From Isoetes taiwanensis (Eukaryota; Streptophyta; Lycopodiopsida; Isoetales; Isoetaceae), in NCBI GenBank assembly GCA_021234155.1, contig JAJEKV010000023.1, positions 3,132,243 to 3,196,242 on the forward strand: DNA of 64,000 nt, in the 5' to 3' direction. Under the pieces are notes generated by a model. That model made no database searches. It worked only from the letters and a program-made list of their open reading frames with translations, and was not told the DNA's origin. This document shows positions 1 through 64,000 of the stretch, piece after piece; position 1 is the first letter of the stretch; each line of letters starts with the position of its first letter. The translations under genes were made by a program, and so were the position numbers.

Positions 1-1490
1 AACTTGGCGCCTACGTAAACTTAACAAAGGTCTCATGGGGGGCTTGTCAATATTGGTCGAGGCGATGCACATTTGCATGATAAGCGTGAGCACCAAACGG
101 TGACATCAGATCCTGTATGGAGAACCAAGATAAACAAGGGGTTTGCAAAGGAATATGGAATACCTCGAAATCAGTCTTGCCGAGTTAAGCGAAATGGTGG
201 TGCCATCGACCCACGCGTGGTGTAGCCATGCGGGACGTTGGCGATGTTAGCGATGAGCTGCGCTAACCGGTCGGGATTTGGAGCCGGAAGTTCCATTTGA
301 GAGAATTCGTAAAGTTTAGCGCGTTAGCGCCCTTACCGGTCGAACCAACAAGGGCTTCCACGGAAAGTGGGCGTCAAGAAAGATCTGATTTCGAAAAGAG
401 CGGTCCCCAGGGAGCGGTAGCTTGAAGTGTAGAAAATTTTGGTGCAGCCATGGCAAAGATTAGCGGAAAGTTTTCTCCTAAGTTCTTGTTGCTTGGAATT
501 GGCTGCTAACTCCATATAGTATCTAAGCCTGGATGAAGATGGTTTTTCCTATAGTAATCCAGGGGTAGGGAAGATTGGAGTGGTAGTTTTTAGTACAATC
601 CTTGACACTTACGAGTTATATCCGCTTTGTGATAATTCTTTCCATCAATCCCATCTGGGGATATCCTATGTAAATTTTTATATATTAATACATACTCTTA
701 CCCTCAAAAAAAAAAAAAAAAGATTAGCGGAAAAGAACAGTGATTCAAAGGCGGAGGACGAAGGCAAAGAACGGAGGATGAAGGCTCAGAGAGATGAAAA
801 GGTTTAGGGCGCGCAAATGTGGGCGAAGGGTCATGATGAGGGTGAAACGGTAACCATTGATGGTGCCAGGTGTCGAAAGATGCCAAGGAGGGGATTGAGA
901 GGCAAAAATTTGGCTAAGTCCCCAAACAACCAAAGGAGAAGTAATGAGCGGTGGAGATGAGTCGTGAGAAAATGATCGGATGTGACGAGGGTGGCCAAAG
1001 GACACATATTAATGGGTGGCGGGTATGAAAAGAAGCAATGGCATTTAATCCGGGCAACTTTCGAAGTGGGATATCATTAAGCGGAATGTGTCGAGAGGGA
1101 ACCATGGCTAGATATGCGGCGGGGAGAACGATTCTACGTTTAGAAGCTTGACCTTGCATTACAAAACACGTTGGCGATTTTTTGATTGGTCCGCGTCGAC
1201 AAGGAGTTCCTTGGTTGGCTATATAAAGGCGAACAGGGAGTGAAGCGAAGACATTCGATGGCTATTTCCGGCATGGCTGCTTCTTTGGTTTGAGCGAGAA
1301 GCGCGACGATGCCCTAAGCTGTCAAGAGTGGATTACTTGCAAAATGAATTATGCGGACCTCATTTATTTGCCACAATCGTGGCTGAGAATGGATGGTGTT
1401 AGGGATGGTGAACATCCAGATCCTCATACCAGCGGGATGGAGGTGGTTACACGCCATTTGGGACCACTGGCGGAACCTCTACCACATCTT
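1..1490. other. No gene recognised; flank of the gypsy element
   Basis: No convincing coding region on either strand. The stretch holds an A16 run at 706-721, a TATA-like site near 1,220 and short minus-strand open frames that are proline- and serine-rich without recognisable motifs. A 3' LTR matching the 5' LTR of the gypsy element at 7,670-8,440 would be expected here, but no matching block could be found, so it is lost, too diverged, or replaced by other sequence. Confidence 0.5.
1220..1228 (+). promoter_or_regulatory. TATA-box-like site
   Basis: TATATAAAG, preceded by a GC-moderate stretch and followed about 30 bp downstream by an ATG at 1,258. It has the form of a plant TATA box, but the frame after the ATG closes quickly and no coding sequence is recognised downstream. 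It may belong to a lost LTR or be chance. Confidence 0.25.
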
Positions 1491-1494
1491 AGCA

Positions 1495-2935
1495 TCACCT
1501 GCGCTTTCGAACCCGGAGTAGGGTTTTCTTCTTAGGACTTAGTAGATGGGGCTCGAGCCCGTTTTTTTGTATATAGGCGGTGCCCATAGCGGAAATGGCG
1601 GGTACATGCCCCACATTTAATAAAAAAATCCACCTATAATATAATATGCCTTTGTTTTTAGTCACTTTCGGTTGTGGTTGTGTCTTGAGCGGCATCCGTT
1701 TTGTTGATTGTAAACTTTTACGTGTGATGAAATGTTTTTGGAGGAAGCCATTAACCCGTGTAGGTAATAGAGTGCCATCTAACTTCGGCCCGGTTTGAAA
1801 GCATTTGGGTCGAACCACTTGAACAATTTGATAAGGGCCAAACCAACGAAACTTAAGTTTACCGGAAATTTTTTGTATAGAGAATCATAAAGAAGAACCA
1901 AATCTCGCCGTTGAATGTTTTTGTCTTCATCGTTTGTCATGTAAAGATTTTTGCAAGCTGTTGTCCATGAAGAACACGAATATAAGCATCCCTTCTAAGT
2001 TCATCCAAGCTGTTCCAATTGATAGACCCTTTCTTTGAGTGCGGCGGCCAGGGATTATAGGCGTGCCGAGTTGAAAAGCGTAGAGTGGGTAGGATGTATT
2101 CAAAGCGGCATGAGAGCTTTTCGACCATAAACCAATTTGAAAGGAGTGTGACTGTAGCTATTTTGAAACAAGTATTGTAGGCCCAAAAAACGATAGGAAG
2201 CTTTGTTTTGCGGTCTATATAGAAGCGTCACAAAATTTTCTTGAAATTGTGACGAGGAGTTTTGTTGGTGCTACGCCAAACCATTACCTTGAGGATAGTA
2301 AGGTGTGCTCTTGTGATGATGTATCGGGGAGATAATCCGTCAGCTCCTTGATGGTATGATTGATAAAATGGACACCCGATCACGCGACCAGCTCAGGTGG
2401 GGCAGCCAAATCAGCGTGATAATTTGTTGATAGAGGACCTTGGCGTGCTTGCCGCGGTGTTGTCACGGAAGTCGCGCAAGCTTCCACCCATTTAGTAAGC
2501 GTGGTCGGTGAGAACGAGAATGTAGCGAACGCGGGTGTGCGCAGCGGGGAAGGATCGATGGGTCCCACAAAATACATTCCCCATTCTTTGAAGGGAAGTG
2601 GCGTGGCGGCGTCAAGGGAAAAGCGCGTCGGGCGGTGGGCCGTCCCCCACCCAGCAAGCATCACACATCTGCGGCGTGGGGCGTGGCGTCTTTGAAGAGC
2701 GTGGGCCAAAAATACCCGGCTAGAAGGATTTTGCGTCTTGCGTGGTGTCACCATGAAAATGACCACCACAGAGCCCTTGATGAGCTTCTCCCGGACAATA
2801 TGCGGAACTTCATGAGGTAGAACACGGCGCCGAAGGATGGTATCCTTACCCTTTTGTAAAGATGTCCTGCAACCATGGTGTAGTCCGCGGACGTCGCGGA
2901 GAAATTGATGGCCGGCGGGATTGTCGTTTGGCATG
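1495..2935 (-). pseudogene. Gypsy integrase, broken, first catalytic Asp lost
   Basis: Integrase inserts the cDNA into the genome. The minus strand shows the core segment PFKEWGMYFVGPI (family form PFEEWGLDFIGPI) and TKWVEA, then near 2,375-2,240 pieces like HFINHTIKELTDYL and STPYYPQGNG, then LDELRRDAYIRVLHGQQLAK and, at 1,920-1,800, the C-terminal stretch DLVLLYDSLYKKFPGKL followed by FRWFGPYQIVQVV. The tail LLPTRVNGFLQKHF ends near 1,720. In the core, the Asp that starts the DDE triad is Tyr (TAT for GAT) at about 2,573, and a stop sits where the Glu would be expected. An HHCC-like region occurs upstream around 2,850-2,680. This copy could not encode active integrase. Confidence 0.85.
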
Positions 2936-3119
2936 AAGGCGTCATGTCCTCGGGTGGAAGCGCTGAGGAATGCTATTTGAAAGTCATGGAACCAATGTGG
3001 TGTTGCCGTGACTAAAAAGTTGTGGCGTCGGGGAAAAGCGTCACGGAGACTCCGGTGGAGGGATCATCTGTGTGGATCGTGAAAGATAATCCGGGACAAC
3101 ATGATTTGCCGGCCTTGTG

Positions 3120-3670
3120 AACAATTTCAAAAGGGGCAAATTCTTGGAAAAAAAAGGACTCAACGAGCAATGCGGCCGTGGCGTGGATTTGTTGATCAAA
3201 TAAAGGAGTGCTTGGTGGTCAACAAAAAATTTGTCCTGGCCTTAAAAAGGTAGTGGCGGAGGCGTTGGACCTGAAAATGAGACCCAAAGCTTCACGCTAC
3301 GTGGCGGAATAGTTCGCTTCAGTGAGGTGAGTTTCCGGTTTGGGCGTATCGGTTTGGTTTGTCGATTAATGCGCATCATATTCTTGAGAAAGAACAGCTC
3401 AATAGCAAGCGCTTAGAGACATCGATATGAACATGAAAGGGCTTGTCCCATTGAGAAGGAACAAGAGCGGGGCTGGTAAGCAAAAGCTTCAATTGTTGGA
3501 AGCGACATCCGCTGGGAATTCCAAGCCCGGTGGATTCATCACCCGTGAGTTTATGAATGGGATCTGCAATGGCTGCTGAATCAGGGAATGAAGGTGGAGT
3601 AATAATTGACCTTACCGGGGAAAGGCGTGTCTCCTTGATATTGGCTGGTGCTTGAGCTTTGAGCACTGGC
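3120..3670 (-). pseudogene. Gypsy RNase H and connection domain, broken
   Basis: RNase H degrades the RNA strand of the RNA-DNA hybrid. After the reverse transcriptase, the minus strand shows IADPIHKLTG, FQQLKLLLTSPALVP and WDKPFHVHIDVS, the last being the first catalytic Asp segment of gypsy RNase H (family form F.VYTDAS). Around 3,335-3,180, in shifted frames, it continues with LTEANYSAT, REALGLIF and a segment like KFFVDHQALLYLINK. A stop codon interrupts SAT-REAL. The order and spacing are normal for Ty3/gypsy. Confidence 0.75.
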
Positions 3671-3839
3671 CCGATTTTGGCGGGGATCTGTGGTGATACA
3701 CCTTTCGCGACAACGTGTCCCTAACGGAACACACGAGGTGACACAAAAGGTGCATTTCTCGGATTGAGACTAATGCCGGACTCATCACATTTCTGAAAAG
3801 CGAGTTCCAATTTATCCAAATGGTCAGCCATGGGCTGTG

Positions 3840-4610
3840 GCGGAGAAGTCATCTTGAAAAATTTGCAAGAAGGGATTTTCCTTCATAAAATCATGGCGAG
3901 AGCATGATACGTTGAAAGCGTGGATGGAGAGTTTGATAATCCAAAAAAAGGACCTTGTAGGCAAAAGTGCCCCGGGATGGTGAAAGTAGTCTTGAGTTGG
4001 TCAAATTCTTTGATTGAGATCGATTGTAGCGGAAAAACCATCCATGAAGGAGTACATCTCATGTCCGGCAACCTCTTCGGAACTGGTGCGTGAAGGGAAG
4101 TGGAAAATGATCGCGCTCCGTGGCCTGATTGAGTTTTCGTTAGTCCGCATAGCCTTGGATCTTACCATTGTGTTTGAGTGCAATGACAATGGGGCTCACC
4201 CATTGAGAATGTTTGACCTCATAGATCAAAACCGTGACAACAAGGAGTTTGTCAATTTCCGCCTTGGCGATCCACGGTAGTGGGGTTGGCCGATAACATG
4301 TCGTTGCTATCTTGGACATGCATCAGATTTGGTAGGAATGGTGAGTTCCCCAAGGTTTTGTTGATCCCCGAAGATCTCTAGCTCGGCGAAAATGTGTTTG
4401 AACTTTTTGAAGGCGTGGCGGCCGATGCGATAGGGTGTCGGAAGATTTGCGGCAATTCCGGACGGTGATTGTTGCCTACATCCACAATCTCGACCGAGAT
4501 GCGAATATGGGGATAACTTCCGTGTCTGGACAATATGGCGGGGAGGTTGAAGCATAACGGGATCGCGTGGCACTCTGCGTGGTGAAAAAGAGGTTCCGAG
4601 TGTCATCAAG
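3840..4610 (-). pseudogene. Gypsy reverse transcriptase, broken
   Basis: The reverse transcriptase copies element RNA to DNA. The minus strand carries the segment YSFMDGFSATIDLNQ (family form YSFLDGFSGYNQI), then KTTFTIPGHFCLQ and FFGLSNSPSTLSTYHALAMI, matching the blocks before the catalytic site. The catalytic box itself lies in another frame at 3,859-3,845 as FQDDF, corresponding to Y/F-X-D-D, so both metal-binding aspartates are kept. At least one frameshift separates the two parts. The N-terminal third (4,610-4,200) is poorly preserved. Confidence 0.8.
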
Positions 4611-4879
4611 CGGAGGTTGCTTCATGGCCGGCGTGTACATCTACGGGGAGGCGGCGGGAAGTTCAGCATCTGAAAAGTGATCAACACGTTGGATTCCGAT
4701 TGCAAAAGGAGCCAGGTAAAGGGTCAAACAAAGCAGCCCAGGCGGGGTCGATCAAGAGTCATTTCTCCCCAAGGATCGGCATATTGAGGTAGGATGACAG
4801 AGGCGGACTTCATGAGGTGGAGCCCTGAGCGTGATAGATATTACGGGCGTCCTCGAGAATCGGTGTCGGAGAGAGGGTT

Positions 4880-5310
4880 CAGCGTTGTTGACCCGGAAAT
4901 GATTTTACTGTTTCCAAGTCCATGGTGGCATTGAGGTGACCATCTGTGATGACTAAGCCCGATCCGTGGCCCGATAATGGATACTCTTGGCTTTGGCGGA
5001 GAAAAGGTCTGCAGACCAACATTTCATAATCACTGGATCTTCTCAGCCTTCCAAACACCAAATTCAAGGGGAATCTGAGATCACCAATGTTGATGTGAAG
5101 AAGAGGCGTGATGCCTTGAGGTCGTGATATGGCCATTGGCCAATTTGATGTCATATGGGGACACGATAGAGTTGTTTGATACCCGGTTGTTTTGCGGAGT
5201 TTATCAGGTGATGAGATTGACGGCGCTACCTCCATCAATTTGAACATGATTGACTTGTTGATTGCCCATCGTGGCATGTACCATGGGAGTAGAGGTAGCA
5301 ACAGCCCCAA
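4880..5310 (-). pseudogene. Gypsy aspartic protease, broken
   Basis: The retropepsin cleaves the gag-pol polyprotein. On the minus strand, 5,239-5,210 encodes IDGGSAVNLI, the active-site loop with the catalytic Asp in the DGGS form used by several plant gypsy elements. It is preceded by MGNQQVNHVQ and followed after a frameshift by TPLLHINIGDL and LNLVFG, which fits the strands of the protease fold. A stop codon falls just after the active-site segment (LIT, then TGA), so the frame changes there. It sits between gag and reverse transcriptase, as expected. Confidence 0.7.
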
Positions 5311-5759
5311 CCAAAAGCGATCGGGAGTGGTGCGGTCCTTGAGGCGGGGCCGAGTTTCAAAATTGTGGCCAAACTTAAAGGAATTTTGATTTTTGCTAGT
5401 TCCTCTTGGAGTTCAGAGGCACGTGAGAAAAAAAGGATGCTTTGGATCCACAGTCTTTGGAGTGCGTGGTAATGAAGCGGCAACTTCTTTGAGTAGGTCA
5501 ACCTCGACTATATTTGGATAGGTGCGAGGCGTGGAGGTTGAGGCGTGGAAGGTGTTTCTTGTCTTTGTTGAGCTCGGTAGTGGCATGAACATTGGCTAAC
5601 GTCGCGGCCTTGCCTGACTTGCATGAGGTTGAGAATGCTTTGTGAACTTTTAGGCATGACATGCGGCATGAGTTTCTCCAAATCAAGGTGCAAAGTGAAC
5701 CTTTTTTTAGTCATCATGAGGAATGGTATCACTGCAAAAGCGGGTTCGCGTGCCCTTAG

Positions 5760-7595
5760 AAATAATGGTTAAAGGGGCGTGGCGCCACAGTGCGGCGTGA
5801 AACCAAAACCAACCCAATTTGATGGCTGAACTGGAGGATTAAGTGCACGAAAAATTTCTTCTGTGCTTGTTGATCCATCGAGGTTGATTGGCGGGGAGCT
5901 GGTTGATAAGCGTGATTCTTTGAGGTGTCGCGGCGAGGTGGCTTAGAAGAACAGGGCGGTCCGTGTTTGCAATTAGCAATCGAGTTGGTAAGCCGTGAAG
6001 CGGACCGATGTGGTCCGATTTGTGCCGGGAAAGCCGCACTTGAACTTGTGGAAGTTGAGGACACCCGTGGTGGTATGACCCCATTCTTGGCCGGTGATAA
6101 CGCGGCGAGCTTTGAAGGATCAAAAGGAGGATGTGTATTGGGTCCCGTTGTTGCTCTATTGCTGATAGAGTTGATTGGGTTGCACCCGGTGGTGGTATTG
6201 ATATTGCGATTGGTCTTTGAGGTGTGGTTTGCACTTGATAAACCATCTTGTTACGGAAAGGTGTAGGATGAGTGCGAGTGCACTTTTCCGTGGCATGATT
6301 GCACATGTTGCATCTTTTACAATGAGGCGGGCCATTGGTGGAGTTGCACTCATTAGCCAAGTGGCCTTGATATTTTGAGATATGGCACGGATCATTGCTT
6401 GGCTATGATTGGCGTGTTGAGGTTGAGCAGCGATCCCGGGGAACCATGGCGGGTGGAATGAAAGGGAGCTCAAGAAGAGCGCCACGGGAGGAAACATTGG
6501 TAGTGATTGACAAGATCGATAGCTTTTTGCTCAAAGTCTTGGGCGGTATTGATCATGAGTCGGATAGCTGGAGGAAGTCCTTGGAGAAACCGGACCAAGA
6601 TCCGCTCTGTGGTGGGGTACTCCTTGAGTTTCTTTGGCGAGAATGTGAAGTCGACCGCAAAATCCGAGAGGCGGACTCAAGTGGGCTCTTGTTGAAGGTC
6701 ATTGAGTTGCTTGAGATGAAGTTGATCATCATCCGTGGTCCCATAGTGAGAAAAAGCGGTTTTCATTTTCGTACCAATCTTGTTTCAGTGGCTTTTGTTG
6801 GACATGAGCCATTGATGAGGGAACCACCTTGGCGTGGTAGAAAAGATGTGGAATTTCAGTTGAGGTTGCGCATGACCATTTAGGACAGCCCGAGCCTCAA
6901 ATTCTTCCATGTGGGCTGAGCACTTTGGTCTAAGGGTTTGCCTTTTCGTGTTGCCAAAGGTAGGATAAGTCGCTTAAGGGTGCGAAAGGTAGAGGTAAAA
7001 AGTCTTTGGGCTGGGCGGGGAACATGATAATGAGGATATTGAGGTGGAGTTGGCGGTGGCATGGTGCACGAAAGACCGGATGAAGAGGTTCTTGAGGTGG
7101 AGGTCTTTGGAGGTGCACGATCATTGGTTTTGAGGTCGGGTAAGGTTGTAAAACAGGAAGAGTGGTGGGAAATGTAGGGAAGGGAAATTCCTGGGGAGGA
7201 GCAAAAGAGACCTGTGGATATCCCTGTCCACCCGTAGGAGATGATGGTTGTGAAGGCAGAGGCGTATGGCCAGAAGACTGATGGATGAAGGCATGTTCTG
7301 GGGTGTGAAAGTAAGGTTGAGCAGGTGGAGCCGGATAGGGCTCCTGATAGTGATGAGGATACGGAACATGTGAGCAATGCTTGCACGCGAGGCGGAGAAT
7401 TGGGGACGAGACATGACCGCGAGGGAGGGTGGGTGGCGCCCGGCCCGAGCCCTAGGCAGGAATGTGGCCTCCCTCAATGATGTCAGCTGTGAGATCCATA
7501 CATGTCACGAACAGCTTCCCTTCTATGATGGCACTCCAAGCGAGACGCCGTCTGGGAAAGAAGTTCTTCTGGCGTGAAATTTCGGACAGACATGG
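5760..7595 (-). pseudogene. gag: Gypsy gag polyprotein, frameshifted
   Basis: Gag forms the retrotransposon particle and binds element RNA. On the minus strand, 6,650-6,520 translates to a typical gag capsid segment containing LKEYPTTERILVRFLQGLP, followed by DFEQKAIDLVNHYQ. Further on, at about 6,321-6,279, is a CCHC zinc knuckle of the exact form C-X2-C-X4-H-X4-C (CKRCNMCNHATEKC), the RNA-binding nucleocapsid motif. A possible start is the ATG at 7,594, about 75 bp after the inferred LTR end, followed by the open stretch MSVRNFTPEELL. The region between start and capsid is shifted between frames several times. Proline- and glutamine-rich sequence follows the knuckle. Function is inferred from family motifs; this copy is broken. 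Confidence 0.8.
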
Positions 7596-7669
7596 CGACA
7601 GAAGAAAGGAAAATCGAATCAGACCTCTGTGAGGACCCTTGGATCTAACAGGAGAATCCGAGGGGACTA

Positions 7670-8440
7670 TGTCACGCCGGGATTTGCAAGAAAAAGAACA
7701 AGAAGAAGAAAGCGTAATAGAAGAGAACAATGAGAGGAAAATGATAAGCTTCCTTGATATCTATGATGAACATACATGAGCTCTCATGATCGAGAGAAGA
7801 CGAAGAGAGACAAGACTCAAAACTCATCTAAAAACTCATGTGCTAGCTCTACTCATATATATAGTACAATGGCCTTTGGCCCAATATAGACACTCGACCC
7901 GATCTCGATTGCCGACTCACGGAAGGAGGCCTGATTTGCAGGAATGTTGGCGGTGCCTCTTGAAGTGCCTAGAATCTGTGGCCGCTGACGCGGGCGGTGG
8001 CGGGCCATCACTTGTCATGCAGCCTCTTGTTGTTGGGCCGGAGGCTTTGACTGCGTGTGGTGCCGCTTTGGTCTTCTTCTTGGAGAGCCTTTGATGGCTG
8101 ACCCGGGTGTCGATGGATCCTTGTTCTTGACACTGGTCCGTCAGAGTGCATGAATAGTCGTACCCGGGAGGCTGGGACTAACAAGTTCTAAGATCCCTTT
8201 GCATAGCCCCTCCAATACAAACATCTATGATCCATGTTACCAAGGTCATGAGGAGGAGGTAAATTCCGTCCATGCTATCTTATTGAAACCGCCGACCCGA
8301 TGGGGCGTTCCCTAGGACCAATAGGAGTGTTGTAATCCAACCTCACGCGCCCGGTATACTTTGCCTTCCTTATGCGGCGAGTCGTCTCCTCTTTTGACTA
8401 TTGCTCTCACCTTATGATTGTCACATAAGAGGGGTTACAC
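7670..8440 (-). repeat. Candidate 5' LTR of the gypsy element
   Basis: Read on the minus strand it runs from TGTAACCCC at 8,440 to CGTGACA at 7,670, so it has TG...CA ends and a length of about 770 bp. It contains an A/T-rich TATA-like stretch (minus strand, about 7,868-7,855) followed by a C/T-rich leader, as in plant LTRs. Gag begins about 75 bp later. The boundary is inferred from the ends and position only, because no second LTR copy is available. The sequence just after CGTGACA does not match the usual tRNA-Met primer site. Confidence 0.4.
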
Positions 8441-9125
8441 ATTAAAAGGTTGTTATGAGGTCAACGCTAGCATCTCCTACTACTGTAGATACATGTCCCT
8501 CCATAGCAACAACATCAGATGCATGGCCATCTATCTCTCTGACATCCATGTTATATTCTAGTTTCAAGGCTCTACACTTTGCAACCCGTTTACGTGCCAG
8601 TCATCTCTTTTTATCCGATCTAGTTTCATTGATAGGTGTCATGTATAAGGGGTTGTTGGCCACAGCAGGTGGTGTTTTTTGGCGAGACTTCCCCATGTAC
8701 AAATCCTGGTGTGTTGCAATCTATACAACTTAGATGGTTGCAAAGAAGCCTAACCGGATAATATTTGTCACACATTCTACCTTGGGAACATCGCAAAATA
8801 ATTAATCTAAGATAGAACTTAAGACTCACCTTTGACGTTTGTCGCCACTGGCAAGTACGCAAGTATAGAAGTGTGGTAAGTTTTTGTCCCCTCCCTCAAA
8901 GTATATCCTATAAACATAAGAGCACATAAGAATACAATTATGATGCACATGGACATAAGGTTAATTGGTAAAAAAACATGTCATAGATTCATGTAAGAAA
9001 AGTATTCCTAAATTACTTAGGAATGGCTAAGTTGTATTATTGTGCAATTAAGTTGAATCTATGCAAAACAAAATGCAACCAGCTGGTGGAATTTTATTTT
9101 AAGAATGCCTAAAGTTAGGCATTGA
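8441..9125. other. No gene recognised
   Basis: A/T-rich non-coding sequence. Short open frames such as 8,455-8,733 show no motif or codon pattern that would support a gene. No repeat relation to other parts of the window was noticed. Confidence 0.5.
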
Positions 9126-9132
9126 GGTGACA

Positions 9133-9575
9133 CTACATATCCAACCCATGTTGCATAAGGTATTCCATAAATAAGGTAGCTTCCATGACCTCCACAAACT
9201 TATGGACTCTCACAAAGCCACGTTTACGAAAGCTAGCATACATTTGTCTTGCAAAATTTTCAATATTTATCTCCACTTTGACCTCCGGGCGTATCTCAAC
9301 TCCAAGCAACCCTATGGCTTCATACCACTCTCCAAAAACTCTCAAAGCCCAAAGCAAAGCCTTAATGTTCACTTGCATCCCATCATTCCCCAATGCAACA
9401 CTTTCGCAAACATCTTGCTTTTCACTTTCCCAATCCTCCACCTCTTCTAAGTATTGAAACTATTCCTCAAAATCATCATCATTTAGTGGGAAGGCATCTC
9501 CATCTCTAAAAAATTGCGCAACATGTTTTGGGTAGGAATCCCATGGCACATTCACCACCACCATCTGCATTATGG
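9133..9575 (-). pseudogene. Unidentified protein, possible last exon with one stop
   Basis: A 102-codon open frame (minus strand, 9,441-9,133) has a balanced composition with KVEINIENFARQMYASFRKR and a proper stop. Upstream in the same frame, after a single in-frame TAG, the frame stays open to 9,575 with MVVVNVPWDSYPKHVAQFF and an acidic LNDDDFEE. Just before that ATG the minus strand reads TTTCCATAATGCAG, a fair splice acceptor. This suggests a terminal exon of about 145 codons broken by one stop, either a real mutation or a base-call error. I do not recognise the family. There are no retrotransposon motifs. It could equally be part of an unknown repeat. Confidence 0.4.
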
Positions 9576-9877
9576 AAATTATGTTTTAAGTCAATCTATC
9601 TTCATGTTGGCAAGCACGTGCCTTGTTTTACGTGAAGGAACATAAATGCACTATTTATGCAAAAATTTGGCCAACACTTTATACTTGAATACACTATATT
9701 TGGCCAACAACTTTGAAAAACTTATATTTTTTAATTACTTGATTTTAAGTTAATTGAGTTCGGATTATATTTCAATCTATTTATTTTACTTTGTCTAAGT
9801 TAACATTTGTTTCATTTTATGTTCTAAGTCCACATTTTTGCTTAGCTTTGTCCTCTAAGTAAAGTTTGGCATGTCAT

Positions 9878-9967
9878 CTACTTTGTTAAAATGATGCATT
9901 TAAGTATGTTAAAGTGATGCATTTGTTCAAAGTTGTTAAACTTTGTTAGAATGATGCATTTGAGTTG
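9878..9967 (+). repeat. Short tandem repeat, about three copies
   Basis: The core TTTGTTAAAATGATGCATTT recurs with small changes (TATGTTAAAGTGATGCATTT, TTTGTTAGAATGATGCATTT). The copies are spaced about 30-45 bp apart in A/T-rich sequence. Confidence 0.6.
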
Positions 9968-9975
9968 AGTCAAAT

Positions 9976-10319
9976 ATAGGGATGAAATGTTAAGTTTTTT
10001 TTCTTTAATTAACCAAAATGTTTGTTTAAATGTGAACCACCTTGAGTTCACTTGGTAGGGTTGGCTCGAAATAGAATTTGGCGCCCTACATCAACAACAC
10101 AAACAATTAGTAGTGCTCAAAACAATAAGCTGGAAGGAGTAAATAGAAAACCTCGTGTTAAATTATTGTGTGTAGCTACCTAAGATTCAAATTTATCTCT
10201 AAAATATCTCTCCTGACCTAAATATCTCATGGTATAAGCAGTCATCTCCTTGGTATAAGCCTTTAGAACTTGTTTTGACATTGTGCACAATAATCTATTA
10301 GGTCTGCTTGATCTTGAGG
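9976..10319. other. No gene recognised
   Basis: A/T-rich sequence between the candidate terminal exon to the left and exon-like sequence to the right. On the minus strand it could be an intron of the same gene, but no splice sites beyond the two named in the flanking entries are convincing. Confidence 0.3.
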
Positions 10320-11060
10320 AAATTATACACATACCTTGTTTCCTTCAAAGAGAAAGAAGATAGATTTTTCAGTATGAATTGCCCAATCTGGAGCCACAAA
10401 ATGTTAAACTCGATTAGCTGCAAGAACATATCGCAATGCTTTTTGCCCAAATAATGAAGACCAGATTCAACCGATATTTTTCAATCCACAACAGCGTAAA
10501 TCTCTCATGCAAATGACCCAAATAGAGAAGCAGAAGCTCTGGCTTGCTTGGCACCTAATGGACGTCTAGCAGTTATATCATTTCACAGCTTGGAAGATAG
10601 GATTGTAAGACAATAACAATATGCAACAATTTACCAAGAGCCAATAACAATTTACAGTGTTATGCAATGTGCATAAAAATAACAGAGCAAAGAATTCTTC
10701 CAAAAATGCAAAACAGAGTATACAATTTGAATTTGACATTGACATTAGAACAGAGCATGGCATTGACGAATTTGAAAGGTGGGAAATGGCAACAATGCTG
10801 TACCAAATGGTCGGTTTAAGAGATCACAGAAAAATCAAGTATCTGCCATCAAGAATATAGCGATGGATTTGAAGACTCGGAACATAACCCACGAAGAAAA
10901 ATCATTCAGAGAACACAGAGCAATAACCAGAATTGATGATTTTCGAACTAAAGATCGAAGCCCGAGGAAATTATACAACAAAAGGGCAAAAATACTAAAC
11001 CGAACCATGCAATCATGGAAGAGAAGGCGCAGAGTCTCCTGCAGTCTGTGAAAGAAAAAA
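10320..11060 (-). other. Possible 5' exons of an unidentified minus-strand gene
   Basis: On the minus strand the stretch around 10,560-10,335 ends in GGAAACAAG followed by GTATGTGTAT, a canonical plant donor site. The preceding sequence has exon-like base composition but no long single frame, with stops in each frame. Farther upstream (11,060-10,870) the minus strand is T-rich with the look of a plant 5' leader and first intron, ending in TTGATGGCAG. With 9,133-9,575 this could be one split gene, now decayed. No protein family is recognised. This is inference from splice-like signals only. Confidence 0.25.
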
Positions 11061-11394
11061 CTTCAGTTTGAGTTCTAAGATGCCATGGGCGATTAACCCA
11101 AAAATGCAAAGGAATTTTTTTTTAGCCCTTGGATATACCACTGTTTTGCTTGGGTGACTGTTTGCTTCAGCGACCTTATGCTCTCTGTGCTACACGAATG
11201 CTCTTGCTCCTGCGATTTAAACCCCGGTGATTTATTCCCCGAATTGATACAAAAGCGTACATGGTACAAAACAATGGTTCCACGGGTGCATAAACCCGGA
11301 TAAATGCAACATGTGCAAAACCGGATAAATGCATAGGATACCTGCTTCAACGACTCCTCCTCACTGCGAAATCAGCTTCAAAATGCTTTTGCTT

Positions 11395-11560
11395 GCTCGT
11401 TCTACCTTGCTGATAAATATAAAAACCCTAATGCACTTCTGATCGGATGGAATCCGCACCCGCTTCAAAATCCGCTTGCTTGCTGCTAGGTGTTTGCTGG
11501 CTCTGCCCTGCTTAAAAAAATGAAAACCCTAAATGCAGCTTCAATCTGATGAAATCGGCA
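11395..11560 (+). repeat. Imperfect direct repeat, two copies of about 100 bp
   Basis: Two neighbouring blocks share TGCTTGCT, a run of A with AAAACCCTAA, ATGCA and TTCTGATC/TCTGATGAAATCGG in the same order (about 11,385-11,460 and 11,480-11,560). Just to the left, 11,298-11,333 has a smaller duplicate of CCGGATAAATGCA. The sequence reads like promoter or LTR leader sequence but nothing more can be said. Confidence 0.4.
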
Positions 11561-11764
11561 GATATATTAGTGCAGATTCCATCATCAGAGCGAGCCGCTG
11601 GCGTTTCTGAGAGGAGTGGAGGATGCCCCGATAAATTAGCTTATGCGTTAGGGAATTTTGGCACGAATAGAAGGAAGGGAGAAACATTGCACGGATATTT
11701 AAAGTTCAATCTAGCACGTGAAGGGATTACAAATCCTTTTTCTATAAATACATTCCAATAAAAA

Positions 11765-12240
11765 AATAGTTTGTTTTAAAAATAAAAAACCCAAAGATAA
11801 ATTCTAAAAAAAGGAATCTCTAGCCCAAAGGTTAAAAAAACCAATAGTTTTTCACAAAAAAAAAACGAGTTTCCGATCGCCGGAAAAATAATTTGGCGTC
11901 CAAAACACGGAAAACCTTAGCGTATATTCATACGCAAAAAAACCAAAAAGTTTTTCACCGCCGGAAAAACAATCAGTAATGACGGCCGTCAGATTATCAG
12001 ATATACCCCTGATATGCCAGAATATGCCAAAACCAACCCTCCCTAACGCAATTGCCCCTTACCGTATAAGCAAAAAAAAAAGGGGAAATTAGTTTAGCTA
12101 ATGTCACAAAAAAAATATGATGTAATTTTTTTTTACATGGCTATTTTTTTTCCCACGAATACCCTATTCATAAAATTAAAATTTGCCGCAACCCCTTAAA
12201 AAATCGCCATTTGGATATGAATAGCCGCTAATTTTTTCCG
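11765..12240. other. A-rich non-coding stretch
   Basis: Many A and T homopolymers (for example near 11,857, 12,070, 12,128 and 12,146) and no open frame of note. No repeat family recognised. Confidence 0.5.
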
Positions 12241-12952
12241 TGCTTCCCAATACAAGAGGAGCAAACATGATCAACCAACATCACATAATATCATATCATG
12301 ATAATCATCAGAATAACATCTAACCTAATCATACATATCTAACTTACGGTTAGGGTTCCTTGATTAGGGTTCAAGATGTTGAATAAAGGGTTCTATGATG
12401 GCTCTACTCTAGATACAAAGATCACTCATCCGGAGTGCTAACTTCCATGATCTACTATGAACACTACTCCAAATACACGCCTCCCGGCACTCCCTCCCAT
12501 TCCCCATCTCTATGGTCCTCGAAGTGGTCGGCCGCCGCCTACTCCAAGATTGTGCACACACTGGGTCGGGCCGCATTAGGCTATGCCACGCTGACAAATG
12601 ATGCTCTAAACGGGTTTGAAAGCGCGAAGAAGGTTCCCATGGTGTTAGGGGCCAGAAAAGAGGTCTAGGTTGGGGTTTAGGTTAATATAGGTTAGGGTCC
12701 ACATGGGATGACACGTGGCTCCACGCGGGCTCCAATGGCACATGGCCATGTCAGTGTTGCCCAATAGGGTAAGGCCATGTGGAAATGGGCCTTATCCTAA
12801 GGTTATCTTAGTTATATACATAACTTAGATATGCACCCATGCCACTTCCTAAGGTATACAAGGCTACAAAGTAGACTTGTATAGTGACGGACCCGTAAAA
12901 TTGTATTTATAGCTGATATATTTCCTGAACGCCACATTTCCCCCCCTAGGAC
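12240..12952 (-). repeat. Candidate LTR with polypurine tract
   Basis: On the minus strand, CCTAGGGGGGGGAAATGTGGCG at 12,955-12,934 reads as a polypurine tract directly followed by a TG-starting sequence, the arrangement at the start of a 3' LTR. The following 700 bp (CTATAAATAC-like site, GACGGACCC region, then a leader-like stretch) have LTR-like texture, but no partner LTR was found. Boundaries to the left are uncertain. Confidence 0.3.
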
Positions 12953-12955
12953 AAT

Positions 12956-13595
12956 GGTGACCTCAAAGATTGGCGCCAAGGTGACGAACCTACACTATCC
13001 CCGCAAAACAAACATAAGTATACAACTTCAATTTAACTGAAATGATCAACTTCCTATTAATAGTTAACGGTAATATAGGCTATATTTGTACTTATACAAA
13101 ATTATATGGCCTTAACAAGGTTACTCCCTTATAATAATTCAAAACATTATTACAAGAGTTATTAGGGTTCATAATTTTAAGTCTAAATCATGGCTCCCCA
13201 TCTCCCATTCACGCGCCCTCCTCGATGCTCCCTTCTCACTTTGCCCGCACGAGTAGCACATTACGTTAGTTTTTAATAAGTTTGTGGTTTTGGGGACCAC
13301 CCCTAATTACCTCCTTGAGCCGAACTACTAGCTCAAGGTTACCTTACTACCTTGCACTCATCATGGCCTCATAAGGATTTGAGCTTAAGGACCATTTAAG
13401 ATGATCCTATTATTGCCCATGATCAAGTGCTACCTTGTTTCGATTCACGTGGTCGGTACTCCCCAAAGGCCTCATGCCCCGAGGGGTTTTAAAGCTAGGG
13501 AACGTCTCACCGATCCCATCATCGCCAAGATGATCACTTATACCTCACCATGACCCCCTATGGTCGCGCGCCGCGGCCCCGCATTGTGGCATAGA
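12956..13595. other. No gene recognised
   Basis: Non-coding, mixed composition. If the candidate LTR to the left is real, this would be the 3' end of the internal region of a minus-strand element, but no coding motif of gag or pol was seen. Confidence 0.4.
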
Positions 13596-13597
13596 GA

Positions 13598-14100
13598 TCA
13601 TCCGACAGATGTCCCATCATCGCCCACTTGGCTAATTCCCTGTGCAGCCCCTGGCGCTGCATAACTGTTAGAGCCTTCTGTACTTTGATCCCATTCCTCA
13701 GTCTGGATCCCATCCGCAGTATTCTCTCTTTGGCTGCCGTGTCCCTCGATTGTCGCGTTTATGTGCCTCATTATCCTCTCCACACCGTCCATACCGCTTT
13801 GACAATGATGCCGGTGTTCCTTGAAAACCGTCTCTATTATCTCTGCAGTCACTCGATATATATATGTCCTCATTAGGTTTCTCCGCTACTCCTATCAACC
13901 TAACGTCATGCTTAATTCTATTCTGCTCCTCAAATTCCATGATATGTGGCTTTATCCTATCAAATGACTCCCATGCATCTAACTCAACATTTGATTTCTC
14001 TAACTCAACCAACCTCTGCATAATTTTAGCTTTCTTTCTTCAATCTCGTCCATTCTGTTGCATCTCTCGCTTGTCCTCCTCGACCCTCCTATCCCCATAC
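13598..14100 (-). pseudogene. Unidentified charged, helix-rich protein, frameshifted
   Basis: Two overlapping minus-strand frames read as one protein if a single frameshift near 13,870 is allowed. The upstream part (14,021-13,870) has LVELEKSNVELDAWESFDR and IKPHIMEFEEQNRIKHDVR. The downstream part (13,873-13,598) has TAEIIETVFKEHRHH and IMRHINATIEGHGSQREN. It is rich in E, K and R with heptad-like spacing, so a coiled coil is likely. It could be a LINE ORF1-type or gag-like protein, or a host exon. I do not recognise it. Confidence 0.3.
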
Positions 14101-14478
14101 GCCCATTTGGAGATGGCTATTTTGTTAAAGTTACACGTTTCCACCAGCGTGTTGAGTGCATCCATGCTCTGGGATCCTCGACTCTAATGCTTGTTCATCT
14201 CGCTTGGAAAATCTCTAAGGTCCCATTGCGGCTCACCGGCGCCCACGACCGCTTGCTTCTCACCGGCCGCTGCCGGTGTTATCGGCCATCGCTCCCCGAT
14301 TACAAAATACCGTGGTGGTTTCGCGACCGGACTATCGCCATAGAGTTCCTCCGTAAGGTAGCCGTAATGCTCTCCAAGGGGTATATATATATTCTATCCC
14401 TAAAAACGGCCTTTATTCAAATCACCGCTTAGTTTTGAATTTTGAATTGGCCATAATTAATTATTTCGGCCTGCCTAA

Positions 14479-15140
14479 TATGGAGGTTCGAACCTCTACC
14501 AAAATAAATTAATATTCTAATAAAACTACTTTGACCAATATAACCAATGAGATAACGTAATTTTTTTATATTAAATCTATGTTTTTTTATAACCCATTTA
14601 ATTATTTTAGAGATATAATCTATGGTTTCAAGAATTGTCACTTTTACATCCACATCAAATCCCCCTAGAACCCCATGTAATTGTGCTATATATTGTAAAT
14701 GAGATGCATCCTAGATTACCACAGTCTCGGATCCGTGGATCCTATGGCCTGTGAACGCACGTTGGAGCCTCCCGAAAAGCACCTCTCGTTTTGCTTATGG
14801 TTTATGATTGGGGGCTCCTATGATTTTGAAATATGAAATAATGAAGTTTGACTAGGGCTTTGATGGAATATCGAGCCTCTATATAAGCGCTTTTAAGGTT
14901 TTAGAATATGAAATATGGAGGTTTGAACCTCTACCAAAAAAATAACTCAATATCCTATTAAGACTACTTTGACTAATATAACCAATGAGATAGCATGATT
15001 TTTTTTTAATCTTAAATCTATGTTTTTTTTTTTATAACAACACATTCAATTGTTTTAGGGATATGGTCTATAGTTTTAGGAATTGTCATTTTTACATCCA
15101 TATCAAATCCCCTAGAACCCCTCAAGTATTGTGCTATGCA
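14479..15140 (+). repeat. Direct repeat of about 220 bp, two copies
   Basis: Copies lie at about 14,479-14,695 and 14,912-15,140. Shared landmarks in order are TATGGAGGTT(C/T)GAACCTCTACC, CCAATGAGATA, AAATCTATGTTTTTTT, ATGGTTT.A..AATTGTCA and CATCAAATCCCC(C)TAGAACCCC. The copies differ by point changes and T-run lengths, so the duplication is not recent. Between them is 215 bp of unrelated sequence. No TG...CA ends or target duplications were found. Confidence 0.75.
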
Positions 15141-15474
15141 TACGATAATGCCTAAACCAAATATGTTTTTACTATGATGATCTCTACCGAAGGATGTAAT
15201 TGGTTTTAAAGTGTCGATTGTTTTGCCTTTAAGTAGAAACCATATTGATGATTGGGACAGGAGTTACATACATTATATTTAATATGTGCTTCTTTTTTCT
15301 TCTATATTTGTATAGTCGAAAGTACATATAGTTTGGCTTTTAGGAAATATCTTTCTTATTTATTATTTTTCATATTCCGAGCGGGGATGTATTCTTAATA
15401 ATGCTAAAGCTGAACCTTATACCACAAGATCTTGCATTTTGGAGAGCCGCTATGAGTTTATCAATTTTGGTATC

Positions 15475-16548
15475 TTTTTTTTTTTTTTTTTTTTTTGAAG
15501 AACCGTGTCATTAATATATTAAAAGAATGGTGATGTTACAAAGCAAGTGAGGAGGAAGGAGAACTGCCCCAAAGAGACAAAGAATACCTCGACACTCCAC
15601 AACAAACTCACCAGAAAAACTGCAATTCTATCTTTGCACAAACTGACCATCACCATCTACAACACCCAAGAAGTCCCGGCTAAATGGCAAACTTCCATTT
15701 ACTAATCAGGAAACACCAAAAGCTTTGAAATAGCTTGTACCCGAAGTTGAGGAATCAAAGAGGCCGCAGCTGTCAATCCCCCGAAAGATCCACAACCGCC
15801 GCCGCTTCCAAATCAGCCACACCAACCAAGCCACGCGATAGATGGAAGGTTTATTGCCGCAAGCGCCAAGCACCAAAAATACACATGAAGCAAAGAATCG
15901 GCTAGTCAATCTCACCTGAAAAACAGCCCCCCACCCAATCCCGTGTAGCCGTGAGTGAGGGCATAAAACCGTGACAATGCTCCCAGCCTCACGATGAAGG
16001 CCATAACAAGGGGCGTAGAGGGCTCACACCCGACCTAAACCGACTCACAAGGGCATTCACCCCGATACATGGGTGCACCACCGCCAATGGCACCCTAACC
16101 TTCGGTGGGGAAGTGAGCTCCATGTCCACGCCCAAACCGAAGCCATCGAGAACCCGGAAGCCGCAGACGACCACTTGCCTCGAAGGGAATAGCGCCATGA
16201 ATAGCCGGCATGAATAACAAGACCGCGACAAAAAAATAAGAAGACAAACATCCGGATGAACCTTCCAAACCGCACCACCACATCATCCCGCGGGACTATA
16301 GGTATATGTAGCGGAATACTCCCCCACCACTTGTTCCTGAGATAGCCCGGTCACTGACCCTCAGGCGAAAGTGAGCTCAAAAGAACTCCCACGAAGCTAG
16401 CTGACCACCCAAATATCAATCCTCCAAGGTGAGCACAGCAGCTCGCCTCCAACGGACCTCAAGGCTCGAAAGCATGCACCGCGGGCAGCCAAGGGCAAGT
16501 CTTGGGGGTAGAGGAAACCACAAGAAAGGAGAAGAGTGGTGATAAATC
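15475..16548 (-). mobile_element. 5'-truncated L1-type LINE, ORF2 C-terminal end
   Basis: A T22 run at 15,475-15,496 followed by a short 3' UTR-like sequence is the poly-A tail of a minus-strand LINE. Upstream on the minus strand, the end of ORF2 is recognisable: RVAWLVWLIWKRRRLWIFRGI (15,840-15,775), the W-X-I-W-K-R/E-R-N motif near the end of plant L1 ORF2. Farther upstream (16,340-16,250) is VVGSIPLHIPIVPRDDVVVRF, in the zone before the zinc-binding region. The frames are broken. Only about 1 kb is present. The section 16,165-16,548 is the part repeated in the tandem array to the right. Confidence 0.7.
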
Positions 16549-18518
16549 AGTAATAAAACCCGTGGACTTAGCTTGTGTCCGTAGATAATTTGTATAGAGC
16601 ATAGTGGTATGCGCCCATGGGTGTGTTGGGGGCTTTATTTAAATCTAAATAAAAACTTTAGCTAAGGTAATTTAAAACCTTAATAAATTGAATGGAAAAA
16701 TGTGAGCACACTAAATCGGGGAAGGGCAGATCGTGGGCTGCCCGATAGCCGCGAGTGATCCCCGCTTTTAGAGATGCATGTGGCATGCCGGTTTACCATC
16801 CGGCCCGATCCCGGATGGATCCCCGCCAAGTGTTCTTAAGGCAAGGGTATATAAGAAATAGAAGAGTTGGTGGGATGGGCAAAAAGGAGGAGGAAGAGAA
16901 TCGTTGGGCCGGATCAAATTGGAAGTAGAGCAAGGAAAACAAGAGTCCAAAGCTAAATTCAGATGGGGATTTGATCTATTTCATGATTTTGCAACCCGAT
17001 TGGGGTTGGATTATGTAGAGATGAGTTTCAAGCATGCCGCCACCCCACCGTAGCCAAACTCCGTTCCTAAATAAAATCTGTCATGCCATTTGCTCAGGTG
17101 CTCCCAAACCGCAAACCCTCCTTGAATTCGACCATCCGATCTTTATGAACCTTAGCTTGCTTTCGGTCGGTTGTGTAAAAATAATCCTCTCTCCTCTCCA
17201 CCGCCATGGTCAAGATTGTAACCGCTCTTCCTCCTCGGGGTCATACTCTAGAGATAGTACTTTGCACCTGGATGTATTTTGGAGATGAACCAAGCAGCCT
17301 TGCCAAAGGGTCACTGCTGATTTCCACCATTTGGTCTGATTTTTCTGATCTCTATTGAAGGGGGGATACCGTGGTCCGTATCCCCGCACCTTTTAAAACC
17401 TTATTTTAAAGTTAAAACTTGAACCTTAAGTTGTTAAAAAGTTAAACCTTAAAACCCTTAGGTGTTCTTGTCAATTGTAGTTACCTTCTACCAACCGCTA
17501 GGCAAACCTACCTTATGAGACCAAGATTCCATTGAATGTTGTTGCCGTCCCGTAGTAGGGAAAAGTATCTGCCTGGCTAGTGTATAATGTGGGATGTTTA
17601 TGCGTGCATTAAAGATTGCTCTATAAGTATGAATAGGATATGGGGCACCTTACGGAATTGCATTATGTATCGAGGGCGATATTATGTTTATGGTGCACTT
17701 GAATCAAAGAATGTTGTGCATTTGTGATGCAACGGCCCACCGGAGGAGGGGGGGTGGTCGTAACTCCGCATCCGTGCCAGATGGCCTGACGGATGAGTTG
17801 AACCCTGTATGTACAGATAGAGAGAGTGGTCTCCTTGGGGTCGCCACCCAAGGATTATGCTTGGCATATAGTATGCATGGAAAATGGTAGTTATTGAATG
17901 TACTAACATTGCAGGGGGAGTATCAACGCAATGTAAATAAATCCATTATATTGTTATTATGCATGAATGTGAAGATCCCAATGGCCCTCCCCACTTAGTC
18001 CTTGTGGACTAACCCCGGATGTTTGTTGTGTTGTAAGATGGCACATCCTGAAGCCACGATTGTATTGGACCTAGACTCTTTTGTTACCTGGTGGTTCAAC
18101 GAGACGGAGGTCGTTTCCGGCTTTTAATGTCTAAAGAACGAGTTACGAGATCCCTAATATCATTGTTCGGGGAGTTGTATTATGCGCAAAGGCAACCCCA
18201 GATTGAGGCCCAAGACTTGGGAGACGGATGGAGAGTCTTCCGAGGGTAGCTCAGCAACTCCTCCTCGGTCACCGAGGAGGGGGAAGATCAAAGGGCCAAT
18301 TGAGCATGGGTGGGGGTGCCTTGGGGGTTTTGTATATTATGGGTGTATTGTGAGATGGGGATAATGTGAACTCTCCTTTGTATGTGTGTGTGGCGTTGGG
18401 CCGGATGTAAATGATTTGATTGTAACCAAATATTTATGAATAGAAGTTCGTGATGATTTGATTGTCTATATCCGAAGTTACTTAGTGCGACGCCTAGGCC
18501 AATAGGCTAGGTCCCCGG
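16549..18518 (+). repeat. LTR, unit 1
   Basis: First LTR of the family, about 1.97 kb, entering directly from LINE sequence. Its first bases are altered (CAGTAATAAAACCC against TGTAACAAACC elsewhere). The TATA box TATATAAG is at 16,848-16,855. The end is followed by a degenerate primer site (TTAATATATCGAGCC, 18,519-18,533). It has no MITE, so it serves as an empty-site reference for unit 2. Confidence 0.8.
16848..16855 (+). promoter_or_regulatory. LTR TATA box
   Basis: TATATAAG in AAGGCAAGGGTATATAAGAA, about 300 bp into the LTR. The same octamer is kept at 21,651, 26,167, 30,345 and 38,687; unit 5 has TATATAGA (34,509) and unit 7 AGTATAGA (42,850). This is the likely core promoter of the element, placing U3 to its left. 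Confidence 0.6.
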
Positions 18519-18654
18519 TTAATATATCGAGCCCAAAGTTCCGGACAACCTTCGGGTCATGGGAATTAGGGGTTAGAAACTTAAGAAGTCTCTTTGGAAA
18601 GTAGAGTTGTTTTATGGAAAATAACCATTGCCGCCATCTTCCGTGGTTAGCGGG

Positions 18655-19035
18655 ATGTCGGGAAACAATGATAACGATTCGGGAGATGGGGAAGTGGCAA
18701 TCGCTCCCTACGATAGCGGAGCAGCCATGCAAAGAGCCAGCTTGCCACCATGCAACGCCAGCCTTGTCCGCTAAGGATGCCGACCTTGATGAGGTCAACA
18801 AGGTTTTAAAGCAATTGAAGATGGAGACATTTAGTGGTAAAAGATACCACCGTGAGGATCTTGATGCTTGGTTAAAAGGGATCAAGTTTTATTTTCAAGT
18901 TAAGAAAATTTCCGACCTATTAAAGGCAACCATTGCCTATATATGCTATTAACCTTGGACCCGCCAAGATCGGTGGGAAGAGTATAAGAAGGCTAACCAT
19001 CTTTTCACGAGCGGATCACATGGAGTACACTAGAG
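18655..19035 (+). pseudogene. gag: Partial gag, unit 1 (5' part)
   Basis: Begins with ATG in the context MSGNNDN and continues, after small shifts, with DADLDEVNKVLKQLKMETFSG, DAWLKGIKFYFQVKK and ISDLLKATIA. This is the N-terminal half of a plant retrotransposon gag. It stops matching gag right after ATGGAGTAC, where the satellite begins. The gag 3' end resumes at about 21,160, so this unit shows the insertion from both sides. Confidence 0.75.
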
Positions 19036-21160
19036 TTGTCCCTTGATGGACCATAAATGGTTCATTTGTACGTTCGCTTTAAAATTCATATAAAATCAAT
19101 GGCATAAAATTCAGTTAAACCCTTTCTACATGCTAATATATGGCAGTCATCTTTGTACGGGAAAAATAGTTAAAAATGCATATACCCCTAAAATTGAAAG
19201 TTATATCTAGGTGAACCAGGGGGTCAAGTCCAGTTTGCTTCATGTTTACATAATGTAAAACTGTGTCAATAAAAAGATTTTTTTGATTTTTTTCATTATA
19301 ATAGTATTTTTCTATACGAGATAAGGATGAATACACAAAAAACCTTGTTCCAATTTGAAGTCTAGAAAGGAAGATATAGTCATCAAACATAGCGAGGGGT
19401 CAAAAGCAGTTTTTCGGTCTTCTATGGACCAATAATGGTTCCCGAGAAAGGCACATTTCAATTAAAATTCTATAACTTTTGCATGAAAATGATTTTTGCT
19501 TCAAATTTGGAATATAAGTAGTTGACTAATTGCTTCATGCATAAAAAATATTTGTTGGCTGTAATTTGAAGATTCAGCTTTGACTTATAGTAACAATTTT
19601 AAGTGACTTTTAATTGATGTTTATTTTGTTATATTTGAAGGAAATTTATTGAAATAGTATATTATTAAAAAAATCATATATGAATGCTTGTATGGATATG
19701 AAACCAGTGAAAAAACAAGTAAAGAAAAAGAGCAAAAGGCACGATCATGATAAATCAATAAAGGTTTCTGTACCTAAGACCATTACTGGTCCACAGGTTC
19801 ATTTTAAATCAATAACTTCTTTATGTTATTCGATCTCAAGCTGAATTTTAGGATATTAGTATTTCATGAGATCCTCTATCAATAAAAAATATCTATTGCT
19901 AGGTTTGGGCTAAAACTTTTAGTATTACTTCCAAGTTATCATCAAATGTTTTCCATATTTGATCTCTAGATTTGTGCCTTGAAAATGAACTTCAAACACC
20001 ATATTTCAAAGCTTCCCAAAGTTAAGATAGCAATGCAAGCTGAACCAAGGAAAAATATGAAAAGGTATGACTAAAGAAGATCAAGATAGACTGCTATGCC
20101 GATGCCAATTATTGGTCCACATAACCCTCTCATTTAAAAGTCAAGAACATCATCATCTTAATCAATTCTTTAGAATATAGTTTATATCACATTATATATG
20201 ATAACATTAGTTGATTAGGGAGGATTGTCTATCTAAAAGGTGATATTGAAGCACAAAAATTAAGTAGCTAAGGGCTACTTTGAATGTATGAGAAAGTCCA
20301 CTTACACCTTTCAAAGATTATCTTATAGACGATGAGAAATCATAATATCATTGTAGGGGACAAAATGAATAGAGCCAATGCAAATAAATAGAGAAATTTT
20401 TCTCAATCCAGTTGGTTTAATTCTGGACCTATAAATAGTCCATGCTTATTTATATTCAAATCTTGTATATAATATATTATTCTAACATGAAATTTGCGAT
20501 ATATATTGTCAACAAACGTTCAAATTTACAAAAATTATAACTTGTCATAAAAGTTGATCTACATGTACTATGGTCCTACTTAGACTACAACACTTTGGAG
20601 CAGCCACACATTGTTTAACTTTATAATAGTGGAAAGTAAGTAGGTTTCTACATTTTTTTTCTAATAAGACCACATCGAGGACCTCAATATCCCTTTTTAT
20701 CATATATTGAGCCATTTAAAAGGCTTATGGGAGAAATGTAGTGCAATAAGTTAATATTTTAGATGAACTAGAAAAACAGGTACGAAAAGTCTTTTGATCT
20801 ATTTATTTATAGTCATGGCTAAACTTCGTGATATTGTCCTCTATTCATCAATAACCATCATTACCTACATTATTGTTGAGTTTTAGACCTATAAGGGTCT
20901 AATCAATGCACTTTGGAACCTTTCTTTGTGTTCATCCTGTTATATTAGATCTTGTTTAGATCTAGATAATGCATGGTTATACCCTAGTTACACTATATTT
21001 ATGTTGATAAAGTGAATTCCTATATAGAGTTAATTAGAATGCATCATTTACTATCCTTATGAGACTTATAGATGGGGTTTATCGAAGCACTTTAACCCAT
21101 ATTTTTATTTTGAATTATGTACAATAATTTCCTTAGTTAATAATGATACTAAAACTGGAG
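19036..21160 (+). repeat. Degenerate satellite inside gag, unit 1
   Basis: A/T-rich, non-coding, about 2.1 kb in this unit. A dyad core recurs at 19,048 (GGACCATAAATGGTTC), 19,426 (GGACCAATAATGGTTCC), 19,779 (GACCATTACTGGTCC), 20,104 (GCCAATTATTGGTCC) and 20,425 (GGACCTATAAATAGTCC), spaced 378, 353, 325 and 321 bp, with similar A/T-rich flanks (TCATTTTAAAATC..., TTTAGGATAT...). This is an old, diverged tandem repeat. Units 2 to 6 contain it only up to the equivalent of 20,332. Confidence 0.7.
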
Positions 21161-21340
21161 ATACTCGAGGAAATGCACGTCCTACTCAAGAGAGGCGGTC
21201 AAATGGACCAAACCGGATGAGTTCTGAGGAGTAGGGCGTTGCCGCTTGTAGAAAGATTGTGTTACTATTGTAAAAGAAGTTGGGCATATTTCAGCTCGTT
21301 GTCCTAGGAAGTGGCAAAATAGGGGCAATTGGGGGACCGC
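21160..21340 (+). pseudogene. gag: gag 3' end with zinc knuckle, unit 1
   Basis: The sequence after the satellite matches unit 7 around 53,750-53,900 (CTCGAGGAAATGC..., CCTACTCAAGAG, GTCAAATGGA). At 21,260-21,320 it encodes, after removal of one extra base, a CCHC zinc knuckle CYYCKKVGHISARCPRKWQN (C-X2-C-X4-H-X4-C). Only about 25-40 bp separate it from the next LTR, with a purine-rich AGGGGCAATTGGGGGA in between that may be a displaced polypurine tract. There is therefore no room for pol. Confidence 0.75.
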
Positions 21341-21361
21341 AAGCTAGTAGATAATTGTGTA

Positions 21362-23691
21362 TGTAACAAACCCGGGGGACTTAGCTTATGCTCAGATAAT
21401 TTGTATAGAGCATAGTGGTATCGTCCATGGGTGTGTTGGGGGCCATTTAAATCTAAATAAAAACTTTAGCTAAGGTAATTTAAAACCTTAATAAATTGAA
21501 TGGAAAAAATGTGAGCACACTAAATCAGGGGAAGGGCAGATCGTGGCTGCCAGATAGCGGCAGGATCCCGCTTAGAGATGGATGTGGCATGCCAGTTTAC
21601 CATCCGCCTGATCTCGGGATGGATCCCGCCAAGTGTTCTTAAGGCAAGGGTATATAAGAAATAGAAGAGTTGGTGGGATGGGCAAAAAGGAGGAGGAAGA
21701 GAATCGGTTGGGCTGATCAAATTGGAAGTAGAGCAAGGAAAACAAGAGTCCAAAGCTAAATTCAGGTGGGGATTTGATCTATTTCATGATTTTGCAGCCT
21801 GATTGGGGTTGGATTATGTAGAGATGAGTTTCTGAAGCATGCCGCCACCTGCCTGTAAGCCAAACTCCAGTTCCTAAATAAAATCTGTCATGCCATTTGC
21901 TCTGTGCTCCCAAATCTGGCAAACCCTGCTTGAGTTCGACCATCTGATCTTGGGTAAAAGCATGCTACGGTGTACCACTTTTGGAACCCTCAAAAGTACC
22001 TACACTGGGTACTTTTAAAACTGGTACTTTCTGTTTTTTCTTTGCATTAAAATCAATCGATATTTTTTGGATTGAAGGTCAATAACATGTCAATCTATAG
22101 TACTAGAGAATAACAATACTATAAGAGACTAAAATAAATGAATTAACTCTCAAACTTATTATTTATTGCGGCATTTATGCAAGTTCCCAGTACCTAGTGC
22201 TGGGTACTTTTATGGGTAGTTTCACACTCCCTAAAAAGTAATTTAGATGGTACACCCTAGCACGCTTTCACCGTCTTATGAACCTTAGCTTGCTTCGGTC
22301 GGTTGTGTAAAAATAATCCCTCTGTCTGCCTCTCCACTGCCATGGTCAAGATTGTAAATCCGTCTTCTCCTCTGGGTCATACTCTAGAGATAGTACTTTG
22401 CACCCTGGATGTATTTTGGAGATGAATTTCTGCCTGGGGCGAGCCTGCAGATCCAATCGGCCAGGCCAAAAGGGCCGCTGTTGAGCGCCCACGATTTGGT
22501 TACAGTCTTTTTCTGATCTCTATTGAAGGGGGATACCAGGGTCCGGTATCCCCAGACCTTTAAAAACCTTATTTTAAAGTTAAAACTTGAACCTTAAGTT
22601 GTTAAAAAGTTAAACCTTAAAACCCTTAGGTGTTCTTGTCAATTGTAGTTACCTTCTACCAACCGCTAGGCAAACCTACCTTATGAGACCAAGATTCCAT
22701 TGAATGTTGTTGCCGTCCCGTAGTAGGGAAAAGTATCTGCCTGGCTAGTGTATAATGTGGGATGTTTATGCGTGCATTAAAGATTGCTCTATAAGTATGA
22801 ATAGGATATGGGGCACCTTACGGAATTGCATTATGTATCTGAGACGATATTATGTTTATGGTGCACTTGAATCAAAGAATGTTGTGCATTTGCATGCAAC
22901 GGCCCACCTTCGGAGGGGTGGGGTGGCCGTGTAACTCCGCATCCGTGCCAGATGGCCTGACGGATGAGTTGAACCCTGTATGTACAGATAGAGAGAGTGG
23001 TCTCCTTGGGGTCGCCACCCAAGGATTATGCTTGGCATATAGTATGCATGGAAAATGGTAGTTATTGAATGTACTAACATTGCAGGGGGAGTATCAACGT
23101 AACAGGTAAATCACGTATTATTGTTATTATGCATGAATGTGAAGATCCCAATGGCCCTCCCCACTTAGTCCTTGTGGACTAACCCCGGATGTTTGTTGTG
23201 TTGTAAGATGGCACATCCTGAAGCCACGATTGTATTGGACCTAGACTCTTTTGTTACCTGGTGGTTCAACGAGACGGAGGCTGAGCCGGCTTTAATGTCT
23301 AAAGAACGAGTTTACGAGATCCTAATATCATTGTTCAGGGAGTTGTATTATGCGCAAAGGCAACCCCAGATTGAGGCCCAAGACCCGGAGACGGATGGAG
23401 AGTCTTCCGAGGGTAGCTCTGGCAACTCCTCCTCGGTCACTTCCGAGGAGGGGGAAGATCAAAGGGCCAATTGAGCATGGGTGACGGGGTGGCCTTGGGG
23501 TTTTTTGTATATTATGGGTGTATTGTGAGATGGGGATAATGTGAACTCTCCTTTGTATGTGTGGCGTTGGGCCGGATGTAAATGATTTGATTGTAACCAA
23601 ATATTTATGAATAGAAGTTCGTGATGATTTGATTGTCTATATCTGAGTTACTTAGTGCGACGGCCTAGGCCAATAGGCTAGGTCCGTTTCA
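21362..23691 (+). repeat. LTR, unit 2 (3' LTR of element 1)
   Basis: Starts TGTAACAAACCC and ends GTCCGTTTCA, just before an intact primer site. It is about 2.33 kb, including a 322-bp MITE at 21,952-22,273. This LTR is both the right end of the only complete LTR-gag-LTR structure and the left end of the tandem units, so it is the natural place for an LTR-LTR exchange. Confidence 0.85.
21948..22277 (+). mobile_element. MITE in LTR of unit 2
   Basis: Element 21,952-22,273 (322 bp). The left end GGGTAAAAGCATGCTACGGT and the reverse complement of the right end CGGTGAAAGCGTGCTAGGGT match apart from a few positions and continue with GTACCA on both sides, giving terminal inverted repeats of about 26 bp. 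TCTT flanks both sides (21,948-21,951; 22,274-22,277), while the other LTR copies have a single ATCTTATGAACC. The interior has repeated GGTACTTTT/AAAGTACC. The superfamily is not clear; a short target duplication and no coding sequence are all that can be said. Confidence 0.8.
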
Positions 23692-23693
23692 GT

Positions 23694-23705
23694 TGGTATC
23701 AGAGC
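23694..23705 (+). other. tRNA-iMet primer binding site, unit 2
   Basis: TGGTATCAGAGC lies two bases after the LTR end CA. It is complementary to the 3' end of plant initiator tRNA-Met, the usual primer for minus-strand synthesis of plant LTR elements. It fixes the LTR boundary and the plus-strand orientation of the element. Confidence 0.9.
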
Positions 23706-23827
23706 CCAAAGTTCTGACAACCTTCGGGTCATGGGAATTAGGGGTTAGAAACTTAAGAAGTCTACTGGAAAGTAGAGTTGTTTTATGGAAAATAACCATT
23801 GCCGTCATCTTCCAGGTGGTTAGCAGG

Positions 23828-24201
23828 ATGTCGGGAAACAATGATAACGATTCGGGAGATGGGGAAGTGGCAATCGCTTCTACGATAACGCAGAGCAGCC
23901 ATGCAAAGCGTGACTTGCCACCATGCAACAACGACTTGCCGCCAAGGATCTGACCTTGATGAGGTCAACAAGGTTTTAAAGCAATTGAAGATGGAGACAT
24001 TTAGTGGTAAAGATACCACCCGTGAGGATGCCGATGCTTGGTTAAAAGGGATCAAGTTTTATTTTCAAGTTAAGAAAATTTCCGACCTATTAAAGGCAAC
24101 CATTGCCGATATGCTATTAACTTGGACCCGCCAAGATGCGGTGGGAAGAGTATAAGAAGGCTAACCATCTTTTCTCGAGCGGATCACATGGAGTACCTTT
24201 A
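23828..24201 (+). pseudogene. gag: Partial gag, unit 2
   Basis: MSGNNDNDSGDGEVA start, then the same N-terminal gag half as in unit 1 (KQLKMETFSGKDTTREDADA, WLKGIKFYFQVKK). At the end, the bases CTTTAA follow TGGAGTAC before the satellite (CACTAGAG). Unit 7 also has CTTTAA here, so unit 2 appears to keep six bases of gag that units 1 and 3 lack. Confidence 0.8.
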
Positions 24202-25505
24202 ACACTAGAGTTGTCCCTTGATGGACCATAAATGGTTCATTTATACGAGTTCGCTTTAAAATTCATATAAAATCAATGGCATAAAATTCAGTTAAACCCT
24301 TTCTACATGTTAATATATGGCAGTCATATTGTATGGGAAAAATAGTTAAAAATGCATATACCCCTAAAATTGAAAGTTATGTCTAGGTGAACCAAGGGGG
24401 TCAAGTCCGGTTTGCTTCATGTTTACATAATGTAAAAGCGTGTCAATAAAAAGATTTTTTGATTTTTTTCATTATAATAGTATTTTTCTATACGAGATAA
24501 GGATGAATACACAAAAACCTTGTTCCAATTTGAAGTCTAGAAAGGAAGATATAGTCGGGTCAAACATGACAGGGTCAAAAAGGTTTTGTCTTCTATGGAC
24601 CAATAATGGTTCCCTAAGGTCTGTTTTCAATTAAAATTCTATAACTTTTGCATGAAAATGATTTTTTGCTTCAAATTTGGAATATAAGTAGTTGACTAAT
24701 TGCTTCATGCATAAAAAATATTTGTTGGCCCTGTAATTTGAAGATTCAAGCTTTGACTTATAGTAACAATTTTAAGTGACTTTTAATTGATGTTTATTTT
24801 GTTATATTTGAAGGAAATTTATTGAAATAGTATATTATTAAAAAAATCATATATGAATGCTTGTATGGATATGAAACCAGTGAAAAAACAAGTAAAGAAA
24901 AAGAGCAAAAGGCACGATCATGATAAATCAATAAAGGTTTCTGTACCTAAGACCATTACTGGTCCACAGGTTCATTTTAAATCAATAACTTCTTTATGTT
25001 ATTCGATCTCAAGCTGAATTTTAGGATATTAGTATTTCATGAGATCCTCTATCAATAAAAAATATCTATTGCTAGGTTTGGGCTAAAACTTTTAGTATTA
25101 CTTCCAAGTTATCATCAAATGTTTTCCATATTTGATCTCTAGATTTGTGCCTTGAAAATGAACTTCAAACACCATATTTCAAAGCTTCCCAAAGTTAAGA
25201 TAGCAATGCAAGCTGAACCAAGGAAAAATATGAAAAGGTATGACTAAAGAAGATCAAGATAGACTGCTATGCCGATGCCAATTATTGGTCCACATAACCC
25301 TCTCATTTAAAAGTCAAGAACATCATCATCTTAATCAATTCTTTAGAATATAGTTTATATCACATTATATATGATAACATTAGTTGATTAGGGAGGATTG
25401 TCTATCTAAAAGGTGATATTGAAGCACAAAAATTAAGTAGCTAAGGGCTACTTTGAATGTATGAGAAAGTCCACTTACACCTTTCAAAGATTATCTTATA
25501 GACGA
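24202..25505 (+). repeat. Satellite, unit 2
   Basis: Copy of the unit 1 satellite up to the AGACGA junction at 25,500-25,505. It is nearly base-for-base the same as 19,040-20,332, including all dyad cores except the last. Confidence 0.85.
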
Positions 25506-25873
25506 CTTGCCTGAAGGGGCAGCGCGTCATGAATAGCCAGCACCCGGTAACAAGACCGCACAAAATAAGAAGACACAACATCCGGATGAACCTTCCAAAC
25601 CTGCACCACCACATCATCCTGCGGGACTATAGGTATATGTAGCGGAATACTCCCCACCACTTGTTCCCAGATAGCCCGGTCACTGACCCTCAGGCGAAAG
25701 TGAGCTCGAAAGAACTCCCACGAAGCTAGCTGACCACCCAAATATCAATCCTCCAAGGTGAGCACAGCAGCTCGCCTCCAACGGACCTGCGTCTGAGCAT
25801 GCACCGTGGCAGCCAAGGGCAAGTGCGCAGGGGGTAGAGGAAACCACAAGAAAGGAGAAGAGTGGTGATAAAC
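25500..25873 (-). mobile_element. LINE fragment, unit 2
   Basis: Copy of LINE 16,165-16,548, in the same minus-strand orientation, fused to the satellite through AGACGA. It encodes VVGSIPLHIPIVPQDDVVV on the minus strand. It ends at GTGGTGATAAAC, right before the next LTR. Confidence 0.85.
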
Positions 25874-27878
25874 TGTAACAAACCTAGGGACTTAGCTTGT
25901 GTCCGTATTAATTTGTATAGAGCATAGTGGTATGCGTCCATGGGTGTGTTGGGGGCGCCATTTAAATCTAAATAAAAACTTTAGCTAAGGTAATTTAAAA
26001 CCTTAATAAATTGAATGGAAAAAGTGTGAGCACACTAAATCAGGGGAAGGGCAGATCGTGGCTGCCAGATAGCGGCAGGATCCCGCTTAGAGATGCATGT
26101 GGCATGCCAGTTTACCATCTGGCCTGATCCTGGGATGGATCCTGCCAAGTGTTCTTAAGGCAAGGGTATATAAGAAATAGAAGAGTTGGCCGGATGGGCA
26201 AAAAGGAGGAGGAAGAGAATCGGTTGGGCTGATCAAATTGGAAGTAGAGCAAGGAAAACAAGAGTCCAAAGCTAAATTCAGGTGGGGATTTGATCTATTT
26301 CATGATTTTGCAGCCTGATTGGGGTTGGATTATGTAGAGATGAGTTTCTGAAGCATGCCGCCACCGCCTTTAGTAAGCCAAACTCCGGTTCTAAATAAAA
26401 TCTGTCATGCCATTTGCTCAGGCTCCCAAATCCGCAAACCCCCGCTTGAATTCGACCATCGATCTTATGAACCTTAGCTTGTTTTCGGTCGGGTTGTGTA
26501 AAAATAATCCCCTCATCGCCTCTCCACTGCCATGGTCAAGATTGTAAATCCGTCTTCTCCTCTGGGTCATACTCTAGAGATAGTACTTTGCACCCTGGAT
26601 GTATTTTGGAGATGAATTTCTGCCTGGGGCGAGCCTGCAGATCCAATCGGCCAGAGGCCAAAGGGGGCATTTGTTGGCATGCGATTTGGTTCTGATCTTT
26701 TTTCTGATCTCTATTGAAGGGGATACAGGGTCGGTATCCCCGGACCTTTAAAAACCTTATTTTAAAGTTAAAACTTGAACCTTAAGTTGTTAAAAAGTTA
26801 AACCTTAAAACCCTTAGGTGTTCTTGTCAATTGTAGTTACCTTCTACCAACCGCTAGGCAAACCTACCTTATGAGACCAAGATTCCATTGAATGTTGTTG
26901 CCGTCCCGTAGTAGGGAAAAGTATCTGCCTGGCTAGTGTATAATGTGGGATGTTTATGCGTGCATTAAAGATTGCTCTATAAGTATGAATAGGATATGGG
27001 GCACCTTACGGAATTGCATTATGTATCTGAGACGATATTATGTTTATGGTGCACTTGAATCAAAGAATGTTGTGCATTTGCATGCAACGCCCACCTTCCG
27101 GAGGGTGGGGTGGGGTAACCCGCAAGATCCGCGCCCAGATGGATGACGGATGAGTTGAACCCTGTATGTACAGATAGAGAGAGTGGTCTCCTTGGGGTCG
27201 CCACCCAAGGATTATGCTTGGCATATAGTATGCATGGAAAATGGTAGTTATTGAATGTACTAACATTGCAGGGGGAGTATCAACGTAACAGGTAAATCAC
27301 GTATTATTGTTATTATGCATGAATGTGAAGATCCCAATGGCCCTCCCCACTTAGTCCTTGTGGACTAACCCCGGATGTTTGTTGTGTTGTAAGATGGCAC
27401 ATCCTGAAGCCCCACGATTGTATTGGACCTAGACTCTTTTGTTTTTGGTGGTTCAACGAGACGGAGGTCTGAGCGGCTTTAATGTCTAAAGAACGAGTTT
27501 GAGATCCTAATATCATTGTTCAGGGGAGTTGTATTATATGCCAAAGGCAACCCCATTGAGGCCCAAGACCCGGAGACGGATGGAGAGTCTTCCGAGGGTA
27601 GCTCTGGCAACTCCTCCTCGGTCACTTCCGAGGAGGGGGAAGATCAAAGGGCCAATTGAGCATGGGTGACGGGGTGGCCTTGGGGTTTTTTGTATATTAT
27701 GGGTGTATTGTGAGATGGGGATAATGTGAACTCTCCTTTGTATGTGTGGCGTTGGGCCGGATGTAAATGATTTGATTGTAACCAAATATTTATGAATAGA
27801 AGTTCGTGATGATTTGATTGTCTATATCCGAAAGTTACTTTAGTGCGTGCCTAGGCCAATAGGCTAGGTCCGTTTTCG
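25874..27878 (+). repeat. LTR, unit 3
   Basis: TGTAACAAACC start, TATA box 26,167-26,174, end just before the primer site. It lacks the MITE found in unit 2, so the MITE inserted after the LTRs had become separate, or this copy was amplified from a MITE-free one. Confidence 0.85.
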
Positions 27879-27880
27879 GT

Positions 27881-27892
27881 TGGTATCAGAGC
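27881..27892 (+). other. tRNA-iMet primer binding site, unit 3
   Basis: Intact TGGTATCAGAGC after GTTTTCGGT. Together with unit 2 this is the reference form; the other units show CAG changed to CG or worse at the same place. Confidence 0.9.
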
Positions 27893-28014
27893 CCAAAGTT
27901 CTGACAACCTTCGGGTCATGGGAATTAGGGGTTAGAAACTTAAGAAGTCTACTGGAAAGTAGAGTTGTTTTATGGAAAATAACCATTGCTGTCATCTTCC
28001 AGGTGGTTAGCAGG

Positions 28015-28383
28015 ATGTCGGGAAACAATGATAACTTGATTCGGGGAGATGGGGAAGTGGCACTGCTCCTACGATAACGGAGCAGCCATGCAGCAGCAGC
28101 TTGCCACCATGCAACAGCAGCTTGCCGCCAAGGATGCTGACCTTGATGAGGTCAACAAGGTTTTAAAGCAATTGAAGATGGAGACATTTAGTGGTAAAGA
28201 TACCACCGGCGAGGATGCTGATGCTTGGTTAAAAGGGATCAAGTTTTATTTTCAAGTTAAGAAAATTTCCGACCTATTAAAGGCAACCATTGCCGATATG
28301 CTATTAACTGGACCCGCCAAGATCTGGTGGGAAGAGTATAAGAAGGCTAACCATCTTTTCCTGAGCCAGATCACATGGAGTAC
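28015..28383 (+). pseudogene. gag: Partial gag, unit 3 (best preserved)
   Basis: The clearest gag copy. An open frame from about 28,049 to 28,411 reads a Q-rich coiled stretch (MQQQLATMQQQLAAK), then DADLDEVNKVLKQLKMETFS, GEDADAWLKGIKFYFQ, ISDLLKATIADMLLTGPAKI and WWEEYKKANHLFLSQITWST. This is the capsid-type N-terminal domain of a Ty3/copia-like plant gag, with the conserved aromatic W(F)..Y..F pattern. The last codons before the stop (LELSLDGP) already come from the satellite. Without the 3' half and zinc knuckle it would lack nucleocapsid function. Confidence 0.85.
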
Positions 28384-29683
28384 ACTAGAGTTGTCCCTTG
28401 ATGGACCATAAATGGTTCATTTGTACAGTTCGCTTTAAAATTCATATAAAATCAATGGCATAAAATTCAGTTAAACCCTTTCTACATGTTAATATATGGC
28501 AGTCATATTGTACAGGAAAAATAGTTAAAAATGCATATACCCCTAAAATTGAAAGTTATGTCTAGGTGAACCAAGGGGGGTCAAGTCCAGTTTGCTTCAT
28601 GTTTACATAATGTAAAACTGTGTCAATAAAAAGATTTTTTTGATTTTTTTCATTATAATAGTATTTTTCTATACGAGATAAGGATGAATACACAAAAAAC
28701 CTTGTTCCAATTTGAAGTCTAGAAAGGAAGATATAGTCAGTCAAACATGACAGGGTCAAAACAGTTTTCTGTCTTCTATGGACCAATAATAGTTCCCAGA
28801 AGGCTGTTTCAATTAAAATTCTATAACTTTTGCATGAAAATGATTTTTTGCTTCAAATTTGGAATATAAGTAGTTGACTAATTGCTTCATGCATAAAAAA
28901 TATTTGTTGGCCTGTAATTTGAAGATTCAGCTTTGACTTATAGTAACAATTTTAAGTGACTTTTAATTGATGTTTATTTTGTTATATTTGAAGGAAATTT
29001 ATTGAAATAGTATATTATTAAAAAAATCATATATGAATGCTTGTATGGATATGAAACCGGTGAAAAAAAACAAGAAAAAAGAGCAAAAGGCACGATCATG
29101 ATAAATCAATAAAGGTTTCTGTACCTAAGACCATTACTGGTCCACAGGTTCATTTTAAATCAATAACTTCTTTATGTTATTCGATCTCAAGCTGAATTTT
29201 AGGATATTAGTATTTCATGAGATCCTCTATCAATAAAAAATATCTATTGCTAGGTTTGGGCTAAAACTTTTAGTATTACTTCCAAGTTATCATCAAATGT
29301 TTTCCATATTTGATCTCTAGATTTGTGCCTTGAAAATGAACTTCAAACACCATATTTCAAAGCTTCCCAAAGTTAAGATAGCAATGCAAGCTGAACCAAG
29401 GAAAAATATGAAAAGGTATGACTAAAGAAGATCAAGATAGACTGCTATGCCGATGCCAATTATTGGTCCACATAACCCTCTCATTTAAAAGTCAAGAACA
29501 TCATCATCTTAATCAATTCTTTAGAATATAGTTTATATCACATTATATATGATAACATTAGTTGATTAGGGAGGATTGTCTATCTAAAAGGTGATATTGA
29601 AGCACAAAAATTAAGTAGCTAAGGGCTACTTTGAATGTATGAGAAAGTCCACTTACACCTTTCAAAGATTATCTTATAGACGA
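28384..29683 (+). repeat. Satellite, unit 3
   Basis: Near-identical to unit 2, ending at AGACGA 29,678-29,683. The dyad cores are kept. Confidence 0.85.
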
Positions 29684-30051
29684 CTTGCCTGAAGGGGCAG
29701 CGCGTCATGAATAGCCAGCACCCGGTAACAAGACCGCACAAAATAAGAAGACACAACATGGGATGAACCTTCCAAACCACGCACCACCACATCATCCTGC
29801 GGGACTATAGGTATATGTAGCGGAATACTCCCCACCACTTGTTCCCGGATAGCAGGTCCGGCCGACCCTCGCGGAAAGTGAGCTCGAAAGAACTCCCACG
29901 AAGCTAGCTGACCACCCAAATATCAATCCTCCAAGGTGAGCACAGCAGCTCGCCTCCAACGGACCTGCGTCTGAGCATGCACCGTGGCAGCCAAGGGCAA
30001 GTGCGCAGGGGGTAGAGGAAACCACAAGAAAGGAGAAGAGTGGTGATAAAC
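29678..30051 (-). mobile_element. LINE fragment, unit 3
   Basis: Same LINE piece and same junction as in unit 2, ending GATAAAC before the unit 4 LTR. Confidence 0.85.
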
Positions 30052-32080
30052 TGTAACAAACCTAGGGACTTAGCTTGTGTCCGTATTAATTTGTATAGAG
30101 CATAGTGGTATGCGTCCATGGGTGTGTTGGGGGCGCCATTTAAATCTAAATAAAAACTTTAGCTAAGGTAATTTAAAACCTTAATAAATTGAATGGAAAA
30201 AGTGTGAGCACACTAAATCAGGGGAAGGGCAGATCGTGGCTGCCAGATAGCGGCAGGATCCCGCTTAGAGATGCATGTGGCATGCCAGTTTACCATCTGG
30301 CCTGATCCTGGGATGGATCCTGCCAAGTGTTCTTAAGGCAAGGGTATATAAGAAATAGAAGAGTTGGCGGATGGGCAAAAAGGAGGAGGAAGAGAATGGG
30401 TTTGGGCTGATCAAATTGGAAGTAGAGCAAGGAAAACAAGAGTCCAAAGCTAAATTCAGGTGGGGATTTGATCTATTTCATGATTTTGCAGCCTGATTGG
30501 GGTTGGATTATGTAGAGATGAGTTTCTGAAGCATGCCGCCACCTGCCTGTAAGCCAAACTCCAGTTCCTAAATAAAATCTGTCATGCCATTTGCTCTGTG
30601 CTCCCAAATCCGGCAAACCCTGCTTGAATTCGACCATCTGATCTTATGAACCTTAGCTTGCTTTGATTCGGTTGTGTAAAAAATAATCCCCCTCATGCGC
30701 CTCTCCATTTTGCCATGGTCAAGATTGTAAATCCGTCTTTCCCTCAACCGCCGGGTCATACTCTAGAGATAGTACTTTGCACCACGGATGTATTTTGGAG
30801 ATGATTTTTCTATAAGCTAGGGCGAATTGCTGCGAGATCCAATCCCGGCCGAGCCAAATGGGGCATGCATGTTGTTGGCATACGATTTGGTTCTGATCTT
30901 TTTTTCTGATTCTCTATTGAAGGGGGGATACGAGGGTCCGGTATCCCGTGAGACTTTTAAAAACCTTATTTTAAAGTTAAAACTTGAACCTTAAGTTGTT
31001 AAAAAGTTAAACCTTAAAACCCTTAGGTGTTCTTGTCAATTGTAGTTACCTTCTACCCTAGGCAAACCTACCTTATGAGACCAAGATTCCATTGAATGTT
31101 GTTGCCGTCCGTAGTAGGGAAAAGTATCTGCTGGCTAGTGTATAATGTGGGATGTTTATCACGCTTTGCGTGCATTAAAGATTGCTCTATAAGTATGAAT
31201 AGGATATGGGGCACCTTACGGAATTTTTTGCATTATGTATACGAGGCGATATTATGTTTATGGTGCACTTGAATCAAAGAATGTTGTGCATTTGCATGCA
31301 ACAGCCCACCGGAGGGAGGGTGGGGTGGGGTGGTGTAACTCCGCATCCGTGCGGATGGCCCGACGGATGAGTTGAACCCCATATGTGAGGATAGAGAGAG
31401 TGGTCTCCTTGGGGTTGCCACCCAAGGATTATGCTTGGCATATAGTATGCATGGAAAATGGTAGTTATTGAATGTACTAACATTGTGGGGAGTATCAGCG
31501 TAATGTAAATCACGTATTATTGTTATTATGCATGAATGTGAAGATCCCAATGGCCCTCCCCACTTAGTCCTTGTGGACTAACCCGGGATGTTTGTTTGTG
31601 TTGTAAGATGGCACATCCGGAAAACCCGCGATTGTATTGGACCTAGACTCTTTTGTTTTTGGTGGTTCAGCGAGGCGAGGCTGAGCCGGCTTTATCCGCT
31701 GAGGTACGAGAATCCCTATATCATTATTCCAGGGGAGTTGTATTATCGCATAAAACGCCCCGAATTGAGCCAGAGACCAGGAGGCGGATGGAGAGTCTTA
31801 GGGATGCTTCAGCAACTCCTCCCTGATCACCAGGGGGGAAAATCAAGGCCAGTGAGCATGGGTGGCGGGGGTGGCCTTGGGGTTTTTGTATATTATAGTT
31901 GTATTTTATTATTGAGATGGGGATAATGTGAACTCTCCAGCACTTTGTATGTGTGGCGTTGACTGGGATGCTAAATAATTTGGAATTGCTAACAAATATT
32001 TATGAATGAAGTTCATTGATGATTTGATTGTCTATATAGGGTTGCAGATGCGGCGGCCTGAGCCAATAGGCTGGGTCCGG
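30052..32080 (+). repeat. LTR, unit 4
   Basis: TGTAACAAACC start, TATA box 30,345-30,352. The first 550 bp match unit 3 closely. From about 30,660 onward, small indels become frequent, and this continues through units 5 to 7. The primer site at 32,082 reads TGGTGTCCGAGC. Confidence 0.8.
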
Positions 32081-32201
32081 TTGGTGTCCGAGCCCAAAGT
32101 TAAAACCTTGGGTGAGAGTGAGGTTGAAACTTAAGAAGTCCTCTTTGGAAAAGTAGGTTGTTTTATGGAAAATAACCATCATCTTCCGGTGGGTTGCAGG
32201 G

Positions 32202-32565
32202 ATGTCGAGGAAACAATGATAGCGGTTAGGAGTCTGGAAATTGTACTTGCTCCCTATACGACACTTGGGCGACCATGCGGCCGGCTGACTTACTTATACG
32301 GCTGGCGGCTTGCTCCAAGGATCTTTGACATTAGAGGTCAACAAGGTTTTAAAACAATTGAATATGGAGACATTTAGTGGTAAAAGATACCGGCGAGGAT
32401 CGTGCTTGGTTAAAAGGATCAAGTTTTATTTTCAAGTTAAAGAAAATTTCCAGGCTATTAAAGGGCAACCATTCTTGGAGTATCTTTGTCTTGGACCCCT
32501 TGAGAATCTGGTGGGAAGAGTATAGAAGGCTAACCATCTTTTCACAGGCGGATCACATGGAATTA
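32202..32565 (+). pseudogene. gag: Partial gag, unit 4
   Basis: Same gag N-terminal part, recognisable by TTTTATTTTCAAGTTAA and ATGGAGACATTTAGTGGTAA, but shifted in frame many times. No usable open frame. Confidence 0.7.
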
Positions 32566-33860
32566 CAGAGTTGTCCCTTGATGGACCATAAATGGTTCAT
32601 TTAATGCGATTAGCTTTAAAATTCATATAAAATCAATGGCATAAATTGATTAAACCCTTTCTACATGTTAATATGCTTGGCAGTCATATTTATGCGGAAA
32701 AATAGTTAAAAATGCATATACCCCTAAATTGAAAGTTATGTCTAAGGTGAACCAAGGGGTCAAGTCGAGTTTGCTTCATGTTTACATAATGTAAAAGCTG
32801 TCAATAAAGATTTTTGATTTTTCATTATAATGAAGTATTTTCTATCTGAGGAATAGGATGAATACACAAAAACCTTGTTCAATTTGAAGTCTAGAAAGGA
32901 AGATATAGTCGATCAAACATAGCCCGAGGAGTCAAAGCAGTTTTACATCTTCCTATGGACCAATAATGAGATTTGAGAGGCTGTTTCAATTAAAATTCTA
33001 TATAACTTTTGCATGAAAAGTGATTTTGCTTCAAATTTGGAGTATAAATGGATTGACTAATTGCTTCATGCATAAAAATATTTGTTGGCACGTAATTTGA
33101 AGGTCGGCTTTGACTTATAGTAACAATTTTAAGTGACTTTTTGAGTGATGTTTATTTTGTTATATTTGAAGGAAATTTATTGAAATAGTATATTATTAAA
33201 AATCATATATAGCAGATGCTTGTATGGATATGAAACCGGTGAAAAAACAAGTAAAGAAAGAGCAAAACTGATCATGATAAATCAATAAAAGGTTTACGTA
33301 CCTAAGACGGAAACTAAATTACGGGTTAAATTTTAAATCAATAACTTCTTTATGTTATTCGATCTCAAAAGTGAATTTTAGGATATTAGTATTTCATGAG
33401 ATCCTCATCAATAAAAATATCTATTGCTTTAGGTTTGGGCTAAAACTTTTAGTATTACTTCCAAGTTATCATCAAATGTTTTTCCATATTTGATCTCTAG
33501 ATTTGTGCCTTGAAAATGAACTTCAAACACCATATTTCAAAGCTTCCCAAAGTTAAGGAATGCTTGATACCGAGTGAACGAGGAAAAATATGAAAAGGTA
33601 TGACTAAAGAGATCGAGATAGGCGCTATCTTAGTGCCAATTATTGGTCCACATAACCCTCTAGATTTTAAAGGTAGAACATCATCATCTTAATCAATTCT
33701 TTAGAATATAGTTTATATCACATTATATATATTAACATTGTAGTTGATTAGGGAGGATTGTCTATCTAAAAGGTGATATTGAAGCACAAAATTAAGTAGC
33801 TAAGGGCTACTTTGAATGTATGAGAAATCCATACACCTTTCAAGATTATCTTATAGGCGA
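32566..33860 (+). repeat. Satellite, unit 4
   Basis: Same satellite with scattered indels; the junction reads AGGCGA at 33,855-33,860. Confidence 0.75.
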
Positions 33861-34221
33861 CTTGCACGAAGGCGTCTCGCGTCATGAATACTTGACACCC
33901 ATTAACAGACCGCTACAAATAGAAGACACAACATCGGATGAACCTTCCAAACACACCACCACATCATCCTAGCGGGACTATAGGTATATGGCGGAATACT
34001 CCCCACCACTTGTTCCCCGGATGGCAGTCCAGCGACCCTCGAGGCCAGTGAGCTCGAAAGAACTCAGAGCTAGGTGACCACCCAAATATCAATCCTCCAA
34101 GGAATTGAGCCGTATTTCGCCTCAGCGGACTAGCGTGAGCATGCAAGTGATGGCAACCCAAGGTGCCAAAGTCTTGGCCAGGGGTAGAGAAACTCCCTGA
34201 AAGGAGAAAGTGGTGATAGTA
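33855..34221 (-). mobile_element. LINE fragment, unit 4
   Basis: Same LINE piece as units 2 and 3 with more indels, ending GTGGTGATAGTA before the next TGTAAC. Confidence 0.75.
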
Positions 34222-36209
34222 TGTAACAAGCCTAGGGACTTAGCTTGTGTCCATAGTAATTTGTATAGAGCATAGTGGTATCGCGTCCATGGGTGTGTTA
34301 GAACCATTTAAATCTAAATAATAAAACTTGCTTCATTAATTTTAAAACCTTAATAAATTGAATGGAAAAAGTGTAGACACACTAAACCGGGGAAAGGCGG
34401 TCGTGGGTACGCGGATAAGCGTGGGATCAGCAGAGATGCATGGCATGCCGGGTTTACCATCTGGCCTGATCTGGGATGGATCACGCCAAAGTGTTCTTAA
34501 GGCAAGGGTATATAGAAATATAGAAGAGTTGGCCCAGGATGGGCAAAAGGAGGAGGAAGAAATCCGGTTTAAGGGTGATCAAATTGGAAATAGAGCAAAG
34601 GAAAACAAGAGTCAAAGCTAAATTCAGTGGGGATTTGATCCTATTTCATGATTTTGCGGCTGATTAGGGTTGGATTATGTAGAGATGATGAGTTTACGAA
34701 GCATCGCCACACCTTTTGTAAGCCAAACTCGAGTTCTAAATAAAATCTGTCATACCATTTTATACATGCTCCCAAATCCAGAGCCAAACCTGCTTGAATT
34801 CGACCATCGATCTTATGAACCTTAGCTTGCTTCGGTCGGTTGTGTAAAAATAATCCCTAAATGCCTCTCCCTTGCCATGGTCAAGATTGTAATCCGAGTC
34901 TTCTCCTCACGGGTCATACTCACAGAGATAGTACTTTGCACCACGGATGTATTTTGGGAGATGAATTTACGCACAGGCGAGAGCACAGAGATGTGGCCAA
35001 TTAAAAGGAAGACTATTTATTGGCGCCCGCGATTTGATTCTGATCTTTTTCTGATCTCTATTGAAGGGATACGAGAGTCGGTATCCCGGACCTTCTAAAA
35101 ACCTTATTTTTAAAGTTAAAACTTGAACCTTAAGTTGTTAAAAGTTAAACCTTAAAACCCTTAGGTGTTCTTGTCAATTGTAGTTACCTTCTACCAGCAG
35201 CTAGAGCAAACCTACCTTATGAGACCAAGATTCCATTGAATGTTGTTCTAGCGAAGATCGTAGTAGGGAAAAGTATGCTGCTGGCTAGTGTATAATGTGG
35301 GATGTTTATCGTGCATTAAAGATTGCTCTATAAGTATGAATAGGATATGGGGACACCTTGAATTGCATATGTACTCTGAGGCGATATTATGTTTATGGTG
35401 CACTTGAATCAAGAATGTTGTGCATTTGCATGCTGTGGCCCACCTTGGTGGGGTGGGCGGAGTGTAACTCATATCCGTGCAGATGCTTTGTGGATGGAGT
35501 TGAACCACTGTATGCAGTGGATAGAAGTGGTCTCCTTGGGGTGCATACGAGTTATGTAGCATATAGTATGCATGGAAAATGGTAGTTATTAGGATGCACT
35601 AACATTGCGGGGAGTATCAGCACAACGGGTAAAATCCGCGTATTATTGTTATTATGCATGAATGTAGAAGATCTGATGGCCCTCCCACTTAATTCCTTGT
35701 GGACTAACCGGGATGTTTGTTGTGTTGTAAAGATGCATCCACGAAGCCACGATTATGTATTGGACCCTAGACTCTTTTGTTACGGTGGTTCAGCGAGGCC
35801 AATTTGGCTGGCTTTAATGTCTAAGAGCGAGTTTGGTCCCTAATATCATTGTTGGGGGTTGTATTATCATAAAAGGCAACCCAGTTAAGAGGCCAGGACA
35901 GGAGGAGGCGGATGGAGAGTCTTCAGGGGTAGCTCGGCAACTCCTCCTATAGGTCACTTCGAGGAGGAAGATCAAAGAGCCAGTGTGAGCATGGGTGGCG
36001 GGGGTGGCGCCCAGGGTTTGTATATTATGGGTGTATTGTAGAGATGGGGATAATGTAGACTCTCTCCTTTGTATGTGTGGCGTTGGTAGGATGTAAATGA
36101 TTTGGGTGTAACCAAATATTTATGAATAGAAGTTAAGTGATGATTTGATTGTCTATATAAAGGTTACTTAGTCACGTGACCTAGGCCAATAGGCTAGGTC
36201 CCGTTTAGG
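34222..36209 (+). repeat. LTR, unit 5
   Basis: TGTAACAAGCC start; the TATA region reads TATATAGA at 34,509. The primer site at 36,211 reads TGGTATCGAGC, that is, CAG of the standard site reduced to CG. Confidence 0.8.
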
Positions 36210-36342
36210 TTGGTATCGAGCCCAAAGTTAGAGCAACCTTGGTCATAGGAATTAGGGGTTAGAAACTTAAAAGTCTCTTGGAAAGTAGAGTTGTTTTATG
36301 GAAAATAACCATTAACATCTCATCTTCAATTGGTTAGCGAGG

Positions 36343-36712
36343 ATGTCGAGGAAACAATAATGCTTGATTCGGGGAGATGAAATTAGCCTTGCTCCTCGAT
36401 AGACAGCCATGCAGCCTTAGCTTGCCACCACCATGCAATGACTTGCCTTGAGATCTTGACCTTGATGATAAGGAGTCAACAAGGTTTAAAGCAATTGAAG
36501 ATGGAACATTTAGTGGTAAAAGATACCACTTGGCCGAGGATCTTTGATGCTTGGTTAAAAGGGATCAAGTTTATTTTCAAGTTAGAAAATTTAGACCTAA
36601 TAAAAGGCAACCATTCTTGGAGTATGCTGTCTTGGACCCGTAAAGATCGGTGGAAGAGTATAAGAGGCTAACCATCTTTTCACTGAGCGGATCACATGGA
36701 GTACACTAGAGT
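36343..36712 (+). pseudogene. gag: Partial gag, unit 5
   Basis: Same gag segment (ATGTCGAGGAAACAATAATG start; landmarks as in unit 4), interrupted by many indels. Confidence 0.7.
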
Positions 36713-38017
36713 TGTCCCTTGATGGACCATAAATGGTTCATTTATGCAGTTAAGCTTTAAAATTCATATAAAATCAATGGCATAAAATTGAGTTAAACCC
36801 TTTCTACATGTTAATATATGGCGATCATATTGTCACGGGAAAAATAGTTAAAATGCATATACCCCTAAAATTGAAAGTTATGTCACCAGAGTGAACCAAA
36901 GGGGGTCAAGTCGATTTCATGTTTACATAATGTAAAGCTGTGTCCCGATAAAAAGATTTTTGATTTTTTTTTCATTATAATAGTATTTTTCTATCTGAAT
37001 GGGATGAATACACAAAACCTTGTTTCGATTTGGAAATCCTAGAAAGGAAGATATAGTCAGTCAAACATGGCCGAGGGTCAACAGGTTTTAATCTCTATGG
37101 ACCAATAATAATAATAGTTCCCAGAGGCTGTTTCAATTAAAATTCTACTATAACTTTTGCATGAAAATGATTTTTTGCTTCAAATTTGGAATATAAGTAG
37201 TTGACTAATTTACTTCATGCATAAAAAATGTTGTTGTTGGCCTGTAATTTGAAGATTGACTTTTATTTGACTTATAGTAACAATTTTAAGTGACTTTTGA
37301 TTTGATGTTTATTTTGTTATATTTGAAGAAATTTATTGAAATAGTATATTATTAAAAAATCATATATGAATGCTTGTATGGATATGAAACCGGTGAAAAA
37401 CAAGTAAAGAAAAAGAGCAAAGAGCCTGATCATGATAAATCAATAAAAGGTTTACGTACCTAAGACCATTCTTGGTCCGGGTTCATTTTAAATCAATAGC
37501 CTAGCATGTTATTCGATCTCCAAAATTTGAATTTTAGGATATTAGTATTTCATAGGGTCTCTATCAATAAAAATATCTATTGCTAGGTTTTGGGCTAAAA
37601 CTTTTAGTATTACTTCCAAGTTATCCATCAAAGAATGTTTTCCATATTTGATCCTACATGTTTATTGCCTTGAAAATGAACTTCAAACACCATATTTCAA
37701 AGCTTCCCAGAAGTTAAGATAGCAGTAAAATTTGAATTAAGGAAAATATGAAAGGTATGACTAAAGAAGATCAAGATAGTACATATCATAGATGCCAATT
37801 ATTGGTCCACGTAACCCTCTCATTTAAAGTCCGAGAACATCATCATCTTAATCAATTCTTTAGAATATAGTTTATATCACATTATAGCATGATAACATTA
37901 GTTGATTAGGGAGGATTGTCTATCTAAAAGGTGATATTGAAGCACAAAAATTAAGTAGCTAAGGGCTACTTTGGATATGAGAATCCCTTACACCTTTCAA
38001 GATTATCTTATAGGCGA
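36713..38017 (+). repeat. Satellite, unit 5
   Basis: Same satellite, ending at AGGCGA 38,012-38,017. It includes small local expansions such as ATAATAATAAT near 37,106. Confidence 0.75.
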
Positions 38018-38381
38018 CTTGCACGAGAAGGCGGTAGCGTCATGAATATACGACACCGGTAACAAAGGCTAGCACAAAATAAGAAGACACAACATCGGGA
38101 TGAACCTTCAAACACGCACCACCGCATCATCTGCTTGGGACTATAGGTATATATGGCGGAATACTCCCCACCACTTGTTCCCGGATAAGCAGGTCAGCGA
38201 CCCTCGGTAGTGAGCTCGAGAAAAAAGAACTCCACGAAGCTAAGTGACCACCCAAATATCAATCCTCCAAGGTGAGCGACCAGCTCGCCTCCAAGCGGAC
38301 CTAGCGTGCGAGCATGCAAGTGTGACCAAGGGCAAGTCTTGCTTGAGGGGTGGCTCCTGAAAGGAGAAGTGGTGACCAAGC
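38012..38381 (-). mobile_element. LINE fragment, unit 5
   Basis: Same LINE piece, ending before TGTAACAAAACC. Confidence 0.75.
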
Positions 38382-40346
38382 TGTAACAAAACCTAGGGAC
38401 TTAGCTTGTGTCATTATTAATTTGTATAAGAGCATAGTGGTATGCGTCCATGTACCAGGTGTGTTAGAGTAGCCATTTAAATCCTAAATAAAAACTTTAG
38501 CTAAGGTAATTTAGAGCCTTAATAAATTGAATGGAAAAAGTGTGAGAGCACCTCATCGAGGGGGAAGAGGCGGATCGTGGGTACTTGGATAAGCGAGGAT
38601 CGAAGCTTAGAGATGCATATGGCATGCCGGTTTACCATCTGGCGATCACGGGATGGATCACCTTGCAAGTGTTCTTAAGGCAAGGGTATATAAGAAATAG
38701 AAGAGTTAGTAGGATGGGCAAAAAGGAGGAGGAAGAGAATCGGTTAAGGTGATCAAATTGGAAGTAAAGCCGAGGCAAAGAGTCAAAGCTAAATTAGTGG
38801 GGATTTGATCTATTTCATGATTTTTCGCGGCTGATTGGGTTGGATTATGTAGAGATGAGTTTACGAAGCATGCACGCCCTGCTGTAAGCCAAACTCCGGT
38901 TCCTAAATAAAATCTGTCATGCCATTTGCTCTGTTATCCCAAATCAGAACCAAACCACTGCTTGGGTCGACCATCGATCTTATGAACCTTAGCTTGTAGG
39001 TCCGGTTGTGTAAAAATAATCCCTCACATGCACTCTCCTTTACACTTATGAGTCAAGATTATGCGTCAGGTCTTCTCCTGCGGGTCATACTCTGGGGTAG
39101 TACTTTTGCACCACTGGATGTATTTTGGAGATGAATTTCTGCACAGGGAACTGCGAGATCAAATCCCGGCCGAGACCAAAGGAGGCGGTGGCATACGATT
39201 TGGTCTGATCTTTTCTGATCTCTATTGAAGGGATACGAGTCGGTATCTGAGGACCTAAAACCTTATTTTAAAGTTAAAACTTGAACCTTAAGTTGTTAAA
39301 AAGTTAAACCTTAAAACCCTTAGGTGTTCTTGTCAATTGTAGTTTACCTTCTACCAGCTAGGCGAAACCTACCTTATGAGACCAAGATTCCATTGAATGT
39401 TGTAGATCAGTAGTAGGAAAAGTATCTGCAGCTGGTGTATAATGTGGGATGTTTATGCGTGCAAAGATTGCTCTATAAATTATGAATAGGATATGGGGCA
39501 CCTTAAGATTGCATTATGTATGGGAGACGATAATATTATGTTTATGGTGCACTTGAATCAAAGAATGTTGGCCATTTGCATGCAACTGACCCACCGAATT
39601 GGGGTGGTAGGTATAACTCATCAGGTGCGAGGATAGCTGTGGATGAGTTGAACCAGTATGTCTGAGGATAGAGAGTAGATGCTCCTTGGGAATTGCCACC
39701 GAGTTATGTAGCATATAGTATGCATGGAAAATGGTAGTTATTGAATGTACTAACATTGCGGAGATATCAATGGCAATTAAATCCGCATTATTATTGTTAT
39801 TATGCATGAATGTAAGAAGATCCCAATGGCCCTCCCCACTTAGTCCTTGTGGACTAGCAGGATGTTTGTTGTGTTGTAAGATGGCATCCACGGAATACGG
39901 TGTATTGGACTAGACTCTTTTATTTTGGTGGTTCAGCGAAGTGGCCAGTGGCCGGCTTTAATATCTAAAACGAGTTCACGAGATCCTAATATCATTGTTC
40001 GGGGAGTTGTATTATCGCCAAAACCTTGATTGAGGCCCAAGACAGGAGGCCAGGATGGAGGAGTCTTAGGGGTAGCTCAGCAACCAGACCACTTAGAGGA
40101 GGGGAAGATCAAAGAGCCAATTGAGCATGGGTATTGAAATTGGCCAGGGTTTTGTATATTATGGGTGTATTGTGAGATGGGGGATAATGTGAACTCTCCT
40201 TTGTATGTCAATAGCGTTGGGCGGATGCTTAAATGATTTGATTGTAACGAATATTTATGAATAGAAGTTAAGTGATGATTTGATTATCCTATATCGAGTT
40301 ACTTAGTGCGGCCGGCCTAGGCCAATAGAGGCTGAATCCCGTTTCG
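38382..40346 (+). repeat. LTR, unit 6
   Basis: TGTAACAAAACC start, TATA box 38,687-38,694. The primer site is badly altered (TTGAATTATCCAGGCTC at 40,348). Confidence 0.8.
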
Positions 40347-40472
40347 ATTGAATTATCCAGGCTCAAAGTTGACAACGGTCATGGGAATTAGGGTTAGAAA
40401 CTTAAGAAGTCTCTTGGAAAGTAGAGTTGTTTTATGGAAAATAACCATTAAGTCATCTTCGGTGGTTAGCGG

Positions 40473-40845
40473 ATGTCGAGAGCGATGATAACGGTTAGGA
40501 GATGGAAATTAGCCTTTGCTCCTCACGATAGCGGGCAACCATCGCAGCCGGCTGACTTGCCACCATTACAGCAATGACTAGCGAGGATCTTGACCTTGAT
40601 AGGGAGTCAACAAAGGTTTTAAAGCAATTGAAGATGGGGGCATTTAATTAGTAAAGATACCATCGGGATCTTTGATGCTTGGTTAAAAGGGATCAAGTTT
40701 TATTTTCAAGTTAAAGAAATTCCAGGCCTATTAAAAGAAGGCAACCATTCTTAGATATGCTGTCTTTGGACCGCCAAGATGCGGTGGGAAGAGTATAAGA
40801 AGGCTAAACAAATACTTTCTGAGGCAGGATCACATGGAATTACAC
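40473..40845 (+). pseudogene. gag: Partial gag, unit 6
   Basis: Same gag N-terminal segment with indels; no open frame. Confidence 0.7.
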
Positions 40846-42169
40846 TAGAGTTGTCCCTTGATGGACCACACTAAATGGTTCATTTATGCGGTTAAGCTTT
40901 AAAATTCACTTCCGAAAATCAATGGCATAAAATTAGGTTAAACCCTTTCTACATGTTAATATAAGCTGATCATATTATGCGAGGAAAAATAGTTAAAATG
41001 CATATACCCCTAAAATTGAAAGTTATGTCTAGGTGAACCAAAGGGGGAGTCAAGTCCGGTTGCTTCATGTTTACATAATGTAAAAGCTGTGTCCCGATAA
41101 AAAAGATTTTTGATTTTTTTCATTATAATAGTATTTTTCTATCTGAGATAAGGATGAATACACGAAACATTCCAATTTGAAGTCTAGAAGGAAGATATAG
41201 TCGATCCAAACATGGCCGAGGGGTCAAAATAGTTTTTACGTCTTCTATGGACTAATAATGGTTTCGAGGAAAGGCTGTTTCAATTAAAATTCTATAACTT
41301 TTGCATGAAAATGATTTTTTTGCTTCAAATTTGGAGTATAAGTAGTTGACTAATTGCTTCATGCATAAAATATTTGTTGGCATAATTTGAGATTAAACTT
41401 TTGACTTATAGTAACAATTTTAAGTGACTTTTTTAATTGATGTGTTTATTTTGTTATATTTGAAGGAAATTTATTGAAATAGTATATTATTAAAAAATCA
41501 TATATGAATGCTTGTATGGATATATGAAACCCGGTGAAAAAACAAGTAAAGAAAAAGAGCAAAGAGCGATCATGATAAATCAATAAAGGTTTACGTACCT
41601 AAGATATTCTTGCAGTCCCTGAGGTTCATTTTAAATCTAATAACTTCTTTATGTTATTGATCTCAGCTGAATTTTAGGATATTAGTATTTCCTTGAGATC
41701 CTCTATCAATAAAAATATCTATTGCTAGGTTTGGGCTAAAACTTGAGTATTACTTCCAAGTTATCATCGAATGTTTTCCATGTTGTTGATCTCTAGATTT
41801 GTGCCTTGAAAATGAACTTCAAACACCATATTTCAAAGCTTCCCAAATTTAAGATAGCAATGCAAAAGGTGAACCAAGAGAAAAATATGAAAGGTATGAC
41901 TAAAGAAGATCAAGATAATTTGCTATACTAGATGCCAATTATTGGTCCACATAACCCTCTCATTTTAAAAGTCGAGAACATCATCATCTTAATCAATTCT
42001 TTAGAATATAGTTTATATCACATTATATATGATAACATTAGTTGATTAAGGAGGTTGTCTATCTAAAAGGGTGATGTTAGGAAGCACAAAATTAAGAGTA
42101 GCTAAAGGGCTACTTTGGATGTATGAGAGGAATCCACTTACACCTTTCAAAGATTATCTTATAGACTGA
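40846..42169 (+). repeat. Satellite, unit 6
   Basis: Same satellite; the junction reads AGACTGA at 42,163-42,169. Confidence 0.75.
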
Positions 42170-42553
42170 CTTGCACGGAAGGCGTGGCGTCATGAATAGC
42201 CGACTACCCATTAACAAGGCCTTCAAAATAAGAAGACACAGCTTATCCGGGATGAGACCTTCCAGGCACGCACCACCCACATCATCTATGGCGGGACTAT
42301 AGGTATATGTAGCGGAATACTCCCCACCACTTGTTCCCGAATGCTTAGGTCAAGCAGAGCCCTCGAGGCGAGAAAGTGAGCTCGAAAAGAACTCCTGAAG
42401 CTAGCTGACCACCCAAATATCAATCCTCCAAGGTGAGCCACGGCCTTGGCTCGCCTCAGGACCTAGCGTCACGAGGCATGCAGAGTGGCGACCCGAGGGC
42501 AAGTCTTGGCGGGGGTAGAAACCACAAAGAAAGGAGAGAAGAGTGGTGATATT
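42163..42553 (-). mobile_element. LINE fragment, unit 6
   Basis: Last LINE piece of the array, followed by TGTAACAAACCC of the seventh LTR. Confidence 0.75.
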
Positions 42554-43628
42554 TGTAACAAACCCTAGGGACTTGAAGCATTAAGGTATTAATTTGTATA
42601 GAGCATAGTGGTATCGTCCATGGGTGTGTTAAGGGGAAGTGAACTAAAATCTAAATAAAACTTTTAGCTAAGGTAATTTAAAACCTTAATACATTGGATG
42701 GAAAAAGTGTAGGCCACACTAAATCGGGAAGGCCGGATCATTGGGTACCCGGATAGCAGCGAGGATCGAAGCAGAGATGCATGTGGCATGCCCGGTTTAC
42801 CATCACGGCACGATCACAGGATGGATCATAAGTGTTCTTAAGGTAAAGGAGTATAGAAATAGAAGAGTTGGCCGGATGGAAGGCCCAGGAGGAGGAAGAG
42901 AATCGGTTGGTGATCAAATTAGGTAAACCGAAAACAAGAGTCCAAAGCTAAATTCAATTGGGGATTTGATCTATTTCATGATTTTAGAGCTGATTGGGAT
43001 TGGATTATGTAGAGATGAGTTTACGAGAAGCATGCCGCCACTGCACCTTAAGCCCGACTCAGGTTCTAAATAAAATCTGTCATGCCATTTGCTCATGCTC
43101 AAATCAGAGCCAAACCACAGCGAGATTCGACCATCGATCTTATGAACCTTAGCTTGCTTCGATTGGTTATTAATAAAAATAATCCCTCATGCGCCTCTCC
43201 AACTACTTGAAGTAGTCAAGATTGTAAATCCGTCACTTCTCCCTCTGGGTCATACTCTAGAGATAGTACTTTGCACTGAATGTATTTTGGAGATGAATTT
43301 ACTGAAGTCTGCCGAGATCAATCGGCCGGGCCAAAAGAGTTGTTGGTAAGCCCGCGATTTGGTTGATCACCTACGATTTCTATTATTGAAGGGGGATAGA
43401 GTCCCGGTATCCCGGACCTTTAAAATCTTATTTTACCAGCAGCTAGGCAAACCTACCTTATGAGACCAAGATTCCATTGAATGTTGTTGAATCGAAGTAG
43501 TAAGGGGAGAAAGTATATCTGCGCAGCTGAGTGTATAATGTGGGATGTTTATCTGCATTAAAGATTGCTCTATAAGTATGAATAGAATTATGGAGCACCT
43601 TCACGAATTGCATTATGTATCACGAGGC

Positions 43629-44696
43629 GATCCCATCGATCCAGGACATCCGGATCGACATTTGTTCTAGAATGGGGGCGGCGTACGTAATGCTTGCATT
43701 CATGCATCGCGGCCTTATGCCGCGCACTACGGTTGGGAGTTAAGCTATTTTAAGTTAAATCAGCGTCTCGCTCCGGTAGCTTCCTCTTCTCTCCCGTGAT
43801 TACCTTATTCTCGCGTGAATTGTTTCCAGGCAGGGGAGAGCTGGCCTTCACCTTGGTTTAGTAATTGGCGTTTCTTTTCATCTTTGTGGCATGTCCTTTC
43901 GGTATGGCTCTTCTTTTCCTTCATCACAGCTGACCTTCGTCCCTCGATTCCGGTTTGTTAAAGGAGTTCGGTATTCGGGTGAGTTTGTTGGTTTCATCGG
44001 CGAGCCCCATTCCTAGAATCCATCGATCCAGGAGACATCGGATCGACATTCTAAATGGAGGCGGTATCATGCATGCATGCGGTATGCCCTTTACGGTTGG
44101 GAGTTAAGCTATTTTAAGTTGCATCAGCGTCTCATGGCGCTTCCTCTTCTCTCGTGATACCTTATTCTCTTTGAACCCACCCTCCCCCTTCTTTGTTTAT
44201 TGTATTTATTAAGCAGCGTGACCCGACCCCTCTGACTTCCGGGGAGGTTTTTGTTTTGTCAGCGTGGCGGCGTCGATACTCTACTGCAGGGAGGTTTTGT
44301 TTTGTCGTTTTGTTGTGTTGGTGATGTCGCGGTGCTGGAGTTGGCGAAGGAATCTGTTCGACTTCTCCATCGTGGGTTTTGGGGGCGATTTCACAGCCGC
44401 TACGTTTGTGAAGCCCCTTCTTAGAGAGGAAAACTATCACTAGGGTTTTCCTCGAAACCCGGAAGCGAAGGTTTTAATCCGGGAGGATAAACTTCGGCGG
44501 GTACAGAGCTACACATCTATTAACATTGTATTTTTGGGGTCCAAATGATTATAATTGGATTTTTCCCTTTATTTTTAGGTGGGTAGTTACATGTATTTAA
44601 GGCTGCTTATCCCCTCGGTAATAGAAAATGGCGAGATGAATGAAAACCTATCCGGCGGGCGGTTTGTTGGTTTTCATCACGAGCCCCATTCTAGAA
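43629..44696. mobile_element. Inserted segment made of two tandem copies
   Basis: Unit A, 43,629-44,017, and unit B, 44,018-44,696, both begin CCATCGATCCAGGA and share GGTTGGGAGTTAAGCTATTT, ATCAGCGTCTC, GCTTCCTCTTCTCTC and the ending GAGCCCCATTC(C)TAGAAT. Unit B has about 300 bp more, including a GTTTTGT-rich stretch and TTTAGGTGGGTAG. The flanking LTR is interrupted between GAGGCGAT and ATTATATTTATGG. A target duplication is not clear. It could be a solo LTR or a tandem LTR pair of a small element. Confidence 0.6.
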
Positions 44697-45045
44697 TATT
44701 ATATTTATGGTGCACTTGAATCAAAGAATATTGTGCATTTGCATCTGGCCGGCCCACGCGGAGGGTGCAGGATTGGCGATGTAACTTCTAAGCATCACAT
44801 TGCCGAGATGTCGTGGATGAGTTGAACTGTATGTCTGAGGATGGAAGAGTGGTCTCCTTGGGGTTGCCACCCAAGTTAAGCAGCATATAGTATGCATGGA
44901 AAATGGTAGTTGAATGTACTAACATTACTGATTATCAGCGTAGCAATTAAAATCTAGCGTATTATTGTTATTATGCATGAATGTGAAGATCCCAATGGCC
45001 CTCCCCACTTAATCCTTGTGGGATTAACCCGGATGTTGTTGTGTT

Positions 45046-45709
45046 GTAAGATGCATGGAATAAATTGCACTACTCCTATATATTTTAGTGTAGCCAAAAT
45101 AGAGTTCCCAGCTAAACTACCTTGAGTGGAGCTAGAGGTTTTTCTAACGCTTGGCTAAACTAAGTGGCTTTCTCCATCAGGTTTCTTGCTTTTGGCTAAA
45201 CTTTCACAAAATGGAAAGACAAATATTAGCCATCCGCGATATAGTAATTAAAAATCAAGCATTTTGGCGAAGACATTGAATTTATTGCCCAAATACATAA
45301 ATCAAGACACAAGGCCGAACATGTTTAAAAACACTAAAAGAAAGGGACTACCTTTGTTTTCTCTTCCTTTAATGTTTCAACTTTATGCTTGAAACCAAAG
45401 AAGAAAGTGGAAAAAAGAAAAATATAAACCACGTTTGAAATTTTTTGAAGTTAGTACATACATTAGTGTTGAATTTTTAGATAAATCGATCCATTTTTAG
45501 GCCCGCTCTATCATCGATGTCACGATGGATATATGCGGGTAAAGGTTTGGATATTCAACCTAAAACTCATTTGGTGACAAAAATTAAGGAACAAAATTTT
45601 TCTTTTTGGGGCATTTTCCATTTACTTTAGCCATTTTTCTTGTAAGCTTTCTGAGAATAGCCGTTTTGGAAATTAACCTTAGCCGTTATTTTTATTCCAT
45701 GGTAAGATG
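45046..45709 (+). mobile_element. hAT-like non-autonomous DNA transposon
   Basis: The element spans 45,054-45,701 (648 bp). It starts CATGGAATAAA and ends TTTATTCCATG, perfect 11-bp terminal inverted repeats. It is flanked by 8-bp direct repeats GTAAGATG (45,046-45,053 and 45,702-45,709). Other LTR copies have the unoccupied site GTTGTAAGATGGCACATCC, proving the insertion. Subterminal GGCTAAA/TAGCCA motifs recur on both sides, as is common for hAT elements, which make 8-bp target duplications. No transposase is encoded, so it would need one in trans. Confidence 0.85.
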
Positions 45710-45965
45710 GCACGCGTCTTGGAAATAGCCCGCGATTGTGTTGGACACAGACTCTTTTGTTGCACGGTGGTTCCAGCGGGGCGGAAGGCTTCAATGTCTA
45801 AGGAGCGAGGTTTGCGAGATCAATATCGAGGAGTTGTATTATGTAAAACCCAGTTAAGGGTAAGACGGGAGACGGATGGAGGTGCTTAGAAATTGGCTAC
45901 ACTGGCGACTCCTCCTTGGTCATAGGGGAGGAAGATCAAAGAGACCCAATTGAGCATGGGTGGTG

Positions 45966-46676
45966 ATATGGAGCAAGCAGGGAGTGGTCCACGGCGAATG
46001 GGTTATTGGAGTTATGGCAAATGCTATGTAAATGTTATTCTAAAAAAGGTCACCCCTAATAATATAAAGAGGCATAGGATAACGCATAGCATGTGGGTGT
46101 GAAGAGCCATTGATATTTATGGAAGGGGTAGGGCACTATCATTTGGGATGGTTATTGGTTGAGAAAAAGATCATAGATAATGTCCCATATATGATAAGTC
46201 ATACAAATCTAATTAAAAGGCAAAGGGAGATATTTTTGAGAAAAAGGCAAAATTTGCACCCCTTTAAAAGGCTAAAGTCATGAGAGATCTATAAAAGTGG
46301 GCAGAAACTTAGGTTCAACATATCCCACAACGAGGAGCTCGATTGAAGCGATCTTTAAGCTCATTGGGCAGAAGCTCGGAGTCTAGTTTCGAATTAGGGC
46401 AGCACATTCTATAGTTCGTCGCATAGAGAGTAATGGCGAAAATATGACAAGGTCTGAGATCAACGCCTGGCTGACACTACAGGATACGCGAATTGTTTTA
46501 TGATGTGTGTGGCTACTTGGAGTAGCTGAATTAGTCAAAAGGCCAAGCCAAATGCGGGAGGCTTTGCTTATTTGTCATAGAGCGCGTTTTACCAGCTTAG
46601 AATGAATCGGTTGGGTGGTTAATGATCTTTTGCCATATCAATTAGTATCAATTGTGCATGAATAAAGACGTTTCTT
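45966..46676 (+). repeat. Left terminal repeat of nested element
   Basis: Starts TGATATGGAGCAAGC and ends near GCATGAATAAAGACGTTTCTTT. Shared landmarks with the right repeat include GGTTATTGG, AAAGAGGCATAG, GAGAGATCTATAAA, TGTTTTATGATGTGTG and GGTTGGGTGGTTAATGAT. CTATAAAAGTGG at 46,290 may be its TATA box. Confidence 0.7.
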
Positions 46677-47671
46677 TAATTAGACAATTTCGTATTTCAT
46701 TATGGTTCTACTAGAAAAAGTGCCGGCGTTGATGGGCTTTTGTCAAAGTTTAAAAACTAAATAATTAATATAAAAAGGTTTATGGCGTTGGGTATTATGT
46801 TCTTGAACGTGGTTTTGCTTGGTTTTAATCACAATAATGTTATTTCATAAGATGTCCATATGTCCTTGTTCAAGTATTCGAGGCCACTAAATTTATAGTA
46901 CATAAAAATTACCTACATGTCCGTGTTTAGGAAAGGGTATGTCATTTCAACAAACGCTATAACACCTTAACTAAGATGCATGCCTACATAAGGTATAAAA
47001 TATTCAAGGGCTTGGTAGGAAGCTGTCAAAGTATTCACTTGCAAGGCAGCACTTCGTCCAAAGTTATTTGCAGTAATCCATACCTAGTGGTTTGGCTATG
47101 GTGTATGGAAGAGAAATTAACTATGTACTTTGCTTTGTGTGCATTCGGACCACCAACATGGAAAAATTTCACTCATTCATTTTGAATTGTGATGTGAAAG
47201 CCAGGGACCATGGTCCCATGTAGAGGTAACACTGAATGGGTTTAGCTATATTAATTGTTGAAACCCATAACCCGGAATTGGCTTTTAAACTTTATTTTTA
47301 GAACACACGCTTCCATCTGTCACGGTCTTCTTTTATCAAAGAAGCTTCAACATAGTTGAAGACAAAGTACGGAGATAATAACTATTGCAGGATAATAAAA
47401 GGGCATGCGGTACTTAAATGGAAATGCTAATCCTTGAGTTGATTCTATTTTCCACCATGCTGTATAAACGGCTTTTGCGCTCATCAAAAGGCTTGTGAAA
47501 ACCTATTTCTGACAAAATCTTTACATCAATCAGCGTTTAGAGTTAATTATAGAAGAACATGATTTTATTAGGCACAACTAACTACGTGAGAAAAGAACAC
47601 TGGCTGAGTAAAGTACTTGAATGTTCACATCGTTTCTTTGAAGTTTAGTTCTTGGAGAAGATAGAGTGATC

Positions 47672-47825
47672 TCAATTTTCATCCACCGCAACATTTGTTG
47701 TCAAAATGGGATCCATTATAATGGTTTGCATTTTAGCCATGATTGTGAAATTCACGGTTGGGTCGGAGAGCCTTGGTTGAACTTTGAACTCAGTACGAGT
47801 TCGTAATGTCACGAATTTGCTCGCA
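47672..47825 (-). CDS. Candidate terminal exon C of the split gene
   Basis: After an acceptor ...GAGCTATTAG the minus strand stays open for 50 codons to a TGA at 47,674-47,672. It encodes SKFVTLRTRTEFKVQPRLSD, then PTVNFTIMAKMQTIIMDPIL and TTNVAVDEN. Exon phase (one base then codons) does not follow directly from exon B, so another exon or an error lies between. A further possible exon is at about 48,560-48,655 (DYALAKPSAYTRSSQVS), with weak splice sites. Confidence 0.4.
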
Positions 47826-48023
47826 CTAATAGCTCACGGAGTGAAATAAAATTAAAATTTGAGAAGTGCAGGCTATGGATCAAATAAGAGAAAGCCAAAT
47901 CATCCCTATTAATTGCACATCTCGGTATTACAAAATGATTTTACGGACTTTCCATGGCAATTAGGGGACATGTCGAGGGATTTGGACCGCATTTGAATAC
48001 TCACGAGATACGAATCTGCTTAC

Positions 48024-48110
48024 CTGAGAGCCATAGTGAGTTTTAGGCATTGGAACAACTGCGGCAAAGCTTGCCAGTTCCCTCTTCACGCATTTAAAAG
48101 TAAATAGAAA
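48024..48110 (-). CDS. Candidate exon B of an unidentified split gene
   Basis: The best-supported exon in the window. The minus strand has a pyrimidine-rich acceptor CTCAATCTCTTTCTTCACAG, an 87-bp open segment, then CTCTCAG and the consensus donor GTAAGC. The phase is 0 at both ends, 29 codons, including KRELASFAAVVPMPKTHYGS. It is downstream of exon A on the same strand with compatible phase. Protein family unknown to me. Confidence 0.5.
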
Positions 48111-49728
48111 CTGTGAAGAAAGAGATTGAGTCATAGCTAAATCACGTTGAAGAATTAAAGGTTCACTTTGTTGGTGACAACACCCTCGTACTCTGTTTTA
48201 CCACTGCATGTTAGGCCATTTACCCATATTCAGTGGACTTTTCTTTGTACTCCATAAAAAGACCAAAATGAAAAACGGCCGGGGCACATAGACAAATACA
48301 TAAAGTGACATAAGCATTTAAGACTTCAAATACAGACATGCGAAAGATGAAACAATGAGACCGAGGTTGAAAAGGACTTACCTCTGCTTATGCTTTTTAA
48401 CAAACCTGAACAATCCTAAGATAGTACTTCCTCTCTCATAATATTACTTGCCAGTAATGTTGTTTCAGTTACTTAAAATGAGTGCGTTATAGGAAACAAT
48501 CATAGAGATCATGGTAGATATCATATATAATTGCAAATTAAATGACTTTGAATGAAGTGATTTATGATGCCACGACACATTATGGAGACCTGGCTGCTCC
48601 TTGTGTATGCAGAAGGCTTCGCTAGGGCATAATCGGAAACATCGCGACTTACGCCGTAAATACCAAAGTATGATATTAGATAACTTGAAGTTAGAACTCA
48701 ATTCAAGGTCCTTCTCCTAGCCCTCGATTACACCAATTGAAATACCTAACCCCGCCATCGTAGCCTGCGGTTGAAATTTTGTTTTGCATTGAAACGAGCG
48801 ATCCGCTGAGATCCCGGGCCTCGCTCATCCAGTTCTATCAAATGCATGAAATTGTATCTTTAATACTTTACATTTTACATACATGCCAATAAGTGCATTC
48901 CTAGATTCAATTCGAGTTTATTCACGATTTTTCTGAGATGACTGTTGGTGCCGCAACATAGACGTTTATGGTAGCACAAACGAGGGCCATTTGGCTTATA
49001 TGCAAATCACAATCTAGGATAGGGCGATGACAAATTGTTGGTTTACTTGAATTGCCATGAAAGTCCATGAACTAAGTAAAATACCAAGTAAAAATACAAT
49101 ACAATAGCAAATTAAAGCATTGTTAAAGAGTGGAAATGTTGGTCGATGGGACTCCCGCTTTTGGCTTCTCCGGAATGCTTGCTTTAATTAGAAAATATCA
49201 AGCCTGGGGTGGGGAAGGTCCATAACAGTGATGTTCCATGCGTAAGCGGCCATCATTCAAAATAGCTTCACTTGATGCGCTATCGAATTCTCATGTGTTT
49301 AAATGCAATATAGATATCACCTTAAACAGGTTAAAAGAAACATATTCATTGCGACCAATTTTTAGCAAGCTTTAGCATTTTTCTAACATGTAAGAAAAGG
49401 AATTAGATATGATCCGGACTTTGATGAGAATATTTGAAGAGCAGTGCCGGATAAAGTAGGCTTTTTGAATCAAGCCTCCATTATGTCAACATTATTATTT
49501 GCTATAATGAGAGTTAATTCGAATATATAATCTTAATGCTTTTTTGTTGATAATACTGTAGTGTTTTGAGACAGAAATACTTAATTTATGAGGGGGCCAA
49601 TTGGTGAAACAATTCCATATACACAGAACATGATGTGGAGACATTAACCAATGAGAACATACAAAAACTAAAACACCACAGTCCTTGGGCTTGATTTTAA
49701 GCAAAATGCAAAGTGAGAGAACTAATAC

Positions 49729-49797
49729 CTTGTGGAACTCGAGACAATGCGCATTTGAACCAGCAACTTTGGTGTATTGCCACTTAAGCGGCGCAAA
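49729..49797 (-). CDS. Candidate exon A of an unidentified split gene
   Basis: 69 bp, 23 codons, open, preceded on the minus strand by ...AACTGCAG and followed by GTATTAG, both acceptable plant splice sites. It encodes FAPLKWQYTKVAGSNAHCLE then FHK. The length is divisible by three and the composition is protein-like. No family is recognised. The call rests on splice sites and frame only. Confidence 0.4.
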
Positions 49798-52045
49798 CTG
49801 CAGTTTCAATCAAACACTTCGATAGCATATCCACAGACCACAGAAATGTAGAATAAGTATGAAAGATTTTCACAGTACAGAGTGTGCACTTAAATTTTTT
49901 GTCAAGGCAGTGAGTCTATGCCACCGCGTTTCATTTTAGCACCAATTTATAAATGCCATTGCACATAGAAGTAGCACCTAGAACCCGAGAAGTAATCCAC
50001 AAGTCAGAGGAAGGAACCCTAACGAAATTACTTTTTTGAGAGTGTGGTGAAGCTCTTGGGTTAAGTCTGAGGAAGCAAGAATCACAGAATCACGATGCCA
50101 GCGATGCTTTCGTGTCGTTGTGCATAATTTTCAGATATAATCATTTCTGCCTCTCAACTGGCGGCCCAAAAAGAGAATGGATTCAAATACGGGACCTGGA
50201 AAGCTTTCCCTTCAATTCAAATCCAAGGGCAAGCGCTGAAAAGTTTCCCGTGAGAAGGAATCGAGGCCCGGTCTGAAGCATGCCAAGGTCATTCTTTATA
50301 CAAGCTAGGAAGTTCGATGTAATGTGCAGCGCTCGAGGGTTTTCAAAGCCACAAGCTAAGAAAAAATCTATCGATTTTTCTTTGCGCAAATCCTCAATCT
50401 CAACCATCCATGCATCAGCGGTTAAAATTGAAATTGATGACAAACACTCAAAATCCCTTTAGTATAAAAAGAAAGATGAATTACATGTTTGTTACCGCTG
50501 CTTAAATATACATGAATTGTATCAAGTGGTATCAGCAGATGGGAATTTGCGATTCTTTTGGGAACCATGGGCAATGGGATGTAGGTGGAATTTGGACTCA
50601 CTAATGCATTATGAGAGGAATTAAAAGAGATCGAGAAGCGATGGAGCTAGAATTTCGGTAGTAAAGATTATTGTTCTTGTATATTACTCTGAGAACCCTT
50701 TAATGGTCTTAGTTTGCAAGAGGATGGCGGAATGAGAGGGAGGAATTATCATTTTGGGGTTCCACAATATATTTGGATTATCTTAATGGAGTAAAAGCCG
50801 CACTTATGCATGAAGGGAAATCTTATGATTTCAATATTAAATACGATTAATGGGGCCCGAGGTGGATTTGGCGACTATTCTTTGAAAAGAAAAAGCTAGA
50901 CATGTGTGAGAGAAAAAAGAAAAGCTTCGGTGCTTTTAAATTGGAGGGAATGCTCACAAGTATATGGACCAACTTGTTGTGAGCGATTCAGTTATTGGGA
51001 GAAACTTTTATGATCCTTTGGGGATTATGGAATAATAAGAGGGTATTTCTTTGAGGTTATCATGGAAAAGCTTATCATGGGAGATAAGTAGTTTCTCATT
51101 GGAGCGAGTTGTCATGGAGACAAATAGCTTGTCAAGGGAGATAAATAAACCATTCTTTACGCAAGGAAACATTCGAATAAAAACATATGCAAACTATCCA
51201 CCATAATCTCTTGCCATCTCTAGAAGTTCATCTTAGTCATTTTAGCATGTAAATTCAACCTTTAAACTTTGAGTATGGAGAGCCTTAAAAGCATCACCTT
51301 GAAGTTAAGTCGGATCATTAGTGATACGAGGAAACTAATTGGCCATTAGGGGTCATTTATATAAATATTTGACTTAGGAAGTCATCTATATTAACACTTG
51401 ACCTTATTTCTGAGGTTTATTTAGTGTTAAGCATTGGGGAGGACTTACTTTACATAAAATTTGTCGAGGGGGATCTGGTCCATAAAATTTGGATCACGGA
51501 ATCTCAAATTGTTTCCCATGGAATGACTTATGGGTAAAAGTTCTAAGTTGAATTTCTTTATTTGGAATAAGAATAGGTACTTTGTTATTGTATACCATGG
51601 TAGATTAGTGACCTCACGGTGATTACAGCGTGGCAGAAGCCCAGACATGGTATACTAGATAGGAATGCCTCTTGGTAGGTAGTGATTGTCTGCCCGGCAC
51701 AATCGGCAGACGAAGTAAGATGTATACTTTTGAAGATAGTAATTGTAATTGCAACACAATTGAAATGACAAAAGAAGTTGCATCATCTTAAGGAGATGTC
51801 TAACATGTCGTGGTGGCGATACAATCAAGTAGTCTGCGTGAATTATGAAGATAATGTACCGCAGTACAAAGGGATATATCATTACTATGGAAGTCTGGCG
51901 GATATAAAGTAACTTCGCCGGAGTTTGCAAGGATTATAAAACTTTCAAATTTGGTGGTGACCATGGAAGATCCTTCTTGAAGGGATGGATTGGGGGTGGT
52001 ATCTTGGGCCACGATGTGGGGCCGATCTATCTTGAAGGGATGGAT

Positions 52046-52757
52046 TGATATAGAGCAAGCCGTGGGGTAGAACCCGCAGATGGGTTATTGGAATTATGGC
52101 AAATGCACTATGTAAATATTCTAAAGGTCACCTAATAATAAAGAGGCATAGAGGATAACTTATAGCATGTGGGTGTGAAGAACCATTGATATTTATGGAA
52201 GGGAGGTCGAGGCACTATCATTAGGATAGTTATTGGTTGAGAAAAGATCATAGATAGTATCCCGCATGATAAGTCATACAATGATCTAATTAAAGGCAAG
52301 GAGATATTTTTGAGAAAAAAAGGCAAGCTGCACTAAAAAGGCTAAAAGTCCTTGAGAGATCTATAAATAGAACCGAAACTTGGAGTTCAACATATCTCTC
52401 ACAACCAAAGCTCAGATTAGGCGACCTTTGGCTCTTGGGAACCGACTCGAGCCTAGTTTTAGAATAATGTAGCACATTCTATAATTGTCCGTATGAGAGA
52501 GTAATAGCCCAGCATTGACGAGTCCGCAGGATCAACGCCATAAAGCGACACCGCAGTCTATGATTGTTTTATGATGTGTGGCTGCTTGGAGTAGCCTTCG
52601 TGTCGGGGAAAGGCCAATAAGCCAAGCGCCCGAGAACTTTGTATTTGTCATAGAGCACTTTCGTGATTTGCCATAACCAGTGGATCAGGTTGGGTGGTTA
52701 ATGATATTTGCCATATCGATTATTATCAATTGTGCATGAATAAAGTTTCTTTTATAT
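52046..52757 (+). repeat. Right terminal repeat of nested element
   Basis: Pairs with 45,966-46,676 along its whole length. It ends near AATAAAGTTTCTTTT and is followed by LTR 7 sequence (TATGTGTGGC...). The two repeats differ by many small changes, so the insertion is old or the sequence is noisy. Confidence 0.7.
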
Positions 52758-53026
52758 GTGTGGCCTTGGGCGGATGTAAAATGATTTGATTGTAACCAAA
52801 TATTTATGAATAGAAGTTAAGTGATGATTTGATTGTCTATATCAAGTTACTTACTTAGTCACGGCGGCCCTAGGCCAAGGGCTAGAGTCCGTTTGATTAG
52901 TATCGAGCCCCAGCTCGACAACGGGCATTAAGAGGGTGGGGTTAGAAACTTAAAGAAGTCTTTTGGAAAGTAGAGTTGTTTATGGAAAATAACCATTCGC
53001 GAGTCATCTTCGGGTGGTTAGCGAGG

Positions 53027-53930
53027 ATGTAGGAAACAATGATAATTCGAGGGTAAAATTACGTACTTTGCTTTCCCTCACGATAACGAACAAGTGCGTA
53101 TGCGGCAGCGGCTTACCCACCATACACCTTGGCGGCTTGCGCCAAGGATCTTTGACCTTGATGCAAAGAGATCAACAAGGTTTTAAAGCGATTGAAGATG
53201 GAGACATTTAGTGGTAAAGATACCCACTTGGCCCGAGGGATCTTTGATGCTTGGTTAAGGATCGAGTTTTATTTTCAAGTTAAGAAACTTACGACCTATT
53301 AAGAGACAACCATTGCCGATATGCTGTCTTGGACCCATGAGATGCGGTGGGAAGAGTTATAAGAAGCTAACCATCTTTTCACGAGCGGATCACATGGAGT
53401 ACCTTTAAGGTAGCATTTAAACTCCATTATCTACCTGGCTGGATTTGAAGGCTAGGCGGATGAACAAGTTCCGAATTTGGTTCAAGAAGATCACGGTGGG
53501 CGAAATGCATTTAGGGCATTGCAGCGGTATGGACCCACCATGGCCGGTGGCTTGCGATTAGCGATAAGTTTATTAGGTAGACTCGGCCGAGATTGACTTT
53601 GATGATTGGAGGGAATTAACCTATCGGTTAGAAGAAGCTATGAGAGTCTCAAGAGTTCAAAGAGCAAGTCAGTCCGGATCACCAAAGTCGAGGAAACCAC
53701 CCAAAGGAATACCCTCATAGCGAGAGAGAGGGTGATCTTTTTGCGGCCACGGATATGCTCGAGGAAATGCGATCCTACTCAAGAGTCAAATGGATATTTG
53801 GATGATTCGAGGAGGCCGAGGAGCGTTCATGGCCAGAATTATTGTTACTATTGTAAAGTGGGCATATTTATTTCGTTGGCTGGAAGTGGCAAAATAAGGG
53901 CAATCACGAGGATTGCATGAGAAGCTAGTG
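53027..53930 (+). pseudogene. gag: gag not interrupted by the satellite, unit 7
   Basis: After a primer-site remnant (TAGTATCGAGCCC, 52,899) the gag begins at ATG 53,027 and passes ATGGAGTACC without the satellite. It continues with TTTAAGGTAGCATTTAAACT, an R/K-rich stretch (ARRMNKFR in one frame) and ends in a damaged zinc knuckle at about 53,838-53,890 (NYCYYCKVG...). Many frameshifts. This copy defines the gag middle (about 53,405-53,750) that is absent from unit 1. Confidence 0.7.
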
Positions 53931-54835
53931 AGTGGGAACTTTGGGGGAGGCTGGAATAGGCCCGATTGGCGAGTCGCCAAGTGTTAGTGGACCTCGGAAT
54001 GCCGTCACGGGCAGGGGGTTCCTACTCTATGTTAGGGGCATATGGCGTAATGCGTGCATCGGTCGAGGAGAAACCCTACATATAGATGACCCTCCATAGA
54101 AACCCCTATGTATCGGTCCATACTATCGAAGAATCATGCGATTCCATGCTTTTACACCCAATCTAAGCACTTCTTGCCCTGCCTTAACCTTATTTTCGTC
54201 CATTTTTCATTTCATGTATCCACCACCCTCTGCGAGTATTTTTTACATCGGTCATAAAATGTTACATCCGGTCCGGTATTTAGGGTTCTTCACGAGCCAT
54301 TTTGAGTTGATAGTCACTCAAAAAATAAAGAAGAAATCTTTTGGAATTTTATATATTTCAATTCATCGATTTTAGGATGACATCATAACAAAATTCATTA
54401 TTAATTGAATGTGAAACTTCTAAATTAATTATTGTTCACAGTTTTATTTTTCGGGCTTCAAGTGGAATCAAACTTCAAGCAAATCCAGATTTTATGGCAT
54501 GCAAAACAAGAGCGTCTTAAGTTAAAAATCGCTAAAATCGATAAAATAACGTATTCTTGCCTTGAACTGTTTGGTTTCAACCATTAAAATCCTTAGGAAA
54601 CAAGCACAACAAATGGTGCAAGGGAGCTTATAAAGGAATCTTAATGGCTCTTTAAGACCTCACGATTGAAAATGCTTCCACCTTCTAAAACTGCAGGCGG
54701 GGAAAGTTACACATTCTACAATCTTTATTGTTTAAGCAAATAATTACCACGCCCCTCGAGGGCCGAACATAACTTTAACAACAAATGGTTCTATTAAGGC
54801 CAAAATTATAGAAGTCTAATAGAGGCCCCGAAGGC
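53931..54835. other. No gene recognised
   Basis: The first 70 bp may continue gag of unit 7 (AACTTTGGGGGAGGCTGG). Afterwards the sequence is non-coding, with an A/T-rich part from 54,300. No repeat relation was noticed. Confidence 0.4.
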
Positions 54836-55095
54836 GATTACGTTACCCGAAGCGTGTGATTACCGCGGTAGTTATCTTCTTACCCACACCTAAACTCCGC
54901 AGTGATTCTCTATTTCTTCTTTCCTTTCTTGCTACTAGGGTTCTTACCAATGCAAAACTCCAACCACTTCGATCTTTGTAGCGGCCCCGATTGAATAATA
55001 GGTTAAGGGATTCCAACACAAATAGCACCCTAGACATCTGATACAATGATCTGCGAGGACATCAATATATATTGTTCAATATAAATTTGCGTACC

Positions 55096-55460
55096 CTATC
55101 GGAGTTCTGGAAAAAAATTGAAGCCACGGCCATCTTCTAAGTCACGATGCACCATCTTGTTCAAACGCGGAGCAATCCTGAGAGCCGGATCATGATAAAT
55201 ACAAGACATACATGCCAAAGCGATGTAATTAAGCAAAACAACAATACTAAAGTTCGGTATATTCTACATTGAAGAATTTCCACCCGAGAAGCGTTTACTT
55301 GATACGTAGTTATGTGCCACATGTAGTTTGATTCTGTTTTGAAATTACCTTTCTGATGTCCTTCACCTATTAGATTTATTTGCATTGGGGTTTTGCGGTT
55401 AAGAGCTGTCCTCAACGACTCACAGCAATTACCCGATGAATATGGCCACATGGCGAACAT
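55096..55460 (-). CDS. Candidate exon pair of an unidentified minus-strand gene
   Basis: On the minus strand an open segment (55,460-55,349) with SLRTALNRKTPMQINLIGEG ends at CAGAAAG followed by GTAATTTC, a good donor. 171 bp later the acceptor TTATCATGATCCGGCTCTCAG leads into an exon (55,177-55,096) that in one frame reads IAPRLNKMVHRDLEDGRGFN then FFPELR and a stop. The simple phase join gives a different, shorter ending (GLLRV, stop), so either the phase is disturbed or an exon is missed. No family recognised. Confidence 0.35.
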
Positions 55461-55464
55461 CATT

Positions 55465-56600
55465 TGCTTTTGTGGATCTTGCGAATATCAAATATAAGCC
55501 ATGGACAAATTATTTTCTATTCCCTTGGATGAGGAGCTACGATCCATTCTTGTACTTCATGACTATAAAGTCAGCGGTCATGTGTTCCTCATGCATGTAT
55601 CAGCATGAGTACTTAAAAAAGCGGCTGGTAGCGGCATCCTTTTAGGAGAACACCACCAATATTTACAGGAATTTGGATCATCAGTCAAGCTCTTTCTGTC
55701 ACATTAAGAGTGGGGCCTTTGTTGTTGCAATTTAGAGCTAAAGGTTTCTTTAAAATTAGCCAATACTTCTTCAGTGAGGCTCAACTGTGTAGTGAACACT
55801 TGTGTGATGCACTGGCGTATCCTTAAATACTTTTATTCGCATTTATCTGCGGAAATGCCAACTTGAGTTAGTAGCATGGGCATTTATAAGTGCTTGCATC
55901 ATGACCACGAACTACTATTACTTGAGAGCAATTATAACAATGATAACAAAGTTAAAATCAACTATAAAACTTAGCTATCAAGCTTGCATATACGTAGATA
56001 CTCCTGCATCATCAAATGCTCTTTCTATACAAGATGAAACTCTAAGCCATCATTTCGCGGATGCATGCATTGATATGCATCACCCGCGACCCCACCAAGG
56101 TACTTTCGGCAAATGTTGGAGCATCTGTATAGCATGCTCTAAACTTTCATAACTGTAATAGATATGGGGCACATTATTATCAAAGCATTATTAAAGCTGA
56201 TAGTAAGCTATCTGATATCTTTGAATGCCTCGAAGAATATACCATGACTATGCAAACAACTATAAGCGGGAAGATCTTAACTTACCAAAACTCCGGCTAC
56301 CCTGGTAATGTCCACAAAGGCCATCTAAATCCACATAGATCACGAAGCGAAGAAATATCAAAGAAATGTCGATTAGCAGTTTCAACTACTATTCTTGAGT
56401 TCTTGAGGCCCTCACGATCTTACATAATCAAAGCATTTTATAAGCAAGAGAGATTGTAGACAATATCTAGAAAGATTGTAGCACCTTCAATACTATTGAA
56501 TGATGAAATAAAACCAATAAAGTTAGTATGAAAATGCAAGAAGCATTATAAAAGTGCATGAACGGTAAGAAGTGCATGAAGATGATCCCAAGACATTATT
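55465..56600. other. Probable non-coding sequence
   Basis: A/T-rich with short open frames on the plus strand (55,436-55,645; 55,901-56,152; 56,244-56,459) that overlap no recognised motif. It might include upstream exons of the minus-strand candidate at 55,096-55,460, but no consistent splice signals were found. Confidence 0.35.
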
Positions 56601-56899
56601 GACAATCCAATGCCCGAAACCCGACCATGTAGGGACACATTTTATTGCCCCACAAGGTGCTTCACCATATGAGACATGTTTATTGCCTCACAACAGCGAT
56701 TAGCTTCACCAGGGATCCTAGAAACATAAATAAGGGTTTATCAGACCCACTTGTCTGAGGCCAAGCAAAAACATAAAAGGCGGAAATTTACGATGTGCAA
56801 AGGCTGTGAAGAAGGCATTGACTACACGGGATCTGAGATGCTACCTTAAGAAACCATTCATCATTGCTTCATTGCTATGGCGTTCGGCCACGATATCTC

Positions 56900-58575
56900 G
56901 CTCCCAGGGGTATTATGTTATGCTGCCCGTCAGCAGCATTACCTGCGCATACACCGTGGCGGTAATATAGCGTGTAGCCAAATTAAGGTAGCCTAGGGGC
57001 AACTTGCTAGAATGTGCATTAAACATTAATGTGCACATTTTCCAATGTACACATTAATGTGGGCACACATTTCCATGTGGCCACTTGATGCCAAGTGGGC
57101 CATACCATAGAGTGCAATTAATGTGCACATTTTTCAATGTACACATTCATTAATGCACATTTCCATGTAGGCACATTTGGGTCACACATTTCCATGTGGG
57201 CACATTTGTCCACCTAGCCCTTAAAGGCAAAATTGGGCCCTTTTTCCCAATTATCCACATGCCTAAAGGGGATGGTGGAAACCCTAACCACCCCTTGTCT
57301 ATTTGAAGTAGGAGAACCCTAACTTGCCCATTTTAGTTTCTAGGGTTTGGGGGCTACGTTTTGTTTGCCTCAAAGAGTCCAAAGCGCCTCCCGGAACTAA
57401 ATGCGAGAGAGCATCGTGGATTTTTCATGATTGAGCATTTCAGCGGGATGTAGTCCGAGGTTAGTCGAGGAGGAGGAACTCAGGATGGGGTATTTAGGCA
57501 ATTTAGTAGTCTAAACCCCATTTGACCATCCAGATCGATGGGTTTTAGCCTCTTACAAATTGCCCATAGCAGCCCTCTAGAGACTCTAGATGTGATTCCC
57601 AGCTTCAAGAACCTAACTTTCCTTGATATAGATTAGATCTTGTTCTTTAGTTCTTACATGATGTATATGGATGATGTATCTGTGAACTCCTTGTATTGGG
57701 AAGGGGTAGAGACCACAAAGCTTGGTAGTAGATGCTCTAGATTAGCCTCTCTAGCACCTTTATAGATGCGGCGTACGCAAAGAGCCACACACGTTTCGTG
57801 GAAGGGGCGGGCCCGGCTTATAAGGAGGTTCGTGTTGACTCTTGAGCGATCCCTATGGTGTGTTAGTGCTACGGGGATCATTGTGACCCCTAGGTCTAAT
57901 GGCTTGCCGCTGCGTGTGGGCAAGGCATGGGCTCGGCCTTTCGTGAATTAGTGAATATGACCTTCCATTGAGTTCAAATTCCCGAGATAAAGGCGGTGGC
58001 CCTCTAGTCACCTTGAGTCGGCATGTAGATCTACGGAGGGAGAAGTCCTACATCCCCATGGTGGGGAGATGCAACCGGGATATAGCCCCTTGGCTGTATG
58101 CATCCGTGAGACTCTGATCGAGGTCCCAACGCTTTTTCGACTGCCTGCGCAAAGTGTGCGGAGGCGGATGGAGTGGACAACCCTATGCCATGTTCTTATG
58201 CGGTAAATTCAAATTGCCATGAAGATGCATGCATAGCCCGAACTCTGGAGACCCAAGCGATGGAGTCATCCCTTTGAGTCAGGCCAGGTAGGATTCCCTA
58301 TGTGATGTCGATCTTTGTCTATGCGGATATGTGGAGGACCATCGCCATTGATGGTCATATGATGTTGATAATATGTGCTATGACATGTATGTTCGCTTCG
58401 CTGACTAGGTAGGCCGAGGGAGGCGGGGTGCAATGACCCTTCCACTCTTCCACTGGAACGAATCAAGTTCACGGTGTCATGTGGAGAGGCCTGTATTAGC
58501 CATTTTGGTATGGGGGATGAACTCTGTTTGTATCTGGTAGAGGGAGCGCAGTATATCTGATGAGGCGATCCTGCA
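56900..58575 (+). repeat. LTR of a second tRNA-Met-primed element, left end uncertain
   Basis: The right end is set by ...GCGATCCTGCA at 58,575 followed by a primer site. The left part, 57,000-57,220, is a local repeat of ACATTAATGTGCACATTTTC and related TTTCCATGT...GCACATTT blocks. CCCTAACC...GAAACCCTAACC and TTAGGGTTT-like leader sequence occurs near 57,280-57,350. The left boundary is not seen, so the start given is approximate. Confidence 0.5.
57000..57220 (+). repeat. Short interspersed tandem repeat around GTGCACATTT
   Basis: At least six occurrences of GTGCACATTT/GGGCACATTT/GGCACACATTT, alternating with CCATGT and ATTAATG, spaced 20-50 bp apart. The core ATTAATGTGCAC is partly palindromic. 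Confidence 0.6.
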
Positions 58576-58576
58576 G

Positions 58577-58588
58577 TGGTATCGAGCA
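58577..58588 (+). other. tRNA-iMet primer binding site of second element
   Basis: TGGTATCGAGCA directly after the LTR end. It matches TGGTATCAGAGCA except that CAG reads CG, the same change as in units 5 and 7 of the unrelated array. Confidence 0.7.
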
Positions 58589-58702
58589 ATGTCTTGGAGA
58601 TACCCAAAACAAAGCGACCATGCTCCAGTGAGTACTAACTGATAGGATCCTCAAACCTCGAGAAATGGGAAATTTTTTTCTCATTTTTGTAGTATATGCT
58701 AA

Positions 58703-59260
58703 GCTAGCGATTAAAGAGTGAATTAGTAGCGGTTAAAGAGTGAAGTTAATGGCGGTTAAAGTGAATTAGTAGCGGAGTTAAAGAAAAAATTAGTGAGCCA
58801 AAATGGGTTAGTAGCGGAGTTAAAGAAAAAAAAAAAATTAGTGAGCCAAATAGGATGGTCTCACCACGTGGCCTTGAGTCGATTTCTAAAATGTAGAAAC
58901 ACAGGTTAATAGCGGTTAAAGAGTGAAGATTAGTAGCGGTTAAAGAAAAAAATTAGTAGGCAAATGGGTTGGTAGCGAGTTAAAGAAAAAAAAATTAGTG
59001 AGCCAAATGGGATGGTCTCACCGTCAGCGCCAGTCGATTTCCTAAAATGTAGAAACTGCACCGAAACCCGCATTAAACGCCCGGTCGATTTCTAAAATGT
59101 AGAAACACTTAGTATAGCGTGAACGATGATCGAAAGCAGTTTAAAAGAAAAAAATTTAAAAGTAACTTAGTAATTGATTTCAGCCTAGGCATTAAATTTG
59201 CTGATGTGTGAGGCGTTGATCGCGGAGTTTAAAAGAAAAAAAATTTAAAAGTAGCTTAGT
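58703..59260 (+). repeat. Tandem repeat, nested periods
   Basis: The short unit TTAGTAGCGGTTAAAGA(GTGAA / AAAAA) is repeated about ten times from 58,703 to 59,000. A larger block of about 155 bp (GAGCCAAATGGGATGGTCTC ... TTTCTAAAATGTAGAAA) occurs at about 58,840 and 58,995. At 59,138 and 59,228 a further direct repeat GTTTAAAAGAAAAAAA(A)TTTAAAAGTA is found. It lies just downstream of the primer site, that is, in the leader of the second element. Confidence 0.7.
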
Positions 59261-60160
59261 AGAATTGAATTTGACTGGGAATTAGCTAGATTAGCTTTCC
59301 AATCTATTTAAAACCTCATCTTAAAGAATTCCAGTGGCGGGGGAATTGAACCTCCCCACCCACGGGGTTGAACCCCCGTGCCAACCAGTGAGGGCATCGT
59401 TATGTTTGAATTATAATCCTTAATTAGGTTTTAAGCTGTAATAATGTTAGATAATATCAATGGCCAAGCCTTAGACTTAGAACCAAGACCCTTAAGCTAG
59501 ATAGAGTCATCATCACGATGAACCACCAAGCCTCGTCGACATGTGGCGCGCAAAACTGATTACTCGGCTCCCTGTGGTAGCGGCCGAAATAAGGAGAATT
59601 TGAAGAAACAAGAAGAGGAGGAGAGAGGCCCGAGAGCGAAATGGGAGGCGAGGGGTCAAGAGCGTGAGCGGCTGGTCCAACATTTTGAAGACTCTCAGCG
59701 TTTTACTAAAGGGAGTAACTCTAATGAAGAAGAAAGATATGCACTTACACCAATCATATCAAAGGGAGAACCTTATTAATTTGCGTAAATGATAAAATTT
59801 GTTTTAATACAAGCGTGTTTTAGAGTAAATTATAAGCTGTATAAAGTTGCTTGAATTAGGTTAAAGTTATGAGATTCTAGCTTTGTTTTAGTCAAGGTGG
59901 GCTTTTGAGCAAAGATTGAGGCGATGTCTCACCGTCAGCCCGAGAATGATTTCTAGATTTTAGAATCGGGTTGGAAATAGCGTCATCAGGATGCTCCCAA
60001 GCCCTTTAAAACAGCTCCAAATGCGACCAAATGAAGTCCAGTGCACTTCTTTCGATGGATTTAATTGGAATTACAGCCTTAGATCACTTAAATTAGTGGC
60101 TAGCCCAATTAGGACCCATGTCTCTACGTCAGCCGGAATGATTCTACATTCTCAAAATCA
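58881..60160 (+). repeat. Recurring hairpin motif, five copies
   Basis: GATTTCTAAAATGTAGAAAC at 58,881, GATTTCCTAAAATGTAGAAA at 59,035, GATTTCTAAAATGTAGAAAC at 59,087, GATTTCTAGATTTTAGAATC at 59,948 and a weaker GATTCTACATTCTCAAAATC at 60,139. TTTCTA and TAGAAA can pair around a short loop. Four copies are preceded by (T)CTC(A)CCGTCAGC-type sequence. Confidence 0.55.
59543..59779 (+). CDS. Short highly charged ORF, possibly gag N-terminus
   Basis: 78 codons from ATG to stop, rich in E, K and R (NLKKQEEEERGPRAKWEARG, QERERLVQHFED), predicted helical. It lies downstream of the primer site and repeats of the second element, where gag would start. No gag domain is recognisable, so this is a position-based guess. 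Confidence 0.3.
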   Translation: MARKTDYSAPCGSGRNKENLKKQEEEERGPRAKWEARGQERERLVQHFEDSQRFTKGSNSNEEERYALTPIISKGEPY

Positions 60161-60895
60161 GTCAGAGCAGCGATGTGAACCTCAAATTACGAACCTCCAT
60201 GGCAGACTCTGAGGCTCAAATCGCTGAGAATTTGTTGCGTTAGGACTGTTAGACAGCCTAGAATCCATTTATGACCTCAAATTAGGATAGAAATGTCAAG
60301 CCCCATCTCAAAATGACCAAAATTGCTCAAACCCTTGAATTGTTTTTTCCCAAGCTGTGGTTTTACATTTGTAAAATAGAACATACCCCATTAGTAGCTT
60401 CGCAAGTATTGATCACCGGCTCGAAGCTGATGCCTTACTCTAGGTAGAAGTGCTCGGGAACACGCTGTTACTTAGTCATCTAGACCTTAGCATAGCAACC
60501 CAAATCCAATTTGTTGGTACACCACCTGCTCAGAGCCAAAGGCATAAACCTTGACCTAGTCTGTGTCCTTCTAATGGGGAGTTTGACTTACCTATAGCGC
60601 CACATTGACACCTATTGCGGGATACCTAGAAAGGAGCTAGAGCCTAAGTACGCCCAAGAATCATTCCATGTGTAGAGATTGGACCCCCAAACCAACTGCT
60701 GGGACCTTGAGAACCACCTCCAAACACCATAGGGGCTTTGCAAAACAACCCTCATGTCATGCCATACCCTGCGATCCTAATGTCCATAGACTTGTAGATT
60801 AGATATGTCTCTAGTAATGCGGCTCGGTACGAGGCCATCTTGCTTGCTTATAGAGCCTAGAATATTGTGGGAGAGCCCTTCAAGTAGACTCTTAG
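59780..60895. other. No gene recognised
   Basis: Mixed composition, with two hairpin-motif copies (59,948 and 60,139) but no supported coding region. The 73-codon frame at 59,991-60,212 covers one motif copy and has no recognisable domain. Confidence 0.4.
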
Positions 60896-63800
60896 ACTCC
60901 TAGGATACTACAGTTGCTTTTGAAGGGCGGGGGCGAGCCGCAGAGGCAGAGGCTAAGAGCGCTAACTTCTTGAAGACATCAAGGTCGAGCCAATGCACAA
61001 GCGAGGATAAGGAGAGGGGCAGAAAAGCTGAGACCCGAGGGGGGAAGCACAGCGGCCGAAACACCTCAGCCGACAAGCGAGTAGAGCGAGGGACACCCAC
61101 TTAGGCCTATCATCAATCTCCATGAATGGGAAGAATATTGGTAATCAAGGCACCAAGAATGTTCCTGAATCATCAACCTCCGGCTACCCGTCCACGAGCT
61201 CACATCAAAAGAGGATCACCAGCGCCTTCACCAACTCGGCCTTTTATGAGTTTCCAAATGGAAGAGCAGCGGAGACAACAAAATGCAATTACGGAAGATG
61301 TGTTAGAGCATCGATGTAGTTAGCATCCGCGAGGCCTTTGGGGCGAGGGCGCAATCTTGTCCCGAGGAGACAACTCATGGCGACCACGGGGAGGCGTATA
61401 AAGCTTAGGAGGAAGATCACCCGCGACCTTGCAGCCCGGCTGACTCAAAGGCGCAGCGTCAACAAAAGGTAACCAAGCTAAGGCAACCTACAAAGCACCT
61501 AAGGCGACCAAGATGAGCCTCCGGCTCCCTTGCACCCGGCCGAGGGAGAACTTTCATCGGTTCCAAAAGGTAGGAGACCATGAGGAGGGAGAGGCGCCAT
61601 ATCAAGGAACATTTCAGGCTTCGAAGGGCTGTGCTCGACACTAGGGGGCAAGACAAGGAGGAGAATGATACGCTCAAAGCGAGGAATTCGGACCAGAACA
61701 CCTAGAAACCAAAGGAAGGGCGGCTTTACTACGTCGGCGAGGAGTCAGGGGCTTCGAATGGATAGGACCAGGGCCCAGAGGAGAGCGACCCTGGCGGCGG
61801 GTACAAATCCGCGCAAAGGCGACCCGAGGAAAGGGAGACATGGTAGGGGGCAATGGAGGTGACCACACTTCGAGCCGCGGAGAGCCACCTCGGAATAAAG
61901 CAAAGCCCAAGCAGGGGAATTAAGCACTCGAGGAAATTCAACTGGGGGACTGTGATGCACGCCTCTTTTGACCCGCGATCTCGAGCTTGAAGACATCCAA
62001 GAATGCGTGCTTGCTTGACCGGGTGACCCTACTCAAGAAGCTCGATCAGTAGCGCGCCAAATTAGCAATCTTACAGCGATGCTTGCATGTAGGGGCGTGG
62101 CGATTCTGCGCATTCCTGTGACGAACATACACAACAGGAGAGACATCTTTTTCAAGGGATCACGCTCGGCGAACACTCTTCGCAGCAGGGGTGATGTTCG
62201 GATCGGACATAAAGCTCAACAATAGTAGGCATCTCAAAGGAATCCGAGGAGTCAGCACGAGCAGAAGAAGATCACGGCAAAGCAGAAGATCAAATCACGA
62301 TAGGAGGGAAGGGAAAACCTAGAGGAGTGATATAAATAGTGGAGTAGATCTTCGTAGTTGTTTTGCAAAGTGGATGAATTAAAATCCAATGTAATCGTAT
62401 ATGTCTATTGTATATCTAGGGTGTCCACATATATAGTGGAGAAACATGAGTTTAGGAAGTCATGTTTCACAGTTTAAGCAGATCGGGGCTCCTTCATGGC
62501 TACGGAGGAGGAAACAAGGAAGCACAACTATGGCCAAGATCAAAATGGAAGAGCAGCTACGAGGGAGAAAGCGACTAGAGGCCAAGCAAACCTTCAACCA
62601 AACGCCGGGAAATGCCCTCCAAGCGGAGAAATTTGCTCGGCCACCCAATGTTGTTAGAATAAAAGAGACAAGCTGCCGTCGTGTCAAGATCATCAGCGAC
62701 ACGGGACGCCGTCGAGCGCAACACTACCTCTTGTAGCGATTAAACGCCAGCGAACTTATGACATGAGTGGCCTCAACAAATGGAAGGAGGAACACTTACG
62801 ACATCGAAGGAGCCAACTAAGAGGCGGCATCTCGGCGACCACTAATTCAACTTGTGGTGGCATAGGGGGATGTGCTATGACCGTGTATTAGATGGGGATG
62901 CACTTCCCCGAAGGCAGCGGCGAGGAGATATACCCCAACAACTGGGTGATGGCTTGACCGATTACTCCTACGATGAATTAGAGCGAGGAAGAAGCCGACC
63001 ATATCGACATGTAGCGTCAGCGCCCAAGGTAGAAGCATTCGACACCTTAACGACAAGGATAGCAAGCTGAAGCACCTTCCGGTGAAAAGAGGAGTTCAAG
63101 ATAATAGCCCGGGGCTATTCAGCGGCCGAGAATATGTCTAAAGCGGTGCGCTTCTTCCAGCGCCAAGGGTCAAGGCTGGCGGAGATAAGGATCCATCATC
63201 GAACCATGAAGACCATCGGGGAGGAGGAAGTCGTGATGCCTTACTTGCCAAAGAGGCCAGAAATGCATAGAAGGACAAAGGTCGAGGGGCCCGAAAGATG
63301 GAGAAGTGCTAGCCCAACCAACTTCTTCCACGAAACTTCGGAGAGGAGCGGGGATCAAAGCGTAGAGCGTCAAAGCCAGGAGGTACCTCTCCAGAGACAA
63401 GGAAACTGACATAGCGTGGGCGTGACAGCGTCCCAAGCCATGTGATCGGGGGATCAAAGCGAAGAGTTTGGAAGCTGATGGGGAACCAACTAGGTGAGGC
63501 TGAGCCGATGACTTGCAGCGGCCTTGCATCGCGACTTGGTGAAGACGAAGGGATGGGCGATTCAAGGGCACAAGCTGCGAGGGAAAGGGGAACAACTCCG
63601 GAGGAGTATAGCCAAAGGAATCGGCATACGGTGACCTCGAGGCGCCTTCAAGTAGCTTCAAGTATCATGAAGGGGAACAATTGTGTGCAGGAAACGGGGA
63701 TCAAAGAAGCGGACTGAAATGTCCGAGAAGCATCAGCAACCAAACACACCTTAGTTTAGAATGTGATACAGCCAGGTTGTGCCTGTAGACAAACATCGGA

Positions 63801-63960
63801 GGGCCCAAAGTATATCAACAAGTTACCCGGTCTGAGCCGGCTGATAGGAGGATATAGTCGTCGACACCATTGCGGGAGGGCCGCAGATGACGTGCGAGGG
63901 TAGGTGTAGCCGGCTCGAAGGAAGGCACAAGGGGGAGACCCTAATAGCTCTGGTAATTGT
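60896..63960 (+). pseudogene. Purine-rich degenerate coding tract, probably retrotransposon-derived
   Basis: For 3 kb the plus strand is rich in A and G, and plus frames encode R-, K-, E- and G-rich pieces such as RPFMSFQMEEQRRQQNAITE (about 61,240), KIKMEEQLRGRKRLEAKQTF (about 62,540), YDELERGRSRPYRHVAS and a longer charged frame at 63,442-63,717. This bias is usual for the sense strand of plant gag-pol. No catalytic motif was found, so the class is unknown. A TATA-like TGATATAAATAG at 62,328 and an A/T-rich patch (62,330-62,440) split the tract and may mark an internal LTR remnant. The long minus-strand frame at 63,170-63,661 is taken as a shadow. Confidence 0.35.
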
Positions 63961-64000
63961 AATTTGGCAAAGCCCTTATGTAGCAATACGTAATGGCGGG

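What the first reader, a model, noticed from the sequence alone, without database searches (positions are those of the whole stretch)
16549..53930. A 4.17-kb composite tandem array made of pieces of three repeat classes
Five identical fusions of an LTR-element-borne satellite to an antisense LINE fragment, each followed by a new LTR, give regular periods of 4,178, 4,177, 4,157 and 4,151 bp. The repeated unit therefore combines a gag-only LTR element, a satellite and a LINE piece. This is how a new macrosatellite can arise from transposons. Seen directly from repeated landmarks; the link to satellite birth is inference.
Basis: partly seen in the sequence, partly recalled or inferred. Interest (0 to 1): 0.75.

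Follow-up and report, generated by a model that had tools for sequence, protein, structure and literature searches.

The report
Local tandem duplication of nested transposons
In what is probably a quillwort genome, a 4.2-kb block made of pieces of three different transposons is repeated head to tail at one place; the repeat looks real, but it is a small local duplication in a poorly polished part of the assembly, and nothing shows a new satellite spread through the genome.

Summary
The array is in the sequence: five head-to-tail junctions, 4,149-4,178 bp apart, each followed by an LTR. The parts need renaming. The "satellite" is the first 1.3 kb of a dispersed, non-autonomous DNA transposon (2.6 kb, TIR CACTAGAGTTGTCCC, TTAA flanks) nested in gag. 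The LINE piece and the gag are confirmed through relatives.

The junction was seen only in this window (5 of 40 scored rows). A collinear second locus, C1095, carries one unit and no array. Much of the apparent 5-20% divergence of units is sequencing error. From about 31.7 kb to at least 63.2 kb (56.9-59.5 kb untested) the sequence behaves like uncorrected nanopore read.

Two junctions (25,505 and 29,683) share 684 identical bp around the join. Three lie in raw-like sequence, so the copy number is provisional.

Best reading: one illegitimate join between the nested transposon and the LINE, multiplied through LTR homology at one locus, probably recently. Macrosatellite birth is not shown.

The parts
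16169..20332 (+). Unit 1: LINE piece (antisense), LTR1, PBS and gag 5' part, transposon. Its transposon goes on to 21,154
   Evidence: aligns to C1095 without a break
16169..16555 (-). LINE piece in unit 1 (about 372 bp in the other units: 25,501-25,873; 29,679-30,051; 33,857-34,218; 38,017-38,381; 42,166-42,553)
   Evidence: dispersed copies with variable 5' start and a common 3' end; A-run after the 3' end in L027; RVT_1 in L028 and zf-RVT in L027
25874..27880 (+). LTR of unit 3 (2,007 bp). LTR starts in the others: 16,556; 21,362; 30,052; 34,219; 38,382; 42,554
   Evidence: TGTAACAAACC start and TGGTATCAGAGC (PBS-like) at 27,881; C1095 LTR1 is 1,993 bp from the start of the aligned part; dispersed LTR copies
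27881..28381 (+). PBS-like site and 5' part of gag in unit 3, cut off at the transposon
   Evidence: uninterrupted relative L005:5836-7071(-) hits Retrotrans_gag 6.7e-12 and Ty3_capsid 8.3e-11
28382..29683 (+).
19027..21154 (+). Longer transposon copy (2.13 kb) in unit 1; its right 0.5 kb is missing
   Evidence: 98.4% to L003 over 2,134 bp; the tail piece 20,333-21,154 has 40 scored rows, self included, at 93-100%; full length 2.59-2.65 kb in relatives
21155..21361 (+). gag 3' remnant (zinc-knuckle part, read by eye) between transposon and the LTR at 21,362; about 350 bp of gag lost
   Evidence: sequence, compared with the uninterrupted gag at 53,380-53,930
25490..25520 (+). Transposon|LINE junction 1 (clean)
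   Evidence: identical to junction 2 over 608+76 bp
29668..29698 (+). Transposon|LINE junction 2 (clean)
33845..33875 (+). Transposon|LINE junction 3 (raw-like sequence)
38002..38032 (+). Transposon|LINE junction 4 (raw-like sequence)
42151..42184 (+). Transposon|LINE junction 5 (raw-like sequence)
42554..45962 (+). LTR of unit 7, broken by insertions that C1095 shares
45964..52745 (+). Nested LTR element inserted in that LTR, shared with C1095
52748..53930 (+). End of the LTR, PBS and uninterrupted gag of a second element; keeps the empty TTAA target
   Evidence: same in C1095
31660..63200 (.). Stretch that behaves like uncorrected nanopore read (56.9-59.5 kb not tested); covers junctions 3-5

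Best explanation
The finding is a local tandem amplification of a block of nested transposons, at one locus on one of two collinear contigs.

Shown: the order in C1095, taken as the ancestral one, is LINE (antisense), then LTR1, 5' gag, a TTAA-type DNA transposon, a gag remnant and LTR2. In the window the right end of a 1.3-kb transposon piece is joined to the middle of the LINE, and the block LTR-gag-transposon|LINE occurs five times between the first gag remnant and the right flank.

Inferred: one illegitimate join, between window positions about 20,332 and 16,169, made a 4.18-kb unit, either as a tandem duplication or as a circle. The unit was inserted at LTR2 by homologous recombination between LTRs and then multiplied by unequal exchange or as a multimer. 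The circle route is the more economical one, because the longer transposon copy with its gag remnant stands first and the right flank follows directly on a unit's LTR. The amplification is probably recent, since many 100-bp stretches of units 2 and 3 differ from C1095 by 0-1 base. The array has no shown function.
For: Periodicity and five junctions. C1095 runs through the window's 8,051-21,951 and then 42,554-54,377 without the array. The three internal joins were spanned only at this locus or at C1095 among the rows scored: transposon|LINE 5 of 40, all in the window; gag|transposon 7 of 40, six in the window and one at C1095; LINE|LTR 4 of 40, three in the window and one at C1095. Stretches of 100 bp with at most 1 edit against C1095: U2 12 of 32, U3 12 of 41, U1 4 of 41, U4 3 of 41, U5 and U6 0 of 41 each; an even 5% divergence would give about 4% of such stretches (Poisson, by hand). 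In the LTR of unit 7, positions 633, 634 and 746-748 agree with LTR1 of C1095 and 790 and 879 with LTR2, as an exchange between LTRs would leave it; this is weak, see against.
Against: Three of five junctions lie in raw-like sequence, so the number may be wrong. The switch in unit 7 rests on two bases in raw-like sequence; an inserted A after 563 and gaps at 583, 637 and 639 agree with LTR2 already before the supposed switch, and unit 5 also has the LTR2 base at 790. At the left end of the LTR of unit 2 the circle model expects LTR2 letters, but most diagnostic sites look like LTR1. Unit 2 keeps GTACCTTTAA before the transposon, whereas C1095 and units 1, 3 and 5 read GTA there; units 4 and 6 are too noisy for the exact letters but also lack CCTTTAA. 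So unit 2 does not descend simply from the C1095-like copy. The join shows a possible 5-base overlap (GACGA) with the window's LINE, but only 1-2 bases with C1095's LINE, so microhomology is undecided. Polishing with multi-mapping short reads could itself have made units look alike. Searches score 40 candidates only, and one search missed the LINE|LTR joins of units 5-7.
Confidence: 0.66

Rival explanations
1. The array is partly an artefact of gap filling: a real short duplication (one or two junctions) was lengthened when successive raw reads were attached to a gap edge inside the repeat.
For: Error profile from about 31.7 kb on: substitutions 6.5-14%, indels mostly 1-3 bp and none over 9 bp in 42,554-49,900. 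The published pipeline used two rounds of LR_Gapcloser with one pilon polish in between. That tool pastes read sequence and can be run iteratively.
Against: Two junctions are in clean sequence. Raw units share edits at the same level (19-30%) as raw pairs that are not both array units (17% for the two nested LTRs, 19-30% for units against gag2), so there is no sign that one read piece was pasted twice. This does not exclude different reads from the same unit.
Confidence: 0.25
2. The whole array is false, with no such junction in the plant.
For: The junction is absent from C1095, and the region is patchily polished.
Against: The junction is clean and identical twice over 684 bp, which I take to need several reads to agree (inference). 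A graph loop through LTRs alone would not create a transposon|LINE join.
Confidence: 0.06
3. Birth of a macrosatellite from transposons.
For: Regular head-to-tail unit built of mobile-element pieces.
Against: One locus, five junction copies seen (40 of 1,720 candidates scored). No long array. The 'satellite' is a transposon.
Confidence: 0.07
4. An old array whose units have truly diverged by 5-20%.
For: Raw identities of 80-96% to U3.
Against: The nested LTR has 90-92% identity to 38 genome places when taken from C1095, but 75-80% in 34 rows when taken from the window. Variants of U4-U6 in the transposon part are mainly private (8-11%); 5 two-state columns unite all three against 53 that unite a pair, and 14 edits are shared by all three out of 132-142 each. 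Indels are very many and very short.
Confidence: 0.03

Closest known systems
Tandem arrays of LTR elements sharing LTRs, e.g. Cassandra TRIM arrays (PMC7215508, abstract read)
   Same: Head-to-tail LTR and internal domain, with local recombination between LTRs as the proposed cause; described in several plants including ferns.
   Different: Here the spacer between LTRs is gag plus transposon plus LINE, with a non-LTR breakpoint repeated in each unit, seen at one locus only.
Satellites derived from tandem repeats inside LTR retrotransposons in Lathyrus sativus (PMC7004042, abstract read)
   Same: Sequence of LTR elements turned into longer tandem repeats, found with nanopore reads.
   Different: There, short tandem arrays inside LTR elements expanded. 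Here the whole composite block is repeated, and no clear short tandem array was found inside it.
Ordinary segmental tandem duplication with breakpoints in repeats (recalled, no call)
   Same: One join repeated, a single locus, and a second contig without it.
   Different: The order of the longer and shorter transposon copies needs an extra step, such as exchange at LTR2 or reinsertion of a circle.
piggyBac-type TTAA transposons (start of the abstract of PMC7351741 in the listing)
   Same: TTAA on both sides and terminal inverted repeats; the genome holds piggyBac transposase domains.
   Different: The 2.6-kb copy read has no frame over 96 aa, and its TIR was not found in the three best transposase loci. 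Other superfamilies recalled to use TTAA were not tested.

Membership tests
Satellite / macrosatellite DNA | Head-to-tail repetition of one unit | tested here: met
Satellite / macrosatellite DNA | High copy number or several loci | tested here: not met
   transposon|LINE junction spanned in 5 of 40 scored rows, all in the window; 1,720 candidates, only 40 scored, so this is a lower bound
Satellite / macrosatellite DNA | The 1.3-kb part is itself a tandem satellite | tested here: not met
   36 of 42 rows begin at unit position 2,876-2,883; TIR and TTAA; no array in the 4.5 kb read around the copy in L003
Ty3-type LTR element without pol | LTRs, PBS, gag domain | tested here: met
   the PBS is recognised from memory
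Ty3-type LTR element without pol | Absence of pol in the family | tested here: inconclusive
   412-aa gag frame at L005:5833-7071(-) holds no pol; sequence beyond it and full elements elsewhere were not read for pol
TTAA-type DNA transposon (piggyBac-like) | Terminal inverted repeats | tested here: met
   15-bp exact inverted repeat in 7 of 9 copies; in the other two (L017, L018) the right end was not found in the fetched stretch
TTAA-type DNA transposon (piggyBac-like) | TTAA on both sides | tested here: met
   left TTAA in 7 of 9, right TTAA in 7 of 7, both in 5 of 7 (L019 left TTAG, L020 left AGGA); empty target TTAA in gag2
TTAA-type DNA transposon (piggyBac-like) | Own transposase | tested here: not met
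   longest frame in L003's 2.6-kb copy is 96 aa; PF13843 loci L032-L034 lack this TIR within about 1.5 kb
LINE | Reverse transcriptase upstream, 5' truncation, poly(A) end | tested here: met
   RVT_1 9e-18 in L028, zf-RVT 1.7e-11 in L027; variable 5' starts with a common 3' end; A-run in L027. The C1095 piece itself has no Pfam match
Cassandra-like LTR tandem array | Unit is exactly LTR plus internal domain | tested here: not met
   the unit carries a transposon|LINE breakpoint

The most novel reading that the evidence does not exclude
A 4.2-kb circle made of parts of a LINE, an LTR element and a DNA transposon formed by an illegitimate join and re-entered the genome at a matching LTR as a multimer. 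This would give a freshly born composite tandem array caught with its unamplified counterpart still present on a second contig.
Probability: 0.2. Interest if true: 0.5.

Novelty: new member of a known kind. Interest (0 to 1): 0.3.

Why it matters
If confirmed, the pair of contigs is a before-and-after view of how nested transposons become a tandem array, with a breakpoint that can be tested by PCR. It also warns that raw-read gap filling can imitate ancient divergence: units that look 15-20% different may be nearly identical.

Tried and rejected
Methylation-type decay as the cause of unit divergence: rejected. In U4-U6 against L003, C to T plus G to A make 36 of 134 substitutions and A to G alone 43, and short indels abound.

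Transition/transversion ratio as a sign of error: not decisive. It is about 1:1 in BLAST alignments of most raw segments but 87:47 in gap-tolerant alignments of the transposon part of U4-U6. The indel pattern carries the argument.

An age tree of units: given up, because shared changes among raw units are at the level of raw pairs that are not both units.

Dating by LTR differences: not done, because sequencing error swamps it.

The CACTA superfamily for the transposon, suggested by its first letters: rejected. The flanks are TTAA rather than a 3-bp duplication.

The autonomous partner of the transposon: TIR not found in the three best piggyBac-domain loci, about 1.5 kb on each side of the match.

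Pfam on frames of the LINE piece of C1095: no match; relatives settled it. Pfam on the open gag frame of unit 3 alone gave nothing above cut-off; the uninterrupted gag at C1095 did.

Allele or duplicate: undecided. C1095 is collinear from 10 kb left of the window to 56,876 with large differences (13.6 kb extra near 7.6 kb, 2 kb near 54.4 kb). For 56,876-74,000 no collinear match was found in C1095:665,000-764,999; two inverted repeat matches of 1,641 and 792 columns at 68-72% were.
Full report
WHAT IS THERE. Self-comparison of the window shows a 4.18-kb unit repeated head to tail between 16,169 and 43,435. Identity of the other copies to unit 3 (25,501-29,683) is: U1 92.4%, U2 94-96% in two pieces, U4 87.4%, U5 84.6%, U6 83.9%, U7 about 80%. 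A composite junction occurs five times, ending at 25,505, 29,683, 33,860, 38,017 and 42,166.

ANATOMY OF THE UNIT. Unit positions 1-373 are an antisense LINE piece. Of the rows, most share a 3' end near query position 1,055 and a number have other 5' starts; one relative (L027) has an A-run there. One relative has a reverse transcriptase upstream (RVT_1 9e-18, L028), another carries zf-RVT (1.7e-11, L027). Positions 374-2380 are an LTR starting TGTAACAAACC and followed by TGGTATCAGAGC, which I recognise from memory as a plant initiator-tRNA primer site. Next comes the 5' part of a gag. The uninterrupted gag at C1095 is a 412-aa frame hitting Retrotrans_gag and Ty3_capsid.

THE 'SATELLITE' IS A TRANSPOSON. 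In the search with the whole unit, 36 of 42 rows are places that begin at unit position 2,876-2,883. In the first single copy read (L003) the sequence continues for another 0.82 kb, as it does in unit 1 of the window. A search with that tail gave 40 scored rows, self included, at 93-100%. Nine copies (L003, L014-L021) all begin CACTAGAGTTGTCCC. Seven of nine have TTAA to the left. The right end was found in seven of nine, 2.59-2.65 kb away, with the exact inverted repeat and TTAA in seven of seven. In L017 and L018 no right end was found in the fetched stretch, and L019 and L020 lack TTAA on the left. In the window the empty target (GTACCTTTAAGG) survives in the second gag at 53,402 and at C1095, and unit 2 still reads GTACCTTTAA|CACTAG. 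So this is a TTAA-inserting non-autonomous DNA transposon nested in gag. Its right 0.5 kb and about 350 bp of gag are missing in unit 1.

ONE LOCUS. Only the best 39-40 candidates are scored in each of these searches, so counts are lower bounds. The transposon|LINE join is spanned in 5 of 40 rows, all in the window. The gag|transposon join is spanned in 7 of 40: six in the window, one at C1095; an eighth row, on C41, reaches 23 bases past the edge. The LINE|LTR join is spanned in 4 of 40: three in the window, one at C1095. One search missed the LINE|LTR joins of units 5-7, which are in the window, so noisy copies can escape these searches.

THE UNAMPLIFIED COUNTERPART. C1095 (reverse strand of 665,000-764,999) aligns with -9,999 to 7,623, then 8,051-21,951, then 42,554-54,377, then 54,375-56,876 of the window. 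It has LINE, LTR1, gag, transposon, gag remnant, LTR2 and the right flank, with no repetition of the unit. Window and C1095 are therefore taken as the amplified and single states of one arrangement, either as alleles or as a duplicated segment. The published paper names recent segmental duplications as one possibility for similar gene pairs on separate scaffolds.

WHY THE UNITS LOOK SO DIFFERENT. Differences to C1095 from about 31.7 kb on are 6.5-14% substitutions plus many 1-3 bp indels. None is over 9 bp in 7.3 kb, which is unlike evolved noncoding DNA as I know it. The LTR of the nested element is 90-92% identical to 38 other places when taken from C1095, but 75-80% in 34 rows when taken from the window. 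For 59.5-63.2 kb, three other copies of a repeat agree with each other at 92% and with the window at 82-84%. 54.4-56.9 kb is 83% to C1095; 56.9-59.5 kb was not tested. Units 4-6 have 8-11% private changes in the transposon part against 0.5-1.4% in U1-U3. Raw pairs share 17-30% of their edits whether or not both are array units, so I read the sharing as systematic error and not descent. The noise is not confined to the right: the LTR part of unit 1 has 7.1% private changes, 12.3-19.0 kb differs from C1095 by 4.6-4.9% substitutions, and 2.0-7.6 kb by 7.9% (which contig is at fault there was not settled). Low- and high-edit 100-bp stretches alternate in units 1-4, as patchy polishing would leave them.

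THE ASSEMBLY. G000 has 1,658,258,908 bases in 1,110 contigs. The Isoetes taiwanensis v1 assembly is given as 1658.30 Mb in 204 scaffolds plus 909 contigs (1,113, so three more than here). It was made from nanopore reads (miniasm, racon, pilon), Bionano scaffolding and two rounds of LR_Gapcloser with one pilon polish in between, then purge_haplotigs (PMC8566536, 12 of 18 passages shown). I infer that this is the source. LR_Gapcloser pastes read sequence into gaps and can be iterated (PMC6324547, abstract and section 8). The raw-like stretch fits such a fill; the fill itself was not seen.

WHAT CAN BE TRUSTED. Junctions 1 and 2 are identical over 684 bp. Junctions 3-5 and the count of five rest on raw-like sequence. 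Stretches of 100 bp with at most 1 edit against C1095 number 12 of 32 (U2), 12 of 41 (U3), 4 of 41 (U1), 3 of 41 (U4) and 0 of 41 (U5, U6). An even 5% divergence would give about 4% (by hand). This points to a recent amplification, with the caveats that such stretches are picked by their low count and that polishing with reads from several copies can make copies look alike.

MECHANISM. Shown: one breakpoint repeated, and a second contig without it. Inferred: the join of transposon position about 20,332 to LINE position about 16,169 closed a 4.18-kb unit, and LTR homology put it into LTR2. For this speaks the order of parts (longer transposon copy and gag remnant first, right flank directly after a unit's LTR). 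A change from LTR1-like to LTR2-like letters in unit 7 fits too, but it rests on two bases in raw-like sequence, with three gaps and one inserted base to the contrary. Against it speak unit 2's mostly LTR1-like left end and its unshortened transposon edge. Whether a circle or a plain duplication came first is open.

COMPARISON. LTR-based tandem arrays (Cassandra, PMC7215508, abstract) and satellites grown from tandem repeats inside LTR elements (PMC7004042, abstract) are the closest printed cases among those I looked at (15 of 126 papers listed, two abstracts read). This array is neither, but it is an ordinary kind of event. Interest is modest.

Noticed in passing
G000 (genome-wide); L032-L034: The genome holds 83 matches to the piggyBac transposase domain PF13843, the best three in open frames of 784-984 aa, in what is probably a lycophyte. 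A paper search for piggyBac with Isoetes found none; a fern genome paper lists PiggyBac copies (PMC6890710, one passage).
   Followed up: partly
L003 and L014-L021: A dispersed 2.6-kb TTAA-flanked non-autonomous transposon with TIR CACTAGAGTTGTCCC; a search with its 0.82-kb tail gave 1,189 first-look candidates, of which 40 were scored.
   Followed up: partly
window 31660-63200: Uncorrected nanopore-like sequence inside a 19.7-Mb scaffold. Gene or repeat dating here would be wrong, and the same may hold for other gap-filled parts of the assembly.
   Followed up: partly
window 24150-24210 (unit 2): Unit 2 alone keeps CCTTTAA before the transposon; C1095 and units 1, 3 and 5 lack these 7 bp. Unexplained if all units come from one copy.
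   Followed up: partly
window 21952-22273: An insertion of about 320 bp in the LTR of unit 2 that C1095 lacks; not identified.
   Followed up: no
rows: C1100:7528402-7530372, C915:520867-522797, C1035:15789351-15791326, C1056:811954-813823: Copies of this LTR lie as inverted pairs almost touching each other at four places; real palindromes or fold-back read artefacts.
   Followed up: no
window 58705-59056: A small tandem array with 22-43-bp motifs and a 157-bp period.
   Followed up: no
window 7623-8051: C1095 has about 13.6 kb of extra sequence here.
   Followed up: no
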